DNA of 64,000 nucleotides, from positions 42,667 through 106,666 of the forward strand of contig PLET01000055.1 in assembly GCA_003137095.1 (NCBI GenBank), read 5' to 3'. Position 1 is the first letter of the stretch. Each line of letters opens with the position of its first letter. Under the pieces are notes generated by a model that did no database searches, was not told the origin of the DNA, and worked only from the letters and a program-made list of their open reading frames with translations. The position numbers and the translations under genes were made by a program. The DNA is from Gammaproteobacteria bacterium. Its GTDB lineage: Bacteria > Pseudomonadota > Gammaproteobacteria > Steroidobacterales > Steroidobacteraceae. Shown here piece by piece: positions 1-64,000 of this stretch.

Positions 1-701
<701 letters not shown>

Positions 702-714
<13 letters not shown>

Positions 715-1694
715 TGCACGGCGCGGGCGATGGCGCGCGCCACGCAATCGGCGCCGGCCGAACCCAAGCGCGCGATGAGGGCGGGCCGCTGCTGCCGGCC
801 GCTGCCGCCGACCGCGGCGCTCGCCAGCGCAAACACCGTGTCGCCGTCGAAGGGCGTGTGCGCCGGCCGTACGGCGCGCGCGATGCCGTCGTGCGCCATC
901 ATGGCCACGCGCTTGCATTCGACGGTGGCGAGATCCGCCGTGCAGGCCACCACCGCGAGGGTGGTGTTGGCGCCTGCCTGCAGGCGCCCGAGCTGCTGCA
1001 GGCGGGATTGCGCGGGCGCCGGGTCGCTCGCATCGACGGGTTCGCGCGGCGCTCCCGCGCCGCCGAACTCCGCCTGCAGCTCGAAGGGCCAGGCCCAGTA
1101 GGTCCTGCCGTCCGGCATGAACACGGAGCCGACCGCATTGACGGCGACCAGCGCGCCCACCACGAGCCCGTCGCCCAGATCGAGCGAGGCCGAACCGATG
1201 CCGCCCTTGGAGAGGCCCGCCATGGCGCCGTAGCCGGCGCCGGCGCAACCCTGCGCGAAGTCCGCGCCGGCGGCCCGCAGGGCGCTCACGCCGAGCTCGC
1301 GATAGGGCGGCGCCGCGCCCCAGGCCTTGTCGCCGCCGTTCGACAGATCATGCAGCACGGCGGCCGGCACGATGGGAATGGCGTGCGTCCCGGGGCGCAG
1401 GTTGAGGCCGATGCCCTCGGCCGAGAGCGCCGCCGCGACGCCGTCGGCCGCCGCCAGTCCGAACACCGAGCCGCCGGCGAGCACCAGCGCGTGCACGCGG
1501 CCGACCAGATTCTCGGGCGCGAGCACCTCAGTCTCGCGCAGGCCCGGGGCGCCGCCGCGCACATCGACCGCCGCGTTCCAGGCCGCGGCGCACCTCAGCA
1601 CGGTCACGCCGGTCTTGGCCGCGGCGGCGTCGGCGTGGCCGACGCCGAGGCCGGCGACATCGGTGATGAGGTTCTTAGGTCCCGGGCGGAACAT
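702..1694 (-). CDS. P1 family peptidase (DmpA / L-aminopeptidase D-esterase type)
   Basis: A 330-residue member of the S58/P1 family, Ntn-fold enzymes that cleave themselves before a catalytic Ser and act as aminopeptidases or D-esterases. It begins ITDVAGLGVGHA, typical of the family, and carries the glycine-rich segments LAGGSVFGL and GAGYGAMAGLSKGGIGSAS. VVGALVAVNAVGSV lies near the expected processing region. I start it at the ATG just before RPGPKNL; upstream codons in this frame read through coaX and are not coding. It follows coaX by 17 bases on the same strand and probably shares its transcript. No signal peptide is seen, so it is likely cytoplasmic. Substrate unknown. Confidence 0.85.
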
Positions 1695-1711
1695 GGGGCC
1701 TGGCGCAGGGC

Positions 1712-2467
1712 CTAGCGCGGCTGCGCCGCGATCACGGCCAATCCCTGCAGCACGAGGTCCGGCACGATCTCGCCGCGCGAGCGCATGCTGCCGGTGATCA
1801 TGCCGGCATCGCCGCCGGTGATGAACATCTTGGGCTTGACGCCGGTGCTGTGTTCGACCACCTCGGCGGCGCGATCCGCCATGCCGGCGAGCGCGAACAC
1901 GGCGCCGCGCGACACCGCGCCGATGGTGTTGTTGGCCAGCACGCCGGCCATCGAGGGCGTGCTGTGCTCCACCGCGCGGGCGATGTCGCTGGTCTTGTTG
2001 AGCAGCGCCTCGCGCATCATGTGGATGCCGGGAACGATCAGTCCGCCGAGATGCTGGCCGCCGGCATCGACGCTGTCCACCTTCACCGCGGTGCCGACGT
2101 CGACCACGCACAGCACCGAGCGGTGGAGCGTCCAGGCGCCGATGACCCCGAGCCAGCGGTCCGCCCCGAGCAGCGTCGGATCCAGATAGCCGTTGGTGAG
2201 CTCGTGAAAATTGCGGGTGGCGGTGATGAATTCCACATTGAGCTTGAACACCCTGCGGGCCAGACGCGTCAGCGTCTTGGCCATGGCGAGCCCTGCGACA
2301 TTGGACACCAGCACCCGGTCGGGCCGCTGCGCGGTGTCGAACAGCGCGGCGGTCCACAGGGCCGATTTGGCATCGCGGTGGACCACGGCCTGCTGGTCGG
2401 AGAGTCCGGTGCTGGTGAGCCATGCCCACTTCAAGCGGGTGTTGCCGACGTCGATGACCAAGATCAT
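1712..2467 (-). CDS. coaX: Type III pantothenate kinase
   Basis: Phosphorylates pantothenate at the first step of coenzyme A synthesis. At 251 residues it has normal family length and is an ASKHA-fold enzyme. Motifs: nucleotide-binding IDVGNTRLKW at the N-terminus, GADRW (101-105) containing the catalytic Asp, DVGTA (123-127) and GGLIVPG (141-147). The ATG at 2467 directly precedes the fold's first strand. The usual partner birA is not next to it; a P1 peptidase lies downstream instead. It is divergent from the glycosyltransferase gene at 2550, across 82 bases in which I see no convincing promoter. Confidence 0.95.
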   Translation of the reverse strand: MILVIDVGNTRLKWAWLTSTGLSDQQAVVHRDAKSALWTAALFDTAQRPDRVLVSNVAGLAMAKTLTRLARRVFKLNVEFITATRNFHELTNGYLDPTLLGADRWLGVIGAWTLHRSVLCVVDVGTAVKVDSVDAGGQHLGGLIVPGIHMMREALLNKTSDIARAVEHSTPSMAGVLANNTIGAVSRGAVFALAGMADRAAEVVEHSTGVKPKMFITGGDAGMITGSMRSRGEIVPDLVLQGLAVIAAQPR

Positions 2468-2549
2468 GCGTGATTGCCCATTGCGCCGCCGGCCGCGATA
2501 AAGTGCGCAAGGATAGCATTTTGTGTTTCGCCACCGAGGGAGTCAGGAT

Positions 2550-3608
2550 ATGTCAGCTGAGTCCGCCCGCTGCGATCGCCCGCTCGTGGTCCGTTGCGGC
2601 GCGTTCGGCGACATGGTGCTGCTGACCGCGATGATCCGCGAATTGCACGCGCGCTTCCGGCGCCCGGTGGATCTCGTGACCTCCGGATCCTGGAGCGAGC
2701 CGCTGCTCGCCGGCCAGCCCGGAGTCGGGGAAATCTTCTGTGTGCGCAGCCGCAAGACGCCGTATCTGCTCTCCGTGGGCCAGCGCCGCGTGGTGCGGGG
2801 GCTGCGACGGCGCGGCATCGGACCTACGTGGTATTGCGACGGCACGCATGCCGCCATGGCGATGCTGGTGCGCGCCGGCATCCCCCGGGATCTCATCGTC
2901 GATGTGGCGCAGCACCCCTTGCTGGCGGGCGAGCATGCCACGGAACAGTGGCATCGCCTGGCGCAGATCATGCCGGAGGGGTTGGAGACGCCGCCGCCGC
3001 CGGGCCGGCCGCTCGCCGGCGGCTGCCAACTGGCGGTGAGCGCCGCCCAGCTCTTGGATCTCAAAGGCTGGCTGCAGAAGCGGGGCATCGGCACGCCCTT
3101 GGTGGTGGTGCAGGCGGGCAACAAGCGCACCATGCGGCGCGGCCCGCGGCGCCTCGCCGTCAATCACAAGTACTGGCCGGCCGCGCGCTGGGCGGAGGTG
3201 ATCCGGCATCTGCGCGGCGATCTGCCGCAGCATGCCATCGTGCTGCTGGGAACCGGTCCGGAATTCGCGCTCAACCGGGAAATCGCCGCACTGGCCGGCG
3301 TCTCCGGTGTGTACAACGCCGCCGACGATCTGCCCATTGCGCGGCTGGTCGCGCTGCTGGCGCGCGCCAGCGCGCTCATCGGCGTGGACTCCGGCCCGGC
3401 GCATGCCGCGGCCGCGGTCGGCTGTCCGCAGGTGGTGCTGTTCGGCCGCGCCTCACCCACGTTGTACCGGCCGCGGGGCACCGCGGGCGCGGAGGTGCGG
3501 CTGCTGACGGGCGAGGTAAACGGCCAGCCGAACATGCTCGGCATCGCAGCCAAGGCGGTGATCGAGGCGTGGGACGGCCTGACCCTGCGGCTGCCGCAGG
3601 GAGCTTGA
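2550..3608 (+). CDS. Family 9 glycosyltransferase (ADP-heptose:LPS heptosyltransferase-like)
   Basis: A 352-residue cytoplasmic GT9 enzyme, expected to add heptose or a related sugar to lipopolysaccharide core or another glycan. The N-terminal GAFGDMVLLTAMIREL resembles the GDxLLtTP acceptor loop of heptosyltransferases. The C-terminal half has the nucleotide-sugar loop GVDSGPAHAAAAVGCPQVVLFG. I start it at the ATG at 2550, behind a GGGAG site, rather than at the in-frame GTG at 2523. It converges on glgC with an 18-base gap. Other lipopolysaccharide core genes are not nearby, so the exact acceptor is unknown. Confidence 0.85.
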   Translation: MSAESARCDRPLVVRCGAFGDMVLLTAMIRELHARFRRPVDLVTSGSWSEPLLAGQPGVGEIFCVRSRKTPYLLSVGQRRVVRGLRRRGIGPTWYCDGTHAAMAMLVRAGIPRDLIVDVAQHPLLAGEHATEQWHRLAQIMPEGLETPPPPGRPLAGGCQLAVSAAQLLDLKGWLQKRGIGTPLVVVQAGNKRTMRRGPRRLAVNHKYWPAARWAEVIRHLRGDLPQHAIVLLGTGPEFALNREIAALAGVSGVYNAADDLPIARLVALLARASALIGVDSGPAHAAAAVGCPQVVLFGRASPTLYRPRGTAGAEVRLLTGEVNGQPNMLGIAAKAVIEAWDGLTLRLPQGA

Positions 3609-3626
3609 GCGGACAGGCTGGGCGGG

Positions 3627-4922
3627 TTACATCAGCGCGCGCAGCATGTCCGGGGTTACCAGCACCACGCCGCGCTTGGTGACGAAGAAGCGCTTCGCAT
3701 CGAGCACCGCGTCCATGCCGATCTGCATGCCGTCCGGGATGACGCAGTTCTCGTCGAGGATGCAGCGCTTGATGGCGCAGCGGCGGCCGATGGTGACCCC
3801 GGGCAGCAGCACCGAGCTGTCGATGCGGGTGCCGTCCTCGATGCGCACGTCGTTCGACAGCAGCGATTGGACCACCGCGGCGCCGGAGATGATGCAGCCG
3901 CCGGCCACCATGGAATTGACCGCCATGCCGCGCCGGCCTTCCTCGTCGAGCACGAATTTCGCGGGCGGCTGCTGCGCCTGATAGGTCCAGATCGGCCATT
4001 GATGGTCGTAGATGTTGAGCTCCGGATTGAGTGAAACGAGCTCCATGTTGGCCTCATACAGCGCGTCGACGTTGCCGACGTCGCGCCAGTAATTCTGCGC
4101 GCGGGTTTCGATGTCCTGGAAAGGATAGGCGAAGACGCGCATGCGGCCGATGGACGGCGGGATGATGTTCTTGCCGAAATCGTGGTTGCTGTCCGGGTTG
4201 ACGGAATCGTCGGTGAGCAGCTTCTCGAGGCGTTCGCGCGCGATCACATAGATGCCCATGGAGGCGCGTGCGAAATTCTCGTGGCCGTCGATCGGATCGG
4301 GCTTGTTGGGTTTCTCGGCGAACTTGACCACCCGGTTGGTATCGTCGGTGGTCATGATGCCGAATTCGTGCGCGCGTTCGATGGGCACGTCGACCACGCC
4401 CACGGTGATGTCGGCCTCGCAGGATTCGTGGTAGGCGATCATGGGGCCGTAATCCATCTTGTAGATGTGATCCCCGGCCAGGATCAGCACATGGGTGGGG
4501 TGGTGCGAGCGGATGAAATCGAGATTCTGGAACACGGAGTCGGCGGTGCCGCGGTACCAATGCGCGCCGGTCTGCTGCTGGGCCGGGATCAGCTCGACGA
4601 ATTCCCCCATTTCGCCGCGCAGATAGCTCCAGCCGCGCTGGATGTGCTGGATCAGGGACTGCGACTTGTACTGGGTGAGCACCGCGATCTGGCGGATGCC
4701 GGAATTGACGCAATTCGACAGCACGAAATCGATGATGCGGAATTTGCCGCCGAAGGGCGTGGCCGGCTTGCAGCGGTGCTGGGTTAGGCCTTTCAAACGC
4801 TCGCCGCGGCCGCCCGCCATGACCACCGCCAGGGTGCCGCTGGTCAGGCGGCTGACATAGCGCCCGGTGGTGTTGCGCGCCGCGTGCCGCATGCCTACGA
4901 TGGTGTCGGTGAAATAGTTCAT
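3627..4922 (-). CDS. glgC: Glucose-1-phosphate adenylyltransferase
   Basis: Makes ADP-glucose from glucose-1-phosphate and ATP, the committed step of glycogen synthesis, in the cytoplasm. The 431-residue protein has the nucleotidyltransferase loop AGGRGERL (36-43), KPATPFGGKFR (52-62) that includes an allosteric-type Lys, the central AGDHIYKMDY segment, and a C-terminal left-handed beta-helix ending in GVVLVTPDMLRALM. I chose the ATG at 4922 (MNYFTD); the frame remains open 28 codons further upstream without better support. It is divergent from glgA across about 105 bases, so the two genes probably share a control region. Confidence 0.95.
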   Translation of the reverse strand: MNYFTDTIVGMRHAARNTTGRYVSRLTSGTLAVVMAGGRGERLKGLTQHRCKPATPFGGKFRIIDFVLSNCVNSGIRQIAVLTQYKSQSLIQHIQRGWSYLRGEMGEFVELIPAQQQTGAHWYRGTADSVFQNLDFIRSHHPTHVLILAGDHIYKMDYGPMIAYHESCEADITVGVVDVPIERAHEFGIMTTDDTNRVVKFAEKPNKPDPIDGHENFARASMGIYVIARERLEKLLTDDSVNPDSNHDFGKNIIPPSIGRMRVFAYPFQDIETRAQNYWRDVGNVDALYEANMELVSLNPELNIYDHQWPIWTYQAQQPPAKFVLDEEGRRGMAVNSMVAGGCIISGAAVVQSLLSNDVRIEDGTRIDSSVLLPGVTIGRRCAIKRCILDENCVIPDGMQIGMDAVLDAKRFFVTKRGVVLVTPDMLRALM

Positions 4923-5027
4923 GGATGAGTTCGCCCCCCGAACCTTACTCAGCGTGCCACAGTCGCGATTTTCCCGCACGCGCTTTTGCGCACAGAATCC
5001 CGTCAAAAGCGTTGGTAGACTGTGCGG

Positions 5028-6491
5028 ATGGCCGCACTAAAGCTGTGCATCTTGAGTTCGGAGATCATGCCTTACGCAAAGACCGGCGGTCTTGCGGACG
5101 TGACGGGCGCCCTGGTGCACGAGCTTGCCCTGCTGGGCCACGAGGTGCGGCCGTTCATGCCGCTGTACGCCTCGGTGCGCCGGCTGCCGGATATGAGCCG
5201 GGTGGCCGGCGCCGAAGCGGTGCCGCTCGACATCGGCGGCGTCACCTATGAATTCTCGCTGTGGTCGGCGCGCGGCCCGGACGGCGACCCGCCGATGTAT
5301 TTCGTGGATTGTCCGCCGATGTTCGACCGCAGTGCCTTCTACACCACCGATCCGGACGAGCACCGCCGGTTCCTGCTGTTCACGCGCGCGGTCATCGAAT
5401 CCTGCCAGCGCCTCAAGTTCGCGCCGGACGTGTTTCATTGCCATGACTGGCACACCGCCTTCCTGCCGCTGTACCTGAAAACGACCTATGCCTGGGACCG
5501 CCTGTTCGCAGGCTCGCGCTCGGTGCTGACAATCCACAACATCGGCTATCAGGGCATCATGCCGGCGGACGCGCTGCCGGACCTCGAGCTCGGTACGGAG
5601 GAATCGCGCCTGGACCAGAGGGATCTGCGTTTCGGGCTGATCAACTCCCTGAAGCACGGCATCATATACGCCGATGCGGTCACCACGGTCAGCCCCACTT
5701 ATGCGCGCGAAATCTGCGAAACCTCGCTGGGCATGCAGATGCAGGGCGTGCTGCGGGCGCGGGCCGGCGGCATCCTCGGGATACTGAACGGGGTCGAGTA
5801 CCAGGATTGGGATCCGCGCGTCGACAGGTATCTCGCAGCGCGCTTCGGACCCGAGGATCTCGGCGGCAAGCTCGTGAACAAGCAGCTGCTGGCGCAAGGC
5901 TGCGGCCTCGATCTACCGGCATCGGCGCCGCTGATCGGCATGGTGACCCGGCTCGCCGAACAGAAGGGGATCGACATCCTGTTCGATTCGCTGCCGCGCG
6001 TGCTCGAGTCGCGCTCCGCCGGATTGGTGGTGCTCGGCAGCGGCGATGCCCGCTATGCGGAGTTCTTCGCGGGTCTGGCGGTGCGTTTCCCCGGGCGGGT
6101 GGCGTTCCGTTCGGGCTACGACGAGGCGCTCGCGCACCTGATCGAGGCCGGCAGCGACATGTTCCTGATGCCCTCGCGCTACGAGCCGTGCGGCCTGAAC
6201 CAGATGTACAGCCTGCGCTACGGCACCATCCCCATCGTGCACCGGACCGGCGGGTTGGCCGACTCGGTGCAGCACTTCGACGCGGCGCAGGGCAGCGGCA
6301 CCGGCTGCGTGTTCGAGCATTACGACGCCCCGGCGGTGCACTGGGCCCTCAACACCACCCTCGACTGGTTCCAGGATCGGCCCGCCTGGCTGCGGCTGAT
6401 GCAGAACGCCATGGCGGCGGATTTCTCCTGGAGCCGCCAGGTTCGCGAGTACGAGTCGGTTTACGGCCGCGTGCTTTCGAGCAGCGCATAG
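5028..6491 (+). CDS. glgA: Glycogen synthase (ADP-glucose)
   Basis: GT5-family enzyme that elongates alpha-1,4-glucan from ADP-glucose. The 487-residue protein has the N-terminal KTGGLADV (18-25) that binds ADP-glucose and the C-terminal SRYEPCGLNQMYSLRYG block with the family's catalytic Glu. I start at the ATG at 5028; a GTG two codons upstream is also possible. Neither has a Shine-Dalgarno sequence, and a TAGACT element ends only 7 bases before the ATG, so initiation may be leaderless. The final 31 bases overlap the convergent family 39 glycosyltransferase. No glgB or glgP is in the window. Confidence 0.95.
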   Translation: MAALKLCILSSEIMPYAKTGGLADVTGALVHELALLGHEVRPFMPLYASVRRLPDMSRVAGAEAVPLDIGGVTYEFSLWSARGPDGDPPMYFVDCPPMFDRSAFYTTDPDEHRRFLLFTRAVIESCQRLKFAPDVFHCHDWHTAFLPLYLKTTYAWDRLFAGSRSVLTIHNIGYQGIMPADALPDLELGTEESRLDQRDLRFGLINSLKHGIIYADAVTTVSPTYAREICETSLGMQMQGVLRARAGGILGILNGVEYQDWDPRVDRYLAARFGPEDLGGKLVNKQLLAQGCGLDLPASAPLIGMVTRLAEQKGIDILFDSLPRVLESRSAGLVVLGSGDARYAEFFAGLAVRFPGRVAFRSGYDEALAHLIEAGSDMFLMPSRYEPCGLNQMYSLRYGTIPIVHRTGGLADSVQHFDAAQGSGTGCVFEHYDAPAVHWALNTTLDWFQDRPAWLRLMQNAMAADFSWSRQVREYESVYGRVLSSSA

Positions 6492-8119
6492 CGGCGCCCG
6501 TGCGGCAGCGCATAGCGCGCCGCGACTTGCAGCCCTGCGGCGCCGAGCCAATCCGGGTCGCCCGCATCCGCCAGGCGTACCAGCAGCCGGCTCCGAGGCG
6601 GCATCGCGGCCGCATCCGCCGGCCGGTCGATGCGCGCCACCGAGGTGCGGGCATACAGATCGATCATGGCGCGGGTGGTCTCGTCGGGGGCGAGCAGGTA
6701 GAGCGGCCGGCCGGCGGAGTCGCGCTGCACGGCGCGGGCGATGGCCGCCAGATCCTGCCAGCGGTCCACCTGGCCGTAGAGCAGCGGCGCCGGGCCGAGC
6801 AGTAGCGCGAGGTAGGCCGCCAGCAGGGCGAGCTGCGCGCCGGCCATGGCGCCGCGGCGCAGCCGGGTCCAGGCTTGCGCCGCGCCGGCCACGGCGGTGG
6901 CCAGACCGAGCGCGGCCCACGCCAGGCCGGCGCCTGAATACGCCGCGGACGCGCTGTCGCGATGCACCAGCAGCAGGGCGGCGGCCATGACCGCGGCCGC
7001 CATCAGCATCAGCACCGCGGTGGCAAACATCGCGCGCAAGTCCCAGCCGTCGTGCTGCGCGGCGCTGCCCTGCACCCACCAGCCGAGCAACAGCGCCGCG
7101 CCGGGCAGCGCCGGCGCCAGATAGATGTTGCGCGCGGTGGCCGCCAACGACAGCACGGCGAGCGCCGGCAGGCATGCCGCGAGCGCAAAGCGCACCGCGC
7201 GGCGCGAGTCGCCGCCCAGATGGCGCTGCCGCCAGGCGCGGCGTGCCGCCGCCAGCATCAGCAGCGTCCAGGGCCACAGGTACATGGGCAGCTCGAGCAG
7301 ATACTTGCCGGGCGAATTGCGATGCCCGGTGGCGTATTGCAGCTCCGGCGGCGCATCGACGCCGACAAAGCGGCCGACCAGATTGTTCCAGAAGAACACC
7401 CGCAGATGCGCCGGGCCGTCGGGGCCCGCATACACGAACCCGACCCAGACCAGGATCACCGCGGCCTGCAGCAGCAGGCCGGCATACAGCTCGAAGCGCA
7501 GCAGCTCGCGCCAGCGCCGCTCCCAGATCACCAGGGTTACGAGCGCGAGCGCGGGCACCAGCCACGCCGCGGCACTCTTGGCGAGGAACCCCAGGGCCAG
7601 GGCGGCGTGCATGAGCAGATAGCCGCGCAGGCGTTCACGGGTAGCCGCGGCATGGAAGCCGGTGTACAGGCCGGCGAGGGCGACCGCGGTCGCGGCGAGC
7701 AGCGGGGCATCGGTGGCGAGCCAGATGTCCACCTGATAGGCGAGCAGGAAGGTGCTGATGGCGGCGGCGGCGGCCACGCCCGCGAGGGCGCCCGCGGCAC
7801 GGCGGGCGAGCAAACCGGTGCCAAGCGCGGTGATCAGGGCGTACAGCAGATTCGGCAGCCGCGCGGCCCACGCGCCCATGCCGAACAGCTTCATGGATGC
7901 GCCGGCCAGCCAATAGGTGAGCGGCGGCTTTTCGCAGAACGGCTCGCCGGCGAGCAGCGGCACGGCCTTGTCCGTCTGCCAGCTCATGCGCCAGGAGATG
8001 TCGGCCTCACGCGGCTCGTCCGGCGTCCAGTAGCCGCGCGCGAACAGCCCCGCGCCCACAGCCGCGATGAGCGCCGCGAACAGCGCCGCGGCGACCAGGC
8101 CAGGCGTCCCACTCCTCAT
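6461..8119 (-). CDS. Family 39 glycosyltransferase (ArnT/PMT-like integral membrane protein)
   Basis: A 552-residue inner-membrane protein with about a dozen hydrophobic segments. The first periplasmic loop carries YWTPDEPREADISW, the acidic catalytic-loop pattern of undecaprenyl-phosphate-sugar-dependent transferases such as ArnT. EKPPLTYWL follows, as is common in that family. It should move a sugar from a polyprenyl-phosphate donor onto a lipid or protein at the periplasmic face; the acceptor is unknown. The gene starts 31 bases after the uvrA stop on the same strand and may be co-transcribed with it. Its 3' end overlaps the end of glgA. Confidence 0.8.
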   Translation of the reverse strand: MRSGTPGLVAAALFAALIAAVGAGLFARGYWTPDEPREADISWRMSWQTDKAVPLLAGEPFCEKPPLTYWLAGASMKLFGMGAWAARLPNLLYALITALGTGLLARRAAGALAGVAAAAAISTFLLAYQVDIWLATDAPLLAATAVALAGLYTGFHAAATRERLRGYLLMHAALALGFLAKSAAAWLVPALALVTLVIWERRWRELLRFELYAGLLLQAAVILVWVGFVYAGPDGPAHLRVFFWNNLVGRFVGVDAPPELQYATGHRNSPGKYLLELPMYLWPWTLLMLAAARRAWRQRHLGGDSRRAVRFALAACLPALAVLSLAATARNIYLAPALPGAALLLGWWVQGSAAQHDGWDLRAMFATAVLMLMAAAVMAAALLLVHRDSASAAYSGAGLAWAALGLATAVAGAAQAWTRLRRGAMAGAQLALLAAYLALLLGPAPLLYGQVDRWQDLAAIARAVQRDSAGRPLYLLAPDETTRAMIDLYARTSVARIDRPADAAAMPPRSRLLVRLADAGDPDWLGAAGLQVAARYALPHGRRYALLESTRP

Positions 8120-8150
8120 CCGGGGGAGTATACCGGGCGAGGCCCGAGGG

Positions 8151-11100
8151 TCAGTCCACGCCGCGCTGCTTCAGGAACTCACCGAGGATGCGTGCGGTGT
8201 GGCCACGGGGACGTCGCACCACGGACTCCGGCGGCCCCTGCGCCACGATGCGCCCGCCGGCCGCACCGCCCTCGGGTCCCAGATCGATGATCCAATCCGC
8301 TTCGGCCATCACGTCGAGGTTGTGTTCGATCACGACCACCGTGTTGCCGGCGTCGACCAGCCGGTGCAGCACGCGCAAGAGCTTCTCGACGTCGGCCATG
8401 TGCAGGCCGACGGTCGGTTCGTCGAGCACGTACAGGGTGTGCTGGCCCTCGCGCCGCGCCAGGTCCCGACCGAGCGCATCGGTGCGCACCTTGGCGAGTT
8501 CGGCCACGAGCTTGATGCGCTGGCTCTCGCCGCCGGACAGCGTCGGGCTCGGCTGGCCCAGACTGAGGTAGCCCAAGCCGACGTCGGCGAGCAGGCCCAC
8601 CGCATGGCGCACGAGGCGCTGCGCCGCGAAGAACTCGAGCGCCTCATCGACGCTCATGGCGAGCACCGCGCCGATGCTGCAGCCCTTGAACAGGATGCCG
8701 AGGGTCTCCGTGTTGAAGCGGCGCCCGCCGCACACATCGCACAGCACCTGGACGTCAGGCAGGAAATTCATCTCGATGCGCTGCATGCCCTGGCCCTCGC
8801 AGGCCTCGCAGCGGCCGCCGGCCGAGTTGAACGAAAAGCGGCTGGCCGTGAAGCCGCGCATGCGCGCTTCGGTCGACTCCGCATAGAGCTTGCGGATCGC
8901 ATCCCAGAAGCCGACGTAGGTCGCGGGGCAGGAGCGCGGCGTCTTGCCGATGGGGGTCTGGTCGACCTCGAGCACGCGGCTGACGCCCTGCCAGCCGCGA
9001 AGCGCCGTGCAGCCGGCGAGCGGCGGCGCGGCGCCGCGCCGCGCGGCGTGCGACAGCAGGGTGCGCAGATTGCCGAGCAGCACGTCGCGGGCGAGCGAGG
9101 ACTTGCCGGAGCCGGACACGCCGGTGACCACGGTCAGGCGGCCGAGCGGGATGCGCGCGTCGATGCCGCGCAGATTGTGCATCACCGCGCCGGCCACCTC
9201 GATCGCGGCGCCGTCGCGGCCGACCGCCCGGCGCCGCGAGCGCGAGTGCTCAAGCGGCGCCCGCAGGCAGCGCCCGGTCACCGACGCGGCCATGCCGGTG
9301 AGCTCGGCGGCCGTGCCCTGCGCCACCACCTGCCCGCCGCGCGTGCCCGCGCCCGGCCCGAGGTCGATCACCTGATCGGCGCGGCGGATCGTGTCCTCAT
9401 CGTGTTCGACCACCACCAGCGTGTTGCCCTTGGCACGCAGCCCCTCGAGCGTGGCGAGCAGGTTGGCGTTGTCGCGCGGATGCAGGCCGATGGTCGGCTC
9501 ATCGAGCACGTAGCACACGCCCCTGAGGTTCGAACCGAGCTGCGCCGCCAGGCGGATGCGCTGCGCCTCGCCGCCGGAGAGGCTCGGCGCGGCGCGATCC
9601 AACTGCAGGTAGCCAAGACCGACGTCGCAGAGGAATGCGGTGCGTGCGGCGAGTTCGGGCAACAGGTCGCGGGCGATGTCGTGCTCGCGGCCGGCGAGCT
9701 TGAATCTGCCGAGTGCCCGCGAGAATTCCGCGACGGGCAGGGCGGTGAGCGCGGCGATCGAGCGGCCGCGGAACAGCACGCGACGCGCCACCGGATTGAG
9801 CCGCTCGCCGGCGCACTGCGGGCAGGTCTGCGCCGCCGCGCCGGCCTCGCGCCACACCGATTCCTCGCCGCTCTGCTCGGCGTCGAATTGCGGCAGCTGC
9901 ACTCCCGTGCCGAAGCAATGGGTGCACCAGCCATGGCGCGAGTTGAAGCTGAACAACCGCGGGTCGAGTTCGGGAAAACCCGTGCCGCAGGTGGGACAGG
10001 CGCGCTTGGTCGAGAACACGCGCACGGCGCCGGAATCGCCGGCCGCGTGCACCACGCCGCGCCCATGCGCCAGCGCGGTCGCGAGCGCTTCGCGCAACTG
10101 CGCCTCGCCGCGTGCGCCCGGCGTGAGGCTCGCCACCGGCAACTCGATGTCGTGCTCGACGAAACGGTCGAGCCGCGGCCACTTGGCGGTGGGCACCAGG
10201 GCGCCGTCCACCCGCAGATGCGTGAATCCCTTGCCCCGCGCCCAGCGGGCGAGGGTGGTGTACAGCCCCTTGCGGGCGGTCACGAGGGGCGCCGACAGCG
10301 TGAGGGGGCGGCCGCGATGCTCGCGCAGCAGGCGCGCGGCAATCGCGTCCGCGGACTGTGGTTCGATCGGAACGTCGCAGGCCGGACAGTATTGCGTGCC
10401 GAGCTTGACGTACAACAGCCGCAGGAAGTGGTAGATCTCGGTGAGCGTCGCCACCGTGCTCTTGCGGCCGCCACGGCTGGTGCGCTGTTCGATCGCCACC
10501 GTCGGCGGAATGCCGAAGATCGCGTCCACGTCGGGCCGCGAGGCCGGCTGCACGAACTGCCGCGCGTAGGCGTTGAGGGATTCGAGATAGCGCCGCTGGC
10601 CCTCGGCGAACAGGATGTCGAAGGCGAGCGTGCTCTTGCCGCTGCCCGACACGCCGGTGATCACCGTGAAGCGGTTGTGCTCGATATTCACGTGGATGTT
10701 CTGCAGATTGTGCTCGCGTGCGCCGTGGATCTCGATGGCCGCGTGACCCGCGGCGGCGTACGGCAGCCCTGCCTGGTCGTGCACCGCGGCGCCGAACGCG
10801 GGCGCCTCGAGGGCGGCCTTGAGTGCGCGGCCGGTGTGGGACTTCGGATCGAGCATCACCGCTTCCGGGGAGCCGGCGCACACCACTTCGCCGCCGGCTT
10901 CGCCGCCCTCCGGGCCGAGATCCACGATCCAGTCCGCGGCGCCGATGACGTCCAGATTGTGCTCGATCACCAGCAGCGAGTGGCCGGCCTCGGTGAGGCG
11001 CCGGAACGCGCGCAGCAATTTGGCGATGTCGTCGAAATGCAGGCCGGTGGTGGGCTCGTCGAACAAGAACAGCGAGCCGCGCCTGCCGGCGCCGGCGCGC

Positions 11101-13673
11101 TCGCGCACCGCATAGTCGGCCAGATGCGCCGCCAGCTTGAGGCGCTGCGCCTCGCCGCCGGAAAGCGTGGGCACGGGCTGTCCCAGACGCAGATAGTCGA
11201 GACCGACCTCCGCCAGCGGCGCCAGTCGCGTGCACACCTCGGCGTCCGCGGCGAACACGCCGAGCGCCTGCGAGACGGTCAGATCGAGCACATCGGCAAT
11301 GCTCATGGGCGCAGAGCCGGCGCGCCGCAGCTTGACCTCCAGCACCGCGGCGCGGAAACGCCGCCCATCGCAATCCGGACAGCGCAGGTACACGTCCGAG
11401 AGGAATTGCATCTCGACGTGCTCGAAGCCGTTGCCGCCGCAGGCGGGACAGCGTCCGGTGCCGGCATTGAAGCTGAAAGTGCCGGCCGTGTACTTGCGCG
11501 CGCGCGCTTCCGGGTCGCGGGCGAACAGATTGCGGATCGCGTCGAAAGCGCCGACGTAGCTCGCGGGATTCGAGCGTGTGGTGCGGCCGATGCGGCTCTG
11601 ATCCACCATGATGACCTCGTCGATGAGTTCGGCGCCGAGCAGCCGGCGGTGCGCGCCGGGTGCTTCGGTGGGGCGCCCCTTGGCGCGCAGCAGCGCCGCG
11701 TACAGGACATCATGGATGAGCGAGGATTTGCCCGAGCCGCTGACGCCGGTCACGCACACCAGGCGGTGCAGCGGGAACTCAGCATCGATGTTCTTGAGAT
11801 TGTGCAGGGCGGCGCCCTCGATGCGCAGTGCGCCGTTCGCCCGGGGTTCAACGGCCGCCGCGCCGGCAGCCGCGGCGGCCGGCCCGCGCGGGGCCGCGAT
11901 GCGCCGGCGGCGAAACAGGTAGTCGGCGGTGAGCGAGTTTTTGGCCTGCGCCAGTTCGCCGGCGCGCCCGTAGAATACGATCTCGCCGCCGTGCTCGCCC
12001 GGGCCCGGGCCGATATCGAGCAGCCGATCCGCGGCCAGCATGACCTTCGGGTCGTGTTCGACCACGACCAGGGTGTTGCCGGCATCGCGCAGCCGGCGCA
12101 TCACCTCGACGACCCGGTCGACGTCGCGCGGATGCAGTCCGATCGACGGCTCGTCGAGCACGAACAGGGCGTTGACCAGCGAGGTGCCGAGGGCGGTCGT
12201 GAGGTTGATCCGCTGCACTTCGCCGCCCGAGAGCGTGCGCGACTGGCGGTCGAGGTTCAGGTAACCCAACCCGACATCCGTCAGATATTTCAGGCGGGTG
12301 CGGATCTCGCGCAGCAGCACGCCGGCGCCCTCGTCGAGCGGCGCCGGCAGTTCAAGCGTATCGAAGAAGCCGCGGGCGCGCCCGATCGGCATGAGCATCA
12401 ATTCGCGGATGTTGACGGCGGGCGTGCCGAGGCGCCACAGCAGCGCGTCGGGCTTGAGGCGCGCGCCGCGGCAGGCGGTGCATGCGCTATAGGAGCGGTA
12501 GCGCGACAGCAGCACGCGGATGTGCATCTTGTAGGCCTTGGTCTCGAGCCACGCGAAGAAGCGGCGCACGCCATACCAGACGTTCTTGGTCCATTCGCCC
12601 TCGCCGTCGATCACCCACGCGCGCTCACGCTCGGAGAGCTCGAGCCAGGGGGTGTCGATCCGAATGCCTCGCTTGCGCGCGAACCGCAGCAGGTCGCTCT
12701 GGCATTCCTCATAGGATTTTGTCTGCCACGGCTTGACGGCGCCCGAGCGCAGGCTCAGCGCGGCATCCGGCACGACCAGGCCGTAATCGACGCCGATGCT
12801 GCGGCCGAAGCCGCGGCAGGTCTCGCAGGCCCCGACCGGTGAATTGAAGCTGAAGGTGCTCGGGCTCGCGTCCTTGTAGGTGATGTCGCAGTCCGGACAG
12901 TGCAGATCGGTGGAAAAGCGCCAGGGCGGGGCGTCCGCGGCAGCGAATTGGCCCTCGGACTGGCCCTCGGGCAGGGGATACACGTCGAGCCGCCCCTGTC
13001 CGACCTTGAGCGCCGCTTCGATGGCGTCACCGGCACGCGCCGCGTCGGCCGCCGACCAGCGAAAGCGGTCCTGCACCACCTGCAGTACGTCGCCGCCGCG
13101 CGGGTGAAAGCGGGTGTAGCCCTGCCTCTGCAGCAGGGATTTGATCTCGGCGGCGGTGAAATTCGCCGGTACCGGCACCGGGAAGCTGAACAGCAGACGC
13201 GGATCGCCGGCTGCCCGCGCGCGCGCCTCGAGGGCGTCGCGGATGCTCTCGGGGGTGTCGCGGCGCACCGGCCGGCCACAGCCCCGGCAATGCAGCACCG
13301 CGGCGCGCGCGAACAGCAGCTTCAAATGGTCGTTGAGCTCGGTCATGGTGCCGACCGTGGAACGCGAGCTTTTGACGGGATTGTTCTGATCGATGGCGAT
13401 CGCCGGGGGAATGCCCTCGATACGGTCGACAGCCGGCCGATCCATGCGGTCCAGGAACTGGCGCGCGTAGGGCGAGAAGGTCTCGAAGTAGCGGCGCTGT
13501 CCCTCGGCGTACAGGGTGTCGAACACCAGCGATGACTTGCCGGAGCCGCTGACGCCGGTGACGACGATCAGCTCGCCCTGCGGCAGATCGAGGTCGAGAT
13601 TCTTGAGATTATTCTGACGGGCGCCGCGGATGCGGATCGCCGCGATCGAATCAGCGTCCGCCGTATTGCTCCA
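8151..13673 (-). CDS. uvrA: Double-length UvrA (tandem excinuclease ABC subunit A), start codon unresolved
   Basis: DNA-damage recognition ATPase of nucleotide excision repair, duplicated in tandem: about 1,830 residues against roughly 940 for ordinary UvrA. Four complete ABC sets are visible. Walker A is GVSGSGKSSL or its variant GKSTL, four times. Signatures are LSGGEVQR, LSGGEAQR (twice) and LSGGESQR. Walker B regions are LDEPSIGLH, FDEPTTGLH, LDEPTIGLH and LDEPTVGLH. Cys-x2-Cys zinc pairs such as CPDC/CETC, CPAC and CPTC recur. The coordinates give the whole open frame. It has no ATG, GTG or TTG before the first Walker A; the first GTG (13526) lies after it. ACG at 13664 (GGAG 4 bases upstream) or ATC at 13646 are rare-start options. 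Deleting one G of the ATGATGG near 13671-13677 would join an ATG in frame. Confidence 0.85.
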   Translation of the reverse strand, partial: WSNTADADSIAAIRIRGARQNNLKNLDLDLPQGELIVVTGVSGSGKSSLVFDTLYAEGQRRYFETFSPYARQFLDRMDRPAVDRIEGIPPAIAIDQNNPVKSSRSTVGTMTELNDHLKLLFARAAVLHCRGCGRPVRRDTPESIRDALEARARAAGDPRLLFSFPVPVPANFTAAEIKSLLQRQGYTRFHPRGGDVLQVVQDRFRWSAADAARAGDAIEAALKVGQGRLDVYPLPEGQSEGQFAAADAPPWRFSTDLHCPDCDITYKDASPSTFSFNSPVGACETCRGFGRSIGVDYGLVVPDAALSLRSGAVKPWQTKSYEECQSDLLRFARKRGIRIDTPWLELSERERAWVIDGEGEWTKNVWYGVRRFFAWLETKAYKMHIRVLLSRYRSYSACTACRGARLKPDALLWRLGTPAVNIRELMLMPIGRARGFFDTLELPAPLDEGAGVLLREIRTRLKYLTDVGLGYLNLDRQSRTLSGGEVQRINLTTALGTSLVNALFVLDEPSIGLHPRDVDRVVEVMRRLRDAGNTLVVVEHDPKVMLAADRLLDIGPGPGEHGGEIVFYGRAGELAQAKNSLTADYLFRRRRIAAPRGPAAAAAGAAAVEPRANGALRIEGAALHNLKNIDAEFPLHRLVCVTGVSGSGKSSLIHDVLYAALLRAKGRPTEAPGAHRRLLGAELIDEVIMVDQSRIGRTTRSNPASYVGAFDAIRNLFARDPEARARKYTAGTFSFNAGTGRCPACGGNGFEHVEMQFLSDVYLRCPDCDGRRFRAAVLEVKLRRAGSAPMSIADVLDLTVSQALGVFAADAEVCTRLAPLAEVGLDYLRLGQPVPTLSGGEAQRLKLAAHLADYAVRERAGAGRRGSLFLFDEPTTGLHFDDIAKLLRAFRRLTEAGHSLLVIEHNLDVIGAADWIVDLGPEGGEAGGEVVCAGSPEAVMLDPKSHTGRALKAALEAPAFGAAVHDQAGLPYAAAGHAAIEIHGAREHNLQNIHVNIEHNRFTVITGVSGSGKSTLAFDILFAEGQRRYLESLNAYARQFVQPASRPDVDAIFGIPPTVAIEQRTSRGGRKSTVATLTEIYHFLRLLYVKLGTQYCPACDVPIEPQSADAIAARLLREHRGRPLTLSAPLVTARKGLYTTLARWARGKGFTHLRVDGALVPTAKWPRLDRFVEHDIELPVASLTPGARGEAQLREALATALAHGRGVVHAAGDSGAVRVFSTKRACPTCGTGFPELDPRLFSFNSRHGWCTHCFGTGVQLPQFDAEQSGEESVWREAGAAAQTCPQCAGERLNPVARRVLFRGRSIAALTALPVAEFSRALGRFKLAGREHDIARDLLPELAARTAFLCDVGLGYLQLDRAAPSLSGGEAQRIRLAAQLGSNLRGVCYVLDEPTIGLHPRDNANLLATLEGLRAKGNTLVVVEHDEDTIRRADQVIDLGPGAGTRGGQVVAQGTAAELTGMAASVTGRCLRAPLEHSRSRRRAVGRDGAAIEVAGAVMHNLRGIDARIPLGRLTVVTGVSGSGKSSLARDVLLGNLRTLLSHAARRGAAPPLAGCTALRGWQGVSRVLEVDQTPIGKTPRSCPATYVGFWDAIRKLYAESTEARMRGFTASRFSFNSAGGRCEACEGQGMQRIEMNFLPDVQVLCDVCGGRRFNTETLGILFKGCSIGAVLAMSVDEALEFFAAQRLVRHAVGLLADVGLGYLSLGQPSPTLSGGESQRIKLVAELAKVRTDALGRDLARREGQHTLYVLDEPTVGLHMADVEKLLRVLHRLVDAGNTVVVIEHNLDVMAEADWIIDLGPEGGAAGGRIVAQGPPESVVRRPRGHTARILGEFLKQRGVD

Positions 13674-13926
13674 TCATCAGTCCGGTGCCGCCGCGCGTGA
13701 CGTGCGCCACGATGGCGGTGCGGCGGTGGATCTTGGTCACCAATCCCAGATCGATGGCGAAGGCGAGCTGCACCTGTTGTCCCTTGCGCAGACCGAGATT
13801 TTCGGTCTCGACGAACACGCCGTTCGCACTCAAGTTCTTCGCCTTGCAAATGCGGCTCTTGCGTCCCGACATCACCACGTAAACCGTGGTTCGTGCGCGG
13901 TGGCGAGTGTGCAGTCGACGCTCCAT
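13651..13926 (-). CDS. Small PilZ domain protein (likely c-di-GMP receptor)
   Basis: A 91-residue single-domain protein. PilZ domains bind cyclic di-GMP through an N-terminal RxxxR box and a (D/N)xSxxG strand. Here the N-terminus is ERRLHTRHR and NLSANG follows about 30 residues later, so both elements are present. I start at the ATG at 13926; a TTG at 13956 would add ten residues but lies only a few bases below the putative -10 element. The 3' end overlaps the 5' end of the uvrA open frame in the +1 frame. It follows the flgMN-csrA group on the same strand after a 155-base gap, and may link c-di-GMP to motility. Confidence 0.8.
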   Translation of the reverse strand: MERRLHTRHRARTTVYVVMSGRKSRICKAKNLSANGVFVETENLGLRKGQQVQLAFAIDLGLVTKIHRRTAIVAHVTRGGTGLMMEQYGGR

Positions 13927-13967
13927 CAGGTCATCCGTTGTTTCGATTTTGCCCAATCGGCAGCGCC

Positions 13968-13996
13968 ATTATGCACACTGAACGGCGTTTAGCGAA
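13968..13996 (-). promoter_or_regulatory. Possible sigma-70 promoter for the PilZ gene
   Basis: On the minus strand, TTCGCT (13996-13991) and CATAAT (13973-13968) are separated by 17 bases. The -10 matches 5 of 6; the -35 is weak. The predicted start near 13961 favours ATG 13926 as the PilZ start. Confidence 0.3.
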
Positions 13997-14081
13997 GGCC
14001 TTGCAGCCGTTTGGAGATGGGCTTCGAAGGAGTCCGACAGTTATGTGCAATCGCGGCGCGGGAAGCGCTGCGGTGCGGATT

Positions 14082-14279
14082 TCAGCCGATGTCCTTGCGG
14101 CGAATCGCGAGTTGTTCGGGGGCCTCGATGCCCATTTTGACGCGCCGGCCGGTGCCCCCGAGCAGGGTGATCAGAATCGGGCCGTTGGCGAACAATTCGG
14201 CCAGCGTCATGCTGGCATCCGCGCCCTCGGCGGGCTGGATCACGATCGATTCGTCGGCGCGGCGGCTGAGGACGAGCAT
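14082..14279 (-). CDS. CsrA-family RNA-binding regulator, RsmN/RsmF-like variant with inserted helix
   Basis: A 65-residue CsrA homologue, expected to bind GGA motifs in mRNA leaders and alter translation or decay. The first strand MLVLSRR and the end VKMGIEAPEQLAIRRKDI match CsrA, including the conserved Arg of the (H/R)R(E/K) region. Between the second and third strands are about 18 extra residues (AEGADASMTLAELFANGP) with helical character, and the usual C-terminal helix is missing. That layout resembles Pseudomonas RsmN/RsmF rather than classical CsrA. It starts 3 bases after the flgN stop with no Shine-Dalgarno, so it is probably translationally coupled and expressed from the flgM sigma-28 promoter. 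A role in late flagellar control is inferred. Confidence 0.8.
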   Translation of the reverse strand: MLVLSRRADESIVIQPAEGADASMTLAELFANGPILITLLGGTGRRVKMGIEAPEQLAIRRKDIG

Positions 14280-14281
14280 GG

Positions 14282-14722
14282 TCAGGCTCGCGCCAGCGCG
14301 CGCAGCGCCCGGGCGAAGGTCTTGCCGTGGGGGCCGTAGGTATCGGACGGGCCACCGCGGATTATGTCGATGAGCTGGCGGATCTGGCCCTGGCGCAGAT
14401 GAATGATCTGGCCGTTGACCTGGTTCGCATTGCGGCAGCCCGCGATCAATTCCATCAAGGAGCGCCAGCGCTGCGCCACGACCGCGCCGGCGTCGAATCC
14501 GGGTCCGGGTTTGCCAACGCCGCTCAGCGCACGCCGTTCGGCCTCGAGCTTCTCGAGGGTCTCGAACAGCTGCAGCTTGTGCGCGGCCTTTTGCGCCACC
14601 CGTTCGGTGGAATCGCCCGTCAGGGCGCTGCGCTCCTCGGCCAGGGTCGCCGCCAGCGAGCGGGCAACCTCGATCTCGCGATCCAACAGATCCTCGAGGT
14701 CGCGGCGGGCGGCGCTGTTCAT
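14282..14722 (-). CDS. flgN: FlgN flagellar export chaperone
   Basis: A 146-residue, mostly helical cytoplasmic protein. FlgN binds hook-filament junction proteins FlgK and FlgL and delivers them to the type III export gate. The heptad-rich N-terminus (LLDREIEVARSLAATLAEER), the conserved C-terminal NGQIIHLRQGQIRQ segment and the position just after flgM support the call. It lies 7 bases downstream of flgM and 2 bases upstream of the csrA-like gene, so the three form one operon behind the sigma-28 promoter at 15089-15115. Confidence 0.9.
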   Translation of the reverse strand: MNSAARRDLEDLLDREIEVARSLAATLAEERSALTGDSTERVAQKAAHKLQLFETLEKLEAERRALSGVGKPGPGFDAGAVVAQRWRSLMELIAGCRNANQVNGQIIHLRQGQIRQLIDIIRGGPSDTYGPHGKTFARALRALARA

Positions 14723-14729
14723 GGGTCAG

Positions 14730-15044
14730 TTAACCCAGGTCGCTTTCGTACGACAATATCTTGGTGGCGACCCGGGCGGAATCGATGCGGTAGGTGCCGC
14801 TCTGCACGGACTGCTTGACGGCAGCTACCTTGGCCGAATCCACGACGGGGGCCGCGGCGATCGCCTCGCCGATCTTCTGCAGCGAGCGCGCCGATGCCGT
14901 CAGGGTGAGCTGGTCCGCGGCCGGCGCAGCCGCCGTGGCGGGCGTCTCGGTCTGGGACTTGTCGACGGACTGGCTGTTGCCGACCGAACCCTTGACGGGT
15001 GCGAGCGGCTCGTTCGCCGTATAGCCACTGATTTTGTTAGGCAC
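14730..15044 (-). CDS. flgM: Anti-sigma-28 factor FlgM
   Basis: A 104-residue protein that holds FliA inactive until it is exported through the finished hook-basal body. The N-terminus is polar and disordered; the C-terminal half carries the sigma-28-binding helices, with VDSAKVAAVKQSVQSG followed by YRIDSARVATKIL, typical of the family. I start at the GTG at 15044, which has GAGGAG 7 bases upstream; a TTG at 15059 would overlap that site. It heads an operon with flgN and the csrA-like gene, and its own promoter is sigma-28 type, giving the familiar feedback loop. Confidence 0.92.
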   Translation of the reverse strand: MPNKISGYTANEPLAPVKGSVGNSQSVDKSQTETPATAAAPAADQLTLTASARSLQKIGEAIAAAPVVDSAKVAAVKQSVQSGTYRIDSARVATKILSYESDLG

Positions 15045-15088
15045 CTGCAATCTCCTCAAAGGCGCTCAATCTGAGCTGCCATGCAATG

Positions 15089-15115
15089 TTATCGTCTGCA
15101 CCGCTATGAACTTTA
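15089..15115 (-). promoter_or_regulatory. Sigma-28 (FliA) promoter of flgM-flgN-csrA
   Basis: Reading the minus strand, TAAAGTTC (15115-15108), an 11-base spacer and GACGATAA (15096-15089) match the consensus TAAAGTTT-N11-GCCGATAA at 14 of 16 positions. The predicted transcript starts near 15082, 38 bases before the flgM GTG. Confidence 0.88.
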
Positions 15116-15180
15116 ACGGGGAAGTCAACTTCCGCATTCCCGAAAAGTGTTATCGACGGTGAGCCCCTGCCACTGAAGGC

Positions 15181-15924
15181 TCATTGAAAGATAATTTCCA
15201 CCACTTGTTCGGAGCGGGCAATCCCCTCGACGATCTTGCCTGACGATAGATTTTCGACCCTAACCCGTTGATTGACCAGGCCATCGTTCATGGCGCGGCC
15301 GGCCATGCGCACGCTGACGCCGCCGCCGGAGGCGATCAGGGTGACGGTTTGGCCGCGCTGCACCACCTTCGATCCGAGCAGCAGCTGGTTGGTGAGGACG
15401 GCACCGCCGGCGATAGCGCGGGCCACGGTCAGGCCGACGGCGATGCCGGCGTCGTCGAGATAACCCGGCGGCAGCCGGGCCAGATCCTGCTGCTCGATGC
15501 GCACGTCCGTGGCGGTCAGCACGCTGCCGGCGATGAGGGCGTGCGCCGCGACCGCCACCGGCGAGGTGCCGATGACCCTGACGGGTACATAGAGGTGCCA
15601 AAGAGGAGGGCCGGCGCCGGAGCTGCAGCGCAGTTGCACGAGCACGCGGTTGCGATCGTGGGCACCGGGCGCGGGCGCGGAGGAGATGTTTGCACACGGC
15701 GCGAGCTGCAGCCGCGGCGGAATGGGGCCGACCGCAAGGCGCTGCTGCCCGGTGAGCGGCGGCAGCGTGCGCAGCGCCTCGGAGCGCGCCAGGGCTTCGA
15801 GCTGCGGGATGTCCTGAGCGGACGGCGGGAGCGCCTGAGCGGCGGCGCCGGCCGCGGCCATGGCCATGGCCGCGAGATTCAGGCAAAGCGCCCAGCGACA
15901 AACTATTGACGGAATCGTTGGCAT
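15181..15924 (-). CDS. flgA: Flagellar P-ring assembly chaperone FlgA
   Basis: Periplasmic chaperone needed for polymerisation of FlgI into the P ring. The 247-residue product has a signal peptide ending around AAAGAAAQA. The C-terminal SAF/ChapFlgA domain includes HALIAGSVLTATDVR, then GLTVARAIAGGAVL and the ending VRVENLSSGKIVEGIA. I chose the ATG at 15924; one at 15963 lies upstream of the strong RpoN promoter at 15935-15951, whose predicted start is about 15925. The transcript from that promoter would therefore be nearly leaderless. It is divergent from flgB. Confidence 0.9.
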   Translation of the reverse strand: MPTIPSIVCRWALCLNLAAMAMAAAGAAAQALPPSAQDIPQLEALARSEALRTLPPLTGQQRLAVGPIPPRLQLAPCANISSAPAPGAHDRNRVLVQLRCSSGAGPPLWHLYVPVRVIGTSPVAVAAHALIAGSVLTATDVRIEQQDLARLPPGYLDDAGIAVGLTVARAIAGGAVLTNQLLLGSKVVQRGQTVTLIASGGGVSVRMAGRAMNDGLVNQRVRVENLSSGKIVEGIARSEQVVEIIFQ

Positions 15925-15934
15925 ACGGGAGAAG

Positions 15935-15951
15935 AAGCAAGCGCCGTGCCA
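15935..15951 (-). promoter_or_regulatory. RpoN (sigma-54) promoter of flgA
   Basis: On the minus strand TGGCAC (15951-15946), 5 bases, then TTGCTT (15940-15935): the -24 GG and -12 GC are exactly spaced. The predicted start is near 15925, one base from the flgA ATG. Confidence 0.75.
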
Positions 15952-16133
15952 GGCGGCCCTCATCCGGCGGCCGGCGCAACGGCGCCAACCGCCATCCGGC
16001 GCCGGCCGGAGCCTTGCCGCCCCCCGCCGCCGGCGGCAATTCCTTGCCGCAGTGCCGTGGCAGGCGCCGTGAGCGGCGTTAAAAAAGCGCCCCGGTGCCG
16101 CTCCGGCAGGCCGTTGGTGCGCCGCTTCGCACT

Positions 16134-16150
16134 TGGCACAGCTCTTGCTT
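16134..16150 (+). promoter_or_regulatory. RpoN (sigma-54) promoter of the flgBCDEFGHIJ operon
   Basis: TGGCAC (16134-16139), 5 bases, TTGCTT (16145-16150): a consensus -24/-12 element. The predicted start near 16160 leaves a 19-base leader containing GAGGAG before the flgB ATG. Confidence 0.88.
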
Positions 16151-16178
16151 GAGTCCGTACCGAGGAGCCATCACCGAC

Positions 16179-16571
16179 ATGTTCGACAATATCTTCGGCA
16201 TTCACGAATCGGCGCTGCTGCTGCAGGGCGAGAGGCTCGGTGTGCTCACCGCCAACCTCGCCAACGCGGACACGCCGGGCTACAAGGCGCGCGACATCGA
16301 CTTCGCCGCCGTGCTCGGCCAGGCCGCCGACGAGCAGGCGCCGCTGCCGCTTCGCGTCACGCAGGCGGCGCACATCGTTACGCAGTCCGCGGACATGCCG
16401 GCGGCCGAACTGAAATACCGCAATCCCTATCAGGCATCGCTCGACGGCAACACCGTGGAGATGCCGGTGGAGCAGGCCGCATTCTCGGAGGACAACGTGC
16501 GCTCCCAGGCGAGCCTGATGTTCATCAACGACACGATCGCCGACTTGTCGCTCGCGATCATGGGCTCATGA
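16179..16571 (+). CDS. flgB: Flagellar proximal rod protein FlgB
   Basis: A 130-residue rod subunit secreted by the flagellar type III system and assembled next to the MS ring. It has the rod-family N-terminus with LTANLANADTPGYKARDIDF, and a C-terminal helix ending FINDTIADLSLAIMGS. It has no cleaved signal. The ATG at 16179 follows a GAGGAG site and the RpoN promoter, making it the first gene of the hook-basal body operon; flgC follows after 38 bases. Confidence 0.95.
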   Translation: MFDNIFGIHESALLLQGERLGVLTANLANADTPGYKARDIDFAAVLGQAADEQAPLPLRVTQAAHIVTQSADMPAAELKYRNPYQASLDGNTVEMPVEQAAFSEDNVRSQASLMFINDTIADLSLAIMGS

Positions 16572-16609
16572 CCGCCATGACGGCCGTCATGGGCGTCCGG
16601 GAGGAATAG

Positions 16610-17029
16610 ATGTCGCTCTTCGACATTTTCAACGTGGCCGGCAGCGCGCTCAATGCGCAGACCATCCGCCTGAACACCACGGCCAGCAATCTCGCCAACT
16701 CGGAGAGCACCGCCGGCGATGCCAGCAAGGTCTACCGCGCCCGGCATCCGGTGTTCGAGGCCATGATGGACGACACCGCGACCGACGACCAGCAGGCCGC
16801 GATCGGCGTGCGCGTGCTCGGCGTGGTGGAGAGCACCACGCCGCCCGCCATGCGCTATGAGCCGCAGAATCCGTCGGCCAACAGCAACGGCTACGTCTAC
16901 ATGTCGAACGTCAACCCGATCGAGGAGATGGCCAACATGATATCCGCCAACCGCTCGTTCGCCTCCGACATCGATGCGATCAACACGGCGCGCGATCTTT
17001 TGCTCAAAATCATCTCGATGGGCCACTAA
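16610..17029 (+). CDS. flgC: Flagellar proximal rod protein FlgC
   Basis: A 139-residue rod subunit. The N-terminal SLFDIFNVAGSALNAQ and NTTASNLANSEST give the flagellar rod motif. The C-terminal YVYMSNVNPIEEMANMI and SFASDIDAINTARDLLLK are the conserved FlgC segments. A GGAGGAATAG site precedes the ATG. A 17-base tandem duplication spans its stop codon, and the stop lies at the junction of the two copies, so the protein end is unaffected. Confidence 0.95.
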   Translation: MSLFDIFNVAGSALNAQTIRLNTTASNLANSESTAGDASKVYRARHPVFEAMMDDTATDDQQAAIGVRVLGVVESTTPPAMRYEPQNPSANSNGYVYMSNVNPIEEMANMISANRSFASDIDAINTARDLLLKIISMGH

Positions 17030-17045
17030 TCTCGATGGGCCACCA
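17012..17045 (+). repeat. 17-base tandem duplication at the flgC stop
   Basis: Two copies (17012-17028 and 17029-17045) of ATCTCGATGGGCCACTA or its final-base variant. The first copy encodes the last FlgC residues and supplies part of the stop; the second forms the spacer before flgD. Confidence 0.85.
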
Positions 17046-17054
17046 GGAGCTACC

Positions 17055-17834
17055 ATGCTGATCAACGGAACAGCCGCCACCAACGGCACAGGCACGACGG
17101 GCACCGGCACCGGTACCACCGCGGGAACCGGCGCCACCGGCGGTGCCGCTGCCGCGGGCAGCTCCGCGGCCACCGGCGCCACCGGCGGCATCAATCTCGG
17201 CGGCACGGACTTTTTGACCCTGATGCTGGCGCAGCTGCAGAACCAGGATCCGACCAGCCCGCTCGACAGCAATGAGTTCCTGACGCAGCTGGCACAGCTC
17301 AGCGAAGTGCAGGGCATCAGCAACCTTAATACCGCGTTTTCCACCCTGTCGAATTCGCTGACCTCGAGCCAGGCGCTGCAGGCCTCCTCGCTGCTCGGCC
17401 ACACCGTGCTGGTCACCAGCTCGACCGCCACCGTGGCCGCAGCCGGCACGGTCACGGGCGCCCTGCAGGTTCCGCAAAACAGCGCGCAGGTCTACGTCGA
17501 TGTCACCGATGCCAACGGCAATCTGGTGCAGCAGGTCAATCTGGGTGCGCAATCCACCGGTCTCGCCAATTTCACCTGGAACGGCACCGAGTCCAATGGC
17601 AGCCAGGCGCCGCCGGGCACCTACACCTTTACCGGGCAGGTCGCGGGTGTGACGTCGTCAACGGCCATACCCATGTACATCAACGGCGTCGTGCAAAGTG
17701 TGTCGATGGGCGGTACCGCCGGCAGCACATCGTCCAGCAGCTCGAGCAGCGGCACCGCCAGCACCGGACTTACCTTGAACGTCGCCGGCCAGGGCAGTGT
17801 GCCCCTGAGCAGCGTTCTTCAGATTTCGAATTAA
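17055..17834 (+). CDS. flgD: Flagellar hook cap / scaffold protein FlgD
   Basis: A 259-residue capping protein that guides assembly of FlgE into the hook. After a low-complexity Gly/Thr/Ala N-terminus come the conserved LGGTDFLTLMLAQLQNQDPT and FLTQLAQLSEVQGI. A FlgD Ig-like/tudor domain follows, with LGAQSTGLANFTWNGTESNG and PPGTYTFTGQV. The Gly-Thr repeats near residues 10-45 and the Ser run near 220-230 are probably flexible linkers. The ATG at 17055 has CAGGAG 6 bases upstream. It sits between flgC and flgE as usual. Confidence 0.93.
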   Translation: MLINGTAATNGTGTTGTGTGTTAGTGATGGAAAAGSSAATGATGGINLGGTDFLTLMLAQLQNQDPTSPLDSNEFLTQLAQLSEVQGISNLNTAFSTLSNSLTSSQALQASSLLGHTVLVTSSTATVAAAGTVTGALQVPQNSAQVYVDVTDANGNLVQQVNLGAQSTGLANFTWNGTESNGSQAPPGTYTFTGQVAGVTSSTAIPMYINGVVQSVSMGGTAGSTSSSSSSSGTASTGLTLNVAGQGSVPLSSVLQISN

Positions 17835-17852
17835 CAGGCCAGGAGTGACCCC

Positions 17853-19079
17853 ATGCCGAGTTTCAGCATAGCCCTATCGGGATTGACCGCCGCGAGTTCA
17901 GACCTTGACGTCACGGCGAACAACGTGGCAAACGCCGACACCACCGGCTTCAAGGCCTCGCGCGCCGAATTCGCCGACGTGTACGCGGCGGGCGCCGTGA
18001 ATCTGAACACCTCGGTGGTGGGCGAGGGGGTGCGCCTGGCGAACACTGCGCAGCAGTTCACCCAGGGCAACATCACCACCACCTCCTCGAACCTGGATCT
18101 GGCGATCAGCGGCGACGGCTTCTTCACGATGAAAAATGCCAGCGGCTACGTGTATACGCGCAACGGCGAGTTCGGCCAGGACTCCAACGGCAACGTGGTC
18201 AGTTCCACGGGCCAGTTCCTGCAGGTGTACCCGCCGCTGACCACCGGCGGCTTCAACACCGGTGCGCTGCAGGATCTGAACCTCGAGACGGCGCAGAGTG
18301 CGCCGCTGGCGACCACGGGCGGCTCGGCGATCCTGAATCTGCCGGCCAATTCAGCCGCACCGGCGGTGGCGGTGTTCGACCCGGCCAACCCGCAGAGCTA
18401 CAACGAATCAACCTCCACCACGGTGTACGACTCGCTCGGCAACGCCTATCCGGCGACGTTCTTCTTCGCGCAGACGGCCGCCGCGGGCACCTGGGATGTG
18501 TACATGACGGTCAACGGCGCGCAGGTGGGCGGGGCGCAGACCCTGGCGTTCACCACGGCCGGCGCGGTCGAGGGCGCGAACGCCGGCGATCTGGCCTTCG
18601 ATGGCTTCGATCCGCCGGGCGGCGCCACCCAGGGGCAGGATTTCACCTTCGATTTCAGCAAGTCCACCCAGTACGGCGGCGGCTTCGGCGTGACCTCGAT
18701 CGCCCAGAACGGCTATGCCACCGGCCAGCTGTCGACCGTGTCGATCGACACCACGGGCATCGTCTCGGCCGTGTACACCAACGGCCGTTCGACCCAGCTC
18801 GGCCAGCTCGCGCTGGCGAATTTTCCCAATCCGCAGGGCCTGACTCAGCTCGGCGACACCAATTGGTCGCAGACCTACGCCTCCGGCTCGGCGGTGCAGG
18901 GCGTGGCCGGCTCCTCCGGCTTCGGCAGCATCCAGTCCGGCGCCCTGGAGAGCTCCAATGTGGATCTGACCTCGGAGCTGGTGAACATGATCACTGCGCA
19001 ACGCGCCTTCGACGCCAACGCGCAGGTCATCACCACCGCCAATCAGGAATCCCAGACCGTCATCGCCATCAACCATTAA
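17853..19079 (+). CDS. flgE: Flagellar hook protein FlgE
   Basis: Main hook subunit, 408 residues, near the family norm. N-terminal SFSIALSGLTAASSDLDVTA and NNVANADTTGFKASRAEF form the D0/D1 part. A central FlgE D2 domain follows, and the C-terminus is the conserved LESSNVDLTSELVNMITAQR. It is secreted through the flagellar export system and stops growing when FliK signals hook length. It has an AGGAG site and follows flgD by 18 bases. Confidence 0.95.
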   Translation: MPSFSIALSGLTAASSDLDVTANNVANADTTGFKASRAEFADVYAAGAVNLNTSVVGEGVRLANTAQQFTQGNITTTSSNLDLAISGDGFFTMKNASGYVYTRNGEFGQDSNGNVVSSTGQFLQVYPPLTTGGFNTGALQDLNLETAQSAPLATTGGSAILNLPANSAAPAVAVFDPANPQSYNESTSTTVYDSLGNAYPATFFFAQTAAAGTWDVYMTVNGAQVGGAQTLAFTTAGAVEGANAGDLAFDGFDPPGGATQGQDFTFDFSKSTQYGGGFGVTSIAQNGYATGQLSTVSIDTTGIVSAVYTNGRSTQLGQLALANFPNPQGLTQLGDTNWSQTYASGSAVQGVAGSSGFGSIQSGALESSNVDLTSELVNMITAQRAFDANAQVITTANQESQTVIAINH

Positions 19080-19096
19080 CGCCGGAGCTTCAAGTA

Positions 19097-19840
19097 ATGG
19101 ACAGAGGATTGTACGTGTCGATGACCGGCGCCAAGCAGATCATGGAGGCGCAGGCCGCCAACAATCACAACATCGCGAACGTCAACACCGTCGGCTTTCG
19201 CGCCGATTCGGTGGCCTTCGTCAGCGATCCGATCTATGGGCCGGGGTACCCGTCGCGGGTGAACGCGGTCGCGGGCGACTCGGGCGTGGATTTCTCCACC
19301 GGTGTGCTGCAAAGCACCGGCAACGCGATGGACGTGGCGATCAACGGCAAGGGCTTCATCACGGTGATGGCGCCGGACGGCACGGAGGCCTACACCCGCG
19401 AAGGCGACCTGCAGGTGACGGCCGACGGCGCGGTCATCACCGCCAACGGACTGCCGGTGATGTCGGAACAGGGGCTGGTGAACGTGCCCGCGGCGACCTC
19501 GGTGACCATCGGCAGCGACGGCACCGTCTCGGTGGTGCCCCTCGGCCTGACTCCGGTGGCGCAGTCGCAGGTCGACCGCATCAAGCTGGTCAATCCGAAC
19601 ACCGCCGACCTGAAAAAGGGCCCGGACGGGCTGTTCCGGCTCAAGTCCGGCGGCAAATCCCCCACCGACGAAACCGTCACACTGCAGTCGGGCATGCTCG
19701 AGATGAGCAACGTCAACGCCGCCAATTCGCTGGTCAACATGATCGAACTGCAGCGCCTGTACGAATTTCAGATCAAGAGCATGAATTCCACCGATCAAAA
19801 CGAGCAGACCGCCGAGCGCCTCATGATGAGCACGTCATGA
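19097..19840 (+). CDS. flgF: Flagellar proximal rod protein FlgF
   Basis: A 247-residue rod subunit. It begins MDRGLYVSMTGAKQIM and has NNHNIANVNTVGFRADSVAF. The C-terminus has SNVNAANSLVNMIELQRLYE and the final rod helix. Size and position between flgE and flgG support FlgF rather than FlgG. The ATG at 19097 has a CCGGAG site; open frame upstream belongs to the flgE region read in another frame. Confidence 0.93.
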   Translation: MDRGLYVSMTGAKQIMEAQAANNHNIANVNTVGFRADSVAFVSDPIYGPGYPSRVNAVAGDSGVDFSTGVLQSTGNAMDVAINGKGFITVMAPDGTEAYTREGDLQVTADGAVITANGLPVMSEQGLVNVPAATSVTIGSDGTVSVVPLGLTPVAQSQVDRIKLVNPNTADLKKGPDGLFRLKSGGKSPTDETVTLQSGMLEMSNVNAANSLVNMIELQRLYEFQIKSMNSTDQNEQTAERLMMSTS

Positions 19841-19859
19841 CGGCCGGAGAACAAACCCG

Positions 19860-20648
19860 ATGAATCTCGCACTATGGGCCGCAAAAACCGGCCTCGACGC
19901 GCAGAACACGCAGATGGCGGTGATTTCCAACAATCTCGCCAACAGCAACACCACCGGATTCAAGTCCGACCGCGCGGCGTTCCAGGACCTCATGTACCAG
20001 AACGTGCAACAGGTCGGCGCGCAGAGCACCCAGAACACCCAGTACCCCACCGGCCTGTCGCTCGGCACCGGCGTGCGCATCTCGGCGACCGTGAAGAACT
20101 ACATCCAGGGCAGCGTGCTGCAGACCGGCGGCAGCCTGGATTTGTCGATCAATGGCCTGGGTCTGTTCCAGATCCTGCTGCCTGACGGCACCACGGCGTA
20201 CACCCGCGACGGCGCATTCTCGCTCGACAACCAGGGCAATGTGGTGACCGCGAGCGGCAATCCGCTGCAGCCCGCCATCACCATTCCCATCGCCGCGCAG
20301 TCGGTCACGGTGGGCACCGACGGCACCGTCTCGGTCGCGATCGCCGGGCAGGTCAAGCCGACCACGGTCGGCCAGGTCCAGCTGGCCCAGTTCATCAACC
20401 CGCAGGGCCTGCAGGCCACCGGCAACAATCTGGTGATCGAAACCGCCGCCAGCGGGGCGCCGCAGGTCGGCACCGCCGGCACCAACGGCCTCGGCAGCCT
20501 GGCGCAGGGCACGCTCGAAACCTCGAACGTCAACACCGTCACGGAGCTCGTCAACATGATCGAATGCCAGCGCGCCTATGAGATGAACTCCAAGGCCATC
20601 ACCACCGTGGATCAGATGCTGCAGTATCTGACCACGAATCTGTCATGA
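19860..20648 (+). CDS. flgG: Flagellar distal rod protein FlgG
   Basis: A 262-residue distal rod subunit that forms the shaft through the P and L rings. Conserved: LWAAKTGLDAQNTQMAVISN, NLANSNTTGFKSDRAAFQDL and the C-terminal SNVNTVTELVNMIECQRAYE. The 3' end overlaps flgH by 4 bases (ATGA), indicating translational coupling. A CCGGAG site precedes the ATG. Confidence 0.95.
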   Translation: MNLALWAAKTGLDAQNTQMAVISNNLANSNTTGFKSDRAAFQDLMYQNVQQVGAQSTQNTQYPTGLSLGTGVRISATVKNYIQGSVLQTGGSLDLSINGLGLFQILLPDGTTAYTRDGAFSLDNQGNVVTASGNPLQPAITIPIAAQSVTVGTDGTVSVAIAGQVKPTTVGQVQLAQFINPQGLQATGNNLVIETAASGAPQVGTAGTNGLGSLAQGTLETSNVNTVTELVNMIECQRAYEMNSKAITTVDQMLQYLTTNLS

Positions 20649-21352
20649 CGCGCGCGCCCGGCTCCCACGGCGCGCGCATCGCGCTCGCCGCCGCCGGCCT
20701 GGCCCTTTTTCCCCTGGCGGGCTGCGGCATGCTGTCCATGTTCAAATCCAAACCCGAGCCGCCCCCGCCGGTCGCCCGCACGCTGCCGCCGCCCGTGCCG
20801 CGCACCGACGGTGCGATCTATCAGGCCGGCCAGCAGATGGAGCTGTTCGCGGATCTGAAGGCCCGCCGCGTGGGCGACGTGCTCACCATCGTGCTGAACG
20901 AAACCACCAACGCCAGCAAGAGTGCGGTCACCAAGACCGCCAAGACCACCTCCACCGTGAACACCGGGCCGACGCTGTTTGGCAGGACGCCCACCGTCAA
21001 GGGCGTGCCCATACTCGACGCCTCGTTGTCGGGCGCCGACAGCTTCGACGGCGAGGGCTCGAGCACCCAGAGCAACAGCCTGGCGGGCAGCCTGACCGTG
21101 ACGGTGATCCAGGTGCAGTCGAACGGCAATCTCATCGTGCAGGGCGACAAGTCGCTCAAGCTCAACCAGGGCGACGAGTTCGTGCACATCTCCGGGGTGA
21201 TCCGGCCGGCGGACATCGCCGGCAACAACACGGTTACCTCGGACAAGCTCGCCGACGCGCGCATCAGCTATTCCGGCAAGGGCGTGGTCGACAGCTCGAA
21301 CCGCATGGGCTGGCTGGCGCGATTCTTCAATTCGCCGTTCTCGCCATTCTAG
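20645..21352 (+). CDS. flgH: Flagellar L-ring lipoprotein FlgH
   Basis: A 235-residue outer-membrane lipoprotein that forms the L ring around the rod. A signal peptide ends in lipobox LAGC, so the mature protein begins at that Cys. A proline-rich linker follows, then the conserved [39 protein letters not shown] and [16 protein letters not shown]. It starts by 4-base overlap with flgG and precedes flgI by 13 bases. Confidence 0.95.
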
Positions 21353-21365
21353 GGACCGGCACGCC

Positions 21366-22469
21366 ATGCGCCTGAAGGTCCTTGCAGTCGTCCTGCTGGC
21401 GCTCGTGGCCACCGCGCCGGGGCGCGCCGAGCGCATCAAGGACATGGCGCAGGTCCAGGGCGTGCGCACCAATCAGCTGGTGGGGTACGGGCTGGTGGTG
21501 GGCTTGTACGGCACCGGCGACCAGACCAGCCAGGCGCCGTTCACGGTGCAATCCCTGACCAACATGCTGGCGCAGCTCGGCGTCACGGTGCCGAGCAACG
21601 TCACGCCGCAGCTGAAGAACGTCGCGGCGGTATCGGTGCATGCGGTGCTGCCGGCATTCGTGAAGCCCGGCCAGACCATCGACGTCACCGTCAATTCGAT
21701 CGCCAATGCCAAGAGCCTGCGCGGCGGCTCGCTGTTGGTCACCGCCCTGCACGGACTCGACGGCCAGATCTACGCCATCGCCCAGGGCAACTTGATCGTC
21801 AGCGGCTTCGGCGTGGATGCCAACGATGGCTCCAAGCTCACGGTCAACGTGCCGAGTTCGGGCCGGATTCCCAACGGCGCCACGGTTGAGCGCGCCGTGC
21901 CCTCGCAGCTGGCGCAGGGGGATGCCGTGATTCTCAATCTCAACAGCCCGGATTTCACCACCGCCACGCGTCTGATGGAGAGCGTGAACCGGGGGGTGGG
22001 CGCCGGCGCCGCCAGCATCATCGACGGCGCCTCGATCCGCGTGCACGCGCCCGAGGACCTCACCGAGCGCGTCGCCTTCCTGTCGAAGGTGGAGAATCTG
22101 CAGGTCGATCCGGCGAGCGCGCCGGCGCGCGTCATCATCAATTCGCGCACCGGCACCGTGGTGATCAGCAGCAACGTCACCGTGAGCCCGGCCGCGGTCT
22201 CGCACGGCTCGCTGTCGGTGACCATCAAAGAGGAGCAAGCCGTCAGCCAGCCGCTGCCGTTCTCGGGCGGCCAGACCACGGTGACCACCAATTCGCAGAT
22301 CAAGGTCGACACCGGCCCGAGTCACATGTTCCTGTTCAAGCCCGGCGTCGATCTGGAGCAGATCGTGCGCGCCGTCAACGAGGTCGGTGCGGCGCCCGGC
22401 GATCTGGTGGCCATTCTCGAGGCGCTGCGCGAGGCCGGTGCCCTGCAGGCCGAGCTGATCGTCATCTGA
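21366..22469 (+). CDS. flgI: Flagellar P-ring protein FlgI
   Basis: A 367-residue periplasmic protein that forms the P ring in the peptidoglycan layer with help from FlgA. A Sec signal peptide ends around ATAPGRA. The conserved [35 protein letters not shown] and C-terminal [19 protein letters not shown] follow. The stop overlaps the flgJ start by one base. Confidence 0.95.
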
Positions 22470-23377
22470 TGGCCACCACGCCCATCACGCCTCAATCCCT
22501 GCCGCCCGCGGCCGCCACCGCGGCGAACAATTACAGCGATATCAATGCGCTGTCGGCGCTGAAGGCCAATCCCTCCTCGCCGCAGGCGATCCACGCCGTG
22601 GCGCAGCAGGTGGAGGCGCTGTTCTTGCAAATGATGCTGAAGAGCATGCGCGACGCGAGCGCCGAACTGGGCGAGGGCGACAGCAACGAAATGGGCATGT
22701 ACCAGGACATGTTCGACAAGCAGATTTCGCTGTCGCTGTCGCAGCGCCAGGATCTGGGCCTGAGCGCGCTGCTCGCCCGCCAGCTGTCCAACGCCGCCGC
22801 CGCGGACGGCGGCGGCCGCACCGCGGCCACCCCGGCCGGCTCGGCCGCGGCCGGCGGCGCGGCCGGCGGCGCGGCCGAGGACATGGCGCAAAGCCCGGGC
22901 GATTTCGTGAAATTGGTGCTGCCGGCGATCAACAGCGCCGCCCAGGCGCTGGGGGTCAGTCCCTTGGGGGTGCTGGCGCAGGCGGCCTTGGAGACCGGCT
23001 GGGGCAAGCGCATGGCGCGCAATCCCGACGGCTCGCCCAGCCTGAACCTGTTCGGCATCAAGGCCGATGATGGCTGGGATGGCGCGCGCGTCGCCGCCGA
23101 TAGCGTCGAGTACAGCGGCGGGGTGGCGACGCCGCGGCGTGCGGCGTTTCGCGCCTATGGCTCCGTGGCCGAGTCGGTGGGCGATTTCGCCCAGCTGCTG
23201 CAGAACTCGCCCCGCTATCGGGAAGTGGTCGCCAACGGCGCCAATGCCCAGGCATACGTGGAGCAGATCGGCAAATCCGGCTATGCGACGGATCCTCAAT
23301 ACGGGAATAAGTTAAATAATCTATTGCATAGCAGCACGTTCCGCGCTGCGGTGCTATCGAGCACCCTGGCCCTCTAG
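22469..23377 (+). CDS. flgJ: Flagellar rod cap / peptidoglycan hydrolase FlgJ
   Basis: A 302-residue two-domain protein. Residues about 40-110 are the rod-binding cap (AVAQQVEALFLQMMLKSMRD and the MGMYQDMFDKQ segment). After an Ala/Gly-rich linker, residues about 140-300 form a glucosaminidase-type domain with the likely catalytic Glu175 in AALETGWGKR, which opens the wall for rod growth. A dual-domain FlgJ is typical of beta- and gammaproteobacteria. It overlaps flgI by one base, and flgK follows after 81 bases. Confidence 0.95.
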   Translation: MATTPITPQSLPPAAATAANNYSDINALSALKANPSSPQAIHAVAQQVEALFLQMMLKSMRDASAELGEGDSNEMGMYQDMFDKQISLSLSQRQDLGLSALLARQLSNAAAADGGGRTAATPAGSAAAGGAAGGAAEDMAQSPGDFVKLVLPAINSAAQALGVSPLGVLAQAALETGWGKRMARNPDGSPSLNLFGIKADDGWDGARVAADSVEYSGGVATPRRAAFRAYGSVAESVGDFAQLLQNSPRYREVVANGANAQAYVEQIGKSGYATDPQYGNKLNNLLHSSTFRAAVLSSTLAL

Positions 23378-23396
23378 TGTGGCCCTAGACTGACCC

Positions 23397-23423
23397 TCCA
23401 GAATGGTGCCGCCGTGCCGATAT
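23397..23423 (+). promoter_or_regulatory. Weak candidate sigma-28 promoter upstream of flgK
   Basis: GCCGATAT (23416-23423) matches the sigma-28 -10 at 7 of 8 positions. The element 11 bases upstream, TCCAGAAT, matches the -35 at only 4 of 8. It would start flgKL transcription near 23430; read-through from flgB is also likely. Confidence 0.35.
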
Positions 23424-23458
23424 CCACCTAGTCCCAGGTACGTACAGGGGTAAGGCAT

Positions 23459-25366
23459 TTGTCGGACGTTTTTGGAATCAGCTTATCGGCGCTGCAAGCC
23501 TTCCAACAGGCCTTGGCGGTGACGAGCAACAACATTGCCAATGCCAACACGCCGGGCTACGACGTGGAAACCGCCAATCTGACTGCTGCGGTGCCGCAGT
23601 CCTATGGCCAGGCCGCCATCGGCAACGGCGTCGATGTCGCCTCGGTGTCGCGCGCCTTCAGCCAGACCGCGGAAAACCAGCTGTACTCCTCGCAGAGCAG
23701 CTTGGGACAGCTCAATGCACTGCAAACCTACAGCAGCCAGATCGACGACATCGTGGGCAGCACCGGCGGTGGGCTGACCACGGCCCTGCGAAGCTACTAC
23801 GGCGCCTGGTCGACCCTGGCGAGCGATCCCTCCTCCACCGCCTCGCGCCAGGCGGTGCTGAGCGCGGCGCAGGGCCTGGCGCAGAGCTTCCAAAGCACCG
23901 GTTCCCAGCTGCAGAACCTGAGCAACAACATCAACACCGGCATCGCGGCCGACGTGAACCAGATCAATTCCATCGCCAGTTCCATCACCAGCCTGAACCA
24001 GCAGATCGTGGTGGGCACCGCGCAGGCGGGCGGCCAGGCCCCGAATACCCTGCTCGATCAGCGCGATCAGCTGGTCTCGAACCTCTCGCAGCTGGTCGGC
24101 GTGACCACCACCACCGACGCCGACGGCGCCATGAACGTGTTCGTCGGCAACGGCCAGCCCCTGGTGCTCGACGGCTACACCACCCAGCTGACCACCGTCG
24201 CCAATCCATACAATGCGACGCAGCTCGAGGTCTCCACCTCCACCGACGGCACCAACACCATCAGCGGCTCCATCACCACGGGCGATCTCGGCGGCCTGCT
24301 GGCCGCGCGCAGCCAGGTGGTCAACCCAGCCATCAATCAAGTGGGCCAGATCGCTCTGGCGCTGCAGCAGAACGCCAACTCGCTGCAGAACTCCGGCCTG
24401 GACGCGAACGGCAATTTCGGCGCGAACCTGTTCTCCGCCACCGGCCCGACGGTCAGCGCGTCGAGCAACAACACCGATGCGGCCACCGCCGCCGCCACCA
24501 TCACCAACGTCGGTGCGCTGACGGCGGACAATTACGTGCTGTCCTACAAGGCCGGCGCCTATTCCCTGACCGACGCCACCAGCGGCGCCACGGTGGCGCT
24601 CACCGGCGCCGGCACCGCGGCCAATCCGCTGCTGGCCGCCTCCGTGGGCTTGGCGATCGTGGTGACGCCGGCGGTGCCGGCCGCCGGCGACAGTTTTCTG
24701 ATCTCACCCACGTCGCAGGCGGCGGGCAGCTTCGCGGTGGCCTTGACCAGCACCTCGCAGCTGGCGGCGGCCGGCGCCATCGTCACCGCCGCCGCCGACG
24801 CCAACACCGGCACCGCGACCATCAGCGCCGGCACCGTCACCAACGCGGCGAATCCGAATCTGCTCGCCGCGGCAACCATCGCGTTCACCAGTCCGACCAC
24901 CTACACCATCAACGGCGGCGCGGCCAATGCCTACACCTCGGGCGGCAACATCGCGGCCGACGGTTGGCAAGTACAGATCAGCGGCACGCCGGCCACGGGC
25001 GATGTGTTCACCGTGCAGGGTAATGTCGGGGGCACCGGCGACAATCGCAACGCGCTGGCCGCCGCCGCCGCGCAGTCGCAGGGCGTGCTCTCCAACGGCA
25101 CGATTTCCGTCAACGCCGCGGTGAGCGGCCTGATCACCGGCGTCGGCAGCCAAGCGCAGCAGATCAATACCTCGCAAACCGCGCAGACCGCCGTCAACAC
25201 CCAGGCGCAGTCCGCGGTGCAGTCGGTTTCAGGGGTCAATCTCGATACCGAGGCCGCCAACCTGCTGCAGTGGCAGCAGGCCTACCAGGCCGCGGCACAG
25301 GTCATCAGCACCGGCAACTCGCTGTTCACCTATCTGCTCGATTCGATCAACGGCACCTATACCTAG
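23459..25366 (+). CDS. flgK: Hook-filament junction protein FlgK (HAP1)
   Basis: A 635-residue junction protein between hook and filament. The N-terminus has FGISLSALQAFQQALAVTSN and NNIANANTPGYDVE; the C-terminus has SGVNLDTEAANLLQWQQAYQ and VISTGNSLFTYLLDSI. It starts at TTG 23459, with an AGGGGTAAGG site just upstream; no ATG fits. The middle (residues about 350-530) is rich in Ala, Thr and Gly and carries two copies of a variable module with a PAxGDxF motif that is also present in FlgL. The chaperone is expected to be FlgN. Confidence 0.95.
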   Translation: MSDVFGISLSALQAFQQALAVTSNNIANANTPGYDVETANLTAAVPQSYGQAAIGNGVDVASVSRAFSQTAENQLYSSQSSLGQLNALQTYSSQIDDIVGSTGGGLTTALRSYYGAWSTLASDPSSTASRQAVLSAAQGLAQSFQSTGSQLQNLSNNINTGIAADVNQINSIASSITSLNQQIVVGTAQAGGQAPNTLLDQRDQLVSNLSQLVGVTTTTDADGAMNVFVGNGQPLVLDGYTTQLTTVANPYNATQLEVSTSTDGTNTISGSITTGDLGGLLAARSQVVNPAINQVGQIALALQQNANSLQNSGLDANGNFGANLFSATGPTVSASSNNTDAATAAATITNVGALTADNYVLSYKAGAYSLTDATSGATVALTGAGTAANPLLAASVGLAIVVTPAVPAAGDSFLISPTSQAAGSFAVALTSTSQLAAAGAIVTAAADANTGTATISAGTVTNAANPNLLAAATIAFTSPTTYTINGGAANAYTSGGNIAADGWQVQISGTPATGDVFTVQGNVGGTGDNRNALAAAAAQSQGVLSNGTISVNAAVSGLITGVGSQAQQINTSQTAQTAVNTQAQSAVQSVSGVNLDTEAANLLQWQQAYQAAAQVISTGNSLFTYLLDSINGTYT

Positions 25367-25374
25367 GACGATCC

Positions 25375-26568
25375 ATGCGCGTCACCGACTTGTCGAGTCA
25401 AACCCAGTTCCTCGCCGCCGTCCAGGCGCTTCAGACGAACGTCTCGGTGACGCAGAACCAGCTGTCCAGCGGCCTGGCGTTCACCGATCCCTCGCAGGAC
25501 CCGGTGGCCGCCGGCGAAGTGAACAACTTGAACACGGCGTTGTCCCAGAGCCAGCAATACCAGACCAACGCGAATGCCGCACAGAGCAGTCTCGGCACCG
25601 AGGACAACACCCTGTCGCAGGTGGAGACCCAGCTGCAGAACCTGCGGGATCTGGTGCTGCAGGCCAACTCGGGCACCAACACGGCGCAGAATCTCAGTTC
25701 GCTCGCCAGCCAGGCGGTGCAGATCCAAAGCGGCCTGCTGGCGCTGGCCAACACCCAGGACGGCAACGGCCAGTACATCTTCGCCGGCTATGCGACCCAG
25801 ACCCAGCCGTTCGACCAGACGGCGACCGGGGCGACCTACGCCGGCAATCAGGGCCAGCAAATGGTGCAGATCGCCGCCGGGCAGACGGTGGCCGTCGGCG
25901 ACAGCGGCGACGCGGTGTTCAACCAGATCAAGACCGGCAATGGCACCTTCACGGTCACCGCAGCGGCAGCCAACACCGGCACGGGCGTGGTGGGCGCGAC
26001 CACGGTGGCCGATCCGGCCGCCTACAATGGAGGCACCTATGCCGTCACCTTCGGCGCGGGGGGCACGTATAACGTCACCAACGCGGCCAACGCGGTGGTG
26101 TCGACGGGTACCTACACCGACGGCGCGACGATTGCCTTCGACGGGCTGCAGGTGACCTTGAGCGGCACGCCGGCCGCGGGCGACGCGTTCACGGTGGCGC
26201 CCTCGACCAATCAGAGCTTGTTCACCTCGGTGCAGGACATCGTCAATGCGCTGCAGTCGCCGACCGGAACCGCGACTCAAAGCACGCAACTCGGCAATTC
26301 ACTCAGCGCCGGGCTCAACAACCTCGACCAGGCGCTCTCCCAGATCGAGAATGTGCGCGCCGGCGTCGGCGGGCGGGTGGACACGGTTACCACGGCGCTC
26401 TCGGTCGCGGGCAGCCAGCAGACCCAGCTGCAATCCTCGATCGCGTCGCTGCAGGGTGTCGACTACGCCACCGCGATCACCAATCTCGATTCAGAGAACA
26501 CCGCCTTGACCGCCGCATTGCAGGCCTACACGGTCACCCAGGGCCTGACGCTGTTCAAGTATCTGTAA
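25375..26568 (+). CDS. flgL: Hook-filament junction protein FlgL (HAP3)
   Basis: A 397-residue flagellin-like junction protein. The N-terminal helix has QLSSGLAFTDPSQDPVAAGE, a degenerate flagellin D0/D1 motif. The C-terminus has SSIASLQGVDYATAITNLDS and LQAYTVTQGLTLFKYL. A central insert (residues about 190-290) ends in LSGTPAAGDAFTV, close to the FlgK insert. It follows flgK by 8 bases, ends the operon, and converges on slyD with a 30-base gap that holds no obvious terminator. Confidence 0.93.
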   Translation: MRVTDLSSQTQFLAAVQALQTNVSVTQNQLSSGLAFTDPSQDPVAAGEVNNLNTALSQSQQYQTNANAAQSSLGTEDNTLSQVETQLQNLRDLVLQANSGTNTAQNLSSLASQAVQIQSGLLALANTQDGNGQYIFAGYATQTQPFDQTATGATYAGNQGQQMVQIAAGQTVAVGDSGDAVFNQIKTGNGTFTVTAAAANTGTGVVGATTVADPAAYNGGTYAVTFGAGGTYNVTNAANAVVSTGTYTDGATIAFDGLQVTLSGTPAAGDAFTVAPSTNQSLFTSVQDIVNALQSPTGTATQSTQLGNSLSAGLNNLDQALSQIENVRAGVGGRVDTVTTALSVAGSQQTQLQSSIASLQGVDYATAITNLDSENTALTAALQAYTVTQGLTLFKYL

Positions 26569-26598
26569 ATCGGCCCAGGGCTGCCGGCGCAGGGCTCC

Positions 26599-27081
26599 CT
26601 AGTGGTGATGGCCGCCGGCGCCGTGCACGTGGCCGTGCTCGAGCTCCTCGCTGGTGGCCTCGCGCACCTCGACCACCTTGACCTCGAAATGCAGCCTCTG
26701 GTCGGCGAGCGGATGATTGCCGTCCAGGGTCACCATGTCGCCGGCCAGCGCGGTCACGGTGAACAGCCGCACACCCTGCTCGGTCTGAGCCTGGAATTGC
26801 ATGCCTTTCTTGATCTCGCCGGAGCCCTGCAGCGCTCGCTTCGGCAGCCGCTTGATCAGCGCCTCGTCGCGCCGGCCGTAGCCGTCGGCCGGCTCGATCA
26901 CCACAGCCAGGGTATCGCCGTCCCGTTTTCCCTCGAGCGCCTTCTCCAGACCCACCACGAGATTGCCGTGGCCCTGGATGTAGGCCAGGGGCTCGCCGCC
27001 GTCGGAGCTGTCGATCACCACGCCGCCGTCGTTCTTCAGGGTGTAGTGGATGGTCACCACCCGATCCGCCGTAATTTCCAC
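26599..27081 (-). CDS. slyD: FKBP-type peptidyl-prolyl isomerase, SlyD family
   Basis: A 160-residue folding helper with prolyl isomerase and chaperone activity. The FKBP half-domain has VTIHYTLKNDGGVVIDSS and PLAYIQGHGNLVVGLEKALE, with an inserted IF-domain and DGNHPLADQRLHFEVKVVEV. The C-terminal tail HGHVHGAGGHHH is a short form of the His-rich nickel-binding tail of SlyD. The start is the GTG at 27081 with GGAGG 8 bases upstream. It follows rimO by 13 bases, so the two probably form one operon. Confidence 0.92.
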   Translation of the reverse strand: MEITADRVVTIHYTLKNDGGVVIDSSDGGEPLAYIQGHGNLVVGLEKALEGKRDGDTLAVVIEPADGYGRRDEALIKRLPKRALQGSGEIKKGMQFQAQTEQGVRLFTVTALAGDMVTLDGNHPLADQRLHFEVKVVEVREATSEELEHGHVHGAGGHHH

Positions 27082-27094
27082 CGTCCGTCCTCCT

Positions 27095-28426
27095 TCAATT
27101 GTCCAAGACCGCCTCGAGATCGTAGGCGCCGGAGCCGGTGATACGCACCTGCGCAAAGCTGCCGACCGCCGGCAGGGCCGCGCCGCCGATGCGCACCACC
27201 CCGTCGATCTCCGGCGCGTCGCCCGCCGAACGGGCCACGGCGCCGCCGTCGTCGATGCGGTCGATGAGCACCTGCATGCGGCGGCCGACCTTCTCGGCGA
27301 GCCGCGCGGCGCTCAGCTCCGCGGCCAGCTCCATGAATCGCGCGCGGCGCTCGGACTTGACCTGCGGGGGCACCGGCGGCAGGCCCAGCGCGTTGGCGGC
27401 GGCGCCTTCGACCGGCGAATATTCGAAGCAGCCCACGCGGTCGAGACGTGCCGCGCGCAGCCAGTCGAGCAATTCGGCGAATTCCGCCTCGGTTTCCCCC
27501 GGGAAGCCGACGATGAAGGTGCTGCGGATGGTGATGTCCGGGACGACGGTGCGCCAGGCACCTATCCGCTCAAGCGTGTTTTCGGCGGCGGCCGGCCGCT
27601 TCATCAGCTTCAAGATGCGGGCGCTGGCATGCTGGAAGGGGATGTCGAGGTAGGGCAGCACCCGCCCCTCGGCCATCAGCCCGATCACCCGGTCGACATG
27701 CGGATAGGGGTAAACGTAGTGCAGCCGGATCCAGGCGCCGAGCTCGCCGAGTGCCGCCGCCAGGTCATAGAAGCGGGCGCTGCGCGCGCTGCCGCGCCAG
27801 TCTCCGGCCGCGTACTTGAGATCCGTGCCGTAGGCGCTGGTGTCCTGTGAGATGACCAGAATCTCCTTGACGCCGGCGCGCACCAGCTGTTCCGCCTCGC
27901 GCAGCACCTCGGCCACCGGACGGCTGACCAGGCGCCCGCGCATCGAGGGAATGATGCAGAAGGTGCAGTGATGATTGCAGCCCTCGGAGATCTTGAGGTA
28001 CGCGTAGTGGCGCGGCGTCAGGCGCACGCCCTGCGCGGGGATCAAATCCACGAAGGGCTCATGCTGCGGCGGCAGATGCCGGTGCACCGCGTCGACCACC
28101 TCCTCGTAGCGCTGCGGTCCGGTGACCTTGAGCACCGTGGGATGCCGGTCGAGGATCTTTTGCGGCTGGGCACCCAGGCAGCCGGTCACGATCACCCGGC
28201 CGTTTTCGGCGAGCGCCTCGCCGATGGCCTGCAAGGATTCGTCCACCGCGGCGTCGATGAAGCCGCAGGTATTGACGATGACCAGGTCCGCGGCCCGATA
28301 GCTCGGTGCCACCGCATAGCCTTCGGCGCGCAGGCGCGTGAGGATGCGCTCCGAATCCACCAATGCCTTCGGGCATCCCAAGCTGACGAAGCCCACGGTC
28401 GGGATCTTGCGGGGGACGGTTTTCAC
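27095..28426 (-). CDS. rimO: Ribosomal protein uS12 methylthiotransferase RimO
   Basis: Radical-SAM enzyme that methylthiolates an Asp of ribosomal protein S12. Three domains are visible: an N-terminal MTTase domain with [13 protein letters not shown] and NTCGFIDAA, carrying Cys of the auxiliary cluster; a radical-SAM domain with GCNHHCTFC; and a C-terminal TRAM domain ending [13 protein letters not shown]. The start is unsure: GTG 28426 (used here) and TTG 28459 both lack a ribosome site. It is an unrelated housekeeping gene placed between flgL and fliC, and is divergent from fliC. Confidence 0.93.
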
Positions 28427-28625
28427 GGCTCGGTCGGACGGTCGGGTGGGTCTGCGCAAAGGACGCGGATTCTACTCTAAAAGCGCCATTTCCCGCCGAT
28501 AACCCGCGATGAGGCCGCGCGCGGCCGGTAATTGTCAAATCCCATTGTCAAATGCCCGTCAAATGGATTCTGCCGAATTCGTGACGCGCGACAACCAACC
28601 AGGGCCCCATACACCCTTTTGCGGC

Positions 28626-28652
28626 TCAAGATCTGTCAGGCAAATCCGATAA
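28626..28652 (+). promoter_or_regulatory. Sigma-28 (FliA) promoter of fliC
   Basis: TCAAGATC (28626-28633), an 11-base spacer and TCCGATAA (28645-28652). The -10 matches 7 of 8 and the -35 matches 5 of 8. The transcript would begin near 28659, giving a leader of about 70 bases with CCAGGAG before the fliC ATG. Confidence 0.85.
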
Positions 28653-28729
28653 ACATCCTGAACGTGAACATCGCATCGGCAACGGCAGATGCGGCGCAAC
28701 ACGAGGCGTTTCAACCAGGAGTTACTACA

Positions 28730-30217
28730 ATGGCTTTGTCCCTTAATACCAACGTCGATTCGCTCAATGCGCAGCGCAATCTGAACACTTCACAGGCATC
28801 CTTGTCGACCTCGCTGGAGCGCCTGTCCTCGGGCTTGCGCATCAACAGCGCGGCGGACGATCCGGCCGGTCTCGCGATCGCGTCGAATTTCACCACCCAG
28901 ATCAACGGCACCAATCAGGCCATCAGCAACGCGAACTTCGCGGTGTCCGAGGCCCAGACGGCCGGCGGCGCGCTGTCGACCATCACCAACAATCTGCAGA
29001 GCATCCGCACCCTCGCGGTCGAGGCGGCCAACGGCTCGAACAGCGCGTCGGATCGCGCGGCGCTCAACCAGCAGGTTCAGCAGCAGATCCAGGAAATCAC
29101 CCAGATCGCCTCGCAGACCTCGTTCAACGGCGTGAACGTGCTCGACGGCAGCAGCGGCGTGACCACCTACCAGGTGGGCGCGAACGTGGGCAACACGGTG
29201 TCGATCGATCTGGCACAGGGCGTGCGCGCCAACCAGATCGGCCAGTTCGCGACTCAGACGGGTGCGGCGGTCACCGGTACGGCTGCGCTCACCAGCACGG
29301 CCACCTTGTCGATCAGCAACGGCACCCAGTCGGTGACCGTGGGTCCGTCGGCTTCCTATGCCGGCACCTCGGCCTATCAGTCCGCCACTTCGGCCTACGC
29401 CAAGGCCGCCGCCATCAACGGCGCGGGCTTGCAGGGCCTGACGGCGAGCGCCGTCACCACGGCAACCGGTGCGTTTTCGGGCATTACCGCGGTCAGCACG
29501 GCCGCCACCTATGACCTGACCATCAACGGCACGGCGATCTACTCGGGCACGGGCAACGTGGCAGTCGCCAGTCCGCTCACGGCGGCCGCTGTGGCGACCC
29601 AGGTGAACCTGAACTCCCAGACCACGGGCGTCACAGCCTCGGTCAATGCCGGCAACATCACCTTCACGGCAGCCGACGGCAGCGACATCCAGATCACCCA
29701 GACGGTGGCTGCGGGCACGGTAGGCGGCAGCACAGTGACGGGCACGGGCATCGCAGCGGCGATCTCCGGCGGCGTCGGCGGTACGGCGACCACCACCTCG
29801 GGCCAGATCACGTTGACCGATTCGAAGGCACTCACGCTGACGGATGCCGGCGGCGGTGTCGCGGCCATCGGTTACACGGGCTTGTCGGTGCCGCTTGGCA
29901 CCACCACGCTCGCCAACCAGGACGTGCTCACGGTGCCGGATGCGAATAACACCATCGCGGCGGTGGATTCGGCTCTGCAGACGGTCAGCAACTTCCAGTC
30001 CCAGCTCGGCGCCATTCAGAATCGCTTCACCTCGGCGGTGAGCAATCTGACGTCCGAGGCGCAGAACCTGACCCAGTCACGAGGCACGATCCAGGATGCG
30101 AACTTCGCCTCCGAAACGGCCAATCTGACCCAGGCCCAGGTGCTGCAGCAGGCGGGTATCTCGGTGCTGGCGCAGGCCAACCAGGAGCCGCAGGTGATCT
30201 TAAAGCTTCTGCAATAA
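28730..30217 (+). CDS. fliC: Flagellin
   Basis: Filament subunit, 495 residues. The N-terminal D0/D1 is highly conserved (SLNTNVDSLNAQRNL, LSSGLRINSAADDPAGLAIA), as is the C-terminal ANLTQAQVLQQAGISVLAQA ending VILKLLQ. The middle (residues about 180-400) is variable, rich in Ala, Thr, Ser and Gly, and forms the exposed D2/D3 region. The ATG at 28730 follows a CCAGGAG site and the sigma-28 promoter. Only one flagellin gene is in the window. FliS (32586) is the expected chaperone; CsrA-type control is possible but no repressor site is assigned. Confidence 0.97.
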   Translation: MALSLNTNVDSLNAQRNLNTSQASLSTSLERLSSGLRINSAADDPAGLAIASNFTTQINGTNQAISNANFAVSEAQTAGGALSTITNNLQSIRTLAVEAANGSNSASDRAALNQQVQQQIQEITQIASQTSFNGVNVLDGSSGVTTYQVGANVGNTVSIDLAQGVRANQIGQFATQTGAAVTGTAALTSTATLSISNGTQSVTVGPSASYAGTSAYQSATSAYAKAAAINGAGLQGLTASAVTTATGAFSGITAVSTAATYDLTINGTAIYSGTGNVAVASPLTAAAVATQVNLNSQTTGVTASVNAGNITFTAADGSDIQITQTVAAGTVGGSTVTGTGIAAAISGGVGGTATTTSGQITLTDSKALTLTDAGGGVAAIGYTGLSVPLGTTTLANQDVLTVPDANNTIAAVDSALQTVSNFQSQLGAIQNRFTSAVSNLTSEAQNLTQSRGTIQDANFASETANLTQAQVLQQAGISVLAQANQEPQVILKLLQ

Positions 30218-30227
30218 CGGTCGATAC
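30201..30227 (+). promoter_or_regulatory. Sigma-28 promoter of flaG, overlapping the fliC 3' end
   Basis: TAAAGCTT (30201-30208), 11 bases, GTCGATAC (30220-30227): 13 of 16 consensus positions. The -35 lies within the last fliC codons. A weaker second element, TAAAGTGG at 30231 with CCCGAAGC 11 bases on, follows. Confidence 0.65.
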
Positions 30228-30252
30228 TCTTAAAGTGGTCTTGAGTAAACCC

Positions 30253-30282
30253 GAAGCCCGGACGCGCAAGCGCCCGGGCTTC
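30253..30282 (+). terminator. Hairpin after fliC (terminator or leader structure)
   Basis: GAAGCCCGG (30253-30261) pairs perfectly with CCGGGCTTC (30274-30282), and an inner CGC/GCG pair closes a GCAA loop. No T-run follows, so it may be a weak terminator, an mRNA 3' stabiliser, or part of the flaG leader. Confidence 0.55.
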
Positions 30283-30349
30283 GCCTCCAAGGAGGGAGTG
30301 GCAGCGGGGTTTGGCACGGTTTCATCGATAAATTAAAGCAGGTGTAATC

Positions 30350-30880
30350 ATGGCGATCGGCGGAAATTCCGTGGGATTGTCGGTGACGCTCCCTGTGCAT
30401 GGAAGTCAGGCGCCGCAACCGGCGAACATTTTACCGAGCGGCAAGAGTTTGCCGCCGAACGGCCAGGCCTCGGCCGGCGCGAACCTCGCGGCAGCAGCCG
30501 CGACAGCGACGGCGGCAGCGGCGACAGCCGCCACCGTAACAGCAAACGCTGTGGCGGCAGCAGCCCCGGCCACAGCCGCAACTGCGGCGCTGACGGCCCA
30601 ACAGGCCGCTACAGCCCCCGCCCAGGCGGCAGCGGCCCAGACGCCGGGGAGCTCGAGCGCAGATCCGGCCGGCCTGGTCTCCAGCTTGAACAAATATCTC
30701 AACGATTCGGGCCGACCGGACCAGTTTCGCCTGGCGCCCGAACCGAACAGCACCTTGATCCAGCAGATCAATCCGGCCAGCGGCGCGGTCATCGCCGAAT
30801 ACTCGGCCGCGGAGTTTCCGGTGCTGGCGCGCAGCACGGGCGCGACCGCGACCGGCACCGTGTTCGACGGCACCGCCTGA
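30350..30880 (+). CDS. flaG: FlaG family flagellar protein
   Basis: A 176-residue protein. FlaG proteins influence filament length or stability; the biochemical role is not well defined. The C-terminal 75 residues hold the family core: LNKYLNDSGRPDQFRL, then LIQQINPASGAVIAEYSAAE. The N-terminal 100 residues are an Ala/Thr/Gln-rich low-complexity extension. It starts at ATG 30350 without a strong Shine-Dalgarno and lies between fliC and fliD as in Pseudomonas. It is probably driven by the sigma-28 element at 30201-30227. Confidence 0.85.
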   Translation: MAIGGNSVGLSVTLPVHGSQAPQPANILPSGKSLPPNGQASAGANLAAAAATATAAAATAATVTANAVAAAAPATAATAALTAQQAATAPAQAAAAQTPGSSSADPAGLVSSLNKYLNDSGRPDQFRLAPEPNSTLIQQINPASGAVIAEYSAAEFPVLARSTGATATGTVFDGTA

Positions 30881-30961
30881 GAGCCGGTGCGCCGGTGCGG
30901 CCGCCGGCGGCGCGGCCGGCGACGCGGTGGCCAGCGCGGTGCATCCGGGTGCGCGACAGGC

Positions 30962-30988
30962 TCAAGTCTTGGGCCATGTTGCCGAAAT
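30962..30988 (+). promoter_or_regulatory. Sigma-28 promoter of fliD
   Basis: TCAAGTCT (30962-30969), 11 bases, GCCGAAAT (30981-30988): -10 6 of 8, -35 6 of 8, exact spacing. It lies in the 162-base gap between flaG and fliD; the transcript would start near 30995. Confidence 0.65.
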
Positions 30989-31042
30989 AATGACCTTGAG
31001 CGGCAGCCGAATCGGACGGGCCGCAACGGAACCGAGGAAGCC

Positions 31043-32572
31043 ATGAGTTCAGTCGCATCATCCACCACCACGCCGGCGAGCACGAGCACCTCCACCGCGT
31101 CGGCCGGCAGCGCCCTGATCACCTCGACCGGCATCGGCTCGGGCCTCAACATCAGTGCCATCGTGTCCAGCCTGACGACGGCCTATGGCGCGGGCCAGCA
31201 ATCCCAGATCACCACCCAACAGACTGCGCTGCAAGCCCAGGTGTCGGCTTACGGCACCTTCAGCAGCGCCGTCTCCACACTGCAGACCACGCTGTCGGCG
31301 CTCGAGACGCCGAGCGCCCTGGCCGGATACTCGGCCAGCGTGGCCGACAAGACCATCGCCTCGGCGACCGCCACATCGGCTGCGGTCGCGGGGACCTATT
31401 CGCTGGCGGTGCAGAATCTCGCGACGCCGCAGACCCTCACCTCGGCGGCGCCGGTGGCGAGCGCGGATTCGGCCGTGGGCTTCGGCACCCTGAGCATTTC
31501 GGTGGGCAACAACACCTCGAACATCGTCATCGATTCGAGCAGCGATACCCTGTCGAACATCGTCTCGGCCATCAACGGCGCCGTCGACAATCCCGGCGTC
31601 ACCGCCAGCATCATCACCACCGCGGATGGCGCGCGCCTGGTGTTGTCCGGCACCGCCACCGGCAGCGCCAATACCATCACGGTCTCCGCGTCGGGCGGCG
31701 ACGGCGGCCTGGCCGCGCTCACCTACAGCCCCACCGGCACCGCCAACGGCCTGAACCAGACCCAGGCCGCCCAGAATGCGAATTTCACGCTGAACGGCTA
31801 TGCCGCCACCAGCACCAGCAACGTGGTCACCGGCGCCATCACCGGCGTCACCGTCGATCTGTCGGGGGCGTCGGCTGAAATCACTCCCGCCACCACACCG
31901 CCGACCTATACGCCGACCACGCTGACGGTGGCTCCGGATACCAGCGGCGCACAGACCTCGATCGGCACCTTCATCACGGCGCTGAACGGTGTGCTGACCA
32001 GCATCCAAAGCCTCACCAGCTACAATGCCACCACGCAGACGGCCGGTCCGCTGCTCGGCAACGCGACGCTGGAAGCCTTCCAGAACCAGCTGGAAAGCAT
32101 TCTCGATGCCGTGACCACCAGCCCCGGCACCAACGGCGCCAACTCGCTGGCATCAATCGGCATCGCGGCCAACACCCAGGGCACCTTCGACAGCAACTCG
32201 ACCACGCTGGGCAATGCGCTCACCACGAATCTGGCGGCGGTGGGCAAGCTGCTCGGCGGCACCAACGGCATCGCCACCCAGATCAACACCCTCGTGACCC
32301 AGTACATCGAGCCGGGCGGACTGTTGTCCACGGTGACCAACGGCCTGCAGTCAGGCCTCACCAATCTCACCACCGAACAGACCGCCCTGAATGCGAACCT
32401 CGCGACCTATGCGGCCACGCTCACCACGCAATACAACGCCATGGATTCGGCGGTGGCGCTGCTCAAGCAAACCCAGACCTATTTGACGGCGGAATTCGAT
32501 CCGAACGCCAGCACCAGCAGCTCCGCCTCCACCGCGAGTAGCCTGGGCACGGGCACCTTGAGCACGGGTTGA
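31043..32572 (+). CDS. fliD: Filament cap protein FliD (HAP2)
   Basis: A 509-residue cap protein that folds flagellin subunits into the growing tip. It has the N-terminal GIGSGLNISAIVSSLTTAYG with QSQITTQQTALQAQVSAYGT, and the C-terminal coiled segment QYNAMDSAVALLKQTQTYL. The middle is Thr/Ser/Ala-rich. A Ser/Thr-rich stretch of about 25 residues precedes the usual N-terminal motif. I start at ATG 31043 behind a GAGGAAG site. It is followed by fliS after 13 bases. Confidence 0.93.
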   Translation: MSSVASSTTTPASTSTSTASAGSALITSTGIGSGLNISAIVSSLTTAYGAGQQSQITTQQTALQAQVSAYGTFSSAVSTLQTTLSALETPSALAGYSASVADKTIASATATSAAVAGTYSLAVQNLATPQTLTSAAPVASADSAVGFGTLSISVGNNTSNIVIDSSSDTLSNIVSAINGAVDNPGVTASIITTADGARLVLSGTATGSANTITVSASGGDGGLAALTYSPTGTANGLNQTQAAQNANFTLNGYAATSTSNVVTGAITGVTVDLSGASAEITPATTPPTYTPTTLTVAPDTSGAQTSIGTFITALNGVLTSIQSLTSYNATTQTAGPLLGNATLEAFQNQLESILDAVTTSPGTNGANSLASIGIAANTQGTFDSNSTTLGNALTTNLAAVGKLLGGTNGIATQINTLVTQYIEPGGLLSTVTNGLQSGLTNLTTEQTALNANLATYAATLTTQYNAMDSAVALLKQTQTYLTAEFDPNASTSSSASTASSLGTGTLSTG

Positions 32573-32585
32573 CAGGAGCGCATCC

Positions 32586-32996
32586 ATGAATCCCCGCAAT
32601 GCCGCCGCCCAGTACAACGCCGTGCGAAATCACGGCCTGGTGGCCGACGCCAGTCCCACGCGCCTGGTGCAGATCATGTTCGAGCACATCCTCTCGCATC
32701 TCGCGATGGCGCAAAAATGCATGGAACGCATCAAGGACAATCAGCCGGTGAGCGATGTGGTGGCCAAGGGGACCGCCATCGGCAAGGCGAGCCGTCTGAT
32801 CGGCCAGCTGAACGGCACCCTCGATATGGAGCGCGGCGGCCAGATCGCCGAGAATCTGCGCGCCCTGTACGTGTACATGCTGAGCAGGTTGTTGGCCGCC
32901 AATCTGACCAACGACACCCAGATCGTCGGTGAGGTCGTCAAATTGATCCGCGAGATCAAGACCGGCTGGGACCAGATCGTCACCGACTCGCGATGA
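32586..32996 (+). CDS. fliS: Flagellin export chaperone FliS
   Basis: A 136-residue four-helix bundle that binds the flagellin C-terminus and prevents premature polymerisation. The N-terminal AAAQYNAVRNHGLVADASPT and LVQIMFEHILSHLAMA are typical, as is RLIGQLNGTLDMERGGQIAE. It overlaps the next gene by 4 bases, so the two are coupled, and it is expressed with fliD. Confidence 0.94.
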   Translation: MNPRNAAAQYNAVRNHGLVADASPTRLVQIMFEHILSHLAMAQKCMERIKDNQPVSDVVAKGTAIGKASRLIGQLNGTLDMERGGQIAENLRALYVYMLSRLLAANLTNDTQIVGEVVKLIREIKTGWDQIVTDSR

Positions 32997-33313
32997 ACCC
33001 CGGTGAACCGGCCGCAGCGCTGCAGCGCGCGCTCGCGCTGTCGCAGCAATTGCTGATCGCGGCCGACAGCGGCGATGTCGCAACGGTGGCGGAACTCGAC
33101 GCCGAACGACGGCGGCTGCTAGTATCGGTGCGCCATGAAGTGCAGCATCTGGATGCAGACCAGCGGTTGGTATTGCGGGAAATCGCCGCCTTGAACGATC
33201 AGGCCCTCGGCCGGATGGAGCACCGATTGCGGGCCAAAGCTCGTGATCTGGACATGGCGTGCGCCGGCCGCCGTGCCCTGCACGCCTACGCCGCAACCCG
33301 GTTGCAGCGCTAG
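32993..33313 (+). CDS. fliT: FliT-like flagellar chaperone
   Basis: A 106-residue helical protein in the fliT position. FliT binds FliD and the export ATPase complex, and in enterics also binds FlhDC. Sequence support is modest: an N-terminal ALALSQQLLIAADSGD and a repeated leucine pattern followed by VLREIAALNDQALGRMEHRL. It starts by ATGA overlap with fliS. The call relies on context plus size and helical composition. Confidence 0.7.
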   Translation: MNPGEPAAALQRALALSQQLLIAADSGDVATVAELDAERRRLLVSVRHEVQHLDADQRLVLREIAALNDQALGRMEHRLRAKARDLDMACAGRRALHAYAATRLQR

Positions 33314-33332
33314 CCGCCAACCCCCCAACGCC

Positions 33333-33884
33333 ATGCCCGCATTCCATGGCGATGGTCTGATTTTCGAGGAAACCCTGCCGGTGGCCTGGAGCGCGGCGCC
33401 GCTGCCCGCAGCGGCGGAGATGGTGCGCCTCAACGCCGACAATCAGCAGCTGCTCGGCGCCGAATCCACCCTCGATGACGGGCGCATGCCAGAAGCGCTC
33501 AAGGATGAATCGCCCGCGCTGGTGCACGAGCTGCAGCGGCTGGAATACAAGCTGAACATCGTGCTGCGGCTGATCGCGGATTTGCATCTGCGCGAACACG
33601 GCCTGCCGCCGCGCCGCCCGATACGGCTGTCATCCGTGGGCCTGGAGTGGTTCGGCGGCGATGCGCCGTCGGGCAGCGGCCTGCTCAAGGTGTACCTGAA
33701 CGATTCGCTGCCGCATGCGCTCAAGATTCCGTCCGTGGTCGCCGGCACGCGCCGCCAGGGCGATACCGAGGTGACTCAGCTGCGTTTTTCCGGCATGAGC
33801 GAGGCGGTCGTGGCGCTGCTCGACAAGTTCATTTTCAGGCACCATCGCCGCATGGTCGCCGGCGCGAAACTCGCCGCGCCTTGA
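33333..33884 (+). CDS. Degenerate PilZ-domain protein of the fliD operon
   Basis: A 183-residue cytoplasmic protein. The N-terminal half is helical (LVHELQRLEYKLNIVLRLIA). The C-terminal half looks like an atypical PilZ barrel, with PIRLSSVGLEWFG in place of the (D/N)xSxxG motif and a weak Arg box (RRPIR) just before it. Many flagellar loci with fliS-fliT carry such a gene next. Because the c-di-GMP-contacting residues are partly replaced, it may bind the nucleotide poorly or act through protein contacts. It lies 19 bases after the fliT-like gene and ends that operon. Confidence 0.65.
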   Translation: MPAFHGDGLIFEETLPVAWSAAPLPAAAEMVRLNADNQQLLGAESTLDDGRMPEALKDESPALVHELQRLEYKLNIVLRLIADLHLREHGLPPRRPIRLSSVGLEWFGGDAPSGSGLLKVYLNDSLPHALKIPSVVAGTRRQGDTEVTQLRFSGMSEAVVALLDKFIFRHHRRMVAGAKLAAP

Positions 33885-33993
33885 TTGCTGCAGCGATTCG
33901 CTGCACCCCGTTTGCGAAATTCCCCTACACGCGTTACGGGTGTTTGCCAGGTCCTTGTTCCGGGAGCGGGTGCGTTAGACTGCATCGCACCGC

Positions 33994-34013
33994 GACATTG
34001 AATGAACAATGTC
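33994..34013. promoter_or_regulatory. Inverted repeat upstream of fleQ
   Basis: Perfect 7-base arms GACATTG and CAATGTC separated by AATGAA, in the 210-base gap before fleQ. It could be an operator for a dimeric regulator. A TAGACT -10-like element lies about 20 bases upstream of it. Confidence 0.35.
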
Positions 34014-34094
34014 AAGGGCTTAGAGATGATGCTTAAGACGGGACCAGAGATTTGACCACCCGAATTAGCTAATGCACTGGGAAGGAGCCCCATT

Positions 34095-35228
34095 TTGCTC
34101 AACGTGAAAGGTCCCGAATTGGGACCCGAGGACAGGCTCTCGCACCTTCCGCCGGACGCCGGCGCCAACCCGTCCGCCGAGCCTGCCGCGCCGTGCGCCT
34201 CCCCGCCCAAAGAGCCTCCCGCAGCCGGCGCCGTGCCGCAGGCGGGGCATCGATTTCGTCCCAGCGGCAAGTCGGCCGCCATGCGCACCGCCCAGCGGCT
34301 CATCCGGCTGGTCGCGCCCTTCGACGCCAGCGTGCTCATCCTCGGCGAATCCGGCACGGGCAAGGAAATGGTGGCGCGCCACATCCACGAATTGTCGGGG
34401 CGCACGGCCCATCCGTTCGTGCCGGTGAATTGCGGCGCGATTCCGGCCGAACTGCTGGAGAGCGAATTGTTCGGCCACGAGAAGGGGGCATTCACGGGCG
34501 CCCTGTCGACGCGCGTGGGCCGCTTCGAGTTCGCAGAGGGCGGCACGCTGTTTCTCGACGAGATCGGCGACATGTCCCTGCAGATGCAGGTGAAGCTGCT
34601 GCGGGTGCTGCAGGAGCGCAGCTTCGAACGCGTCGGCAGCAACCGCACCCTCCACTGCAACGTGCGCATCATCGCCGCGACGCATCGCAATCTGGAGGCT
34701 GCGATCAGCGAGGGATGCTTTCGCGAGGACTTGTATTACCGGCTGAACGTGTTCCCGCTGCAGCTGCCGCCGCTGCGCGAGCGGCTCGAGGATCTGCCCA
34801 CGCTCATCGAGCATCTGGTCGGGCGGCTGGCCCGCGTCGGCGCGGCGCGCATCCGCTTCGAAAATGACGCGCTGCAATGCCTGGCGCGCTGTGCGTGGCC
34901 GGGCAACGTGCGCGAACTTGCCAATCTGCTCGAGCGGCTGGCCATCCTGTATCCCGGACGGTCGATCGGCGCCGCCGATCTGCCGGATCGTTACCGTCAC
35001 GCACCGCCCGGTGCGGCGGCGCCGGCCGCTTGCAGCGCGGGCCGCGGCATCGATGCCCTGCCACAGGGCGGCATCGACTTGAAGGATCACCTCTCGGCCA
35101 TCGAGGTCGGATTGATCCGCCAAGCACTCGAGGAGGCGGACGGCACCGTGGCGGAAGCGGCGCGGCTGCTCAAGATCCGGCGCACCACCCTGGTCGAAAA
35201 GCTGCGCAAGTACCGCTTGAGCGCCTGA
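34095..35228 (+). CDS. fleQ: Sigma-54-dependent flagellar master regulator, FleQ/FlrA-like, short N-terminus
   Basis: A 377-residue enhancer-binding protein predicted to activate RpoN promoters of early flagellar genes. The AAA+ core has Walker A GESGTGKE (84-91), the sigma-54 contact loop GAFTGA (131-136), Walker [10 protein letters not shown] (about 151-159) and the arginine-finger region [19 protein letters not shown]. The C-terminus has a Fis-type helix-turn-helix ([19 protein letters not shown]). FleQ normally has a receiver-like N-terminal domain of about 130 residues; here only about 50 Pro/Ala-rich residues precede the core. It starts at TTG 34095 with AAGGAG 9 bases upstream. The name rests on position before fleSR and fliE. 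Confidence 0.82.
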
Positions 35229-35354
35229 CAAAATACTGACGCCTGGCAACGCAGTTCATTGACGCGGCGCGCACCGGCGGCCGGCTTGAAAATCCAAGTC
35301 ACTGATTCAAAAAGAAAAGACGCGCAAGGCACGGAAGTTGCTGACGCTCTGGGC

Positions 35355-36488
35355 ATGCCCACGAACCTCAGCGTAATCGATGATCGGCGCGCGGAGCTGC
35401 AGGCGGCGTTCCTGGCCTTCGGTTCCGTGTCGGAGCAGCTGGCCGCCGCCTTCGACTCGCTGCGCAACCAGGTCGCGCAATTGCGCCAGGACCTGTCGGC
35501 GGCCCGCGAGGACCGGGAGCATCTGGCCGCGCGCCTGTCGGCGCTGGTCGAGGGCCTGCCAGGCGGGGTGCTGGTGCTCGACGCCGACGGACGGATACGG
35601 GAGTTCAATCCGGCCGCGCTCGAGCTGCTCGGCGAACCGTTGTCCACGGAGAGCTTCACTGCGGTGCTGGCGCGCGCCGTACGCGACGCGGGCGGCGGCG
35701 ACGATCGCATCGAGCTCTCGAGCGGCCGCTTTCTCAACGTCTCGCGCCGCAACCTGGCGGGCGGCGGCGAGGTGGTGCTGCTCACCGACGTCACCGAATC
35801 GCATCTGATGCAGGTGTTGCTGGCGCGCCAGCAGCGCCTGCTGACGCTGGGGGAGCTCGCCGCGGGCCTCGCGCATCAGATCCGCACGCCGCTGTCCGCC
35901 GCCATGCTGTACGCCTCGCAGCTCACCCTGCCGGACCGCAGCGCACGGGACACGGCGCACTGCGCCGCGAAGACCGCCGAGAGCCTCAGGCAGCTCGACA
36001 AGCTGGTCACCGAAATGCTGGCGTTCGCGCACGGCGGCGCCGCCCGCGAGACGGTGAGCGTGAACGCACTGCTCGAACAGGTGGCGCAGTGGCTGCGGCC
36101 CGTGCTCGGCAGGCGCACCCGGCTCACCATCCGTACCGAGGCGGTGAACCTCAAGGTGCGCGCCAACGCCTCGGCGCTGGTCTCGGCGGTCTTGAATCTC
36201 GCGACCAACGCACTGCAGGCCGCGCGCGGCGACCTGGCTTTGGAGCTGCTGGCGCGCCGCGCCGGCGACCGCGCGCAGATCGTGGTGAGCGACGATGGCC
36301 CGGGCGTGCCCGCGCCGTTGCGCGAGCGGATATTCGAACCGTTCTTCACCACCCGTGCGCGCGGCAACGGCATTGGTCTGGCCATCGTCAAATCGGTGGT
36401 CGAGGCGCACGCGGGCAGCGTGCGCCTGGCCGAGTCGGCGCGCGGCGCCAGTTTCATCATCGATTTGCCCGCCGAGGAGAATGCATGA
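35355..36488 (+). CDS. fleS: Flagellar two-component sensor kinase FleS
   Basis: A 377-residue soluble histidine kinase with no membrane segment. The N-terminal coiled coil is followed by a PAS domain (about 70-160, GGVLVLDADGRIREFNPAAL). His174 in LAHQIRTPL is the likely phosphorylated residue. The catalytic domain has NLATNALQA, DDGPGVP and GNGIGLAI. It should phosphorylate FleR to activate mid-class flagellar genes. The start is uncertain: ATG 35355 is used, but the frame is open to a TTG at 35259. It overlaps fleR by 4 bases. Confidence 0.88.
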   Translation: MPTNLSVIDDRRAELQAAFLAFGSVSEQLAAAFDSLRNQVAQLRQDLSAAREDREHLAARLSALVEGLPGGVLVLDADGRIREFNPAALELLGEPLSTESFTAVLARAVRDAGGGDDRIELSSGRFLNVSRRNLAGGGEVVLLTDVTESHLMQVLLARQQRLLTLGELAAGLAHQIRTPLSAAMLYASQLTLPDRSARDTAHCAAKTAESLRQLDKLVTEMLAFAHGGAARETVSVNALLEQVAQWLRPVLGRRTRLTIRTEAVNLKVRANASALVSAVLNLATNALQAARGDLALELLARRAGDRAQIVVSDDGPGVPAPLRERIFEPFFTTRARGNGIGLAIVKSVVEAHAGSVRLAESARGASFIIDLPAEENA

Positions 36489-37906
36489 ATGATCCGGTCC
36501 TGATCGTCGAGGACGACGCGCGGCTGCGGGAGGCCCTGGTCGACACTCTGCGCGCCGCCGATATGCCGGCGCTCGCGGCGGCCGATGCCGAAGCGGCGCT
36601 CGCGCTGCTGGAGACCAACGACGTCGCCCTGGTCATATCGGACGTGCAGATGCCGGGAATCGACGGGCGTCAGCTGCTGTCGCTGATCAAGCGCCGGCGT
36701 CCGGATCTGCCGGTGGTTCTGATCACCGCCTACGGCACGGTGGCGCACGCCGTCGCCGCCATGCGCGAGGGCGCCACCGATTACATCGTCAAGCCGTTCG
36801 ACGCGCCGGCACTGATCGAAACGGTGCGGCGCCAGCTGGCGCTGCGCGTGCTGCCGAACGAACTGGTCGCGGCCGATGCGGAATCGAAGCGGCTGGTGTC
36901 GCTGGCCCGCCGCTACGCGGAGAACGACGCCACGGTGCTGATCACCGGGGAAAGCGGCACCGGCAAGGAGGTGTATGCGCGCTTCATCCGCGACGCCTCG
37001 CCGCGCCGCGACCAGCCGTTCGTCGCCATCAACTGCGCGGCAATCCCGGAGAACATGCTGGAGGCCACGCTGTTCGGCTACGAGAAGGGCGCCTTCACCG
37101 GCGCGCTGTGCGCGCATGCCGGGAAATTCGAGCAGGCGCAGGGCGGCACGCTGCTGCTCGACGAGATCTCCGAGATGGACCTGAACCTGCAGGCGAAGAT
37201 CCTGCGCGTGCTGCAGGAGCGCGAGGTCGAACGCCTCGGCGGCACGCGCACCGTGACTCTGGACGTGCGCGTGCTCGCCACCTCGAACCGCGATCTGGCG
37301 GCCGAGGTGCAGGCCGGCCGCTTCCGCGGGGACCTGTATTACCGGCTGAACGTGCTGTCCATCCGGCTGCCGCCGCTGCGCGAGCGCCGCGGCGACATCA
37401 TGCCGCTGGCGCGGCGCGCGCTCGCGGCCTGCGCGCGCGGCGACCGCGCCGTGCCGGTGTTCTCGGCCGAGGCCGAGGCCAAGCTCATGCGCCACGACTG
37501 GCCGGGCAACGCGCGCGAGCTCGCCAACATCGTGCAGCGTGCGGCCTGGCTCGCCGCCGGCGCCGTGATCGAAGCCGCGGCGCTCGACATCGGCACGGCG
37601 CCGGGTGCCACCGCCGACCAGCCACCGTCCGCGGGATCCGCGGCGACGCCCGTGACGGCAACCTTGGCAGCACCCACGGCGGCCGAAGGCGCCGGCGCCG
37701 CGCCCGACGGCGGCCTCGGCCACGATTTGCGCGAGCGCGAACGCGAACTGATCCTCAAGACCCTGGCGCAGACCTCGGGCAGCCGCAAGCTGGCGGCCGA
37801 GCGGCTCGGGATCAGCCCGCGCACCCTGCGCCACAAGCTGCAGCAGCTCAAGGCCGCGGGCGTGCAGCTGCCCCGGTCCAACGAATCCTCGCTGCTCGGG
37901 GCCTAA
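36485..37906 (+). CDS. fleR: Sigma-54-dependent response regulator FleR
   Basis: A 473-residue NtrC-type activator. The receiver domain has acidic residues EDD near the start, phospho-acceptor Asp53 in ISDVQMPGID and Lys in IVKPFD. The AAA+ domain has [14 protein letters not shown] and GGTLLLDEISEMD. A low-complexity Ala/Pro linker and a C-terminal Fis-type helix-turn-helix (LAAERLGISPRTLRHKL) follow. The partner is FleS, whose stop it overlaps (ATGA). Targets probably include RpoN promoters such as flgB and fliL. fliE follows 4 bases later, so fleSR and fliE-K may be co-transcribed. Confidence 0.93.
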   Translation: MNDPVLIVEDDARLREALVDTLRAADMPALAAADAEAALALLETNDVALVISDVQMPGIDGRQLLSLIKRRRPDLPVVLITAYGTVAHAVAAMREGATDYIVKPFDAPALIETVRRQLALRVLPNELVAADAESKRLVSLARRYAENDATVLITGESGTGKEVYARFIRDASPRRDQPFVAINCAAIPENMLEATLFGYEKGAFTGALCAHAGKFEQAQGGTLLLDEISEMDLNLQAKILRVLQEREVERLGGTRTVTLDVRVLATSNRDLAAEVQAGRFRGDLYYRLNVLSIRLPPLRERRGDIMPLARRALAACARGDRAVPVFSAEAEAKLMRHDWPGNARELANIVQRAAWLAAGAVIEAAALDIGTAPGATADQPPSAGSAATPVTATLAAPTAAEGAGAAPDGGLGHDLRERERELILKTLAQTSGSRKLAAERLGISPRTLRHKLQQLKAAGVQLPRSNESSLLGA

Positions 37907-37910
37907 CACC

Positions 37911-38231
37911 ATGAGCAACATGCAAATCTCCCAGGTGCTGGCGGAAATGCGCGCGCTGCAGGCGCGCGCCGAGGGCGCCCCGCCCGAGGCGCCGCCGGGC
38001 GCGCAGCCCTCGGATTTCGCCAATCTGCTGAAGAACACCGTCGATCACATCGCGAGCATGCAGAACCAGGCAAGCGCGATGTCCGACGCCTACGAGGCCG
38101 GCGACAAGAGCGTCGACCTTACCAAGGTGATGATCGAGGTGCAGAAGGCGAGCCTGGCGTTTCGCGCCATGACCGAAGTGCGCAACAAACTCATCGACGC
38201 CTACACGCAAGTCATGGGCATGTCGGTGTGA
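37911..38231 (+). CDS. fliE: Flagellar hook-basal body complex protein FliE
   Basis: A 106-residue junction protein between the MS ring and the rod, and the first substrate of flagellar export. The conserved C-terminal half has DFANLLKNTVDHIASMQNQA and VDLTKVMIEVQKASLAFRAM, ending in VRNKLIDAYTQVMGMSV. A Pro/Ala-rich spacer lies near the N-terminus. I see no RpoN promoter directly upstream, and the gap to fleR is only 4 bases. Confidence 0.95.
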   Translation: MSNMQISQVLAEMRALQARAEGAPPEAPPGAQPSDFANLLKNTVDHIASMQNQASAMSDAYEAGDKSVDLTKVMIEVQKASLAFRAMTEVRNKLIDAYTQVMGMSV

Positions 38232-38260
38232 ACCGGTGTCCGAACCTCTGGGGATGAAAC

Positions 38261-39907
38261 ATGGCTGAATTGAGCCCCGGTGTCGCGCGCGGCGTGGTCA
38301 ACGCCGTCGCCGGTCTGAAACAGGTCGGAATGCTCGCGGCGGTGGCGGCCGCGGTCGCTGCGGCCATCTGGCTGGTGATCTGGTCGCAGGGCCAGAACTA
38401 CACCGTGCTGTACGGTCAGTTGTCGGAGCGTGAGGGCGGCCAGGTGATGGACGCGCTCAACGCCGCAGGCATCGAATTCAAGCTGGGTCCCACCGGCGCG
38501 GTGTCCGTGCCCGAGTCCAAGGTGCAGGAGGCGCGCCTCCGGCTGGCCAGCCAGGGTCTGCCGCAAAGCGATTCGATGGGCATCGAGATGATCCAGAAGG
38601 AGTCGGCGCTCGGCACCAGCTCACTGATGGAAACTGCGCGCTATCAGTCGATGCTCGAGACCGAGCTGGCGCGCACCATCGTCAAGGTGCAGGGCGTGCA
38701 GGGCGCGCGCGTGCACCTGGCGCTGCCCAAGCCGTCGGTGTTCATCAGCGACCCGCGCAAGGCCACCGCCTCGGTGATGCTGCAGCTGTATCCGGGGCGC
38801 AAGCTCGAACCGGGACAGGTGGCCGCCATCGTGCACCTGGTCGCCTCCAGCGTGCCGGAGCTCGCGGCCGGCGATGTGACGCTCGTGGACCAGGCCGGGA
38901 CGCTGCTCAATGCCCCGGATGAGACCGCGGAGGCGGCCGTGAGCACGCGGCAGCTCGAGTACACCCGCAAGCTGGAGGACGGCTACCAGCGGCGCATCAT
39001 CGAGATGCTCGAGCCCATGGTCGGCCCCGGCCGGGTGCGCGCCACGGTGACCGCGGACGTGGATTTCACCATCACCGAGGAAACCCACGAGAATTACGAT
39101 CCGCAGAAAACCGCGGTGCGCAGCGAGCAGACCAGCAGCGAAAACCGCAAGGGCGGCGAGGGCAACGGCGGCATCCCGGGCGCGCTCAGCAACCAGCCGC
39201 CGGGCACCTCCGGGTCGCCGCCCAATGTGGGCGGACCGGCCTCGGTGCCACCTACCGCAGCCGCAACGGCGGCGACGGCGGCCGCCATCACCGCCGCCGA
39301 ACCCACCTCCACCGCGCAGCGCAGCACGCGCAATTTCGAGGTGGATCGAACGCTGCAGTACGTCAAGCAGCCGGTGGGCACGCTCAAGCGGTTGTCGGTC
39401 GGGGTGGTGCTCGATGACTGGAAGAAGGTCGGCGCCGACGGCGCGGTCACCACCGCGCCCATGAGCGATACCGACATCAAGCGCTTCACGCAGCTGGTGA
39501 GCGAATCGATCGGCCTGAAGACCGAGCGCGGCGACAAGCTCGACGTGCTGAACCAGGCATTCAAGACCGACGCGCCGCCGGTGCCGGTCGAATCCGCACC
39601 GCTGCTCGAGCAGCCGTGGATCAAGCAGCTGGGCAAGCAGATCATCGGCGCCGCGCTGGTGCTGCTGGTTGCCTTCGTGGTGCTGCGGCCGCTGATGAAA
39701 TCCCTGACCGCCGCCGCGGCGCGCTTCGGCGGCGCCGCCGCCGATGAGGTCGGCGCCGACCGGGTGAGCCTGTCCGCGAAGGCCGACAATCCCATCAAAC
39801 TATCGCCGAGTTTCGAGCAGCAGCTCGCGGCGGCGCGCACGCTGGTCGGGCAGGATCCGAAACGCGCCGCGCAGGTGGTGAAGGATTGGGTGGCAACGGA
39901 TGGCTAA
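38261..39907 (+). CDS. fliF: Flagellar MS-ring protein FliF
   Basis: A 548-residue inner-membrane protein that forms the MS ring and export housing. Membrane segments lie at about residues 25-47 and 455-475. The periplasmic YscJ-type modules have TVLYGQLSEREGGQVMDALN and RYQSMLETELARTIVKVQGV followed by ARVHLALPKPSVF. The cytoplasmic C-terminal tail that binds FliG ends KRAAQVVKDWVATDG. A Pro/Ala-rich insert of about 40 residues near 300-350 is the variable loop. It overlaps fliG by 8 bases. Confidence 0.95.
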   Translation: MAELSPGVARGVVNAVAGLKQVGMLAAVAAAVAAAIWLVIWSQGQNYTVLYGQLSEREGGQVMDALNAAGIEFKLGPTGAVSVPESKVQEARLRLASQGLPQSDSMGIEMIQKESALGTSSLMETARYQSMLETELARTIVKVQGVQGARVHLALPKPSVFISDPRKATASVMLQLYPGRKLEPGQVAAIVHLVASSVPELAAGDVTLVDQAGTLLNAPDETAEAAVSTRQLEYTRKLEDGYQRRIIEMLEPMVGPGRVRATVTADVDFTITEETHENYDPQKTAVRSEQTSSENRKGGEGNGGIPGALSNQPPGTSGSPPNVGGPASVPPTAAATAATAAAITAAEPTSTAQRSTRNFEVDRTLQYVKQPVGTLKRLSVGVVLDDWKKVGADGAVTTAPMSDTDIKRFTQLVSESIGLKTERGDKLDVLNQAFKTDAPPVPVESAPLLEQPWIKQLGKQIIGAALVLLVAFVVLRPLMKSLTAAAARFGGAAADEVGADRVSLSAKADNPIKLSPSFEQQLAAARTLVGQDPKRAAQVVKDWVATDG

Positions 39908-40910
39908 ACCCGATGAAATATCGGGCAAGCAACGCGCCGCGATCCTGCTCATGAGCCTGGGAGAGGCGGATGCCGCCAGCCTGCTCAAGCAGCTCGATGC
40001 CGGCGACGTGCAGAAGCTCGGCCTGGCGATGGCCGATCTCAAGGAGGTGTCGCGCGACCAGATGAGTGCCGTGCTCGACAAGTTCATTGGCGTGGTCGAC
40101 GCCAAGGCCGGCGTCGCCACCGCCTCCAAGGACTATGTGCGGCGGGTGCTCACCCAAGCCGTAGGCAAGCAGAAAGCGGACTCCCTGCTCGACCGCGTGT
40201 CCACGGCAACGGCCGCCGGCCAGGGCATCGAGGCGCTCAAGTGGATGGAGGCGAAGGCCGTCGCGCAAATCGTCGCCGGCGAACATCCGCAGATCGCGGC
40301 GCTGGTGCTGTCATACCTCGATCCCGCCCAGGCCGCCGCCATCCTGCCGCTGTTGCCCGAGGCCATGCGCACCGACGTGCTGCTGCGCATCGCCTCGCTC
40401 AACGAGGTGCCGCAATCGGCGATCAATGAACTCGATCAGCTGGTGGAGAAGCAGGCGAGCGCCGCGCCGGTGACGGTGCTGCGCCGGGTCGGGGGCACCA
40501 AGGCCGTGGCCGACATCCTCAAATCCATGGAGGGCGATGAGAGCGGCGCGGAACTCGGCAAGATCGAGGCCGCCGACGTCGAGATGCACCGCCAGATCAA
40601 GGATCTCCTGTTCGTGTTCGACGACCTGATGAACGTCGATGACCGCGGCATCCAGGCACTGCTTCGCGAGGTTGGATCCGACTCCCTGGCGGTGGCGCTG
40701 CGCGGTGCTGAGCCGGATGTGCAGGACAAGATCCTGCGCAACATGTCGAAGCGCGCCGCCGAGATCCTCAAGGACGACATGGAGGCGCGCGGACCGGTCA
40801 AGCTCGCCGACGTGGAGGCGGCGCAGAAGGAAATCGTCGTGATCGCGGCGCGGCTGGCCGAAGAAGGCACCATCACCCTGGGCGGCAAGGGCGGAGGCGA
40901 ATTTGTCTAA
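39900..40910 (+). CDS. fliG: Flagellar motor switch protein FliG
   Basis: A 336-residue rotor protein of the C ring that transmits stator torque. It has three helical domains: the N-terminal FliF-binding part (ISGKQRAAILLMSLGEADAA), a middle domain with GEHPQIAALVLSYLDPAQAA, and the C-terminal torque domain with LLFVFDDLMNVDDRGIQALL and charged residues that face MotA. The length is normal. It overlaps fliF by 8 bases and fliH by 8 bases. Confidence 0.96.
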   Translation: MAKPDEISGKQRAAILLMSLGEADAASLLKQLDAGDVQKLGLAMADLKEVSRDQMSAVLDKFIGVVDAKAGVATASKDYVRRVLTQAVGKQKADSLLDRVSTATAAGQGIEALKWMEAKAVAQIVAGEHPQIAALVLSYLDPAQAAAILPLLPEAMRTDVLLRIASLNEVPQSAINELDQLVEKQASAAPVTVLRRVGGTKAVADILKSMEGDESGAELGKIEAADVEMHRQIKDLLFVFDDLMNVDDRGIQALLREVGSDSLAVALRGAEPDVQDKILRNMSKRAAEILKDDMEARGPVKLADVEAAQKEIVVIAARLAEEGTITLGGKGGGEFV

Positions 40911-41532
40911 GGCCTACACCAAGGACGCCTCGGCCGGCGCGCGCCCGTGGACGGCGCCGGACATGGGCGCGGCCGCACCGACGCCGATGACCACGGTGGG
41001 CGGGCTCGCCGACCTGCAGTCCGAGGCCTACAAGGAGGCCTTCGAGCAGGGGCTCGCCGAAGGCCGCGAGGCGGGCCGCGTCGAAGTACGCGCGCAGGTC
41101 GAGCGGCTGGCCGGCATGTTCTACGACCTCGCCAGGCCCTTCGAGCAGCTCGACAAGGAGGTCGAAACCGAATTGCTCACCCTGGCGCTGGCGCTCGCCC
41201 GGCAGATCGTGCGCCGCGAGCTCAAGACCGATCCGACGCAGATCATCGGCATCATCCGCGAGGCCATCGCCGCGCTGCCGGTGGCGGCGCGCGACGTGCG
41301 CGTGCACCTGCATCCGGAGGATGCGGCCATCGTGCGTGCGAATCTTGCGCCCACGGAAAATCAGACGGCGTGGGGCATCGTGGAGGATCCCGTGATGGCG
41401 CGCGGCGGCTGCCAGATCACCACGGCCACGTCGCGCATCGATGCGCGTCTGGAGACCCGTCTCGGCGCCATCCTGAGCGAATTGCTCGGCACCGAGCGCC
41501 AGCCGGCGGGCACCCGCGGCGGCGGCGCATGA
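40903..41532 (+). CDS. fliH: Flagellar assembly protein FliH
   Basis: A 209-residue stator-like partner of the export ATPase FliI. It has EAYKEAFEQGLAEGREAGRV, a helical stretch with the FliH pattern of Gly/Ala spacing, and a C-terminal domain resembling the ATP synthase delta subunit (ALALARQIVRRELKTDPTQI). It overlaps fliG by 8 bases and fliI by 4 bases (ATGA). Confidence 0.92.
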   Translation: MSKAYTKDASAGARPWTAPDMGAAAPTPMTTVGGLADLQSEAYKEAFEQGLAEGREAGRVEVRAQVERLAGMFYDLARPFEQLDKEVETELLTLALALARQIVRRELKTDPTQIIGIIREAIAALPVAARDVRVHLHPEDAAIVRANLAPTENQTAWGIVEDPVMARGGCQITTATSRIDARLETRLGAILSELLGTERQPAGTRGGGA

Positions 41533-42911
41533 CGCCCGCGGCCGAGCGCCCCCGGCCGAAGCTCTGGGCGCAGAATCTGGCCGCCGCGCGCGAACGCATG
41601 GCGAGCGTGGTCGAGATCGTGGTCGAGGGCACGCTCAGCCGCATGGTGGGCATGACCCTCGAGGCGGTGGGCTGCGAAGCCGCGGTGGGCGGACGCTGCC
41701 TGGTGGACACGGCCGAGGGCAAGCAGATCGAGGCGGAGGTGGTGGGGTTCTCCGGGGACAAATTGTTCCTCATGCCCACCGGCGACATCCGCGGATTGAT
41801 GCCGGGCGCGCGGGTCATCCCCACGCACAGCGTCTCGGAAGTGGCGGTGGGCGATGCGCTGCTCGGCCGGGTGCTCGACGGCGCCGGCCGGCCCATCGAC
41901 GGCGGCGGCGAATTGTCGTGCACCGACCGGGTGTCGCTCACCGGCCATCATTTGAATCCCCTGATGCGACGTGCCATCCGCGATCCCCTGGACGTGGGCG
42001 TGCGCTCGATCAACGCGCTGCTCACGGTCGGCGGCGGACAGCGCATCGGCCTGTTCGCCGGCTCGGGCGTGGGAAAATCGGTGCTGCTCGGCATGATGAC
42101 GCGCTATACCAAGGCCGACGTGACGATCGTCGGCCTGATCGGCGAGCGCGGCCGCGAGGTGCAGGAGTTCGTCGGCAACACCCTGGGCCCGGATGGCATG
42201 CGCCGGGCCGTGGTGGTGGCGACGCCGGCGGACACGCCGCCGCTCATGCGATTGCACGGCGCCTGGCTCGCCACCGCCATCGCCGAATATTTCCGCGACC
42301 GCGGCCTGAAGGTGCTGCTGCTGCTCGATTCGCTGACGCGCTTCGCGCAGGCGCAGCGTGAAATCGCGCTGGCGATCGGCGAACCCCCCGCCACCAAGGG
42401 CTACCCGCCGTCGGTGTTCGCGCGCCTGCCGCAGTTGGTCGAGCGCGCCGGCAACAGCGATCGCGGCGTCGGCTCCATCACGGCGTTCTACACGGTGCTG
42501 GCGGAGGGCGACGATCAGAACGATCCGATCGCCGATGCGGCGCGCGCCATCCTCGACGGCCACTTCGTGCTGTCGCGCCGCCTGGCGGAGAGCGGTCTAT
42601 ATCCGGCCATCGACATCGAGGCGTCGATCAGCCGTGCCATGCATCAGATCGCAACGCGCGAACAGCTCGACCTGGCCACGCGCTTCAAGCAGATGTATTC
42701 GACCTATCAGCAGAACCGCGATCTGATCACCGTGGGCGCGTACCGGCGCGGCAGCGATCCACGCGTCGATCAGGCGGTGGAACAATGGCCGAAGCTGCTC
42801 GATTTCCTGCGTCAGGACATGTACGAACCGGTGGGAATCGAGCGCAGCCTCGCGGATCTGCGGCAACTCGTGACGCAGTTCTCGGCAACCAGCCCGGCAA
42901 CCGGCCGATAG
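41529..42911 (+). CDS. fliI: Flagellum-specific ATPase FliI
   Basis: A 460-residue ATPase of the flagellar export apparatus, related to the F1 beta subunit. Walker A is GLFAGSGVGKSVLL, followed by GLIGERGREVQEFV and Walker B in VLLLLDSLTRFAQAQREIAL. The conserved EPPATKGYPPSVFARLPQLV is present. It assembles with FliH and FliJ at the cytoplasmic face of the export gate. It starts by ATGA overlap with fliH. The length is normal. Confidence 0.96.
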   Translation: MTPAAERPRPKLWAQNLAAARERMASVVEIVVEGTLSRMVGMTLEAVGCEAAVGGRCLVDTAEGKQIEAEVVGFSGDKLFLMPTGDIRGLMPGARVIPTHSVSEVAVGDALLGRVLDGAGRPIDGGGELSCTDRVSLTGHHLNPLMRRAIRDPLDVGVRSINALLTVGGGQRIGLFAGSGVGKSVLLGMMTRYTKADVTIVGLIGERGREVQEFVGNTLGPDGMRRAVVVATPADTPPLMRLHGAWLATAIAEYFRDRGLKVLLLLDSLTRFAQAQREIALAIGEPPATKGYPPSVFARLPQLVERAGNSDRGVGSITAFYTVLAEGDDQNDPIADAARAILDGHFVLSRRLAESGLYPAIDIEASISRAMHQIATREQLDLATRFKQMYSTYQQNRDLITVGAYRRGSDPRVDQAVEQWPKLLDFLRQDMYEPVGIERSLADLRQLVTQFSATSPATGR

Positions 42912-42921
42912 TGCCCACCTC

Positions 42922-43374
42922 ATGTCGAGATCCAAACGCTTCGAACCGATTCGCGAGATCGCCACGAATTCAGCCAAGGCGCTGACCGGCCCGATGAGCG
43001 AGGCCGCGCGCCGTGTCGCGGAGATCGAGCGCAAGATCGATCAGCTCAAGACCTATCGCGACGAATATGCGCGCAAGCCCGGAGAGGCTGCCGGCACCAT
43101 GGATGCCGTGCGCTTCCAGAATTACCGGGTGTTCATCGACCGGCTGGGCGAGGCGCTGCGCATCCAAGCGGTCGCGCTGGAGGCGGCGCGCGCGGAATTC
43201 GAGAAGCGGCGCTCGCTGTGGAGCGAGAAGCGGGTGGAGGCCGAAACCCTCGGGCGGGCGGTGGATCGCTTCCGCCAGGAAGAGCGGCGCGATGAGGACC
43301 GGCGCGAGCAACACGAGGGTGATGAAGCCGCCGCGCGCCTGGCGCAGGCCTCCCGGCGGGTGGTTGGCACGTAG
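42922..43374 (+). CDS. fliJ: Flagellar export protein FliJ
   Basis: A 150-residue coiled-coil protein that acts like the gamma stalk of the FliI hexamer and coordinates chaperone cycling. It is almost entirely helical and charged, with AARRVAEIERKIDQLKTYRD and ARAEFEKRRSLWSEKRVEAE. It lies 10 bases after fliI and before fliK. Sequence conservation in the family is low, so position contributes much to the call. Confidence 0.88.
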   Translation: MSRSKRFEPIREIATNSAKALTGPMSEAARRVAEIERKIDQLKTYRDEYARKPGEAAGTMDAVRFQNYRVFIDRLGEALRIQAVALEAARAEFEKRRSLWSEKRVEAETLGRAVDRFRQEERRDEDRREQHEGDEAAARLAQASRRVVGT

Positions 43375-43392
43375 GTTGCAGCTTCCGGCGGC

Positions 43393-44949
43393 ATGACCGC
43401 CCTGCCAATACCCCGCCTCGCCAGTTCGTCGACACCCTTGCCGCCAGCCGGCGGCACACCGGTTAGCGCTGCACAGAGCCCCGCAGACGCCACGGCACCC
43501 GGCGCGGCCACCGGCCCGGCCACGCCTTTTGCATCGGCCCTGCAGGATGCGAATACGCAGGTCGCCCCCAAGGCGCCGAAGACCGCCAAGCCCGGCACGC
43601 CGTTGCCGGCGGCCGGCAATTCACCGCCGCCGGCGGCCGGCGCGCCGCCGACCAGCGCGCCGCCGGTCGCAGCCGCCGCTGCCACGGCCGCAGCTGCTGC
43701 TGCTGCCGCCACCAGCGCCGGCACCGCCGCGAGCACGGCCGCCGGCCCCGCGGGCAACGTCTCGGCGGTTGCTGCCGCGCTGGCCGTGGCGATCGCCGCC
43801 CGGGGGGGCGCCCCTCACGGCGATCTGCCCGGCGCGACGGCGCCAGGCGGCACGGCAGCGCCAGGCGACACGGCGGCGCCAGGTTCGGGGGCACCGGCCG
43901 CCACCGACGCGCCCGGCGCGTCAGACGGCTCCGGCGCAGAAGCCATTGCGGCCGGTGCGGCGGCGGCAGCCAGCGCCGCCGGCGCGGCGAGTGCCGCAAA
44001 TGCGGCGCCTGCAGCGGCCGCCACCGCGGCAACCGCGAGCGCTTCGGCATCGCAGCTGCCGGGCGCGCCGTCGCGGGCCGCACCGCGCGCAGCGGTGGGC
44101 AGCCCGGCCAATTCGAGCGCATCCGCCAGCGGTCCGGCCGGCGGCAGCACCACGGCCGTGACCGCTCCCGCGGCGCCTGCCGACGCGACGCTGCTCGCGG
44201 CGTCGGCCGCCACCGGCGCCGCCAACGGTACGACCCCGGACGCAGCGGCCGCGATGGCAGCCGGTCCGGTGGCGGCTGCGCTGGCGGCCTCCCTGTCCGG
44301 CAAACCCGGCGTCGCGGCGCCGCCCGTCTCCGGCGTGGAGTCCGACGTTGCGTCCGCGGTGTCCGCCGCCGCGTCCGCGGCCCCCGCCGTCATCCCCGCG
44401 ATGAGCGCCGACCCGCAGGACAAGCCTGCGCACGGCGGCACGGGTAATGGCAACAGCCCGGCGGACGGCGGCGTCGCGGCCGCGCAGAGCGCCGTGAATT
44501 CGACCACCACCGGCGCCGCTCTGCCGCCCTCACTGCAGAAGCTCGACGCACCCGTGGGCAGCGCGGAATTCTCGCAGGGCCTGGCCGAGCGGGTGTCCTA
44601 TCTGGTCAACAACAACCTGGGCAGCGCCACCTTGCAGGTCAGCCCGCCGCAGCTCGGGCCGATCGACATTCGCATCGCCATCCAGGGCGGACACGCACAG
44701 GTCTGGATGAGCGCCACCAGCGCCGTGACTCGCGATGCGCTGTCGTCGAGTTCGACGCAGCTGCGCGAAATGCTGGGCAATCAGGGCTTCGGACAGGTGA
44801 GCGTGGACATCTCGCAGCGCTCGTTCCAGGAGCGCACGTCCTACGCACAGAATTACGACTGGCAGCCGTCCGCGGACCCGGGCAGCACCACGGCCGCCGC
44901 CGCCGCCACGCCCCGCGCCGCACAGGGCGCGCTCGATGCCTATGCCTGA
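43393..44949 (+). CDS. fliK: Flagellar hook-length control protein FliK
   Basis: A 518-residue molecular ruler secreted during hook growth. The C-terminal domain (about 375-500) is recognisable: LPPSLQKLDAPVGSAEFSQG, NNLGSATLQVSPPQLGPIDI and a later MLGNQGFGQVSVDIS. The first 370 residues are Ala/Pro/Gly-rich low complexity, as expected of a ruler but extreme here. The ATG at 43393 lies 18 bases after fliJ. It is the last flagellar gene before the inserted minus-strand block, and its last 10 bases overlap the convergent glycosyltransferase gene. fliL resumes only at 62392. Confidence 0.9.
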   Translation: MTALPIPRLASSSTPLPPAGGTPVSAAQSPADATAPGAATGPATPFASALQDANTQVAPKAPKTAKPGTPLPAAGNSPPPAAGAPPTSAPPVAAAAATAAAAAAAATSAGTAASTAAGPAGNVSAVAAALAVAIAARGGAPHGDLPGATAPGGTAAPGDTAAPGSGAPAATDAPGASDGSGAEAIAAGAAAAASAAGAASAANAAPAAAATAATASASASQLPGAPSRAAPRAAVGSPANSSASASGPAGGSTTAVTAPAAPADATLLAASAATGAANGTTPDAAAAMAAGPVAAALAASLSGKPGVAAPPVSGVESDVASAVSAAASAAPAVIPAMSADPQDKPAHGGTGNGNSPADGGVAAAQSAVNSTTTGAALPPSLQKLDAPVGSAEFSQGLAERVSYLVNNNLGSATLQVSPPQLGPIDIRIAIQGGHAQVWMSATSAVTRDALSSSSTQLREMLGNQGFGQVSVDISQRSFQERTSYAQNYDWQPSADPGSTTAAAAATPRAAQGALDAYA

Positions 44950-46226
44950 GCGCCGCGCGGCACGCCTGCGGCCAGACCCTCCAGCAGATTGCAGGCACGC
45001 TGCAGCGCGCCCGCGGCATCCATGCGCGCCGCGATGTCGCGGGCCCGCTGGCGCAGCGCCGGGTCGTGCAGGATCGTCCCGATGTTCTTCGCCGCACGAC
45101 CGGCCGTGAATTGCGTCCGCGGGATGCTGCGCCCGAGACCCAGCCGCGCGATCCGCCAGGCATTGTCGAATTGATCGTGGCCGCTCGGCACCACGAGTTG
45201 CGGGATGCCGGCCGCGATGGCCTGGGCGAGGGTACCGATGCCGCCGTGATAAACGAGCAGCGAGGCGCGCGGCAGCACGTCGCTGAAGGGCAGGTAGCCG
45301 AAGGCCTGGATGCCGGCGGGCAACCTGCGGGGCAACTGCTGCGGGAAATTGGTCACCAGCATGGCCCGCAGCCTGAGCCGCCGTACGGCCTCCATCGCCT
45401 CGGAAAAGTAGCGCTCCATGGTCGAGGCGGCCGAACCCGGGGTGATGATCACCGGGGGTTCTCCGGCATCGAGGAAGCGTCGGGCCTGCTCGGACATCGG
45501 CTCTGATCCGGTATCCCACAGCGGAAAGCCGACGAGATGGACGTGCGGCGGCCAATCGCGCTGCGGCGCTGCGAACCAGGCCGGGAAAAAGCCGATCACG
45601 CATTGCGGAGAGTGGATCCAGCGGTGCAGCACGCGGTGCACGGGCGGCCGTCCATGCGCTGCCCGCAGGTCGTTGAGCGGCTGCGCCAGATGGTGGTCGA
45701 TCACCGCCCAGTCGACCAGGTTGAAAAAGGCGCGCTTGAACCACATCGGCTGCGCTGACGATATGCGCAGTTGGCCGGCCATGCCCTGATCGATCAGACT
45801 GCGGATGATCGCCGGCTGGACGTGCACCGTGGCGGTGGGAATGCCCAGGATTTCCTGCGCGATGCGCGCGCCGAACGCGATGCTGGAGGCGGCGACCACC
45901 GTGCCGGGCGCCGCCAGCCGTTCGATCAGCCGATACACCGGCGCCATCGCCGGGATGATCACGCGGCGTGCCACCACGCCGAAGCCGCGGCGCGGATGCC
46001 ACAGATCCGGGTCGGCCATCGCCGACTCGGCATCCTCGATCGTGCCCACCGGCAGGAATTCCAGGCCGTGGGCGGTGATCAGCGCTTCGAACCACGGATT
46101 GGTGATGAGGGTGGCCCGGTGGCCGCGGGCGCGCAGTGCGAGGCCGAGGGCGATGAACGGATGCACGTCGCCCGCGCTGCCGAGCGTGGGCAGCAGCACG
46201 TGGAGCGAGGTGGGGCGCTCCGTCAT
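44940..46226 (-). CDS. UGT/MGT-type glycosyltransferase (GT1) of the polyene-like cluster
   Basis: A 428-residue GT-B enzyme of the family that includes sterol glucosyltransferases and rhamnosyltransferase RhlB. The N-terminal acceptor domain begins HVLLPTLGSAGDVHPFIALG. The C-terminal donor domain has VIITPGSAAS, HGGIGTLAQAIAAGIPQLVV and the HDQFDNA nucleotide-sugar site. It should glycosylate a small lipid or polyketide at a hydroxyl; the donor sugar is unknown. It is the last gene of the minus-strand operon, shares one base with the ketoreductase stop, and converges on fliK with a 10-base overlap. Standard aryl polyene clusters usually use a GT2 enzyme, so this extra transferase is notable. 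Confidence 0.85.
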   Translation of the reverse strand: MTERPTSLHVLLPTLGSAGDVHPFIALGLALRARGHRATLITNPWFEALITAHGLEFLPVGTIEDAESAMADPDLWHPRRGFGVVARRVIIPAMAPVYRLIERLAAPGTVVAASSIAFGARIAQEILGIPTATVHVQPAIIRSLIDQGMAGQLRISSAQPMWFKRAFFNLVDWAVIDHHLAQPLNDLRAAHGRPPVHRVLHRWIHSPQCVIGFFPAWFAAPQRDWPPHVHLVGFPLWDTGSEPMSEQARRFLDAGEPPVIITPGSAASTMERYFSEAMEAVRRLRLRAMLVTNFPQQLPRRLPAGIQAFGYLPFSDVLPRASLLVYHGGIGTLAQAIAAGIPQLVVPSGHDQFDNAWRIARLGLGRSIPRTQFTAGRAAKNIGTILHDPALRQRARDIAARMDAAGALQRACNLLEGLAAGVPRGAQA

Positions 46227-46972
46227 CAGGCCATGCCGCCGTTGACCGAAATGATCTGGCCGGTGATGTACGCGGCATCGTCGGAGGCCAGAAACGCGAC
46301 CAGTCCCGCCACCTCCTGCGCCGTGCCGGCGCGCTTCATGGGCACGAGCGCGGCAATCACCGCCGGGTCGAACCCGCCGCCCATGCCGGCCTCGATGATG
46401 CCGGGCGCCACGGCGTTGACGGTGATGCCGCGGCTCGCCACCTCCAGGCTCAAGGCCCTGGCGGCCGAGTTGAGCGCGCCCTTGGCGGCCGCATAATTCA
46501 CCTGGCCGCGATTGCCCATGATGGCGCTGACCGAGGAGATGTTGACGATCCGTCCCCAGCGGGTGCGGATCATGGGCATCAGCAGCGGTTGGGTCACGTG
46601 GTAGAAGCCGTGGACCGCCACGTCGATGACGCTGCGCCACCGGGCCTCGCTCATGCTCGGGAACACCACATCGTCGTGGATGCCGGCATTGTTCACGAGC
46701 ACCTGTATGGGACCCGCCTCGAGCGCCGCCTCGAGCGCCGCGCGCGCCGCCGCGCCATCGGTGACGTCGAAGCAGATCGTCTCGGCGCTGCCGCCGGCGG
46801 CGACGATATCCGCGACCACGGCGGCTGCAGCCGCGGCGCCGCGATGCGCGTGCACGTAGACGTGGTGGCCGCCCCGGCCCAGGCGCCGGCAGATGGCGGC
46901 GCCGATGCCGCCGCTGCCACCGGTGACCAAGGCTCGCCGGGCGCCGGCGCCCGCACCGCCGCCGGTGCTCAT
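46226..46972 (-). CDS. 3-oxoacyl-ACP reductase (FabG-like ketoreductase, aryl polyene type)
   Basis: A 248-residue short-chain dehydrogenase that would reduce the beta-keto group of an ACP-bound chain with NADPH. The cofactor loop is TGGSGGIGAAI. Catalytic Ser is in NISSVSA, and Tyr and Lys are in NYAAAKGAL. NNAG and the C-terminal ITGQIISVNGGMA fit FabG. The ATG at 46972 overlaps the dehydratase stop (ATGA), and the stop overlaps the start of the glycosyltransferase. Operon context points to polyene chain building rather than housekeeping fatty acid synthesis. Confidence 0.9.
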   Translation of the reverse strand: MSTGGGAGAGARRALVTGGSGGIGAAICRRLGRGGHHVYVHAHRGAAAAAAVVADIVAAGGSAETICFDVTDGAAARAALEAALEAGPIQVLVNNAGIHDDVVFPSMSEARWRSVIDVAVHGFYHVTQPLLMPMIRTRWGRIVNISSVSAIMGNRGQVNYAAAKGALNSAARALSLEVASRGITVNAVAPGIIEAGMGGGFDPAVIAALVPMKRAGTAQEVAGLVAFLASDDAAYITGQIISVNGGMA

Positions 46973-47460
46973 GGCGCGAGCCGCGCGGCGGCACCCTGCA
47001 CGATGCTGGCGCGGCCGCTGAGCAGCGGTGTGTGCGCGCCGCGCACCGTGAATTCGTACAGCACGGTGCTGCGATCCCCCGCGATGCGCGTGGCCTCGCA
47101 ATACAGGTCACCCGCCACATCGTCGAGCCGCGACACCTCGAAGCGCACGTCGCGCACGCTCGCCAGCAGGCCGCCGCGCACGCCGGGTGCGTCGGGTGCG
47201 CCGGGTGCGTCGGGTGCGCCGGCGGCGATCAGCGCACCGTGCACGGCCATGGCCTGCGCGGCGTATTCGATGCCGCAGGCGACACCGAGACGGCCGTGCG
47301 TGCGCAGCGGATGATCGGCGGCGCGGTGGCTGGCACTGCGGCAGCAGATGCGCTGCAGATCCCAATGCACCACCTCGTCGAGCAGGCACATGCGCCCCTG
47401 ATGCGGCAGGCGGCTGCTGATCCACCCGTGGTCCAGGCGAACGTCGGGGTCTAGGCGCAC
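46969..47460 (-). CDS. 3-hydroxyacyl-ACP dehydratase, ApeP-like hotdog protein
   Basis: A 163-residue hotdog-fold protein. RLPHQGRMCLLDEVV and CGIEYAAQAMAVHGAL resemble the dehydratases found in aryl polyene and xanthomonadin clusters. It should remove water from a 3-hydroxyacyl-ACP to leave a conjugated double bond. The start is GTG 47460, which overlaps the chain-length-factor stop by 10 bases; its own stop overlaps the ketoreductase start by 4 bases. An in-frame 18-base repeat adds a Gly/Ala/Pro/Asp segment in the middle. Confidence 0.8.
   Translation of the reverse strand: MRLDPDVRLDHGWISSRLPHQGRMCLLDEVVHWDLQRICCRSASHRAADHPLRTHGRLGVACGIEYAAQAMAVHGALIAAGAPDAPGAPDAPGVRGGLLASVRDVRFEVSRLDDVAGDLYCEATRIAGDRSTVLYEFTVRGAHTPLLSGRASIVQGAAARLAP
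47181..47222 (-). repeat. 18-base tandem repeat in the dehydratase gene
   Basis: Units 47181-47198 and 47199-47216 (CGCCGGGTGCGTCGGGTG on the plus strand), with a partial third. They encode repeated GAPDAP. Confidence 0.85.
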
Positions 47461-48248
47461 GGCTCGACCTCGACCAGGGTTCGCGAGCCGTCCAGATACT
47501 CGATGCTGGCCGGGCCGGCCTCGGCGCGCGCCAGACGCGAGAGCAGCGGCAGCGAGCGGGCCGCCGGAATCGACGTGCGCAGCGCCTCGAGCGACCCGTC
47601 GGCGAGACGGTCGCAGGCCGCAGCGCCGAGCCGCGCCTCGATGCGCGCCAACGAGGCGGGCGACCGCTGCGCCGTGAGCGCCAGCGCCATGCCGAAGGCG
47701 TCGGGAATGGGCCGCTTGGCGCGCAGCGGTTCGGGATAATCGGTGTCGTAGGCAACCAGCAGCAACGCCCCGCCGTCGGCGGCGATCTGTGCCAGGGCCT
47801 CGAGCAGGCCGGCGGCGAAACTCGCGTCATAGGCGCACAGCACGGTCGAGGCGCCCACGGCGCCGGTGGCGATGCTCCAGTAGCCGGCCGCGGCGTTGTG
47901 CACCGAATTGGAAAAGCGCGTGGGCGATATCTCGCGCCCGGGTGCGGCGAGTGCCGCGCACAATTCGTGGCAGTTGTTGCCGTCGCCGCCCGAGGAGGAG
48001 AACACGCAGGCCAGCGACTTCGGCTCGGCGCCGGCGCGTCCGGCCGCCTCCAGGGCGACCGCCAGCGCCAGTTTCACCACCCGGCCGGTACGGCGGCGTT
48101 CCGCGGGCGGCAGGATGGCGGGCGGCGGTAGTACGGTGGCGGCGGGCACATAGGCGGTCTCGCCGCGCAGCACGGCGCGCGCCGCGGGCCAGTCGGGCAG
48201 GCCCGGGCCGAGCACACCGATGCCCGCGACGTAGGCGCACAGGCTCAT
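47451..48248 (-). CDS. Beta-ketoacyl synthase chain-length factor
   Basis: A 265-residue protein related to the N-terminal half of ketosynthases, of the type that accompanies a true ketosynthase in aryl polyene clusters. It shows CVFSSSGGDGNNCHELC and FSNSVHNAAAGYWSIATGA, and AYDASFAAGLLEAL near the position of the ketosynthase active site. It lacks the Cys-His-His set, so it should act as a partner that sets chain length rather than as a condensing enzyme. The ATG at 48248 overlaps the ketosynthase stop by 4 bases. Confidence 0.85.
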   Translation of the reverse strand: MSLCAYVAGIGVLGPGLPDWPAARAVLRGETAYVPAATVLPPPAILPPAERRRTGRVVKLALAVALEAAGRAGAEPKSLACVFSSSGGDGNNCHELCAALAAPGREISPTRFSNSVHNAAAGYWSIATGAVGASTVLCAYDASFAAGLLEALAQIAADGGALLLVAYDTDYPEPLRAKRPIPDAFGMALALTAQRSPASLARIEARLGAAACDRLADGSLEALRTSIPAARSLPLLSRLARAEAGPASIEYLDGSRTLVEVEPCA

Positions 48249-49435
48249 GCGGCGCGGCCGAAGAGCAGACTGCAATTGGTGCCGCCAAAGCCGAAGGAAT
48301 TCGACAGCACGCGGTTCGGCGGCGTGCGCCGGTTGTCCTTGAGGTAGCCGGCGCCGAGTTCCGGATCGACGCGGGTCGCAGGCACCCCGCCCGGCATGAA
48401 GCCGTGTTGCAGGGCGAGCGCGCTGATCACGGCTTCGAGCGCGCCGGCGGCGCCGAGGGTGTGGCCGGTGGCGCCCTTGGTGGAACTGCACGGGGTGGTG
48501 CCGCCGAACAACGCGGTGACCGCGAGGCTCTCGGCGCGGTCGTTGCTCGGCGTGCCGGTGCCGTGCAGATTGATGTAATCGACGGCCTCGGGCGGCAGCG
48601 CGGCGGCGGCGAGCGCCGCCTGCATGGCGAGGCGTGCGCCCAGGCCCTGCGGATGCGGTGCCGACATGTGGTGTGCGTCGCACGATTCGCCGATGCCCAG
48701 CAGCACAACGGCGCCGCCGTCCAGGCTCGTCGGACAGCGCTCCAGCCAGGCAAATGCCGCCGCCTCGCCGATGGAGATGCCGTCGCGAGCCACATCGAAC
48801 GGCCGGCAGGGGCCCGGGGAGCAGAGCTGCAGGGAATGAAATCCGTACAAGGTGGTCAGGCAAAGGGAGTCGACGCCACCTACCAGCGCGGCATCGATGA
48901 GTCCGGCCTCGAGCATGCGGCGTGCGCTGGCGAACACCTTGGCGCTGGACGCACAGGCGCAGGACACCACCACGGCAGGCCCGCACAAGTCCAGACGCCG
49001 GCGCACGAAGTCGGCCACGGAAAAGGTGTTGTGGGCGGCGGCATATTGAAAATCATCGGGCAGCGGGCCGCCGGCCACGCGCCGCCGATAGGCGATCTCG
49101 GTCTCGAGGATGCCGGCGGTGCTGGTGCCGATGAACACGCCGACGCGCCGGGGTCCGTACGCGGCGGCGGCGGCACGCACCGCGTCCGCAAAGCCATCCT
49201 GCGACAAACCGAGCTCGGCGAGGCGGTTGTTGCGGCAGTCGTATGCCCGCAATGCCGCCGGAATCCTCACGGCATCGACGCCCGGCACCTCGCCCACGTG
49301 AGTGTGCAGGTCCACGGTCTCGAAGCGGCAGGGCGCCAGGCCGCTGCGCTGCTGCTGCAAAGCCTCGAGGATCTGCGCCAGGCCCCGCCCGATGCAGCTG
49401 ACCGCGGTGAAATGTTTGAGCAGCACGGGTTTCAC
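48245..49435 (-). CDS. Beta-ketoacyl-ACP synthase (ketosynthase, aryl polyene type)
   Basis: A 396-residue condensing enzyme of the FabF/FabB fold. Active-site Cys lies in VSCACASSAK, one His in NLHGTGTPSND and the other in STKGATGHTLGAAGALE. The C-terminal SNSFGFGGTNCSLLFG is typical. It should extend the ACP-bound chain by two carbons from malonyl-ACP, pairing with the chain-length factor encoded next. It starts at GTG 49435 by 4-base overlap with the deacetylase stop. Only one full ketosynthase is present, whereas larger aryl polyene clusters carry two or three. Confidence 0.9.
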   Translation of the reverse strand: MKPVLLKHFTAVSCIGRGLAQILEALQQQRSGLAPCRFETVDLHTHVGEVPGVDAVRIPAALRAYDCRNNRLAELGLSQDGFADAVRAAAAAYGPRRVGVFIGTSTAGILETEIAYRRRVAGGPLPDDFQYAAAHNTFSVADFVRRRLDLCGPAVVVSCACASSAKVFASARRMLEAGLIDAALVGGVDSLCLTTLYGFHSLQLCSPGPCRPFDVARDGISIGEAAAFAWLERCPTSLDGGAVVLLGIGESCDAHHMSAPHPQGLGARLAMQAALAAAALPPEAVDYINLHGTGTPSNDRAESLAVTALFGGTTPCSSTKGATGHTLGAAGALEAVISALALQHGFMPGGVPATRVDPELGAGYLKDNRRTPPNRVLSNSFGFGGTNCSLLFGRAA

Positions 49436-50232
49436 GCGCCCGCCGCCTGGCGCAGGGTGACGGGCGTGAGGCCCGCGGCATCCACGGCGCCGAGCAGCCG
49501 CGGCAGCACGTCGAGAATCACGGCCTCGCCGCCGCGGTTGCGCGCCGCGTTGCCGTCGTGAAGCAGCAGGATGTCGCCGCCGCGCAGCGGCCGCACCAGC
49601 CGGCCGAACACCGCATCGGCGTCGCCGCTGACGGTGTCGAAGCCGCGCCGTGTCCAGCTGGCGAGATGCAATTGCAGCCGCCCCAGCACCGGTTCGAGAA
49701 AGGGGTTGCGCAGCCCGGCGGGCGCGCGGAAGAAACCCGGCCGGGTGCCGGTGATCTCGGCAATGCTGTCCTGCGCGGCACAGATCTCGGCGGCGATCGC
49801 GGCCGGTCCGAGCAGCGAGAAGTAGCGCAGATGACGCTGGCTGTGGTTCTCGATGGAGTGGCCGCGCGCGATGATCTCGCGGGCGAGGGTCGCATGCCGC
49901 CGGACGCGCTCGCCGATGCAGAAGAAGGTGGCCCGCGCGCGGTGCCGCTCGAGCACCGCCAGCACGCGCGGCGTCACCTGCGCGTCCGGACCGTCGTCGA
50001 TGGTGATGGCCACGCCGCCCTGCGCCGCGCTCGCCGCCGGCAGCCGCGTCCAGTTCGGGCCGAGCAGACGGCTGCGCGGCCACAGCCCGGCGGCGGCGAG
50101 CAGCAGGTGATCGGCCAGTACGGCGGACAAGGCCCAGGGCCAGATCCGCGGGCGCGCGATGAGCGCCGCGGCCGCCGCCAGATGCAGGGCGACCGATGCA
50201 GATATGAGCGGGGCGTGCGCCATGGGCCTCAT
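49432..50232 (-). CDS. Polysaccharide deacetylase (NodB-type) with N-terminal membrane anchor
   Basis: A 266-residue protein. Two hydrophobic segments (about 8-26 and 31-51) anchor it to the inner membrane. The NodB domain follows with TIDDGPD (catalytic Asp and metal Asp), HSQRH (HSxxH metal ligands), FFRAPAG and DILLLHDG. It should remove an acetyl or similar group from an amino sugar or ester at the outer face of the membrane. It overlaps the ketosynthase start by 4 bases and follows the MMPL gene by 19 bases. Its place inside a polyene-type operon suggests it trims a glycosylated product; this is inference. Starts at 50232 or 50223 are equally possible. Confidence 0.85.
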   Translation of the reverse strand: MRPMAHAPLISASVALHLAAAAALIARPRIWPWALSAVLADHLLLAAAGLWPRSRLLGPNWTRLPAASAAQGGVAITIDDGPDAQVTPRVLAVLERHRARATFFCIGERVRRHATLAREIIARGHSIENHSQRHLRYFSLLGPAAIAAEICAAQDSIAEITGTRPGFFRAPAGLRNPFLEPVLGRLQLHLASWTRRGFDTVSGDADAVFGRLVRPLRGGDILLLHDGNAARNRGGEAVILDVLPRLLGAVDAAGLTPVTLRQAAGA

Positions 50233-50251
50233 GCTTTTAGTATGACCGAAT

Positions 50252-52642
50252 TCACCCGGCTACTGGCGCAACCCGCCGCGCGGGCCGCCACAGCAGCGCC
50301 GCAAACAGCAGCGCGAGAAAGGCACCGGGCGCCACCGTCTCGCCGAGCGCGGACAGCACCGGCACCCGCGAGAACGCCAGCACGCCGAAGCCGATCACCG
50401 TGGCGGCGTTCGCGATCAGCAGCGAGGCGAGGGTGAGCGGCAGGGCATCGCCTTCGCCCTCGTCCGTGCGCCGATCGAAGAACAGCGCGTAGTTCGAGCC
50501 GACCGCGACGATCAGCAGCATGCCGATCAGGTGCAAAATCGTCAGCTGGCGGCCCGTCAGCGCGAGCGCGGCCGCCACCGTCAGCACCGCCAGCACCAGC
50601 GGCGCGAGCACCTTAAGCACCCGCGACGGTGAACGCAGCGCGATCAGCAGCAACACCACGATGGCCGCGAATCCGGCCAACGACAGCCGGGTGGCCTCGG
50701 CCAGATAGCCTGCGTACAGCGCGTCGGATTCACCCTTCAGATTCAGGATGGCGGCCCCGCCGGCAGCGGCGGCGTCGAGCGCACGCCGTACGCGCGCCAT
50801 GTCCGGGGGGACGGCGCCGGCCGCATGCAGCGGCAGCAGAGCGTCCCAGCGGTTCGGCTGTTGCAACACCAGCGCGCCGAAGCCGGCGGCCAGCGAGGTG
50901 CCTTGCAGATCGCGTGCAGTCAACAGGGGTGCGTGGCGCGCCGCCTCGACGTCGGCGAGAAAGGGCGCCAGCAATCCGTCGCGCAGCGGCAGCGAGGCGG
51001 TGGCGAGCGCCAGGCGCGCGCGCAGCTCGGCCGGCGGCGGCAGGCTCGCGCGCCTAGCCTCCTGCGCCGCGAGGCTGGGCAGGTAATTCGCCGGACTGTC
51101 GAAGCCACCGATCACCCCGGCATCGAGCAGGCGTGACAGCGCTGCGCCGGCGCGCTCCGCTCCCTGGAGCGCACCTTCCAGATCCGCCGCGGTCACGACC
51201 ACCAGATCGCTCACGTCGGCGGTGCCCAATTCGGCGCGCAATTCGCCGTCGAATGCCTGCTCGGCGGCCGGCACCGGACTCAAGGCCGACAGGTCGCGGT
51301 TCCAGAGGGTGGCACGATGCTCGATGAGCACGCCGGCGGCGCCCGCCAGCACCAGCGTGGCGGCGAGCGGACCGAAGGTTGCCGATCGCGCCAGCCGGGC
51401 GGCGGCGGCACCGAGTCGCGCCGCATCGCGCACGACGAAGCCGCGCGGCAGCAGTTCCGGCAGCACGAAGCGGGTGACCAGGGCGGCCGTGACCAATCCG
51501 GTGATGGAGTACAGACCGAGCTGTGCCAGACCGGGAAATCCCGACGGCAGCAAGGAGGCGAAGCCGCATACCGAGGTCAGCACGCCGAGCCGGATGGTCG
51601 GCCACAGCAGCCGGCGCCAGGCCGCGGTGCCGTCCGGGTCCGCACCGCGCGCGCCGCGGATCCGGGACTGAATGAACAAGTAGATGGAATAATCGACCGA
51701 CTCGCCGATCAGGGTGATGCCGAAACCCAGCGTGATGCCGTGCACGGCGCCGAAGCACAGGGCGACGGCGGCGATGCCGGTGAGCGCACCGGATACCACC
51801 GGCAGCAGCCCGAGCAGCAGCGCCGGCACGGAACGGTACACCGCCAGCAGCAACAGCACGATGAGAGCGCTGCTCTGCAGCGACAGGCGCAGCGCCTCGC
51901 CCTTGATGGTGGCGCGCGCTGCCACGGCGAACACCCCGGGGCCGCTCATTCGCAGGCGCAGGCCCGCCGACGCGCCCGGCTGCCCGTCGACGGCCGCGGC
52001 GAAGGCCCGTCGGACCGCGGCGAGCGCCTGTTCCTGGCCGTCGGTGTCCGAGCCCGCGGCACGGGTCTGCGCCAACAGCAGCGCGCGGCTGCCGTCGGGG
52101 GACACCCAGACCCCGTCCGCCGTGCGCGGCCCCGGCGTGCGCTCAAGCTGCCCGATGATCTCGAGCATCTCGCCGGTGGGGTCGCGCGGCAGCAGCGACT
52201 TCATCAGCAATCCGGCGGGGGAGGACAAATCCTCGAGCGTCGCGCCGATGGCCCGTCCGAGACCGGCGGCGGTGAAGCGCTCCGCGTCCACCGCCGCGCT
52301 CAGCAGGTAGCGGTGGCGGAACAGGAACTCGCGATCATTCGCCGCGGCGGCCGGATCGCCGTCGTTGACCGCCGTGAATCGGGCGTCGACGCGCAGACGC
52401 CCGGCGGTCGCCCGCGCCGCGGCTGCGCGCGCCGCGGCGTCGCCGCCCTCGACCGCCATCAGTATCAGTCTCGAGGCCGGTCCCTCGCGCAGCTGGTCGA
52501 CCAGCAGGCGCTGCATGGCGGTCGGCGAGTTCGGCAGAAACGCGGACAGATCGGCCATGTAGTGGGCGCGCGCCGCGATGAGGATGGTGAGGGCGAGCAG
52601 CCCCAGCCACAGTGTGACGCCGAGCGCGCCGCGCCGGCTCAT
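50252..52642 (-). CDS. MMPL/RND-family lipid exporter of the polyene-like cluster
   Basis: A 796-residue inner-membrane transporter in two repeats. Each has one N-terminal helix, a large periplasmic domain and a bundle of about five helices, for example around residues 255-390 and again in the last 170 residues. LIGESVDYSIYLFIQSR and the second-half VAVGSNYALFFDRRTDEGEG give the acidic residues of the proton pathway. Members of this subfamily sit with a LolA-like gene in aryl polyene clusters and are thought to move the lipid product across the inner membrane. It overlaps the LolA-like gene by 4 bases. Confidence 0.87.
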   Translation of the reverse strand: MSRRGALGVTLWLGLLALTILIAARAHYMADLSAFLPNSPTAMQRLLVDQLREGPASRLILMAVEGGDAAARAAAARATAGRLRVDARFTAVNDGDPAAAANDREFLFRHRYLLSAAVDAERFTAAGLGRAIGATLEDLSSPAGLLMKSLLPRDPTGEMLEIIGQLERTPGPRTADGVWVSPDGSRALLLAQTRAAGSDTDGQEQALAAVRRAFAAAVDGQPGASAGLRLRMSGPGVFAVAARATIKGEALRLSLQSSALIVLLLLAVYRSVPALLLGLLPVVSGALTGIAAVALCFGAVHGITLGFGITLIGESVDYSIYLFIQSRIRGARGADPDGTAAWRRLLWPTIRLGVLTSVCGFASLLPSGFPGLAQLGLYSITGLVTAALVTRFVLPELLPRGFVVRDAARLGAAAARLARSATFGPLAATLVLAGAAGVLIEHRATLWNRDLSALSPVPAAEQAFDGELRAELGTADVSDLVVVTAADLEGALQGAERAGAALSRLLDAGVIGGFDSPANYLPSLAAQEARRASLPPPAELRARLALATASLPLRDGLLAPFLADVEAARHAPLLTARDLQGTSLAAGFGALVLQQPNRWDALLPLHAAGAVPPDMARVRRALDAAAAGGAAILNLKGESDALYAGYLAEATRLSLAGFAAIVVLLLIALRSPSRVLKVLAPLVLAVLTVAAALALTGRQLTILHLIGMLLIVAVGSNYALFFDRRTDEGEGDALPLTLASLLIANAATVIGFGVLAFSRVPVLSALGETVAPGAFLALLFAALLWRPARRVAPVAG

Positions 52643-53280
52643 GGGGATCCGTGCGGCCGGATGGTCATGAGCGAGTGATCGCCGTCGGGCTGGCGGAAGT
52701 CGACGGTGCGCAGCCCGGCCCCCGCACCGTCGATGCGGATGCCCGCGACGGTCTTTGCCAGGGCCGCGTCCAGGGGTTCGAGCAGCAGGGACCAGCGCTG
52801 CGGATCACCGCGGAATTCGACACGGAACACGCGCTCGAGCGCGGTCCGGTCGCCGGCCAGCGTGGCGCGGATGCTCGCGACGACGGGCAGAATTTGCGGA
52901 TAGCTGCGCAGGTCGATGACCTGGCTGCGACCGCCGCGGCGCAGGGTGAGCACGTCGCCGGCGAGCAGCAGGGTCTCCGGGCGCGGCTGCAGCGTGCGCT
53001 TCTCCAGGTGATCGGGCGCGTCGTACACCAGCTCGCCCCAGGACTCCAGCGGCCGCTTGAGCATGCCGAGAAACTGCTGCTCGACGAAACTCGCCTCGGC
53101 GTGCCGGCGCGCGGCGAGGAGACCCATCACCGCGCCGAACTCGTCGGCGGCGGGCGTGGCGGGCACGGCGGGCACGGCGGGCGTGGTGGGCACGTTGGGC
53201 GTGGCGCACACGGCGGGCGTGGCGCACACGGCGGCGGCGCACTGCAGGGTCAGCAGGACGGCGAGGCCGCGCCGCATCAT
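52639..53280 (-). CDS. LolA-like periplasmic lipid carrier
   Basis: A 213-residue secreted protein of the LolA/LolB fold. The Sec signal is MMRRGLAVLLTLQCAAAVCA or thereabouts. Next comes a Pro/Ala/Val/Thr repeat segment (about 20-45), then the carrier core with RHAEASFVEQQFLGMLKRPL and VYDAPDHLEKRTLQP. In aryl polyene clusters such a protein is proposed to ferry the product to the outer membrane together with the MMPL pump. An 18-base in-frame duplication lies at the probable cleavage region. It overlaps the acyltransferase stop and MMPL start by 4 bases on each side. Confidence 0.8.
   Translation of the reverse strand: MMRRGLAVLLTLQCAAAVCATPAVCATPNVPTTPAVPAVPATPAADEFGAVMGLLAARRHAEASFVEQQFLGMLKRPLESWGELVYDAPDHLEKRTLQPRPETLLLAGDVLTLRRGGRSQVIDLRSYPQILPVVASIRATLAGDRTALERVFRVEFRGDPQRWSLLLEPLDAALAKTVAGIRIDGAGAGLRTVDFRQPDGDHSLMTIRPHGSP
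53197..53232 (-). repeat. 18-base tandem repeat at the LolA-like signal peptide end
   Basis: Two perfect units, 53197-53214 and 53215-53232, GGGCGTGGCGCACACGGC on the plus strand. They encode two copies of a VCATPA-type segment. Shorter GTG/ACG-varied units continue to about 53150. Confidence 0.85.
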
Positions 53281-54191
53281 CGGCCGCCGGGCTCGCGCCA
53301 GAAGTCGAAAAAATTGAACCAGTTGTACGGATCGCTGCGGCAGTGGCGCTCGAGCAGCAGCGCGTAATGCGCGATCGCCTCGCGTACCGCGGCGTCGCGA
53401 TCGCGCGGCGCAACGCCCGAGAAATCCGCAAGCGGAGCGAACACCACCTGATAGCGGTTGCCGCCGCGGTACAGGCCGACCATGAAAATCACCGGACGGC
53501 GCAGGATGGCCGCCAGGCGCAGCGGTCCGGTCGGCAGATGCGCGGTGGCGCCGAGCACGTTGACCGGCTGCAGGGGCTCATCGCCCAGGGTGCGATCGCC
53601 GAGCATGCCGACGCAGCAGCCGGCGTCGAGGCGTTCGGAGATCTTGAGCATGGCGTCCATGTGCCCCAGGGGGATGATGCCGCTGACCGCCGCCGGGTTG
53701 ACGGCCGCGAGCATGGAATTGAACATGCGCGCGTTCTCCTCGTACATGGCCATCACGATCTGCAGTCCGGCCGCGCGCCGGCCGACGCTGCGCAGCACTT
53801 CGAAGCTGCCGAGGTGCGCGCCCAGGAGGAATGCGCCGCGGCCGCCGCTCACCACCGTGCGCATCAGCTCCGCGCCCTCGACGCGCACGTCGAACAGATC
53901 GTCGCGATGGTTGGCGAGATAGAGGCGATCGTGGATGGTGGTCGCGAAGGTGAGGATCTGGCGGAAGCGGTCGACCGCCGTCGGCGGCCGGCCGAGTGCG
54001 AGGCGCAGATAACGGCGCGAATGACGCCGCGCCCGCGGCGCGAACAGGAAGAAATACAGCGCGATGCAATAGACGAACGGGCGGCTGAAGGTGCGGCCGA
54101 ACTTCAGCGAGCAGAACGTCATCCCGCGCAGCAGGGTGAGGTTGCCGCGCTCGCGGTTCGTGGTCCACTCGGCGGCGGTGCCGGATCGCAT
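53277..54191 (-). CDS. LpxL/HtrB-family acyltransferase
   Basis: A 304-residue membrane-associated acyltransferase related to the lipid A late acyltransferases. The N-terminal membrane segment contains RPFVYCIALYFFLFAP. The catalytic HxxxxE is seen in GAHLGSFEVL, and GIIPLGHMDAMLKISE and MLGDRTLGDE follow. In polyene clusters an enzyme of this family attaches the chain to a lipid or glycan headgroup. I use the ATG at 54191, 7 bases after the preceding stop; the frame continues to 54227. Confidence 0.85.
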   Translation of the reverse strand: MRSGTAAEWTTNRERGNLTLLRGMTFCSLKFGRTFSRPFVYCIALYFFLFAPRARRHSRRYLRLALGRPPTAVDRFRQILTFATTIHDRLYLANHRDDLFDVRVEGAELMRTVVSGGRGAFLLGAHLGSFEVLRSVGRRAAGLQIVMAMYEENARMFNSMLAAVNPAAVSGIIPLGHMDAMLKISERLDAGCCVGMLGDRTLGDEPLQPVNVLGATAHLPTGPLRLAAILRRPVIFMVGLYRGGNRYQVVFAPLADFSGVAPRDRDAAVREAIAHYALLLERHCRSDPYNWFNFFDFWREPGGR

Positions 54192-54198
54192 CAGGAGC

Positions 54199-54504
54199 CT
54201 AGATGCGCGCCGCTGGCAGCAGCACACCCGTCGCGACCGCGCGGCCCGCGCTGCTCACGGTGAAGCGTATCGAGCCATTGTCGAGCGCTTCATGCGTGAG
54301 CTCGAGCGCCTCGCCGGGCCGCACCACGCCGAGAAACTTGGCGGAGCCGATGCGGTAGCGCGGCACATCGGCACCGCGCGCGGCTGCGATGGCGTGCAGC
54401 GCCTCATCGAGCAGCACGACACCGGGCAGGATGGGCATGCCCGGAAAATGGCCGGGGAAGGCCGGATGCGCGGCCGGGATCTCGATCAGCGCGTGTTCGA
54501 TCAT
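54199..54504 (-). CDS. Small hotdog 3-hydroxyacyl-ACP dehydratase, ApeI-like
   Basis: A 101-residue FabZ-like protein. AAHPAFPGHFPGMPILPGVV contains the HFPG motif with the catalytic His. KFLGVVRPGEALELTHE follows. It is shorter than FabZ and matches the small dehydratases of aryl polyene clusters. The ATG at 54504 overlaps the ligase stop by 4 bases. With the 163-residue dehydratase it gives the cluster two dehydration enzymes. Confidence 0.85.
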   Translation of the reverse strand: MIEHALIEIPAAHPAFPGHFPGMPILPGVVLLDEALHAIAAARGADVPRYRIGSAKFLGVVRPGEALELTHEALDNGSIRFTVSSAGRAVATGVLLPAARI

Positions 54505-55928
54505 ACGCCGCCAGGCGGCGGGTCCTGGCGCTCGAGGTCCTGGCGCTCGAGGTCCTGGCGCTCGAGGTTGTGCCGGTCGAGCACGGCCAGCAGCGAATCG
54601 CGCGGCAGCTTGCCGGTGGCGTTGCGCGGCAGCGCGTCGACCAGCAGCAATGGCCTCGGCAGGAACACCGGATCGATGCGCAGACGCAGTTCGGCGGTGA
54701 TGGCCGCGGCGCTCAATGCGGGCGCCACCGCCACGGCGGCGAGGCGCGTGACGGCGCCGTCGGGCGGCGCGGCCTCGGGCTGGAAGAATGCGCCGTCGGA
54801 AACGCCGTCGATGGCGTTCAGCTGATGATTCAGGAAGCCGAAGGAGCTGCGCTTGCCGGCGATGTTCACCAGATCGGCGGTGCGCCCATGCAGACGGAAG
54901 GTATCCGGGCCGGTGATCTCGATCACGTCGGCGAGCGCGGTGGGGCGTCCGACATGACCGCCTGCGGCGAAGGTGTCCCCGGCGCGGCAGACCAGCTGCA
55001 CCCCGGGCCAGAGCGTCCAGACGTCGGTGTCGCGCGTGCGGCGCGTGGCGATCTGGCCGGTCTCGGTGGAACCATAGATCTCCAGCAGCGGGGCCGCGAA
55101 GCGCGCCTCGACATCGCGTGCGAGCTCGCGGCTGAGCGGTGCGGTCGCCGAGACGATCAGATCGGTGGGCAGATCGAGGCCGGCGGCCAGCAGTGTGCGC
55201 AGGTGGACGGGCGTGGTCACCAGCACGCGCGGCCGCGGGGCGGCGGCGAGGGCGGCGCACACGTCGGCCGGATAAAAGGGCCGCTCGGCCGCGAATGAGC
55301 CGCCGTTCAGCAGCGGCAGAAGCACGGTCGATTCGAAGCCGTACATGTGCTGCGCAGGCACCGTGCCGACGATGGCGAACGGCGCTCCGCCGGCCAGCCC
55401 GAGCAGCGCGGCGCCGCTCTGCACGCAGTGCACCAGGCTGCCCCAGGTCTTGGCGTGCGGCACCGGCGCTCCGGTCGAGCCCGAGGTGTAGAGGATGGCG
55501 GCGGTCTGCGCAGGATCGAGACGCGGCATGCTCCAAGTCGCTGCCGACGCCGGCCCGCGCCGGTAGTGCACGCGCTCAAGATCGATGTCGCATCGTTCAT
55601 CGTCGGTCAGGCAGAGGGCATCGGGGGTGGAGGCGGCGAGCTGCCGGATTGCCTCGGGCGTGCGGGTGCCGGGCATGAGGCTGATTTTCCGCGACACCAG
55701 ACAGGCGGCCAGGCCGACCGCGAAGTGATACCGGTCGGCGCAGACGTTGAGCACGTGGGTGCCGGACGGCAGTCGCGCGGCCAGGTGGCGCACATCGGCG
55801 AGAAATTGCCGCGCGCTCACCGGCTCCCCCGCACAGTGGGCGATCACCGCGGCCGGTGAGTGATGCGAAAACAGCGGGACCGTTGCGGATGCGCCTGACG
55901 CCCGCTCACTTGGTTCTGTGTTGGGCAA
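54501..55928 (-). CDS. Acyl/aryl-ACP ligase (adenylate-forming, aryl polyene type)
   Basis: A 475-residue ANL-family enzyme. Core motifs: ILYTSGSTGAPVPHAK (145-160), YGSTETG, GRTADLVNIAGKR and LPRNATGKLPR with the catalytic Lys. It should activate a carboxylic acid, probably an aryl starter, as an adenylate and load it on the adjacent ACP. The start is TTG 55928, overlapping the ACP gene by 23 bases. The C-terminus carries three copies of LERQD from a 15-base repeat. The starter substrate cannot be read from the sequence, and no gene for making an aryl acid is in the window. Confidence 0.85.
   Translation of the reverse strand: MPNTEPSERASGASATVPLFSHHSPAAVIAHCAGEPVSARQFLADVRHLAARLPSGTHVLNVCADRYHFAVGLAACLVSRKISLMPGTRTPEAIRQLAASTPDALCLTDDERCDIDLERVHYRRGPASAATWSMPRLDPAQTAAILYTSGSTGAPVPHAKTWGSLVHCVQSGAALLGLAGGAPFAIVGTVPAQHMYGFESTVLLPLLNGGSFAAERPFYPADVCAALAAAPRPRVLVTTPVHLRTLLAAGLDLPTDLIVSATAPLSRELARDVEARFAAPLLEIYGSTETGQIATRRTRDTDVWTLWPGVQLVCRAGDTFAAGGHVGRPTALADVIEITGPDTFRLHGRTADLVNIAGKRSSFGFLNHQLNAIDGVSDGAFFQPEAAPPDGAVTRLAAVAVAPALSAAAITAELRLRIDPVFLPRPLLLVDALPRNATGKLPRDSLLAVLDRHNLERQDLERQDLERQDPPPGGV
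54521..54565 (-). repeat. 15-base tandem repeat (three copies) in the ligase 3' end
   Basis: Three perfect units of GGTCCTGGCGCTCGA (plus strand) at 54521-54535, 54536-54550 and 54551-54565. They encode three LERQD pentapeptides after the catalytic C-terminal subdomain. Confidence 0.9.
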
Positions 55929-56208
55929 CGTAGGTGCCTAGCTGGCTGAGCGAGCGGAAGATCTGCTGGTTTTCCGGGCTGTCGGCGCGCAGTTGGATGC
56001 CGTATTGTTTCGACAGCAGCAGGGCAACTTCGAGGATGTCGATCGAGTCCAGACCGAGGCCCTCGCCGTACAGCGGCGCATCGGGATCGATGTCGCCGGC
56101 GGCCACCTCGAGATTCAGGGCCTGCACCAGCAGTTCGGCGATTTCGCGTTGCAGACCCGCATCGGCCGGCGACGCCGCCGGCTTCATGAGCGACGCATTG
56201 TCGGGCAT
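55906..56208 (-). CDS. Acyl carrier protein of the polyene-like cluster
   Basis: A 100-residue carrier protein. Ser55 in GLGLDSIDILE is the likely phosphopantetheine attachment site, followed by an acidic helix II. It begins with a disordered tail of about 15 residues. The start at ATG 56208 has no clear ribosome site; a longer form beginning near 56242 is possible but would start at the promoter. It overlaps the ligase by 23 bases. It is the only ACP seen here, whereas E. coli and Xenorhabdus aryl polyene clusters have two. Confidence 0.87.
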   Translation of the reverse strand: MPDNASLMKPAASPADAGLQREIAELLVQALNLEVAAGDIDPDAPLYGEGLGLDSIDILEVALLLSKQYGIQLRADSPENQQIFRSLSQLGTYVAQHRTK

Positions 56209-56242
56209 ATCGATATTTCGACCGGTTGATTGCGAGGGCCGC

Positions 56243-56248
56243 ATTATA
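56243..56248 (-). promoter_or_regulatory. Candidate -10 element for the ACP operon
   Basis: A perfect TATAAT on the minus strand in an AT-rich island of the 47-base gap between GT2 and ACP genes. No good -35 lies 16-18 bases upstream. Transcription would start near 56236. Confidence 0.35.
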
Positions 56249-56255
56249 AACATTA

Positions 56256-57017
56256 TTACAGATTGCGCAGGCGGCGCTTCGCCAACAGCGGCAGCCGCGG
56301 CAAAAACCCGGCAAACAGCCGCACGTACATCCAGGTCAGCAGGATGTTGTCGCGCACGTAGTTGAAGTGCGACACGCCGCCCTCCTCCGGCCGGAAGTAG
56401 CGCACCGCCGCCGGCAGATTGGCGGGCAAGACGCCCCGCCAGCACAGCCGCACAGCCGCCTCGGCATCGAAGTCGAAGTGCCGCATCCACGGCTGCCCGC
56501 GCATCACCTCGACCAGCGCGTCGATCGGATAGACGCGAAAGCCGAACAGCGAATCGCCGATGCCGGCCCACAGCGTGAAGAGGTTGGCCCACCAGTTGGA
56601 AATCTTGCGGCCCTGGACGCGGATGTTCGGCGCGCTGCCGTCGAAGACCGGCAGCCCCAGCACCATGGCTCCGGGCTGCGCCGCCGAAGCACGCATGAAC
56701 TCCGGGATGCGTTCCGCGGGATGCTGGCCGTCGGCGTCCATGGTCAGGGCGTGCGTGTAGCCTTGGGCGAGCGCAGCGCGCAACCCGTCGAGCACCGCTG
56801 CACCCTTGCCGCGATTCTCGGCATTGACGATGACGTGCAGGCCGGGCTCGTTCGCGGCCAGCGCCGTGAGCGTGCGGTCCGAGCCGTCCGTGCTGCCGTC
56901 CACGACCACCCATACCGGGTTCCACTGGCTCAGGGCGTCGCGCACGGTTCCGAGCAGCTTCGAACCCGGGTTGTAGCTTGGGATCAGCACGATATGGGTG
57001 TTCGATGGGGTGGCCAT
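56256..57017 (-). CDS. Family 2 glycosyltransferase
   Basis: A 253-residue GT-A enzyme. IPSYNPG begins the nucleotide-binding fold, VVDGSTDGS follows, and the DxD-type motif is in TMDADGQHP. A later FDFDAEAAVRLCWRG and a C-terminal hydrophobic, basic tail suggest membrane association. It should transfer a sugar from a nucleotide or polyprenyl donor to the cluster's lipid. The ATG at 57017 lies one base after the mipA stop, so it is read from the mipA transcript. A gap of 47 bases then separates it from the ACP gene. ATG 57017 is preferred over codons upstream that read through mipA. Confidence 0.85.
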   Translation of the reverse strand: MATPSNTHIVLIPSYNPGSKLLGTVRDALSQWNPVWVVVDGSTDGSDRTLTALAANEPGLHVIVNAENRGKGAAVLDGLRAALAQGYTHALTMDADGQHPAERIPEFMRASAAQPGAMVLGLPVFDGSAPNIRVQGRKISNWWANLFTLWAGIGDSLFGFRVYPIDALVEVMRGQPWMRHFDFDAEAAVRLCWRGVLPANLPAAVRYFRPEEGGVSHFNYVRDNILLTWMYVRLFAGFLPRLPLLAKRRLRNL

Positions 57018-57018
57018 T

Positions 57019-57876
57019 TCAGGGCGCGTCCCGCCCGGATCGCCCGAGCATCCACACGATTGCGACGCCTGAGGACCAGTAACGGTCGCGCAGCACCAGC
57101 GGACTTGGGTCGAAGACCGCGCCGGCGAGGGTGTCGAAGCGCACGTACGCGCCCACCCAATAGGCGGGGAAGCGCTTCGACAGCGCGGCCAGCGCCTGCG
57201 TGCCCGCATAACCGCCCGGCGCCTGATACGCCGGCCGGCCCGGCAGGGCATAGCGCGGCGCAACGGAATAAAAATAATCATCGTAGCGGCGATCTTGGAA
57301 CAACGGACCGCCGAGCAGCCCGAGCTTCAAGCCGGGCACGCCGAATGCGTCCGCCAGGTCCACGGCGGCGCGCGGCTCGAAGTCCCAGCCGATGTCGTGC
57401 GGCGACGCCTCGACGGTGTAGGCGATGCGCAGCGGCAGACGCAGATCGATTTTCACGCGGCCATCCTCGGTGCGCAGCAAGGTCAGATCCAGCGACGGTC
57501 CGATTTCGACCGTGGATCGCAGATCGGGCATGCCGCCGCGGGCGCTGTTGTTGCGCACCGGGGTGGTGGCATTGGCGCTCAGGCTCAGATCCACCCGGTC
57601 CTGATCGAACAACTGGCCGCGCACGCCGTCGCGATCGGCCTTGAGGAATTCGCCGTTGTAGAGCAGATAGGGCACCGGCAGGGGATATACGTGCGACGTG
57701 TCGGCGCCGCGATAGTCGGCGAAGCCGATGGCGCCCACGCCCAGGCCGTATTCCCACAGCGGTTCGGCAATGCCCGGGCGCGGCGCCGCGAGGGCGCCGA
57801 TCATCGCGGCGGCGAGACCGGCGCCGCGCCGCCGCGCCGCCGCGCGGGCGGGCGTCGAGAGCGTGTCGGGCGCCAT
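57019..57876 (-). CDS. mipA: MipA/OmpV family outer-membrane protein
   Basis: A 285-residue beta-barrel. A signal peptide covers about the first 38 residues. Barrel strands begin LWEYGLGVGAIGFADYRGAD and SHVYPLPVPYLLYNGEFLKA, both characteristic. The C-terminus ends in SSGVAIVWMLG plus a short tail rather than the usual terminal Phe. MipA-type proteins scaffold murein enzymes or act as envelope porins; the precise role varies. It is divergent from the response regulator gene across 43 bases, a common arrangement in which the two-component pair controls it, and precedes the GT2 gene by one base. Confidence 0.87.
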   Translation of the reverse strand: MAPDTLSTPARAAARRRGAGLAAAMIGALAAPRPGIAEPLWEYGLGVGAIGFADYRGADTSHVYPLPVPYLLYNGEFLKADRDGVRGQLFDQDRVDLSLSANATTPVRNNSARGGMPDLRSTVEIGPSLDLTLLRTEDGRVKIDLRLPLRIAYTVEASPHDIGWDFEPRAAVDLADAFGVPGLKLGLLGGPLFQDRRYDDYFYSVAPRYALPGRPAYQAPGGYAGTQALAALSKRFPAYWVGAYVRFDTLAGAVFDPSPLVLRDRYWSSGVAIVWMLGRSGRDAP

Positions 57877-57899
57877 ACATTTGGCCTCGTCGGGTCCTT

Positions 57900-57917
57900 C
57901 GTAGGTAAGATACTACG
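57900..57917. promoter_or_regulatory. Inverted repeat in the mipA/response-regulator intergenic region
   Basis: Arms CGTAG (57900-57904) and CTACG (57913-57917) flank GTAAGATA in the 43-base divergent gap. It may be a response-regulator site or overlap the promoters; the arms are short. Confidence 0.3.
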
Positions 57918-57919
57918 CC

Positions 57920-58600
57920 ATGCGTATATTGATCGTCGAAGATGACGAAGTCGCCCGCGACTACCTCGCCAAGGCCCTGCGCGAGGTCGGGCACACGGTG
58001 GACGTCGCCACCAACGGCCTGGACGGACTGCAGATGGCCTCCTCGGTCGCCGTCGACCTCGCCATCGTGGACCGGATGCTGCCCCAGCTCGACGGACTGG
58101 CACTGGTGCAGTCGCTGCGCGCCACCGGCCGCAAGATGCCGGTGCTGATCCTGAGCGCGCTCGGTGAGGTCGATGACCGCATCACGGGCCTGCGCGCCGG
58201 CGGCGACGATTACCTGACCAAGCCGTATCACATGTCCGAGCTGCTGGCGCGCATCGACGCGCTCGCCCGGCGCGGGGAGTCGGGCATTCACGACAGCACC
58301 AAGCTGAAACTGGCCGACCTCGAACTCGACCGCATGACCCGGCGCGTGACGCGCAACGGCAAGAAGATCGAGCTCACGGCACGCGAATTCCAGCTGCTGG
58401 AATTCATGATGCGCCACAGCGGGCAGGTGGTCACGCGCACCATGCTGCTAGAGGGCGTGTGGGATTATCACTTCGATCCGCAGACCAACGTGATCGACGT
58501 GCACATCAGCCGCCTGCGCCAGGCCATCGACAAGGACTTCGACAAGCCGCTGCTGCACACCGTGCGCGGTGCGGGCTACAGTCTGCGCGAAGACGAATAG
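57920..58600 (+). CDS. OmpR-family response regulator
   Basis: A 226-residue DNA-binding response regulator. The receiver has EDD (7-9), phospho-acceptor Asp51 in IVDRMLP and Lys101 in LTKPY. The winged-helix domain ends HISRLRQAIDKDFDKPLLHT and VRGAGYSLRED, typical of OmpR/PhoB. It is paired with the kinase whose GTG start overlaps its stop by one base. The likely targets are the divergent mipA operon and perhaps the polyene-like genes; this is inferred from arrangement. Confidence 0.92.
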   Translation: MRILIVEDDEVARDYLAKALREVGHTVDVATNGLDGLQMASSVAVDLAIVDRMLPQLDGLALVQSLRATGRKMPVLILSALGEVDDRITGLRAGGDDYLTKPYHMSELLARIDALARRGESGIHDSTKLKLADLELDRMTRRVTRNGKKIELTAREFQLLEFMMRHSGQVVTRTMLLEGVWDYHFDPQTNVIDVHISRLRQAIDKDFDKPLLHTVRGAGYSLREDE

Positions 58601-59970
58601 TGAGCGCCGATCAGCGATTCATCGGGGTCATCAACAGCTCGCCGTTCCGCATCTCGATGCTGTATTCGACCGCCTTTGCCTGCGGCGCGGCCATTCTGCT
58701 CGGCGCGGTGTATTTCGCCGTCACCCAGGTGGTGGATGGCGGCACCGACAATCTGATCGAGGCCGAGGTTCAGGGATTGCGCGAACAGGTGCTGGTGCTG
58801 TCGCGCAGCGACTTCATCGAGCTGATCGAGCAGCGCTCGCAGGAGCAGGACGTGCGCGGCGCGGTTTACCTGATGGTCGACCCGCAGCTGCGGCCGGTGG
58901 CCGGCAACGTTCCGGCCTGGCCGAAGATCGCCGCCAACGAGGGCAAGTGGATCCAGTTCAAGGTGTCGGTGCCCTACGGCGACGAGACGCGCGAGCACGA
59001 AATGCGCGCGCAGCGCTTCCCGCTGCCCGGCGGCTACCGCATGCTGGTCGGACACGACGTGCAGGAGCGGCAGAACGTCAAGAATCTGATGATGCGCGGC
59101 CTGGTGGCGGCGGTGGTGGCCACCCTGATGCTCGGCCTGGGCGGCGGATATTGGATGGGGCGGCGTATCCTCGCGCAGGCCGGCGCCATCTCCGCGGTGG
59201 CGACCCAGATCATGCGCGGCGATCTGTCGCAGCGGCTGCCGGTGCGCGATGCGGACGATGAGATCAACACCCTGGCGCTGGAAATCAACAGCATGCTCGA
59301 CAAGATCGAACAGCTCACCCTCGGCATGCGCACGGTGCTCGACAGCGCGGCGCATGATCTGCGCACGCCGCTCAACCGCCTGCAGTCGAGCGCCGAGGCG
59401 GCGATGAGCCAGCTCGCGCCGTCGGCGCCCGAGCGGCGCGTGCTCGAGCGGGTGACCACCGAGGTGGATCGGATGCGCGGCACGCTGGATGCGCTGCTGC
59501 GCATCGCGCTGGCCGAGACCGGCACCGTGGCGCGCGAGTCGGTGGATCTGTCCGAATTGGTGGCGAGCATGGTGGAGCTGTACGAGCCGGTGAGCGAGGA
59601 GCGCGGCATCGTGCTGGAGAGCGCCGTGGCCGCCGGCGCGCACGTGCAGGGCAGCCGCCAGCTGCTGGCGCAGGCGCTCGCCAATCTGCTGGATAATGCC
59701 ATCAAGTTCACTCCGGGCGGCGGCCACATCCGGGTGCAGCTGCAAAGCGCCGCCGGCGGACCGGAGGTGGTGGTCGAGGACGACGGGCCCGGCATACCGG
59801 CCGACAAACGCGAGATCGTGCTCGGGCGGCGGGTGCGGCTGGACGAGGCCCGCAAGTTTCCCGGCTCCGGCCTGGGGCTGTCGCTGGTGGCCGCGGTCAC
59901 CAAGCTGCATGGCGCACGGCTGGTGCTCGATGATGCCGCCCCTGGACTGCGCGTCTCGTTGAAGTTCTAA
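58600..59970 (+). CDS. Membrane sensor histidine kinase (EnvZ/PhoQ-like layout)
   Basis: A 456-residue kinase. Two transmembrane segments (about 20-45 and 165-190) enclose a periplasmic sensor of about 120 residues with no recognised fold. A HAMP linker (RILAQAGAISAVATQIMRGD) leads to His252 in DSAAHDLRTPL. The catalytic domain has LLDNAIKF, EDDGPGIP and GSGLGLSLV. It starts at GTG 58600, overlapping the regulator's TAG stop. It probably senses an envelope signal. Confidence 0.9.
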   Translation: MSADQRFIGVINSSPFRISMLYSTAFACGAAILLGAVYFAVTQVVDGGTDNLIEAEVQGLREQVLVLSRSDFIELIEQRSQEQDVRGAVYLMVDPQLRPVAGNVPAWPKIAANEGKWIQFKVSVPYGDETREHEMRAQRFPLPGGYRMLVGHDVQERQNVKNLMMRGLVAAVVATLMLGLGGGYWMGRRILAQAGAISAVATQIMRGDLSQRLPVRDADDEINTLALEINSMLDKIEQLTLGMRTVLDSAAHDLRTPLNRLQSSAEAAMSQLAPSAPERRVLERVTTEVDRMRGTLDALLRIALAETGTVARESVDLSELVASMVELYEPVSEERGIVLESAVAAGAHVQGSRQLLAQALANLLDNAIKFTPGGGHIRVQLQSAAGGPEVVVEDDGPGIPADKREIVLGRRVRLDEARKFPGSGLGLSLVAAVTKLHGARLVLDDAAPGLRVSLKF

Positions 59971-60016
59971 TCGGGACTCTCGTTTAATGCCACCCCCTCC
60001 TGAGGACAAACCCTTC

Positions 60017-62191
60017 ATGCGTCAATTAGGTACCGCCGCGGTTCTGATCGCCCTTGCCGCCTGCTCCAAGCCGCCGGCGCCACCACCGCCCGCGCCGCCC
60101 GCGCCGCCCCCCGTGGTGCTGCTGTCCGGCGTCGACACCCGGTACGTCGACGTGTCGGTGCGTCCGCAGGACGACATCTACCGGCATTTGAACGGCAAAT
60201 GGCTGGACACCTTCAAGATCCCGCCGGACCGCGGCGTGTACGTGTCGTTCACCGAGGTGAGCGACCGCACCGACGATCAGCTGCGCACCCTGGTCGAGGG
60301 GCTGGCCGCGGCGGCGACGCCTGCGCCGGGCGCGGACACGGCCGGCACCGGCGCAGTCGCGGGGACCGGCACCGGCGCAGTCGCGGGGACCGGCACCGGC
60401 GCAGTCGCGGGGACCGCCACCGCCACCGGCGCCGATCCGGCCGCGCAAGCCGACGCGCGCAAAATAGCCGATCTGTATGCGAGCTTCATGGACGAGCCGA
60501 GGCTCGAGTCGCTCGGCCTGCAGCCGCTCATGCCGGAATTCGCCGCGATCGACGCGCTCAAGGACAAGCGGGAGATTCCGGCGCTGATCGCGCATCTGAA
60601 CCAAAGCGGTGCCGACGCACCCTATGATTTCGATGTCGAACAGGATGCGCGCGATTCGACCAAGTATGCGGTGAACATCGGCCAGAGCGGATTGGGCATG
60701 CCCGATCGCGACTATTATCTCAAGCCGGATGCGAAGCTCGCCGCGGTGCGAACCCAGTATCTCGCGCACGTTCAGACGATGCTCGCCATGGCCGGCGCGA
60801 AGAATGCGGCCGTGCAGGCGGCCGCCATCTTCAAGCTGGAAAAGTCCTTGGCCGAGATCCAATGGACCAAGGTCGAGAATCGCGATCCGGTCAAGACCTA
60901 CAACAAGACGCCGCTCGCGGATCTCGGCAAGCTCACGCCGGGCTACGACTGGCAGGCCTATCTGACCGGCACGGGCATCGCGGGCAAGGTCGATTACGTG
61001 ATCATCAACCAGCCGAGCTACTTCACCGGGCTCGCCCGCATCGTGAAGTCGACGCCGCTGCCGGTGTGGAGGGAGTATTTCAAATGGCGCGTGCTGTCCG
61101 CCGACGCCCCGTATCTGTCGAAAACGTTCGCCGACGAGCGCTTCGCGTTCAGCGGCACGGCGCTGCGCGGCATACCGGAGAACCGGCCGCGCTGGAAGCG
61201 CGGCGTGATGCTGGTGGACGGCGCCATCGGCGAGGCGCTCGGCAGACTGTACGTGGCGAAATATTTCCCGCCGGAGAACAAGGCGCGCATCGAGGCGCTG
61301 GTGCACAACCTGATCGAAGCCTACCGCCTCGACATCGACACGCTCGATTGGATGGGTCCGCAGACCCGCAAAGGCGCCCAGGAGAAGCTCAACAAGCTGG
61401 TGACCAAGATCGGCTATCCGAGCAAGTGGCGCGATTACAGCAACCTTAAAATCAGCCGCGACGACCTCCTGGGCAACGTGCAGCGCGCCACGGTGTTCGA
61501 ATTCCTGCGCAACCTCGACAAGCTCGGCAAGCCGATCGACCGCGAGGAATGGGAGATGACGCCGCAGACCGTCAACGCCTATTACCAGCCGCTGATGAAT
61601 GAAATCGTATTTCCGGCCGCCATCCTGCAACCGCCGTTCTTCGACGTGAAGGCCGACGACGCGGTCAATTTTGGCGCGATCGGCGGGGTGATCGGCCATG
61701 AGATCAGCCACGGCTTCGACGATCAAGGCAGCCAGTTCGACGCCGACGGCAATCTGCACGACTGGTTCACCAAGGAGGACCACGAGAAGTTCGCCGCCAG
61801 GACCAAGGCGCTGGCGGCACAGTACGACGCCTACGAGCCGGTACCGGGATTCCACGTCAATGGCGAACTCACCCTCGGGGAGAACATCGCCGACAATTCC
61901 GGGCTCGCCATCGCCGACAAGGCCTACAAGCTCTCGCTCGGCGGCAAGGAGGCCCCCGTCATCGACGGCTTCAGCGGCGAGCAGCGCCTGTTCTACGGCT
62001 GGGTGCAGGGCTGGCGGGGCAAGTCGCGCGAGAACGAGGCCATCGTGCGCATCAAGACCGATCCGCATTCACCGCCGTCGGTGCGGGGCACGGCGCCGGT
62101 GCGCAACCAGGCGGGCTTCTATGCCGCCTTCGGAGTCAAACCGGGCGACAAGATGTATCTGGCGCCGGAACAGCGGGTCACCATCTGGTAG
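60017..62191 (+). CDS. pepO: M13-family metallopeptidase lipoprotein (PepO/neprilysin-like)
   Basis: A 724-residue zinc endopeptidase. A lipoprotein signal ends in LIALAAC, followed by a run of Pro/Ala. Zinc ligands lie in HEISH (561-565), with the third ligand Glu622 in GENIADN. NAYYQPLMNEIVFPAAILQP is the conserved substrate groove. It should degrade peptides in the periplasm. I start at ATG 60017 behind GAGGA; an ATG 10 codons earlier would spoil the signal. A 24-base unit repeated three times adds GTGAVAGT copies at about residues 110-133, an odd insertion for the family. It ends before two hairpins and the fliL promoter. Confidence 0.93.
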   Translation: MRQLGTAAVLIALAACSKPPAPPPPAPPAPPPVVLLSGVDTRYVDVSVRPQDDIYRHLNGKWLDTFKIPPDRGVYVSFTEVSDRTDDQLRTLVEGLAAAATPAPGADTAGTGAVAGTGTGAVAGTGTGAVAGTATATGADPAAQADARKIADLYASFMDEPRLESLGLQPLMPEFAAIDALKDKREIPALIAHLNQSGADAPYDFDVEQDARDSTKYAVNIGQSGLGMPDRDYYLKPDAKLAAVRTQYLAHVQTMLAMAGAKNAAVQAAAIFKLEKSLAEIQWTKVENRDPVKTYNKTPLADLGKLTPGYDWQAYLTGTGIAGKVDYVIINQPSYFTGLARIVKSTPLPVWREYFKWRVLSADAPYLSKTFADERFAFSGTALRGIPENRPRWKRGVMLVDGAIGEALGRLYVAKYFPPENKARIEALVHNLIEAYRLDIDTLDWMGPQTRKGAQEKLNKLVTKIGYPSKWRDYSNLKISRDDLLGNVQRATVFEFLRNLDKLGKPIDREEWEMTPQTVNAYYQPLMNEIVFPAAILQPPFFDVKADDAVNFGAIGGVIGHEISHGFDDQGSQFDADGNLHDWFTKEDHEKFAARTKALAAQYDAYEPVPGFHVNGELTLGENIADNSGLAIADKAYKLSLGGKEAPVIDGFSGEQRLFYGWVQGWRGKSRENEAIVRIKTDPHSPPSVRGTAPVRNQAGFYAAFGVKPGDKMYLAPEQRVTIW
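60344..60415 (+). repeat. 24-base tandem repeat (three perfect copies) in pepO
   Basis: Units 60344-60367, 60368-60391 and 60392-60415 are identical. They are in frame and encode GTGAVAGT three times in a variable loop near the N-terminus. Confidence 0.92.
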
Positions 62192-62197
62192 CGCGCC

Positions 62198-62228
62198 GGC
62201 CGCACGCGCTGCCGGCGTGCGTGCGGCC
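62198..62228 (+). terminator. Stem-loop after pepO, probable terminator
   Basis: GGCCGCACGC (62198-62207) pairs perfectly with GCGTGCGGCC (62219-62228) around an 11-base loop, 7 bases after the pepO stop. No T-run follows. It would separate pepO transcription from fliL. Confidence 0.55.
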
Positions 62229-62265
62229 AAAGCGTCAATAACCCGACGCCGGCGGCCGCGAAGAT

Positions 62266-62282
62266 CCGCTCCGCGGGAGCGG
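62266..62282 (+). terminator. Second stem-loop upstream of fliL
   Basis: CCGCTCC (62266-62272) pairs with GGAGCGG (62276-62282) around a GCG loop. There is no T-run. It lies between the first hairpin and the fliL promoter and could be a weak terminator or a regulatory fold. Confidence 0.4.
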
Positions 62283-62334
62283 CCGACGCGGCTAAGTCGC
62301 TGAAGCGTTTGGTCAATCGGCGTCTCGCGAGGCC

Positions 62335-62351
62335 TGGCACAGAACTTGCTC
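62335..62351 (+). promoter_or_regulatory. RpoN (sigma-54) promoter of fliLMN
   Basis: TGGCAC (62335-62340), 5 bases, TTGCTC (62346-62351) match the -24/-12 consensus. The predicted start near 62361 gives a 31-base leader containing AGGAGG before fliL. Confidence 0.85.
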
Positions 62352-62391
62352 GATTCCTTCTGCGGCAATCCAGCTGCAGGAGGAAACGCCC

Positions 62392-62952
62392 ATGGCCGAA
62401 GCCGCCGAAGATGCTCAAGTCGCAGCGCCGAAAAAGAAGTCCGGCATGGTCGGCATGCTGGTCAACGGCCTCGGCATTTTCGCCCTGACGCTCGGTGCCG
62501 TCGTGGCGGGCGGTTTCATCAATGCCGGCCTGCATCCCATGCCGGATCTGAAGCTGGACAAGGACGGCAAGATCACCGCGGTCAAGCCGGTGGTTGCGGG
62601 CGCCGCTGCGCACGGCGGGGAAGGCGGGACGCAGGCGCCCGCCATCTACTACGCCATCGATCCGCCGCTGGTGGTGAATTTCGAGGACGGATCCGCGGTG
62701 CGCTTCCTGCAAATCAGCATGGAGGTGATGGCGCGCGACCAAAAGGCCATCGACGCCGTCCAGAAGAACGCGCCCCTGATCCGCAACAATCTGCTGCTGC
62801 TCATGAGCAACCGCAACTACCAGTCGCTCATGTCGCGCGAGGGCAAGGAGAAGCTGCGCCAGGAGGCGCTCGCCGAGATCCGCGCCGTGGAGAAGAAGGA
62901 AGGCGGTCCGGACATCGAAGATCTGCTGTTCACCAGCTTCGTGGTGCAGTAA
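62392..62952 (+). CDS. fliL: Flagellar basal body-associated protein FliL
   Basis: A 186-residue single-pass inner-membrane protein that stabilises or activates the stators. The membrane segment is about residues 20-42. The periplasmic domain has IYYAIDPPLVVNFEDGSAVR and FLQISMEVMARDQKAIDAV, ending LLFTSFVVQ as is usual. The ATG at 62392 has AGGAGG upstream. It begins the second part of the flagellar operon with its own RpoN promoter, and its stop overlaps the fliM start by one base. Confidence 0.95.
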   Translation: MAEAAEDAQVAAPKKKSGMVGMLVNGLGIFALTLGAVVAGGFINAGLHPMPDLKLDKDGKITAVKPVVAGAAAHGGEGGTQAPAIYYAIDPPLVVNFEDGSAVRFLQISMEVMARDQKAIDAVQKNAPLIRNNLLLLMSNRNYQSLMSREGKEKLRQEALAEIRAVEKKEGGPDIEDLLFTSFVVQ

Positions 62953-63893
62953 TGGCCGAGGAGGCCCCCGCGCGCGCCGACATCTCCAGCGAAGAGGTTG
63001 CAGCCCTGTTGGAAAAGGAAACGCCGGATGGCGTGCGTCCGTTCGATTTCAACGCGCATCGAATCAGCCTCACCCAGCTGCCGATGCTCGAGACGGCATG
63101 CAAAGCCTTCGCCGGCCGGGCGGGAGCCTCACTGACGGCGCTGCTCGGCCGCGACGCCAGCCTGCAATTCGATTCGCTGCACACGGCCAAGGCGGGGGAA
63201 TTGCAGGTGTCGCTGCCGAATCCGGCGAGCCTCGTCGTGGTGCGCATCAAGCCGCTGCCCGGCTTCGCGTTCATCAGCGTCGATCCGGGGATCCTGCTGA
63301 CCCTGCTCGACGGCTTCTTCGGCGGCAGCGGCCGTGCGACCAGCGATCCGCAGGCGGCGATCGCCCCCGCGGCGCAGCGCTTCCTCGCGCTCATGATCCG
63401 CAGTTTCACGGCCGACTTCAGCGCCGCATGGGCGCCGGTGGCACCGGTGGAAATGGAGCTGGTCAAGCAGGAAACCAATCCGCAATTCGTGCATCTCGGC
63501 GAACCGCTCGATCCGGTGATCTCCGCCCGCTTCAAGCTGATCTACGGCGAGCACACCGGCGGCTTCGATCTGCTGCTGCCGGAGAGCCTGCTCGCGCCGG
63601 TCCGCGAGGCGCTCGCCTCGGACGGCACCCCGCGCGCGGTGCGCCCCAAGGTGGACTGGGCGCCGTCGCTCAAATCGGCGCTGCAGACCGCGGAGATCGA
63701 GGTGCGCGCGATCCTCACCGAGGCCGAGATCAGCCTGCGCGATCTCGTGAGCCTGGTGCCGGGGGACGTGATTCCCATCGAGACACCGCAAACGGCGACG
63801 TTGCTCGCCGGCGAGGTGCGCCTGTACCGCGGCCGCTTCGGCGTATCGCAGGGACACAACGCCATCAAGATTCTTCCAGGAGGCATTCAATGA
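62952..63893 (+). CDS. fliM: Flagellar motor switch protein FliM
   Basis: A 313-residue C-ring protein. The N-terminal ISSEEVAALL is the degenerate CheY-P-binding helix. It continues with RPFDFNAHRISLTQLPMLE, VVRIKPLPGFAFISVDP and DGFFGGSGR of the middle domain. The C-terminal SpoA part has LVPGDVIPIETPQTATLLAG. The motif LSQxEIDAL is weaker than usual. It overlaps fliL by one base and fliN by 4 bases (ATGA). Confidence 0.94.
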   Translation: MAEEAPARADISSEEVAALLEKETPDGVRPFDFNAHRISLTQLPMLETACKAFAGRAGASLTALLGRDASLQFDSLHTAKAGELQVSLPNPASLVVVRIKPLPGFAFISVDPGILLTLLDGFFGGSGRATSDPQAAIAPAAQRFLALMIRSFTADFSAAWAPVAPVEMELVKQETNPQFVHLGEPLDPVISARFKLIYGEHTGGFDLLLPESLLAPVREALASDGTPRAVRPKVDWAPSLKSALQTAEIEVRAILTEAEISLRDLVSLVPGDVIPIETPQTATLLAGEVRLYRGRFGVSQGHNAIKILPGGIQ

Positions 63894-64000
63894 GTTCAAC
63901 GGTGCAAAAGGGCGCCGCCGCGACGCCGGCGCAGTTCAGCGATCTCGGGCCGGATGCGGGGGTGGGCGGCGGCCAGGAGATGAGCCTGAATCTCATCCTG
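63890..64000 (+). CDS. fliN: Flagellar motor switch protein FliN (3' end cut by window)
   Basis: Only the first 37 codons are visible (MSSTVQKGAAATPAQFSDLG onward to MSLNLIL). FliN forms the lower C ring with FliM. The visible part is the variable N-terminus, with the start of the conserved region at the edge. The ATG follows a CCAGGAGG site and overlaps the fliM stop. The call comes mainly from position after fliM. Confidence 0.85.
   Translation, partial: MSSTVQKGAAATPAQFSDLGPDAGVGGGQEMSLNLIL

Follow-up and report, generated by a model that had tools for sequence, protein, structure and literature searches.

Envelope genes between fliK and fliL in a Steroidobacteraceae genome: probable layered cargo at the boundary of two flagellar transcription units

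In Pseudomonas-type flagellar loci, fliK and fliL are neighbours. The regulon table for this type of system places fliL in class II (sigma 54 and FleQ) and fliK in class III (sigma 54 and FleR), and therefore a shared transcript of the two genes is not necessary (PMC8036289). Another described system close to this locus is the aryl polyene (APE) operon apeA-R of E. coli CFT073, for which the gene table lists two acyl carrier proteins (ACPs) and from whose required genes apeR is perhaps excepted (PMC8253772). Here, we analyzed a stretch of 64,000 nucleotides from a genome of the Steroidobacteraceae (hereafter the window), in which an APE-type operon is located between fliK and fliL. No paper listed in our literature searches describes this arrangement, as judged by titles and the start of abstracts.

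In the window, fliK, which closes the upstream flagellar unit (43393..44949, plus strand; Pfam Flg_hook 4e-17), and fliL, the first gene of the downstream unit (62392..62952, plus strand; Pfam FliL 6.3e-25), are separated by 17.4 kb of nearly all coding DNA. This block carries 14 genes on the minus strand, which constitute an APE-type operon and mipA, and three on the plus strand, which encode an M13 peptidase and, ahead of it, a kinase and its CzcR-like regulator; the reading frames of the block are open. The final minus-strand gene reaches 44940 and thereby shares 10 bp with the end of fliK. The sequence-only reading, which described fliK and fliL as parted by about 17 kb of envelope and lipid genes on both strands, is borne out by the Pfam annotation. 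It also raised an assembly break, which is very unlikely because the same fliK-APE junction occurs in 12 other MAGs of the genus; several of these come from other projects, and we rejected an assembly artefact.

The minus-strand run begins with a MipA-family protein (57019..57876; Pfam MipA 6.1e-34), followed by a GT2 glycosyltransferase (56256..57017; Pfam PF00535 1.6e-19), one ACP (55906..56208; Pfam PP-binding 1.4e-8), an ApeH-like AMP-dependent ligase (54501..55928, start uncertain; Pfam AMP-binding 1.5e-21), a FabA-like dehydratase that is ApeI-like by position (54199..54504; Pfam FabA 1.6e-6) and a Lip_A_acyltrans-family acyltransferase (53277..54227, start uncertain; Pfam PF03279 9.5e-9). 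The match of this dehydratase to 6qsr_A is weak (E 0.0042) and ranks after several FabZ chains. Then come the genes for two members of the export set ApeM, ApeL, ApeG and ApeN, an ApeL-like LolA-like carrier (52639..53280; Pfam LolA_3 6.7e-23; NCBIfam LolA2_flexi 4.4e-10, under its cut-off) and an ApeM-like MMPL/RND exporter (50252..52642; Pfam PF03176 4.9e-20), and for a polysaccharide deacetylase-family protein (49432..50232; Pfam PF01522 1.8e-26), which is absent from the E. coli APE table (PMC8253772). Four relatives looked at have a weakly hydrolase-like gene between the MMPL and deacetylase genes. For the ApeO-like ketosynthase (48245..49435; NCBIfam NF006618 538.9 bits, cut-off 407), the top two PDB matches are 7f28_B (2.9e-75) and then 6qsp_A (5.6e-70), and for the ApeC-like chain-length factor (47451..48248; Pfam Ketoacyl-synt_2 1.4e-30) they are 7f28_A (5e-8) and then 6qsp_B (6.1e-7); we take these chains to be Ape proteins, namely the ApeO ketosynthase and the ApeC chain-length factor. 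The ApeP-like dehydratase (46969..47460) had no significant match in a single-sequence search and was identified by profile alone (15 homologues, matching 6qsr_B at 5.7e-9). The operon ends with an ApeQ-like ketoreductase (46226..46963, start uncertain; Pfam adh_short 2.4e-50) and a GT28/UGT-type glycosyltransferase (44940..46226; Pfam EryCIII-like_C 1.2e-19, Glyco_transf_28 1.5e-9).

Like apeA-R of E. coli CFT073 as tabulated, this operon combines a ketosynthase and chain-length factor, an acyl-ACP ligase, an ACP, two dehydratases, a ketoreductase, an acyltransferase, a LolA-like protein and an RND exporter in nearly the same order (PMC8253772). Unlike the tabulated operon, it has additional deacetylase-family, GT28 and MipA genes and lies between flagellar operons, and no counterparts of ApeG, ApeK, ApeN and ApeR were seen in the window; in particular, the annotated block genes include neither a thioesterase (ApeK) nor an initiation ketosynthase (ApeR). 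Some relatives carry a membrane protein at the ApeG position (no Pfam match over the cut-off) and a PlsC-like gene within the operon; neither was found in this genome, nor was a second ACP. Relatives such as G020 and G007 have more of the operon's genes. Given that the PlsC-like, membrane-protein, thioesterase and second ACP genes are missing, the operon of this genome may make an altered product or no product.

On the plus strand, the block encodes an OmpR-type, CzcR/CopR-like response regulator (57920..58600; Pfam; NCBIfam cztR_silR_copR), a predicted sensor histidine kinase (58600..59970; Pfam HAMP, HisKA and HATPase_c) and an M13-family metallopeptidase (59987..62191; Pfam PF05649 2.7e-122, PF01431 9.1e-69). 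The two-component pair scores under the curated CzcRS/CopRS cut-offs, the regulator with 248 bits (cut-off 279) and the kinase with 184 bits (cut-off 293). No conserved regulator box was found before the response regulator; counting by eye, 10 of 23 sequences have an exact TAAGAT about 8 nt ahead of its start codon, and others have variants of it.

To compare the junction, we used 98 genomes including this one, of which 58 have FliL; the named relatives are all MAGs. For one of the homology searches across this set, the per-genome rows of the result were used. Upstream fliL stretches were taken for 40 of the 57 other FliL genomes, which together with this genome gave 41 loci. The 17 genomes left out were G001, G017, G028, G033, G039, G042, G047, G051, G061, G063, G066, G069, G075, G077, G087, G088 and G090, and the loci of G001 and G017 were read afterwards. 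Outside the genus of this genome (g1) and its sister genus (g3), the block was found in none of 25 fliL loci, which were sorted by eye. In 17 of them fliK and fliL are adjacent, with 213-1023 bp between the two matches (small genes in this interval were outside the scope of the comparison). G026 has no fliK match and 1.4 kb between fliJ and fliL; three further loci have one or two other genes between fliK and fliL, G067 and G080 have about 4 kb of other genes there, and in G032 and G058 fliL lies apart from fliK.

This distribution supports an insertion into a conserved junction, as the sequence-only reading proposed, but does not support its view of one block, since the parts differ in phylogenetic spread. 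In both g3 genomes, the two-component pair is the only part of the block at the junction. The APE operon and the M13 gene occupy it only in g1, where fliK adjoins the APE operon in all 12 other genomes in which this APE lineage occurs together with both flagellar genes. The GT28 gene is at the junction in this genome alone; 60-65% relatives of it occur in four of the 22 g1 genomes, on other contigs. Unlike the Pseudomonas-type neighbours, fliK and fliL in g1 are about 5 kb (G003) to 22 kb (G021) apart where both are on one fetched contig.

For the trees, fragments with less than 45% query coverage were dropped, identity floors of 60% (kinase pair), 40% (APE) and 35% (flagellar) were applied, and genomes with under two APE genes were removed. 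The block's APE proteins group in a single clade with a local support of 1.00, and the two sub-clades of this clade recur in the trees of the kinase pair and of the flagellar proteins. Some supports are low: the kinase-pair tree has 0.48 at its g1 node, and the node joining g6 and g18 to the block's APE clade has 0.40. In the flagellar tree, in which many genomes are represented by one gene only, the node joining this genome to its group apart from G003 and G011 has a support of 0.06. The APE genes of G006 and G016 fall outside the block's clade, and therefore the APE function has also been gained and lost. The nested positions in these trees suggest the order in which the parts would have arrived.

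A sigma-54 -24/-12 element (TGGCAC-N5-TTGCT; 62335..62350, plus strand) precedes fliL and agrees with all 11 consensus positions. When the best-scoring 16-mer was sought within up to 700 bp before each FliL match, a sigma-54 match was present in all 41 loci, the junction-intact ones included, with 9-11 of 11 consensus positions in the 40 other loci. Given that junction-intact relatives also have this site, the insertion lies between two transcription units, the second with a putative promoter of its own. The proposal that the block splits the flagellar operon, with fliL expression kept by its own promoter, is thus misleading. In the Pseudomonas-type regulon table, fliL and fliK belong to different classes and need no shared transcript (PMC8036289). 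Neither terminator-like sites (7 found, 6.7 expected) nor promoter-like sites (1 found, 1.0 expected) were in excess, and a folded stretch at 62180-62290 had a z of -1.8.

FliG and FliL are both missing from six of the 22 g1 genomes, yet the kinase is retained in every one of these, and this APE lineage in four. In G015, which is one of the six, the block without mipA adjoins rimO, uvrA, glgC and coaX in the order of the window, as expected after a flagellar deletion, and the nested tree positions likewise point to flagellar loss. G005 has the same arrangement spread over two contigs, and in G002 the block is kept next to reading frames that resemble tuf and ribosomal genes. Because the cargo is kept in these genomes, the suggested tie between pigment or lipid synthesis and motility is not supported; since much of the block persists in flagellum-less relatives, it resembles tolerated cargo more than a component of the motility apparatus. 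Flagellar motility is reportedly not a general feature of xanthomonads, according to the title of a paper on Xanthomonas fuscans 4834-R, as is the case in genus g1. That title makes no mention of a non-flagellar block staying in place where flagellar genes are absent, unlike the situation here.

Several other explanations were considered. If the block were a single acquired genomic island, its arrival would have split the operon, and a new promoter for fliL would have had to come with it or evolve afterwards. Such an event would fit the presence of 17.4 kb of functionally unrelated genes at a junction which other genomes have intact. However, the sigma-54 match before fliL is independent of the block, and relatives with the two-component pair alone exist. 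In addition, there is no integrase or transposase among the annotated genes, and repeats sought within each flank, scanned on its own, were short and degenerate, apart from a tandem repeat inside the M13 gene. A tRNA-Arg called by ARAGORN was rejected as an integration target: it falls within the kinase gene, is without an Rfam match and is not called in the kinase genes of relatives. A one-time island was rejected because of the different spread of its parts, and we consider it hardly credible. As for the product, the minus-strand operon might make another lipid or polyketide, of the xanthomonadin or flexirubin type, instead of a standard aryl polyene, or might no longer make anything, in keeping with the missing Ape counterparts and the extra deacetylase-family and GT28 genes. 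Against this, 6qsp chains are the second-best PDB matches of the ketosynthase and chain-length factor, 6qsr_B is the best match of one dehydratase, and the frames are open. We regard a different product as unlikely.

It is also conceivable that the location was selected because the cargo shares its control with motility, for instance via the two-component system or via antisense transcription between fliK and the APE operon. The constant position in the 12 other g1 genomes fits this reading. So does the convergent orientation of fliK and the APE operon: in 10 of 13 genomes, the gap between the two stop codons is -10 to +14 bp. A further point in favour is the APE cluster of genus g9, which is found on the fliL contig some 6 kb beyond reading frames that resemble flagellar motor genes. 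However, the remaining three gaps are 69-388 bp, and the kinase persists without FliG and FliL. Moreover, the APE clusters of G048 (g3), G058 and G039 (g18) are on contigs other than that of fliL, which does not by itself set their distance from it, and in G031 (g10) the cluster and fliL are 2 Mb apart. The compact junction was rejected as a sign of constraint: all of the first 10 gaps were 14 bp or less, which became 10 of 13 after three more genomes, and convergent gaps of this length are frequent here (9 of 34 pairs in 19 stretches, from rough gene calls that include some wrong pairs). Co-regulation is quite improbable. There is only a very slight chance that the convergent, often abutting ends form a reciprocal antisense switch, by which pigment-making cells would restrain hook-length control and motility, the two-component system choosing the state, and which would have decayed to regulator and pigment genes in relatives without flagella.

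Thus, the block is very probably a layered cargo at a tolerated operon boundary, vertically inherited and with an envelope role that outlives the flagellum. The boundary between the unit ending in fliK and the sigma-54-started fliL unit would be a tolerated insertion site in the Steroidobacteraceae, taking up the two-component system before the split of g1 and g3, then the aryl-polyene-type operon and M13 peptidase in g1, and finally the glycosyltransferase in this genome. Since fliL has an older promoter of its own, flagellar expression would not be disturbed. The AMP ligase most likely activates an aromatic acid that would be loaded on the ACP and extended by the ketosynthase/chain-length-factor pair, the ketoreductase and the dehydratases; the acyltransferase and GT2 may then attach the polyene to a glycolipid, which would travel to the outer membrane by way of the MMPL and LolA-like proteins. 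The cargo would thus serve the envelope and outlive the flagellum.

The locus offers a worked case of how a conserved multi-operon machine may collect unrelated cargo and stay intact, the accumulation point being the boundary of two transcription units of which the second would already have its own promoter. One family holds the intermediate states, the intact outgroup state and flagellum-less genomes that keep the cargo. It also gives a warning that the neighbourhood of pigment and motility genes does not amount to functional linkage.

In the window, the upstream flagellar run from fliE to fliK ends at 44949 and fliL starts at 62392, and the 17.4-kb block between them holds 14 minus-strand and three plus-strand genes, several with uncertain starts. 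The only notable gaps are 43 bp ahead of the response regulator and 200 bp ahead of fliL. Because the minus-strand genes from mipA (57876) through a GT28 glycosyltransferase (end 44940) overlap or are tightly spaced, they look like a single operon. They include an aryl polyene (APE)-type set consisting of an AMP ligase, an ACP, a ketosynthase, a chain-length factor, a ketoreductase and two dehydratases, together with an acyltransferase, GT2, and LolA-like and MMPL proteins. The genome carrying the window (G000, which has it at 42667-106666 of contig C30) comprises 4.7 Mb in 129 contigs and is 91.8% complete; those relatives that have named records are MAGs. Tandem repeats of 24 bp were seen at 60342-60432, in the 5' part of the M13-family metallopeptidase gene. 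Farther along the contig, outside the window, an unresolved residue lies next to a short repeated stretch in an flhB-like frame (L152:9029-9412) and perhaps marks a scaffold gap.

We compared this junction with 40 fliL-upstream loci of other genomes, searched with the window's proteins: 13 from the same genus (g1), 2 from its sister genus (g3) and 25 from other genera or families. The block was absent from all 25 of the last group, in 17 of which fliK and fliL are adjacent, and this bears out the sequence-only reading of the block as a real insertion. The accompanying proposal that the insertion split an operon, with downstream expression rescued, did not hold up, given that a -24/-12 match precedes fliL in 41/41 loci. 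These matches score 10 or 11 of 11 consensus positions in 40 loci and 9 in the relative G032; among 200 shuffles, equally good matches arose in 9.5% for G032 and in at most 1.5% for the others. Since the site is common to several genera and families, it most likely predates the insertion. In Pseudomonas, fliL is assigned to class II of the flagellar regulon and fliK to class III (PMC8036289). The block is inserted between what appear to be two units, with the fliL promoter predicted from sequence.

The ketosynthase and chain-length factor matched paired PDB chains (7f28_B/A and 6qsp_A/B). The dehydratase at 46969 gave no match that counts when searched as a single sequence, and a profile built from 15 homologues matched 6qsr_B (5.7e-9); for the dehydratase at 54199, FabZ chains scored better than 6qsr_A. 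We take entries 7f28, 6qsp and 6qsr to be the ApeO:ApeC and ApeI:ApeP complexes. The gene order is that of the E. coli ape table (PMC8253772), except for the chain-length factor. Compared with relatives, the operon looks reduced in G000. Several relatives carry a PlsC-like acyltransferase beside GT2, and a 210-residue membrane protein stands at ApeG's place, between ACP and ligase, in G002, G007, G013, G017, G020 and G027; searches for the latter in G004, G005 and G008 gave no match. Neither gene had a match in the window or the remaining G000 genome, and the same queries matched relatives. In the four relatives examined (G002, G007, G009 and G020), a further gene lies between MMPL and the deacetylase; that of G007, the one scanned, gave weak hydrolase matches below cut-off, and the window has no space for this hydrolase-like gene.

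The two-component pair (an OmpR-type response regulator and a sensor histidine kinase) is the most conserved part of the interval. Median identities to G000, calculated within g1 excluding G006 and G016, were 91% for the regulator (including one value of 27%, most likely a paralogue), 84% for the kinase, 51-72% for APE proteins and 87% for flagellar FliI. G016 has two kinase copies, 80-81% identical to the window's (L112:6836-8895 and L113:3206-4549). A TAAGAT lies at 57906-57911, 8 nt ahead of the regulator start codon; it recurs exactly in 10 of the 23 sequences that were compared and hints that the transcript may be leaderless. ARAGORN called a tRNA-Arg (CCG) within the kinase gene (59833-59911); Rfam has no match to it, and the kinase genes scanned in relatives yielded no such call, so it is most likely a false positive.

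Trees were calculated for the pair, eight APE proteins and six flagellar proteins; supports are FastTree local values, and many genomes contribute only one gene to the flagellar tree. The same two g1 groups appear in all three, and the APE proteins belonging to the block fall into a single clade (support 1.00), so that the APE operon was most likely already in place in the g1 ancestor. The nearest other APE clade (genera g6 and g18) joins at a support of only 0.40, and the APE genes of G006 and G016 fall outside the block's clade. In G003, G011, G012 and G001, a ketosynthase of about 35-38% identity is the sole APE match; most likely these genomes lost the operon or are incomplete (72-94% complete).

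FliL and FliG searches gave no match to either in six same-genus genomes: G002, G005, G006, G014, G015 and G016 (G014 is 71% complete, the others 96-99%). Because these sit in five places among flagellated genomes in the kinase-pair tree, we read the absence as loss. The kinase persists in 6/6 (79-87% identity) and the block's APE lineage in four (G002, G005, G014 and G015), which speaks against the suggestion that pigment or lipid synthesis is tied to motility. One G015 contig carries M13, kinase, regulator, the APE operon without mipA, rimO, uvrA, glgC and coaX, in the orientation expected from the window's order after deletion of the flagellar genes; G005 shows the same arrangement across two contigs. 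Stretches taken downstream of fliL from G009, G018, G007, G003, G019 and G000 did not contain the sequence that lies past M13 in G015, so the right-hand end of the putative deletion did not show up in this comparison. In G016, the pair lies head to head with rimO with no APE genes in between. Judged by eye, the frames that adjoin the block in G002 read as tuf, nusG and ribosomal-protein genes, so in this genome the surroundings changed too.

The junction cargo differs among lineages. In g1, fliK is followed by the APE operon in G004, G007, G008, G009, G010, G013, G017, G018, G019, G020, G021 and G022, which are all 12 same-genus genomes besides G000 with FliL and the block's APE lineage; G003 has fliK-mipA-pair-M13-fliL without APE genes. 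Among 22 same-genus genomes, mipA was found in 11, all within one of the two tree groups, and M13 lies beside kinase or fliL in 15; it was not seen there in G006, G007, G012, G014, G016, G017 and G021, with contig ends curtailing some of these views. In G021, a KatG-reading peroxidase and a MASE1-PAS-GGDEF protein take M13's place between kinase and fliL (L066:14012-18588). GT28 is at the junction only in G000, and its nearest relatives (60-65%; G002, G006, G009 and G020) are on other contigs. G018 has chemotaxis-like frames (CheY-, CheB-, CheW- and CheA-like, by eye) between fliJ and fliK (L156:3214-12477). The g9 genome G030 has an APE cluster with mipA about 6 kb beyond flagellar-motor-reading frames, with fliL on the same contig (L116:17576 to L117:11559).

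In g3, a PALP-family gene and the pair lie between fliK and fliL in G024, and the pair with other small frames in G048. One or two other genes occupy the junction in three of the 25 outside loci: G045 (g24) has a PALP-family enzyme plus a small frame, G034 an aldo/keto reductase and G053, judged by eye, a frame similar to that of G034. The PALP proteins of G024 and G045 are 63% identical (L073:15963-16940 and L081:17117-18184), and this enzyme is perhaps an older cargo layer. About 4 kb of other genes fill the junction in G067 and G080, and fliL is separated from fliK in G032 and G058. Because the fliK-fliL boundary is also broken or filled in these other lineages, the comparison suggests that it is a tolerant site.
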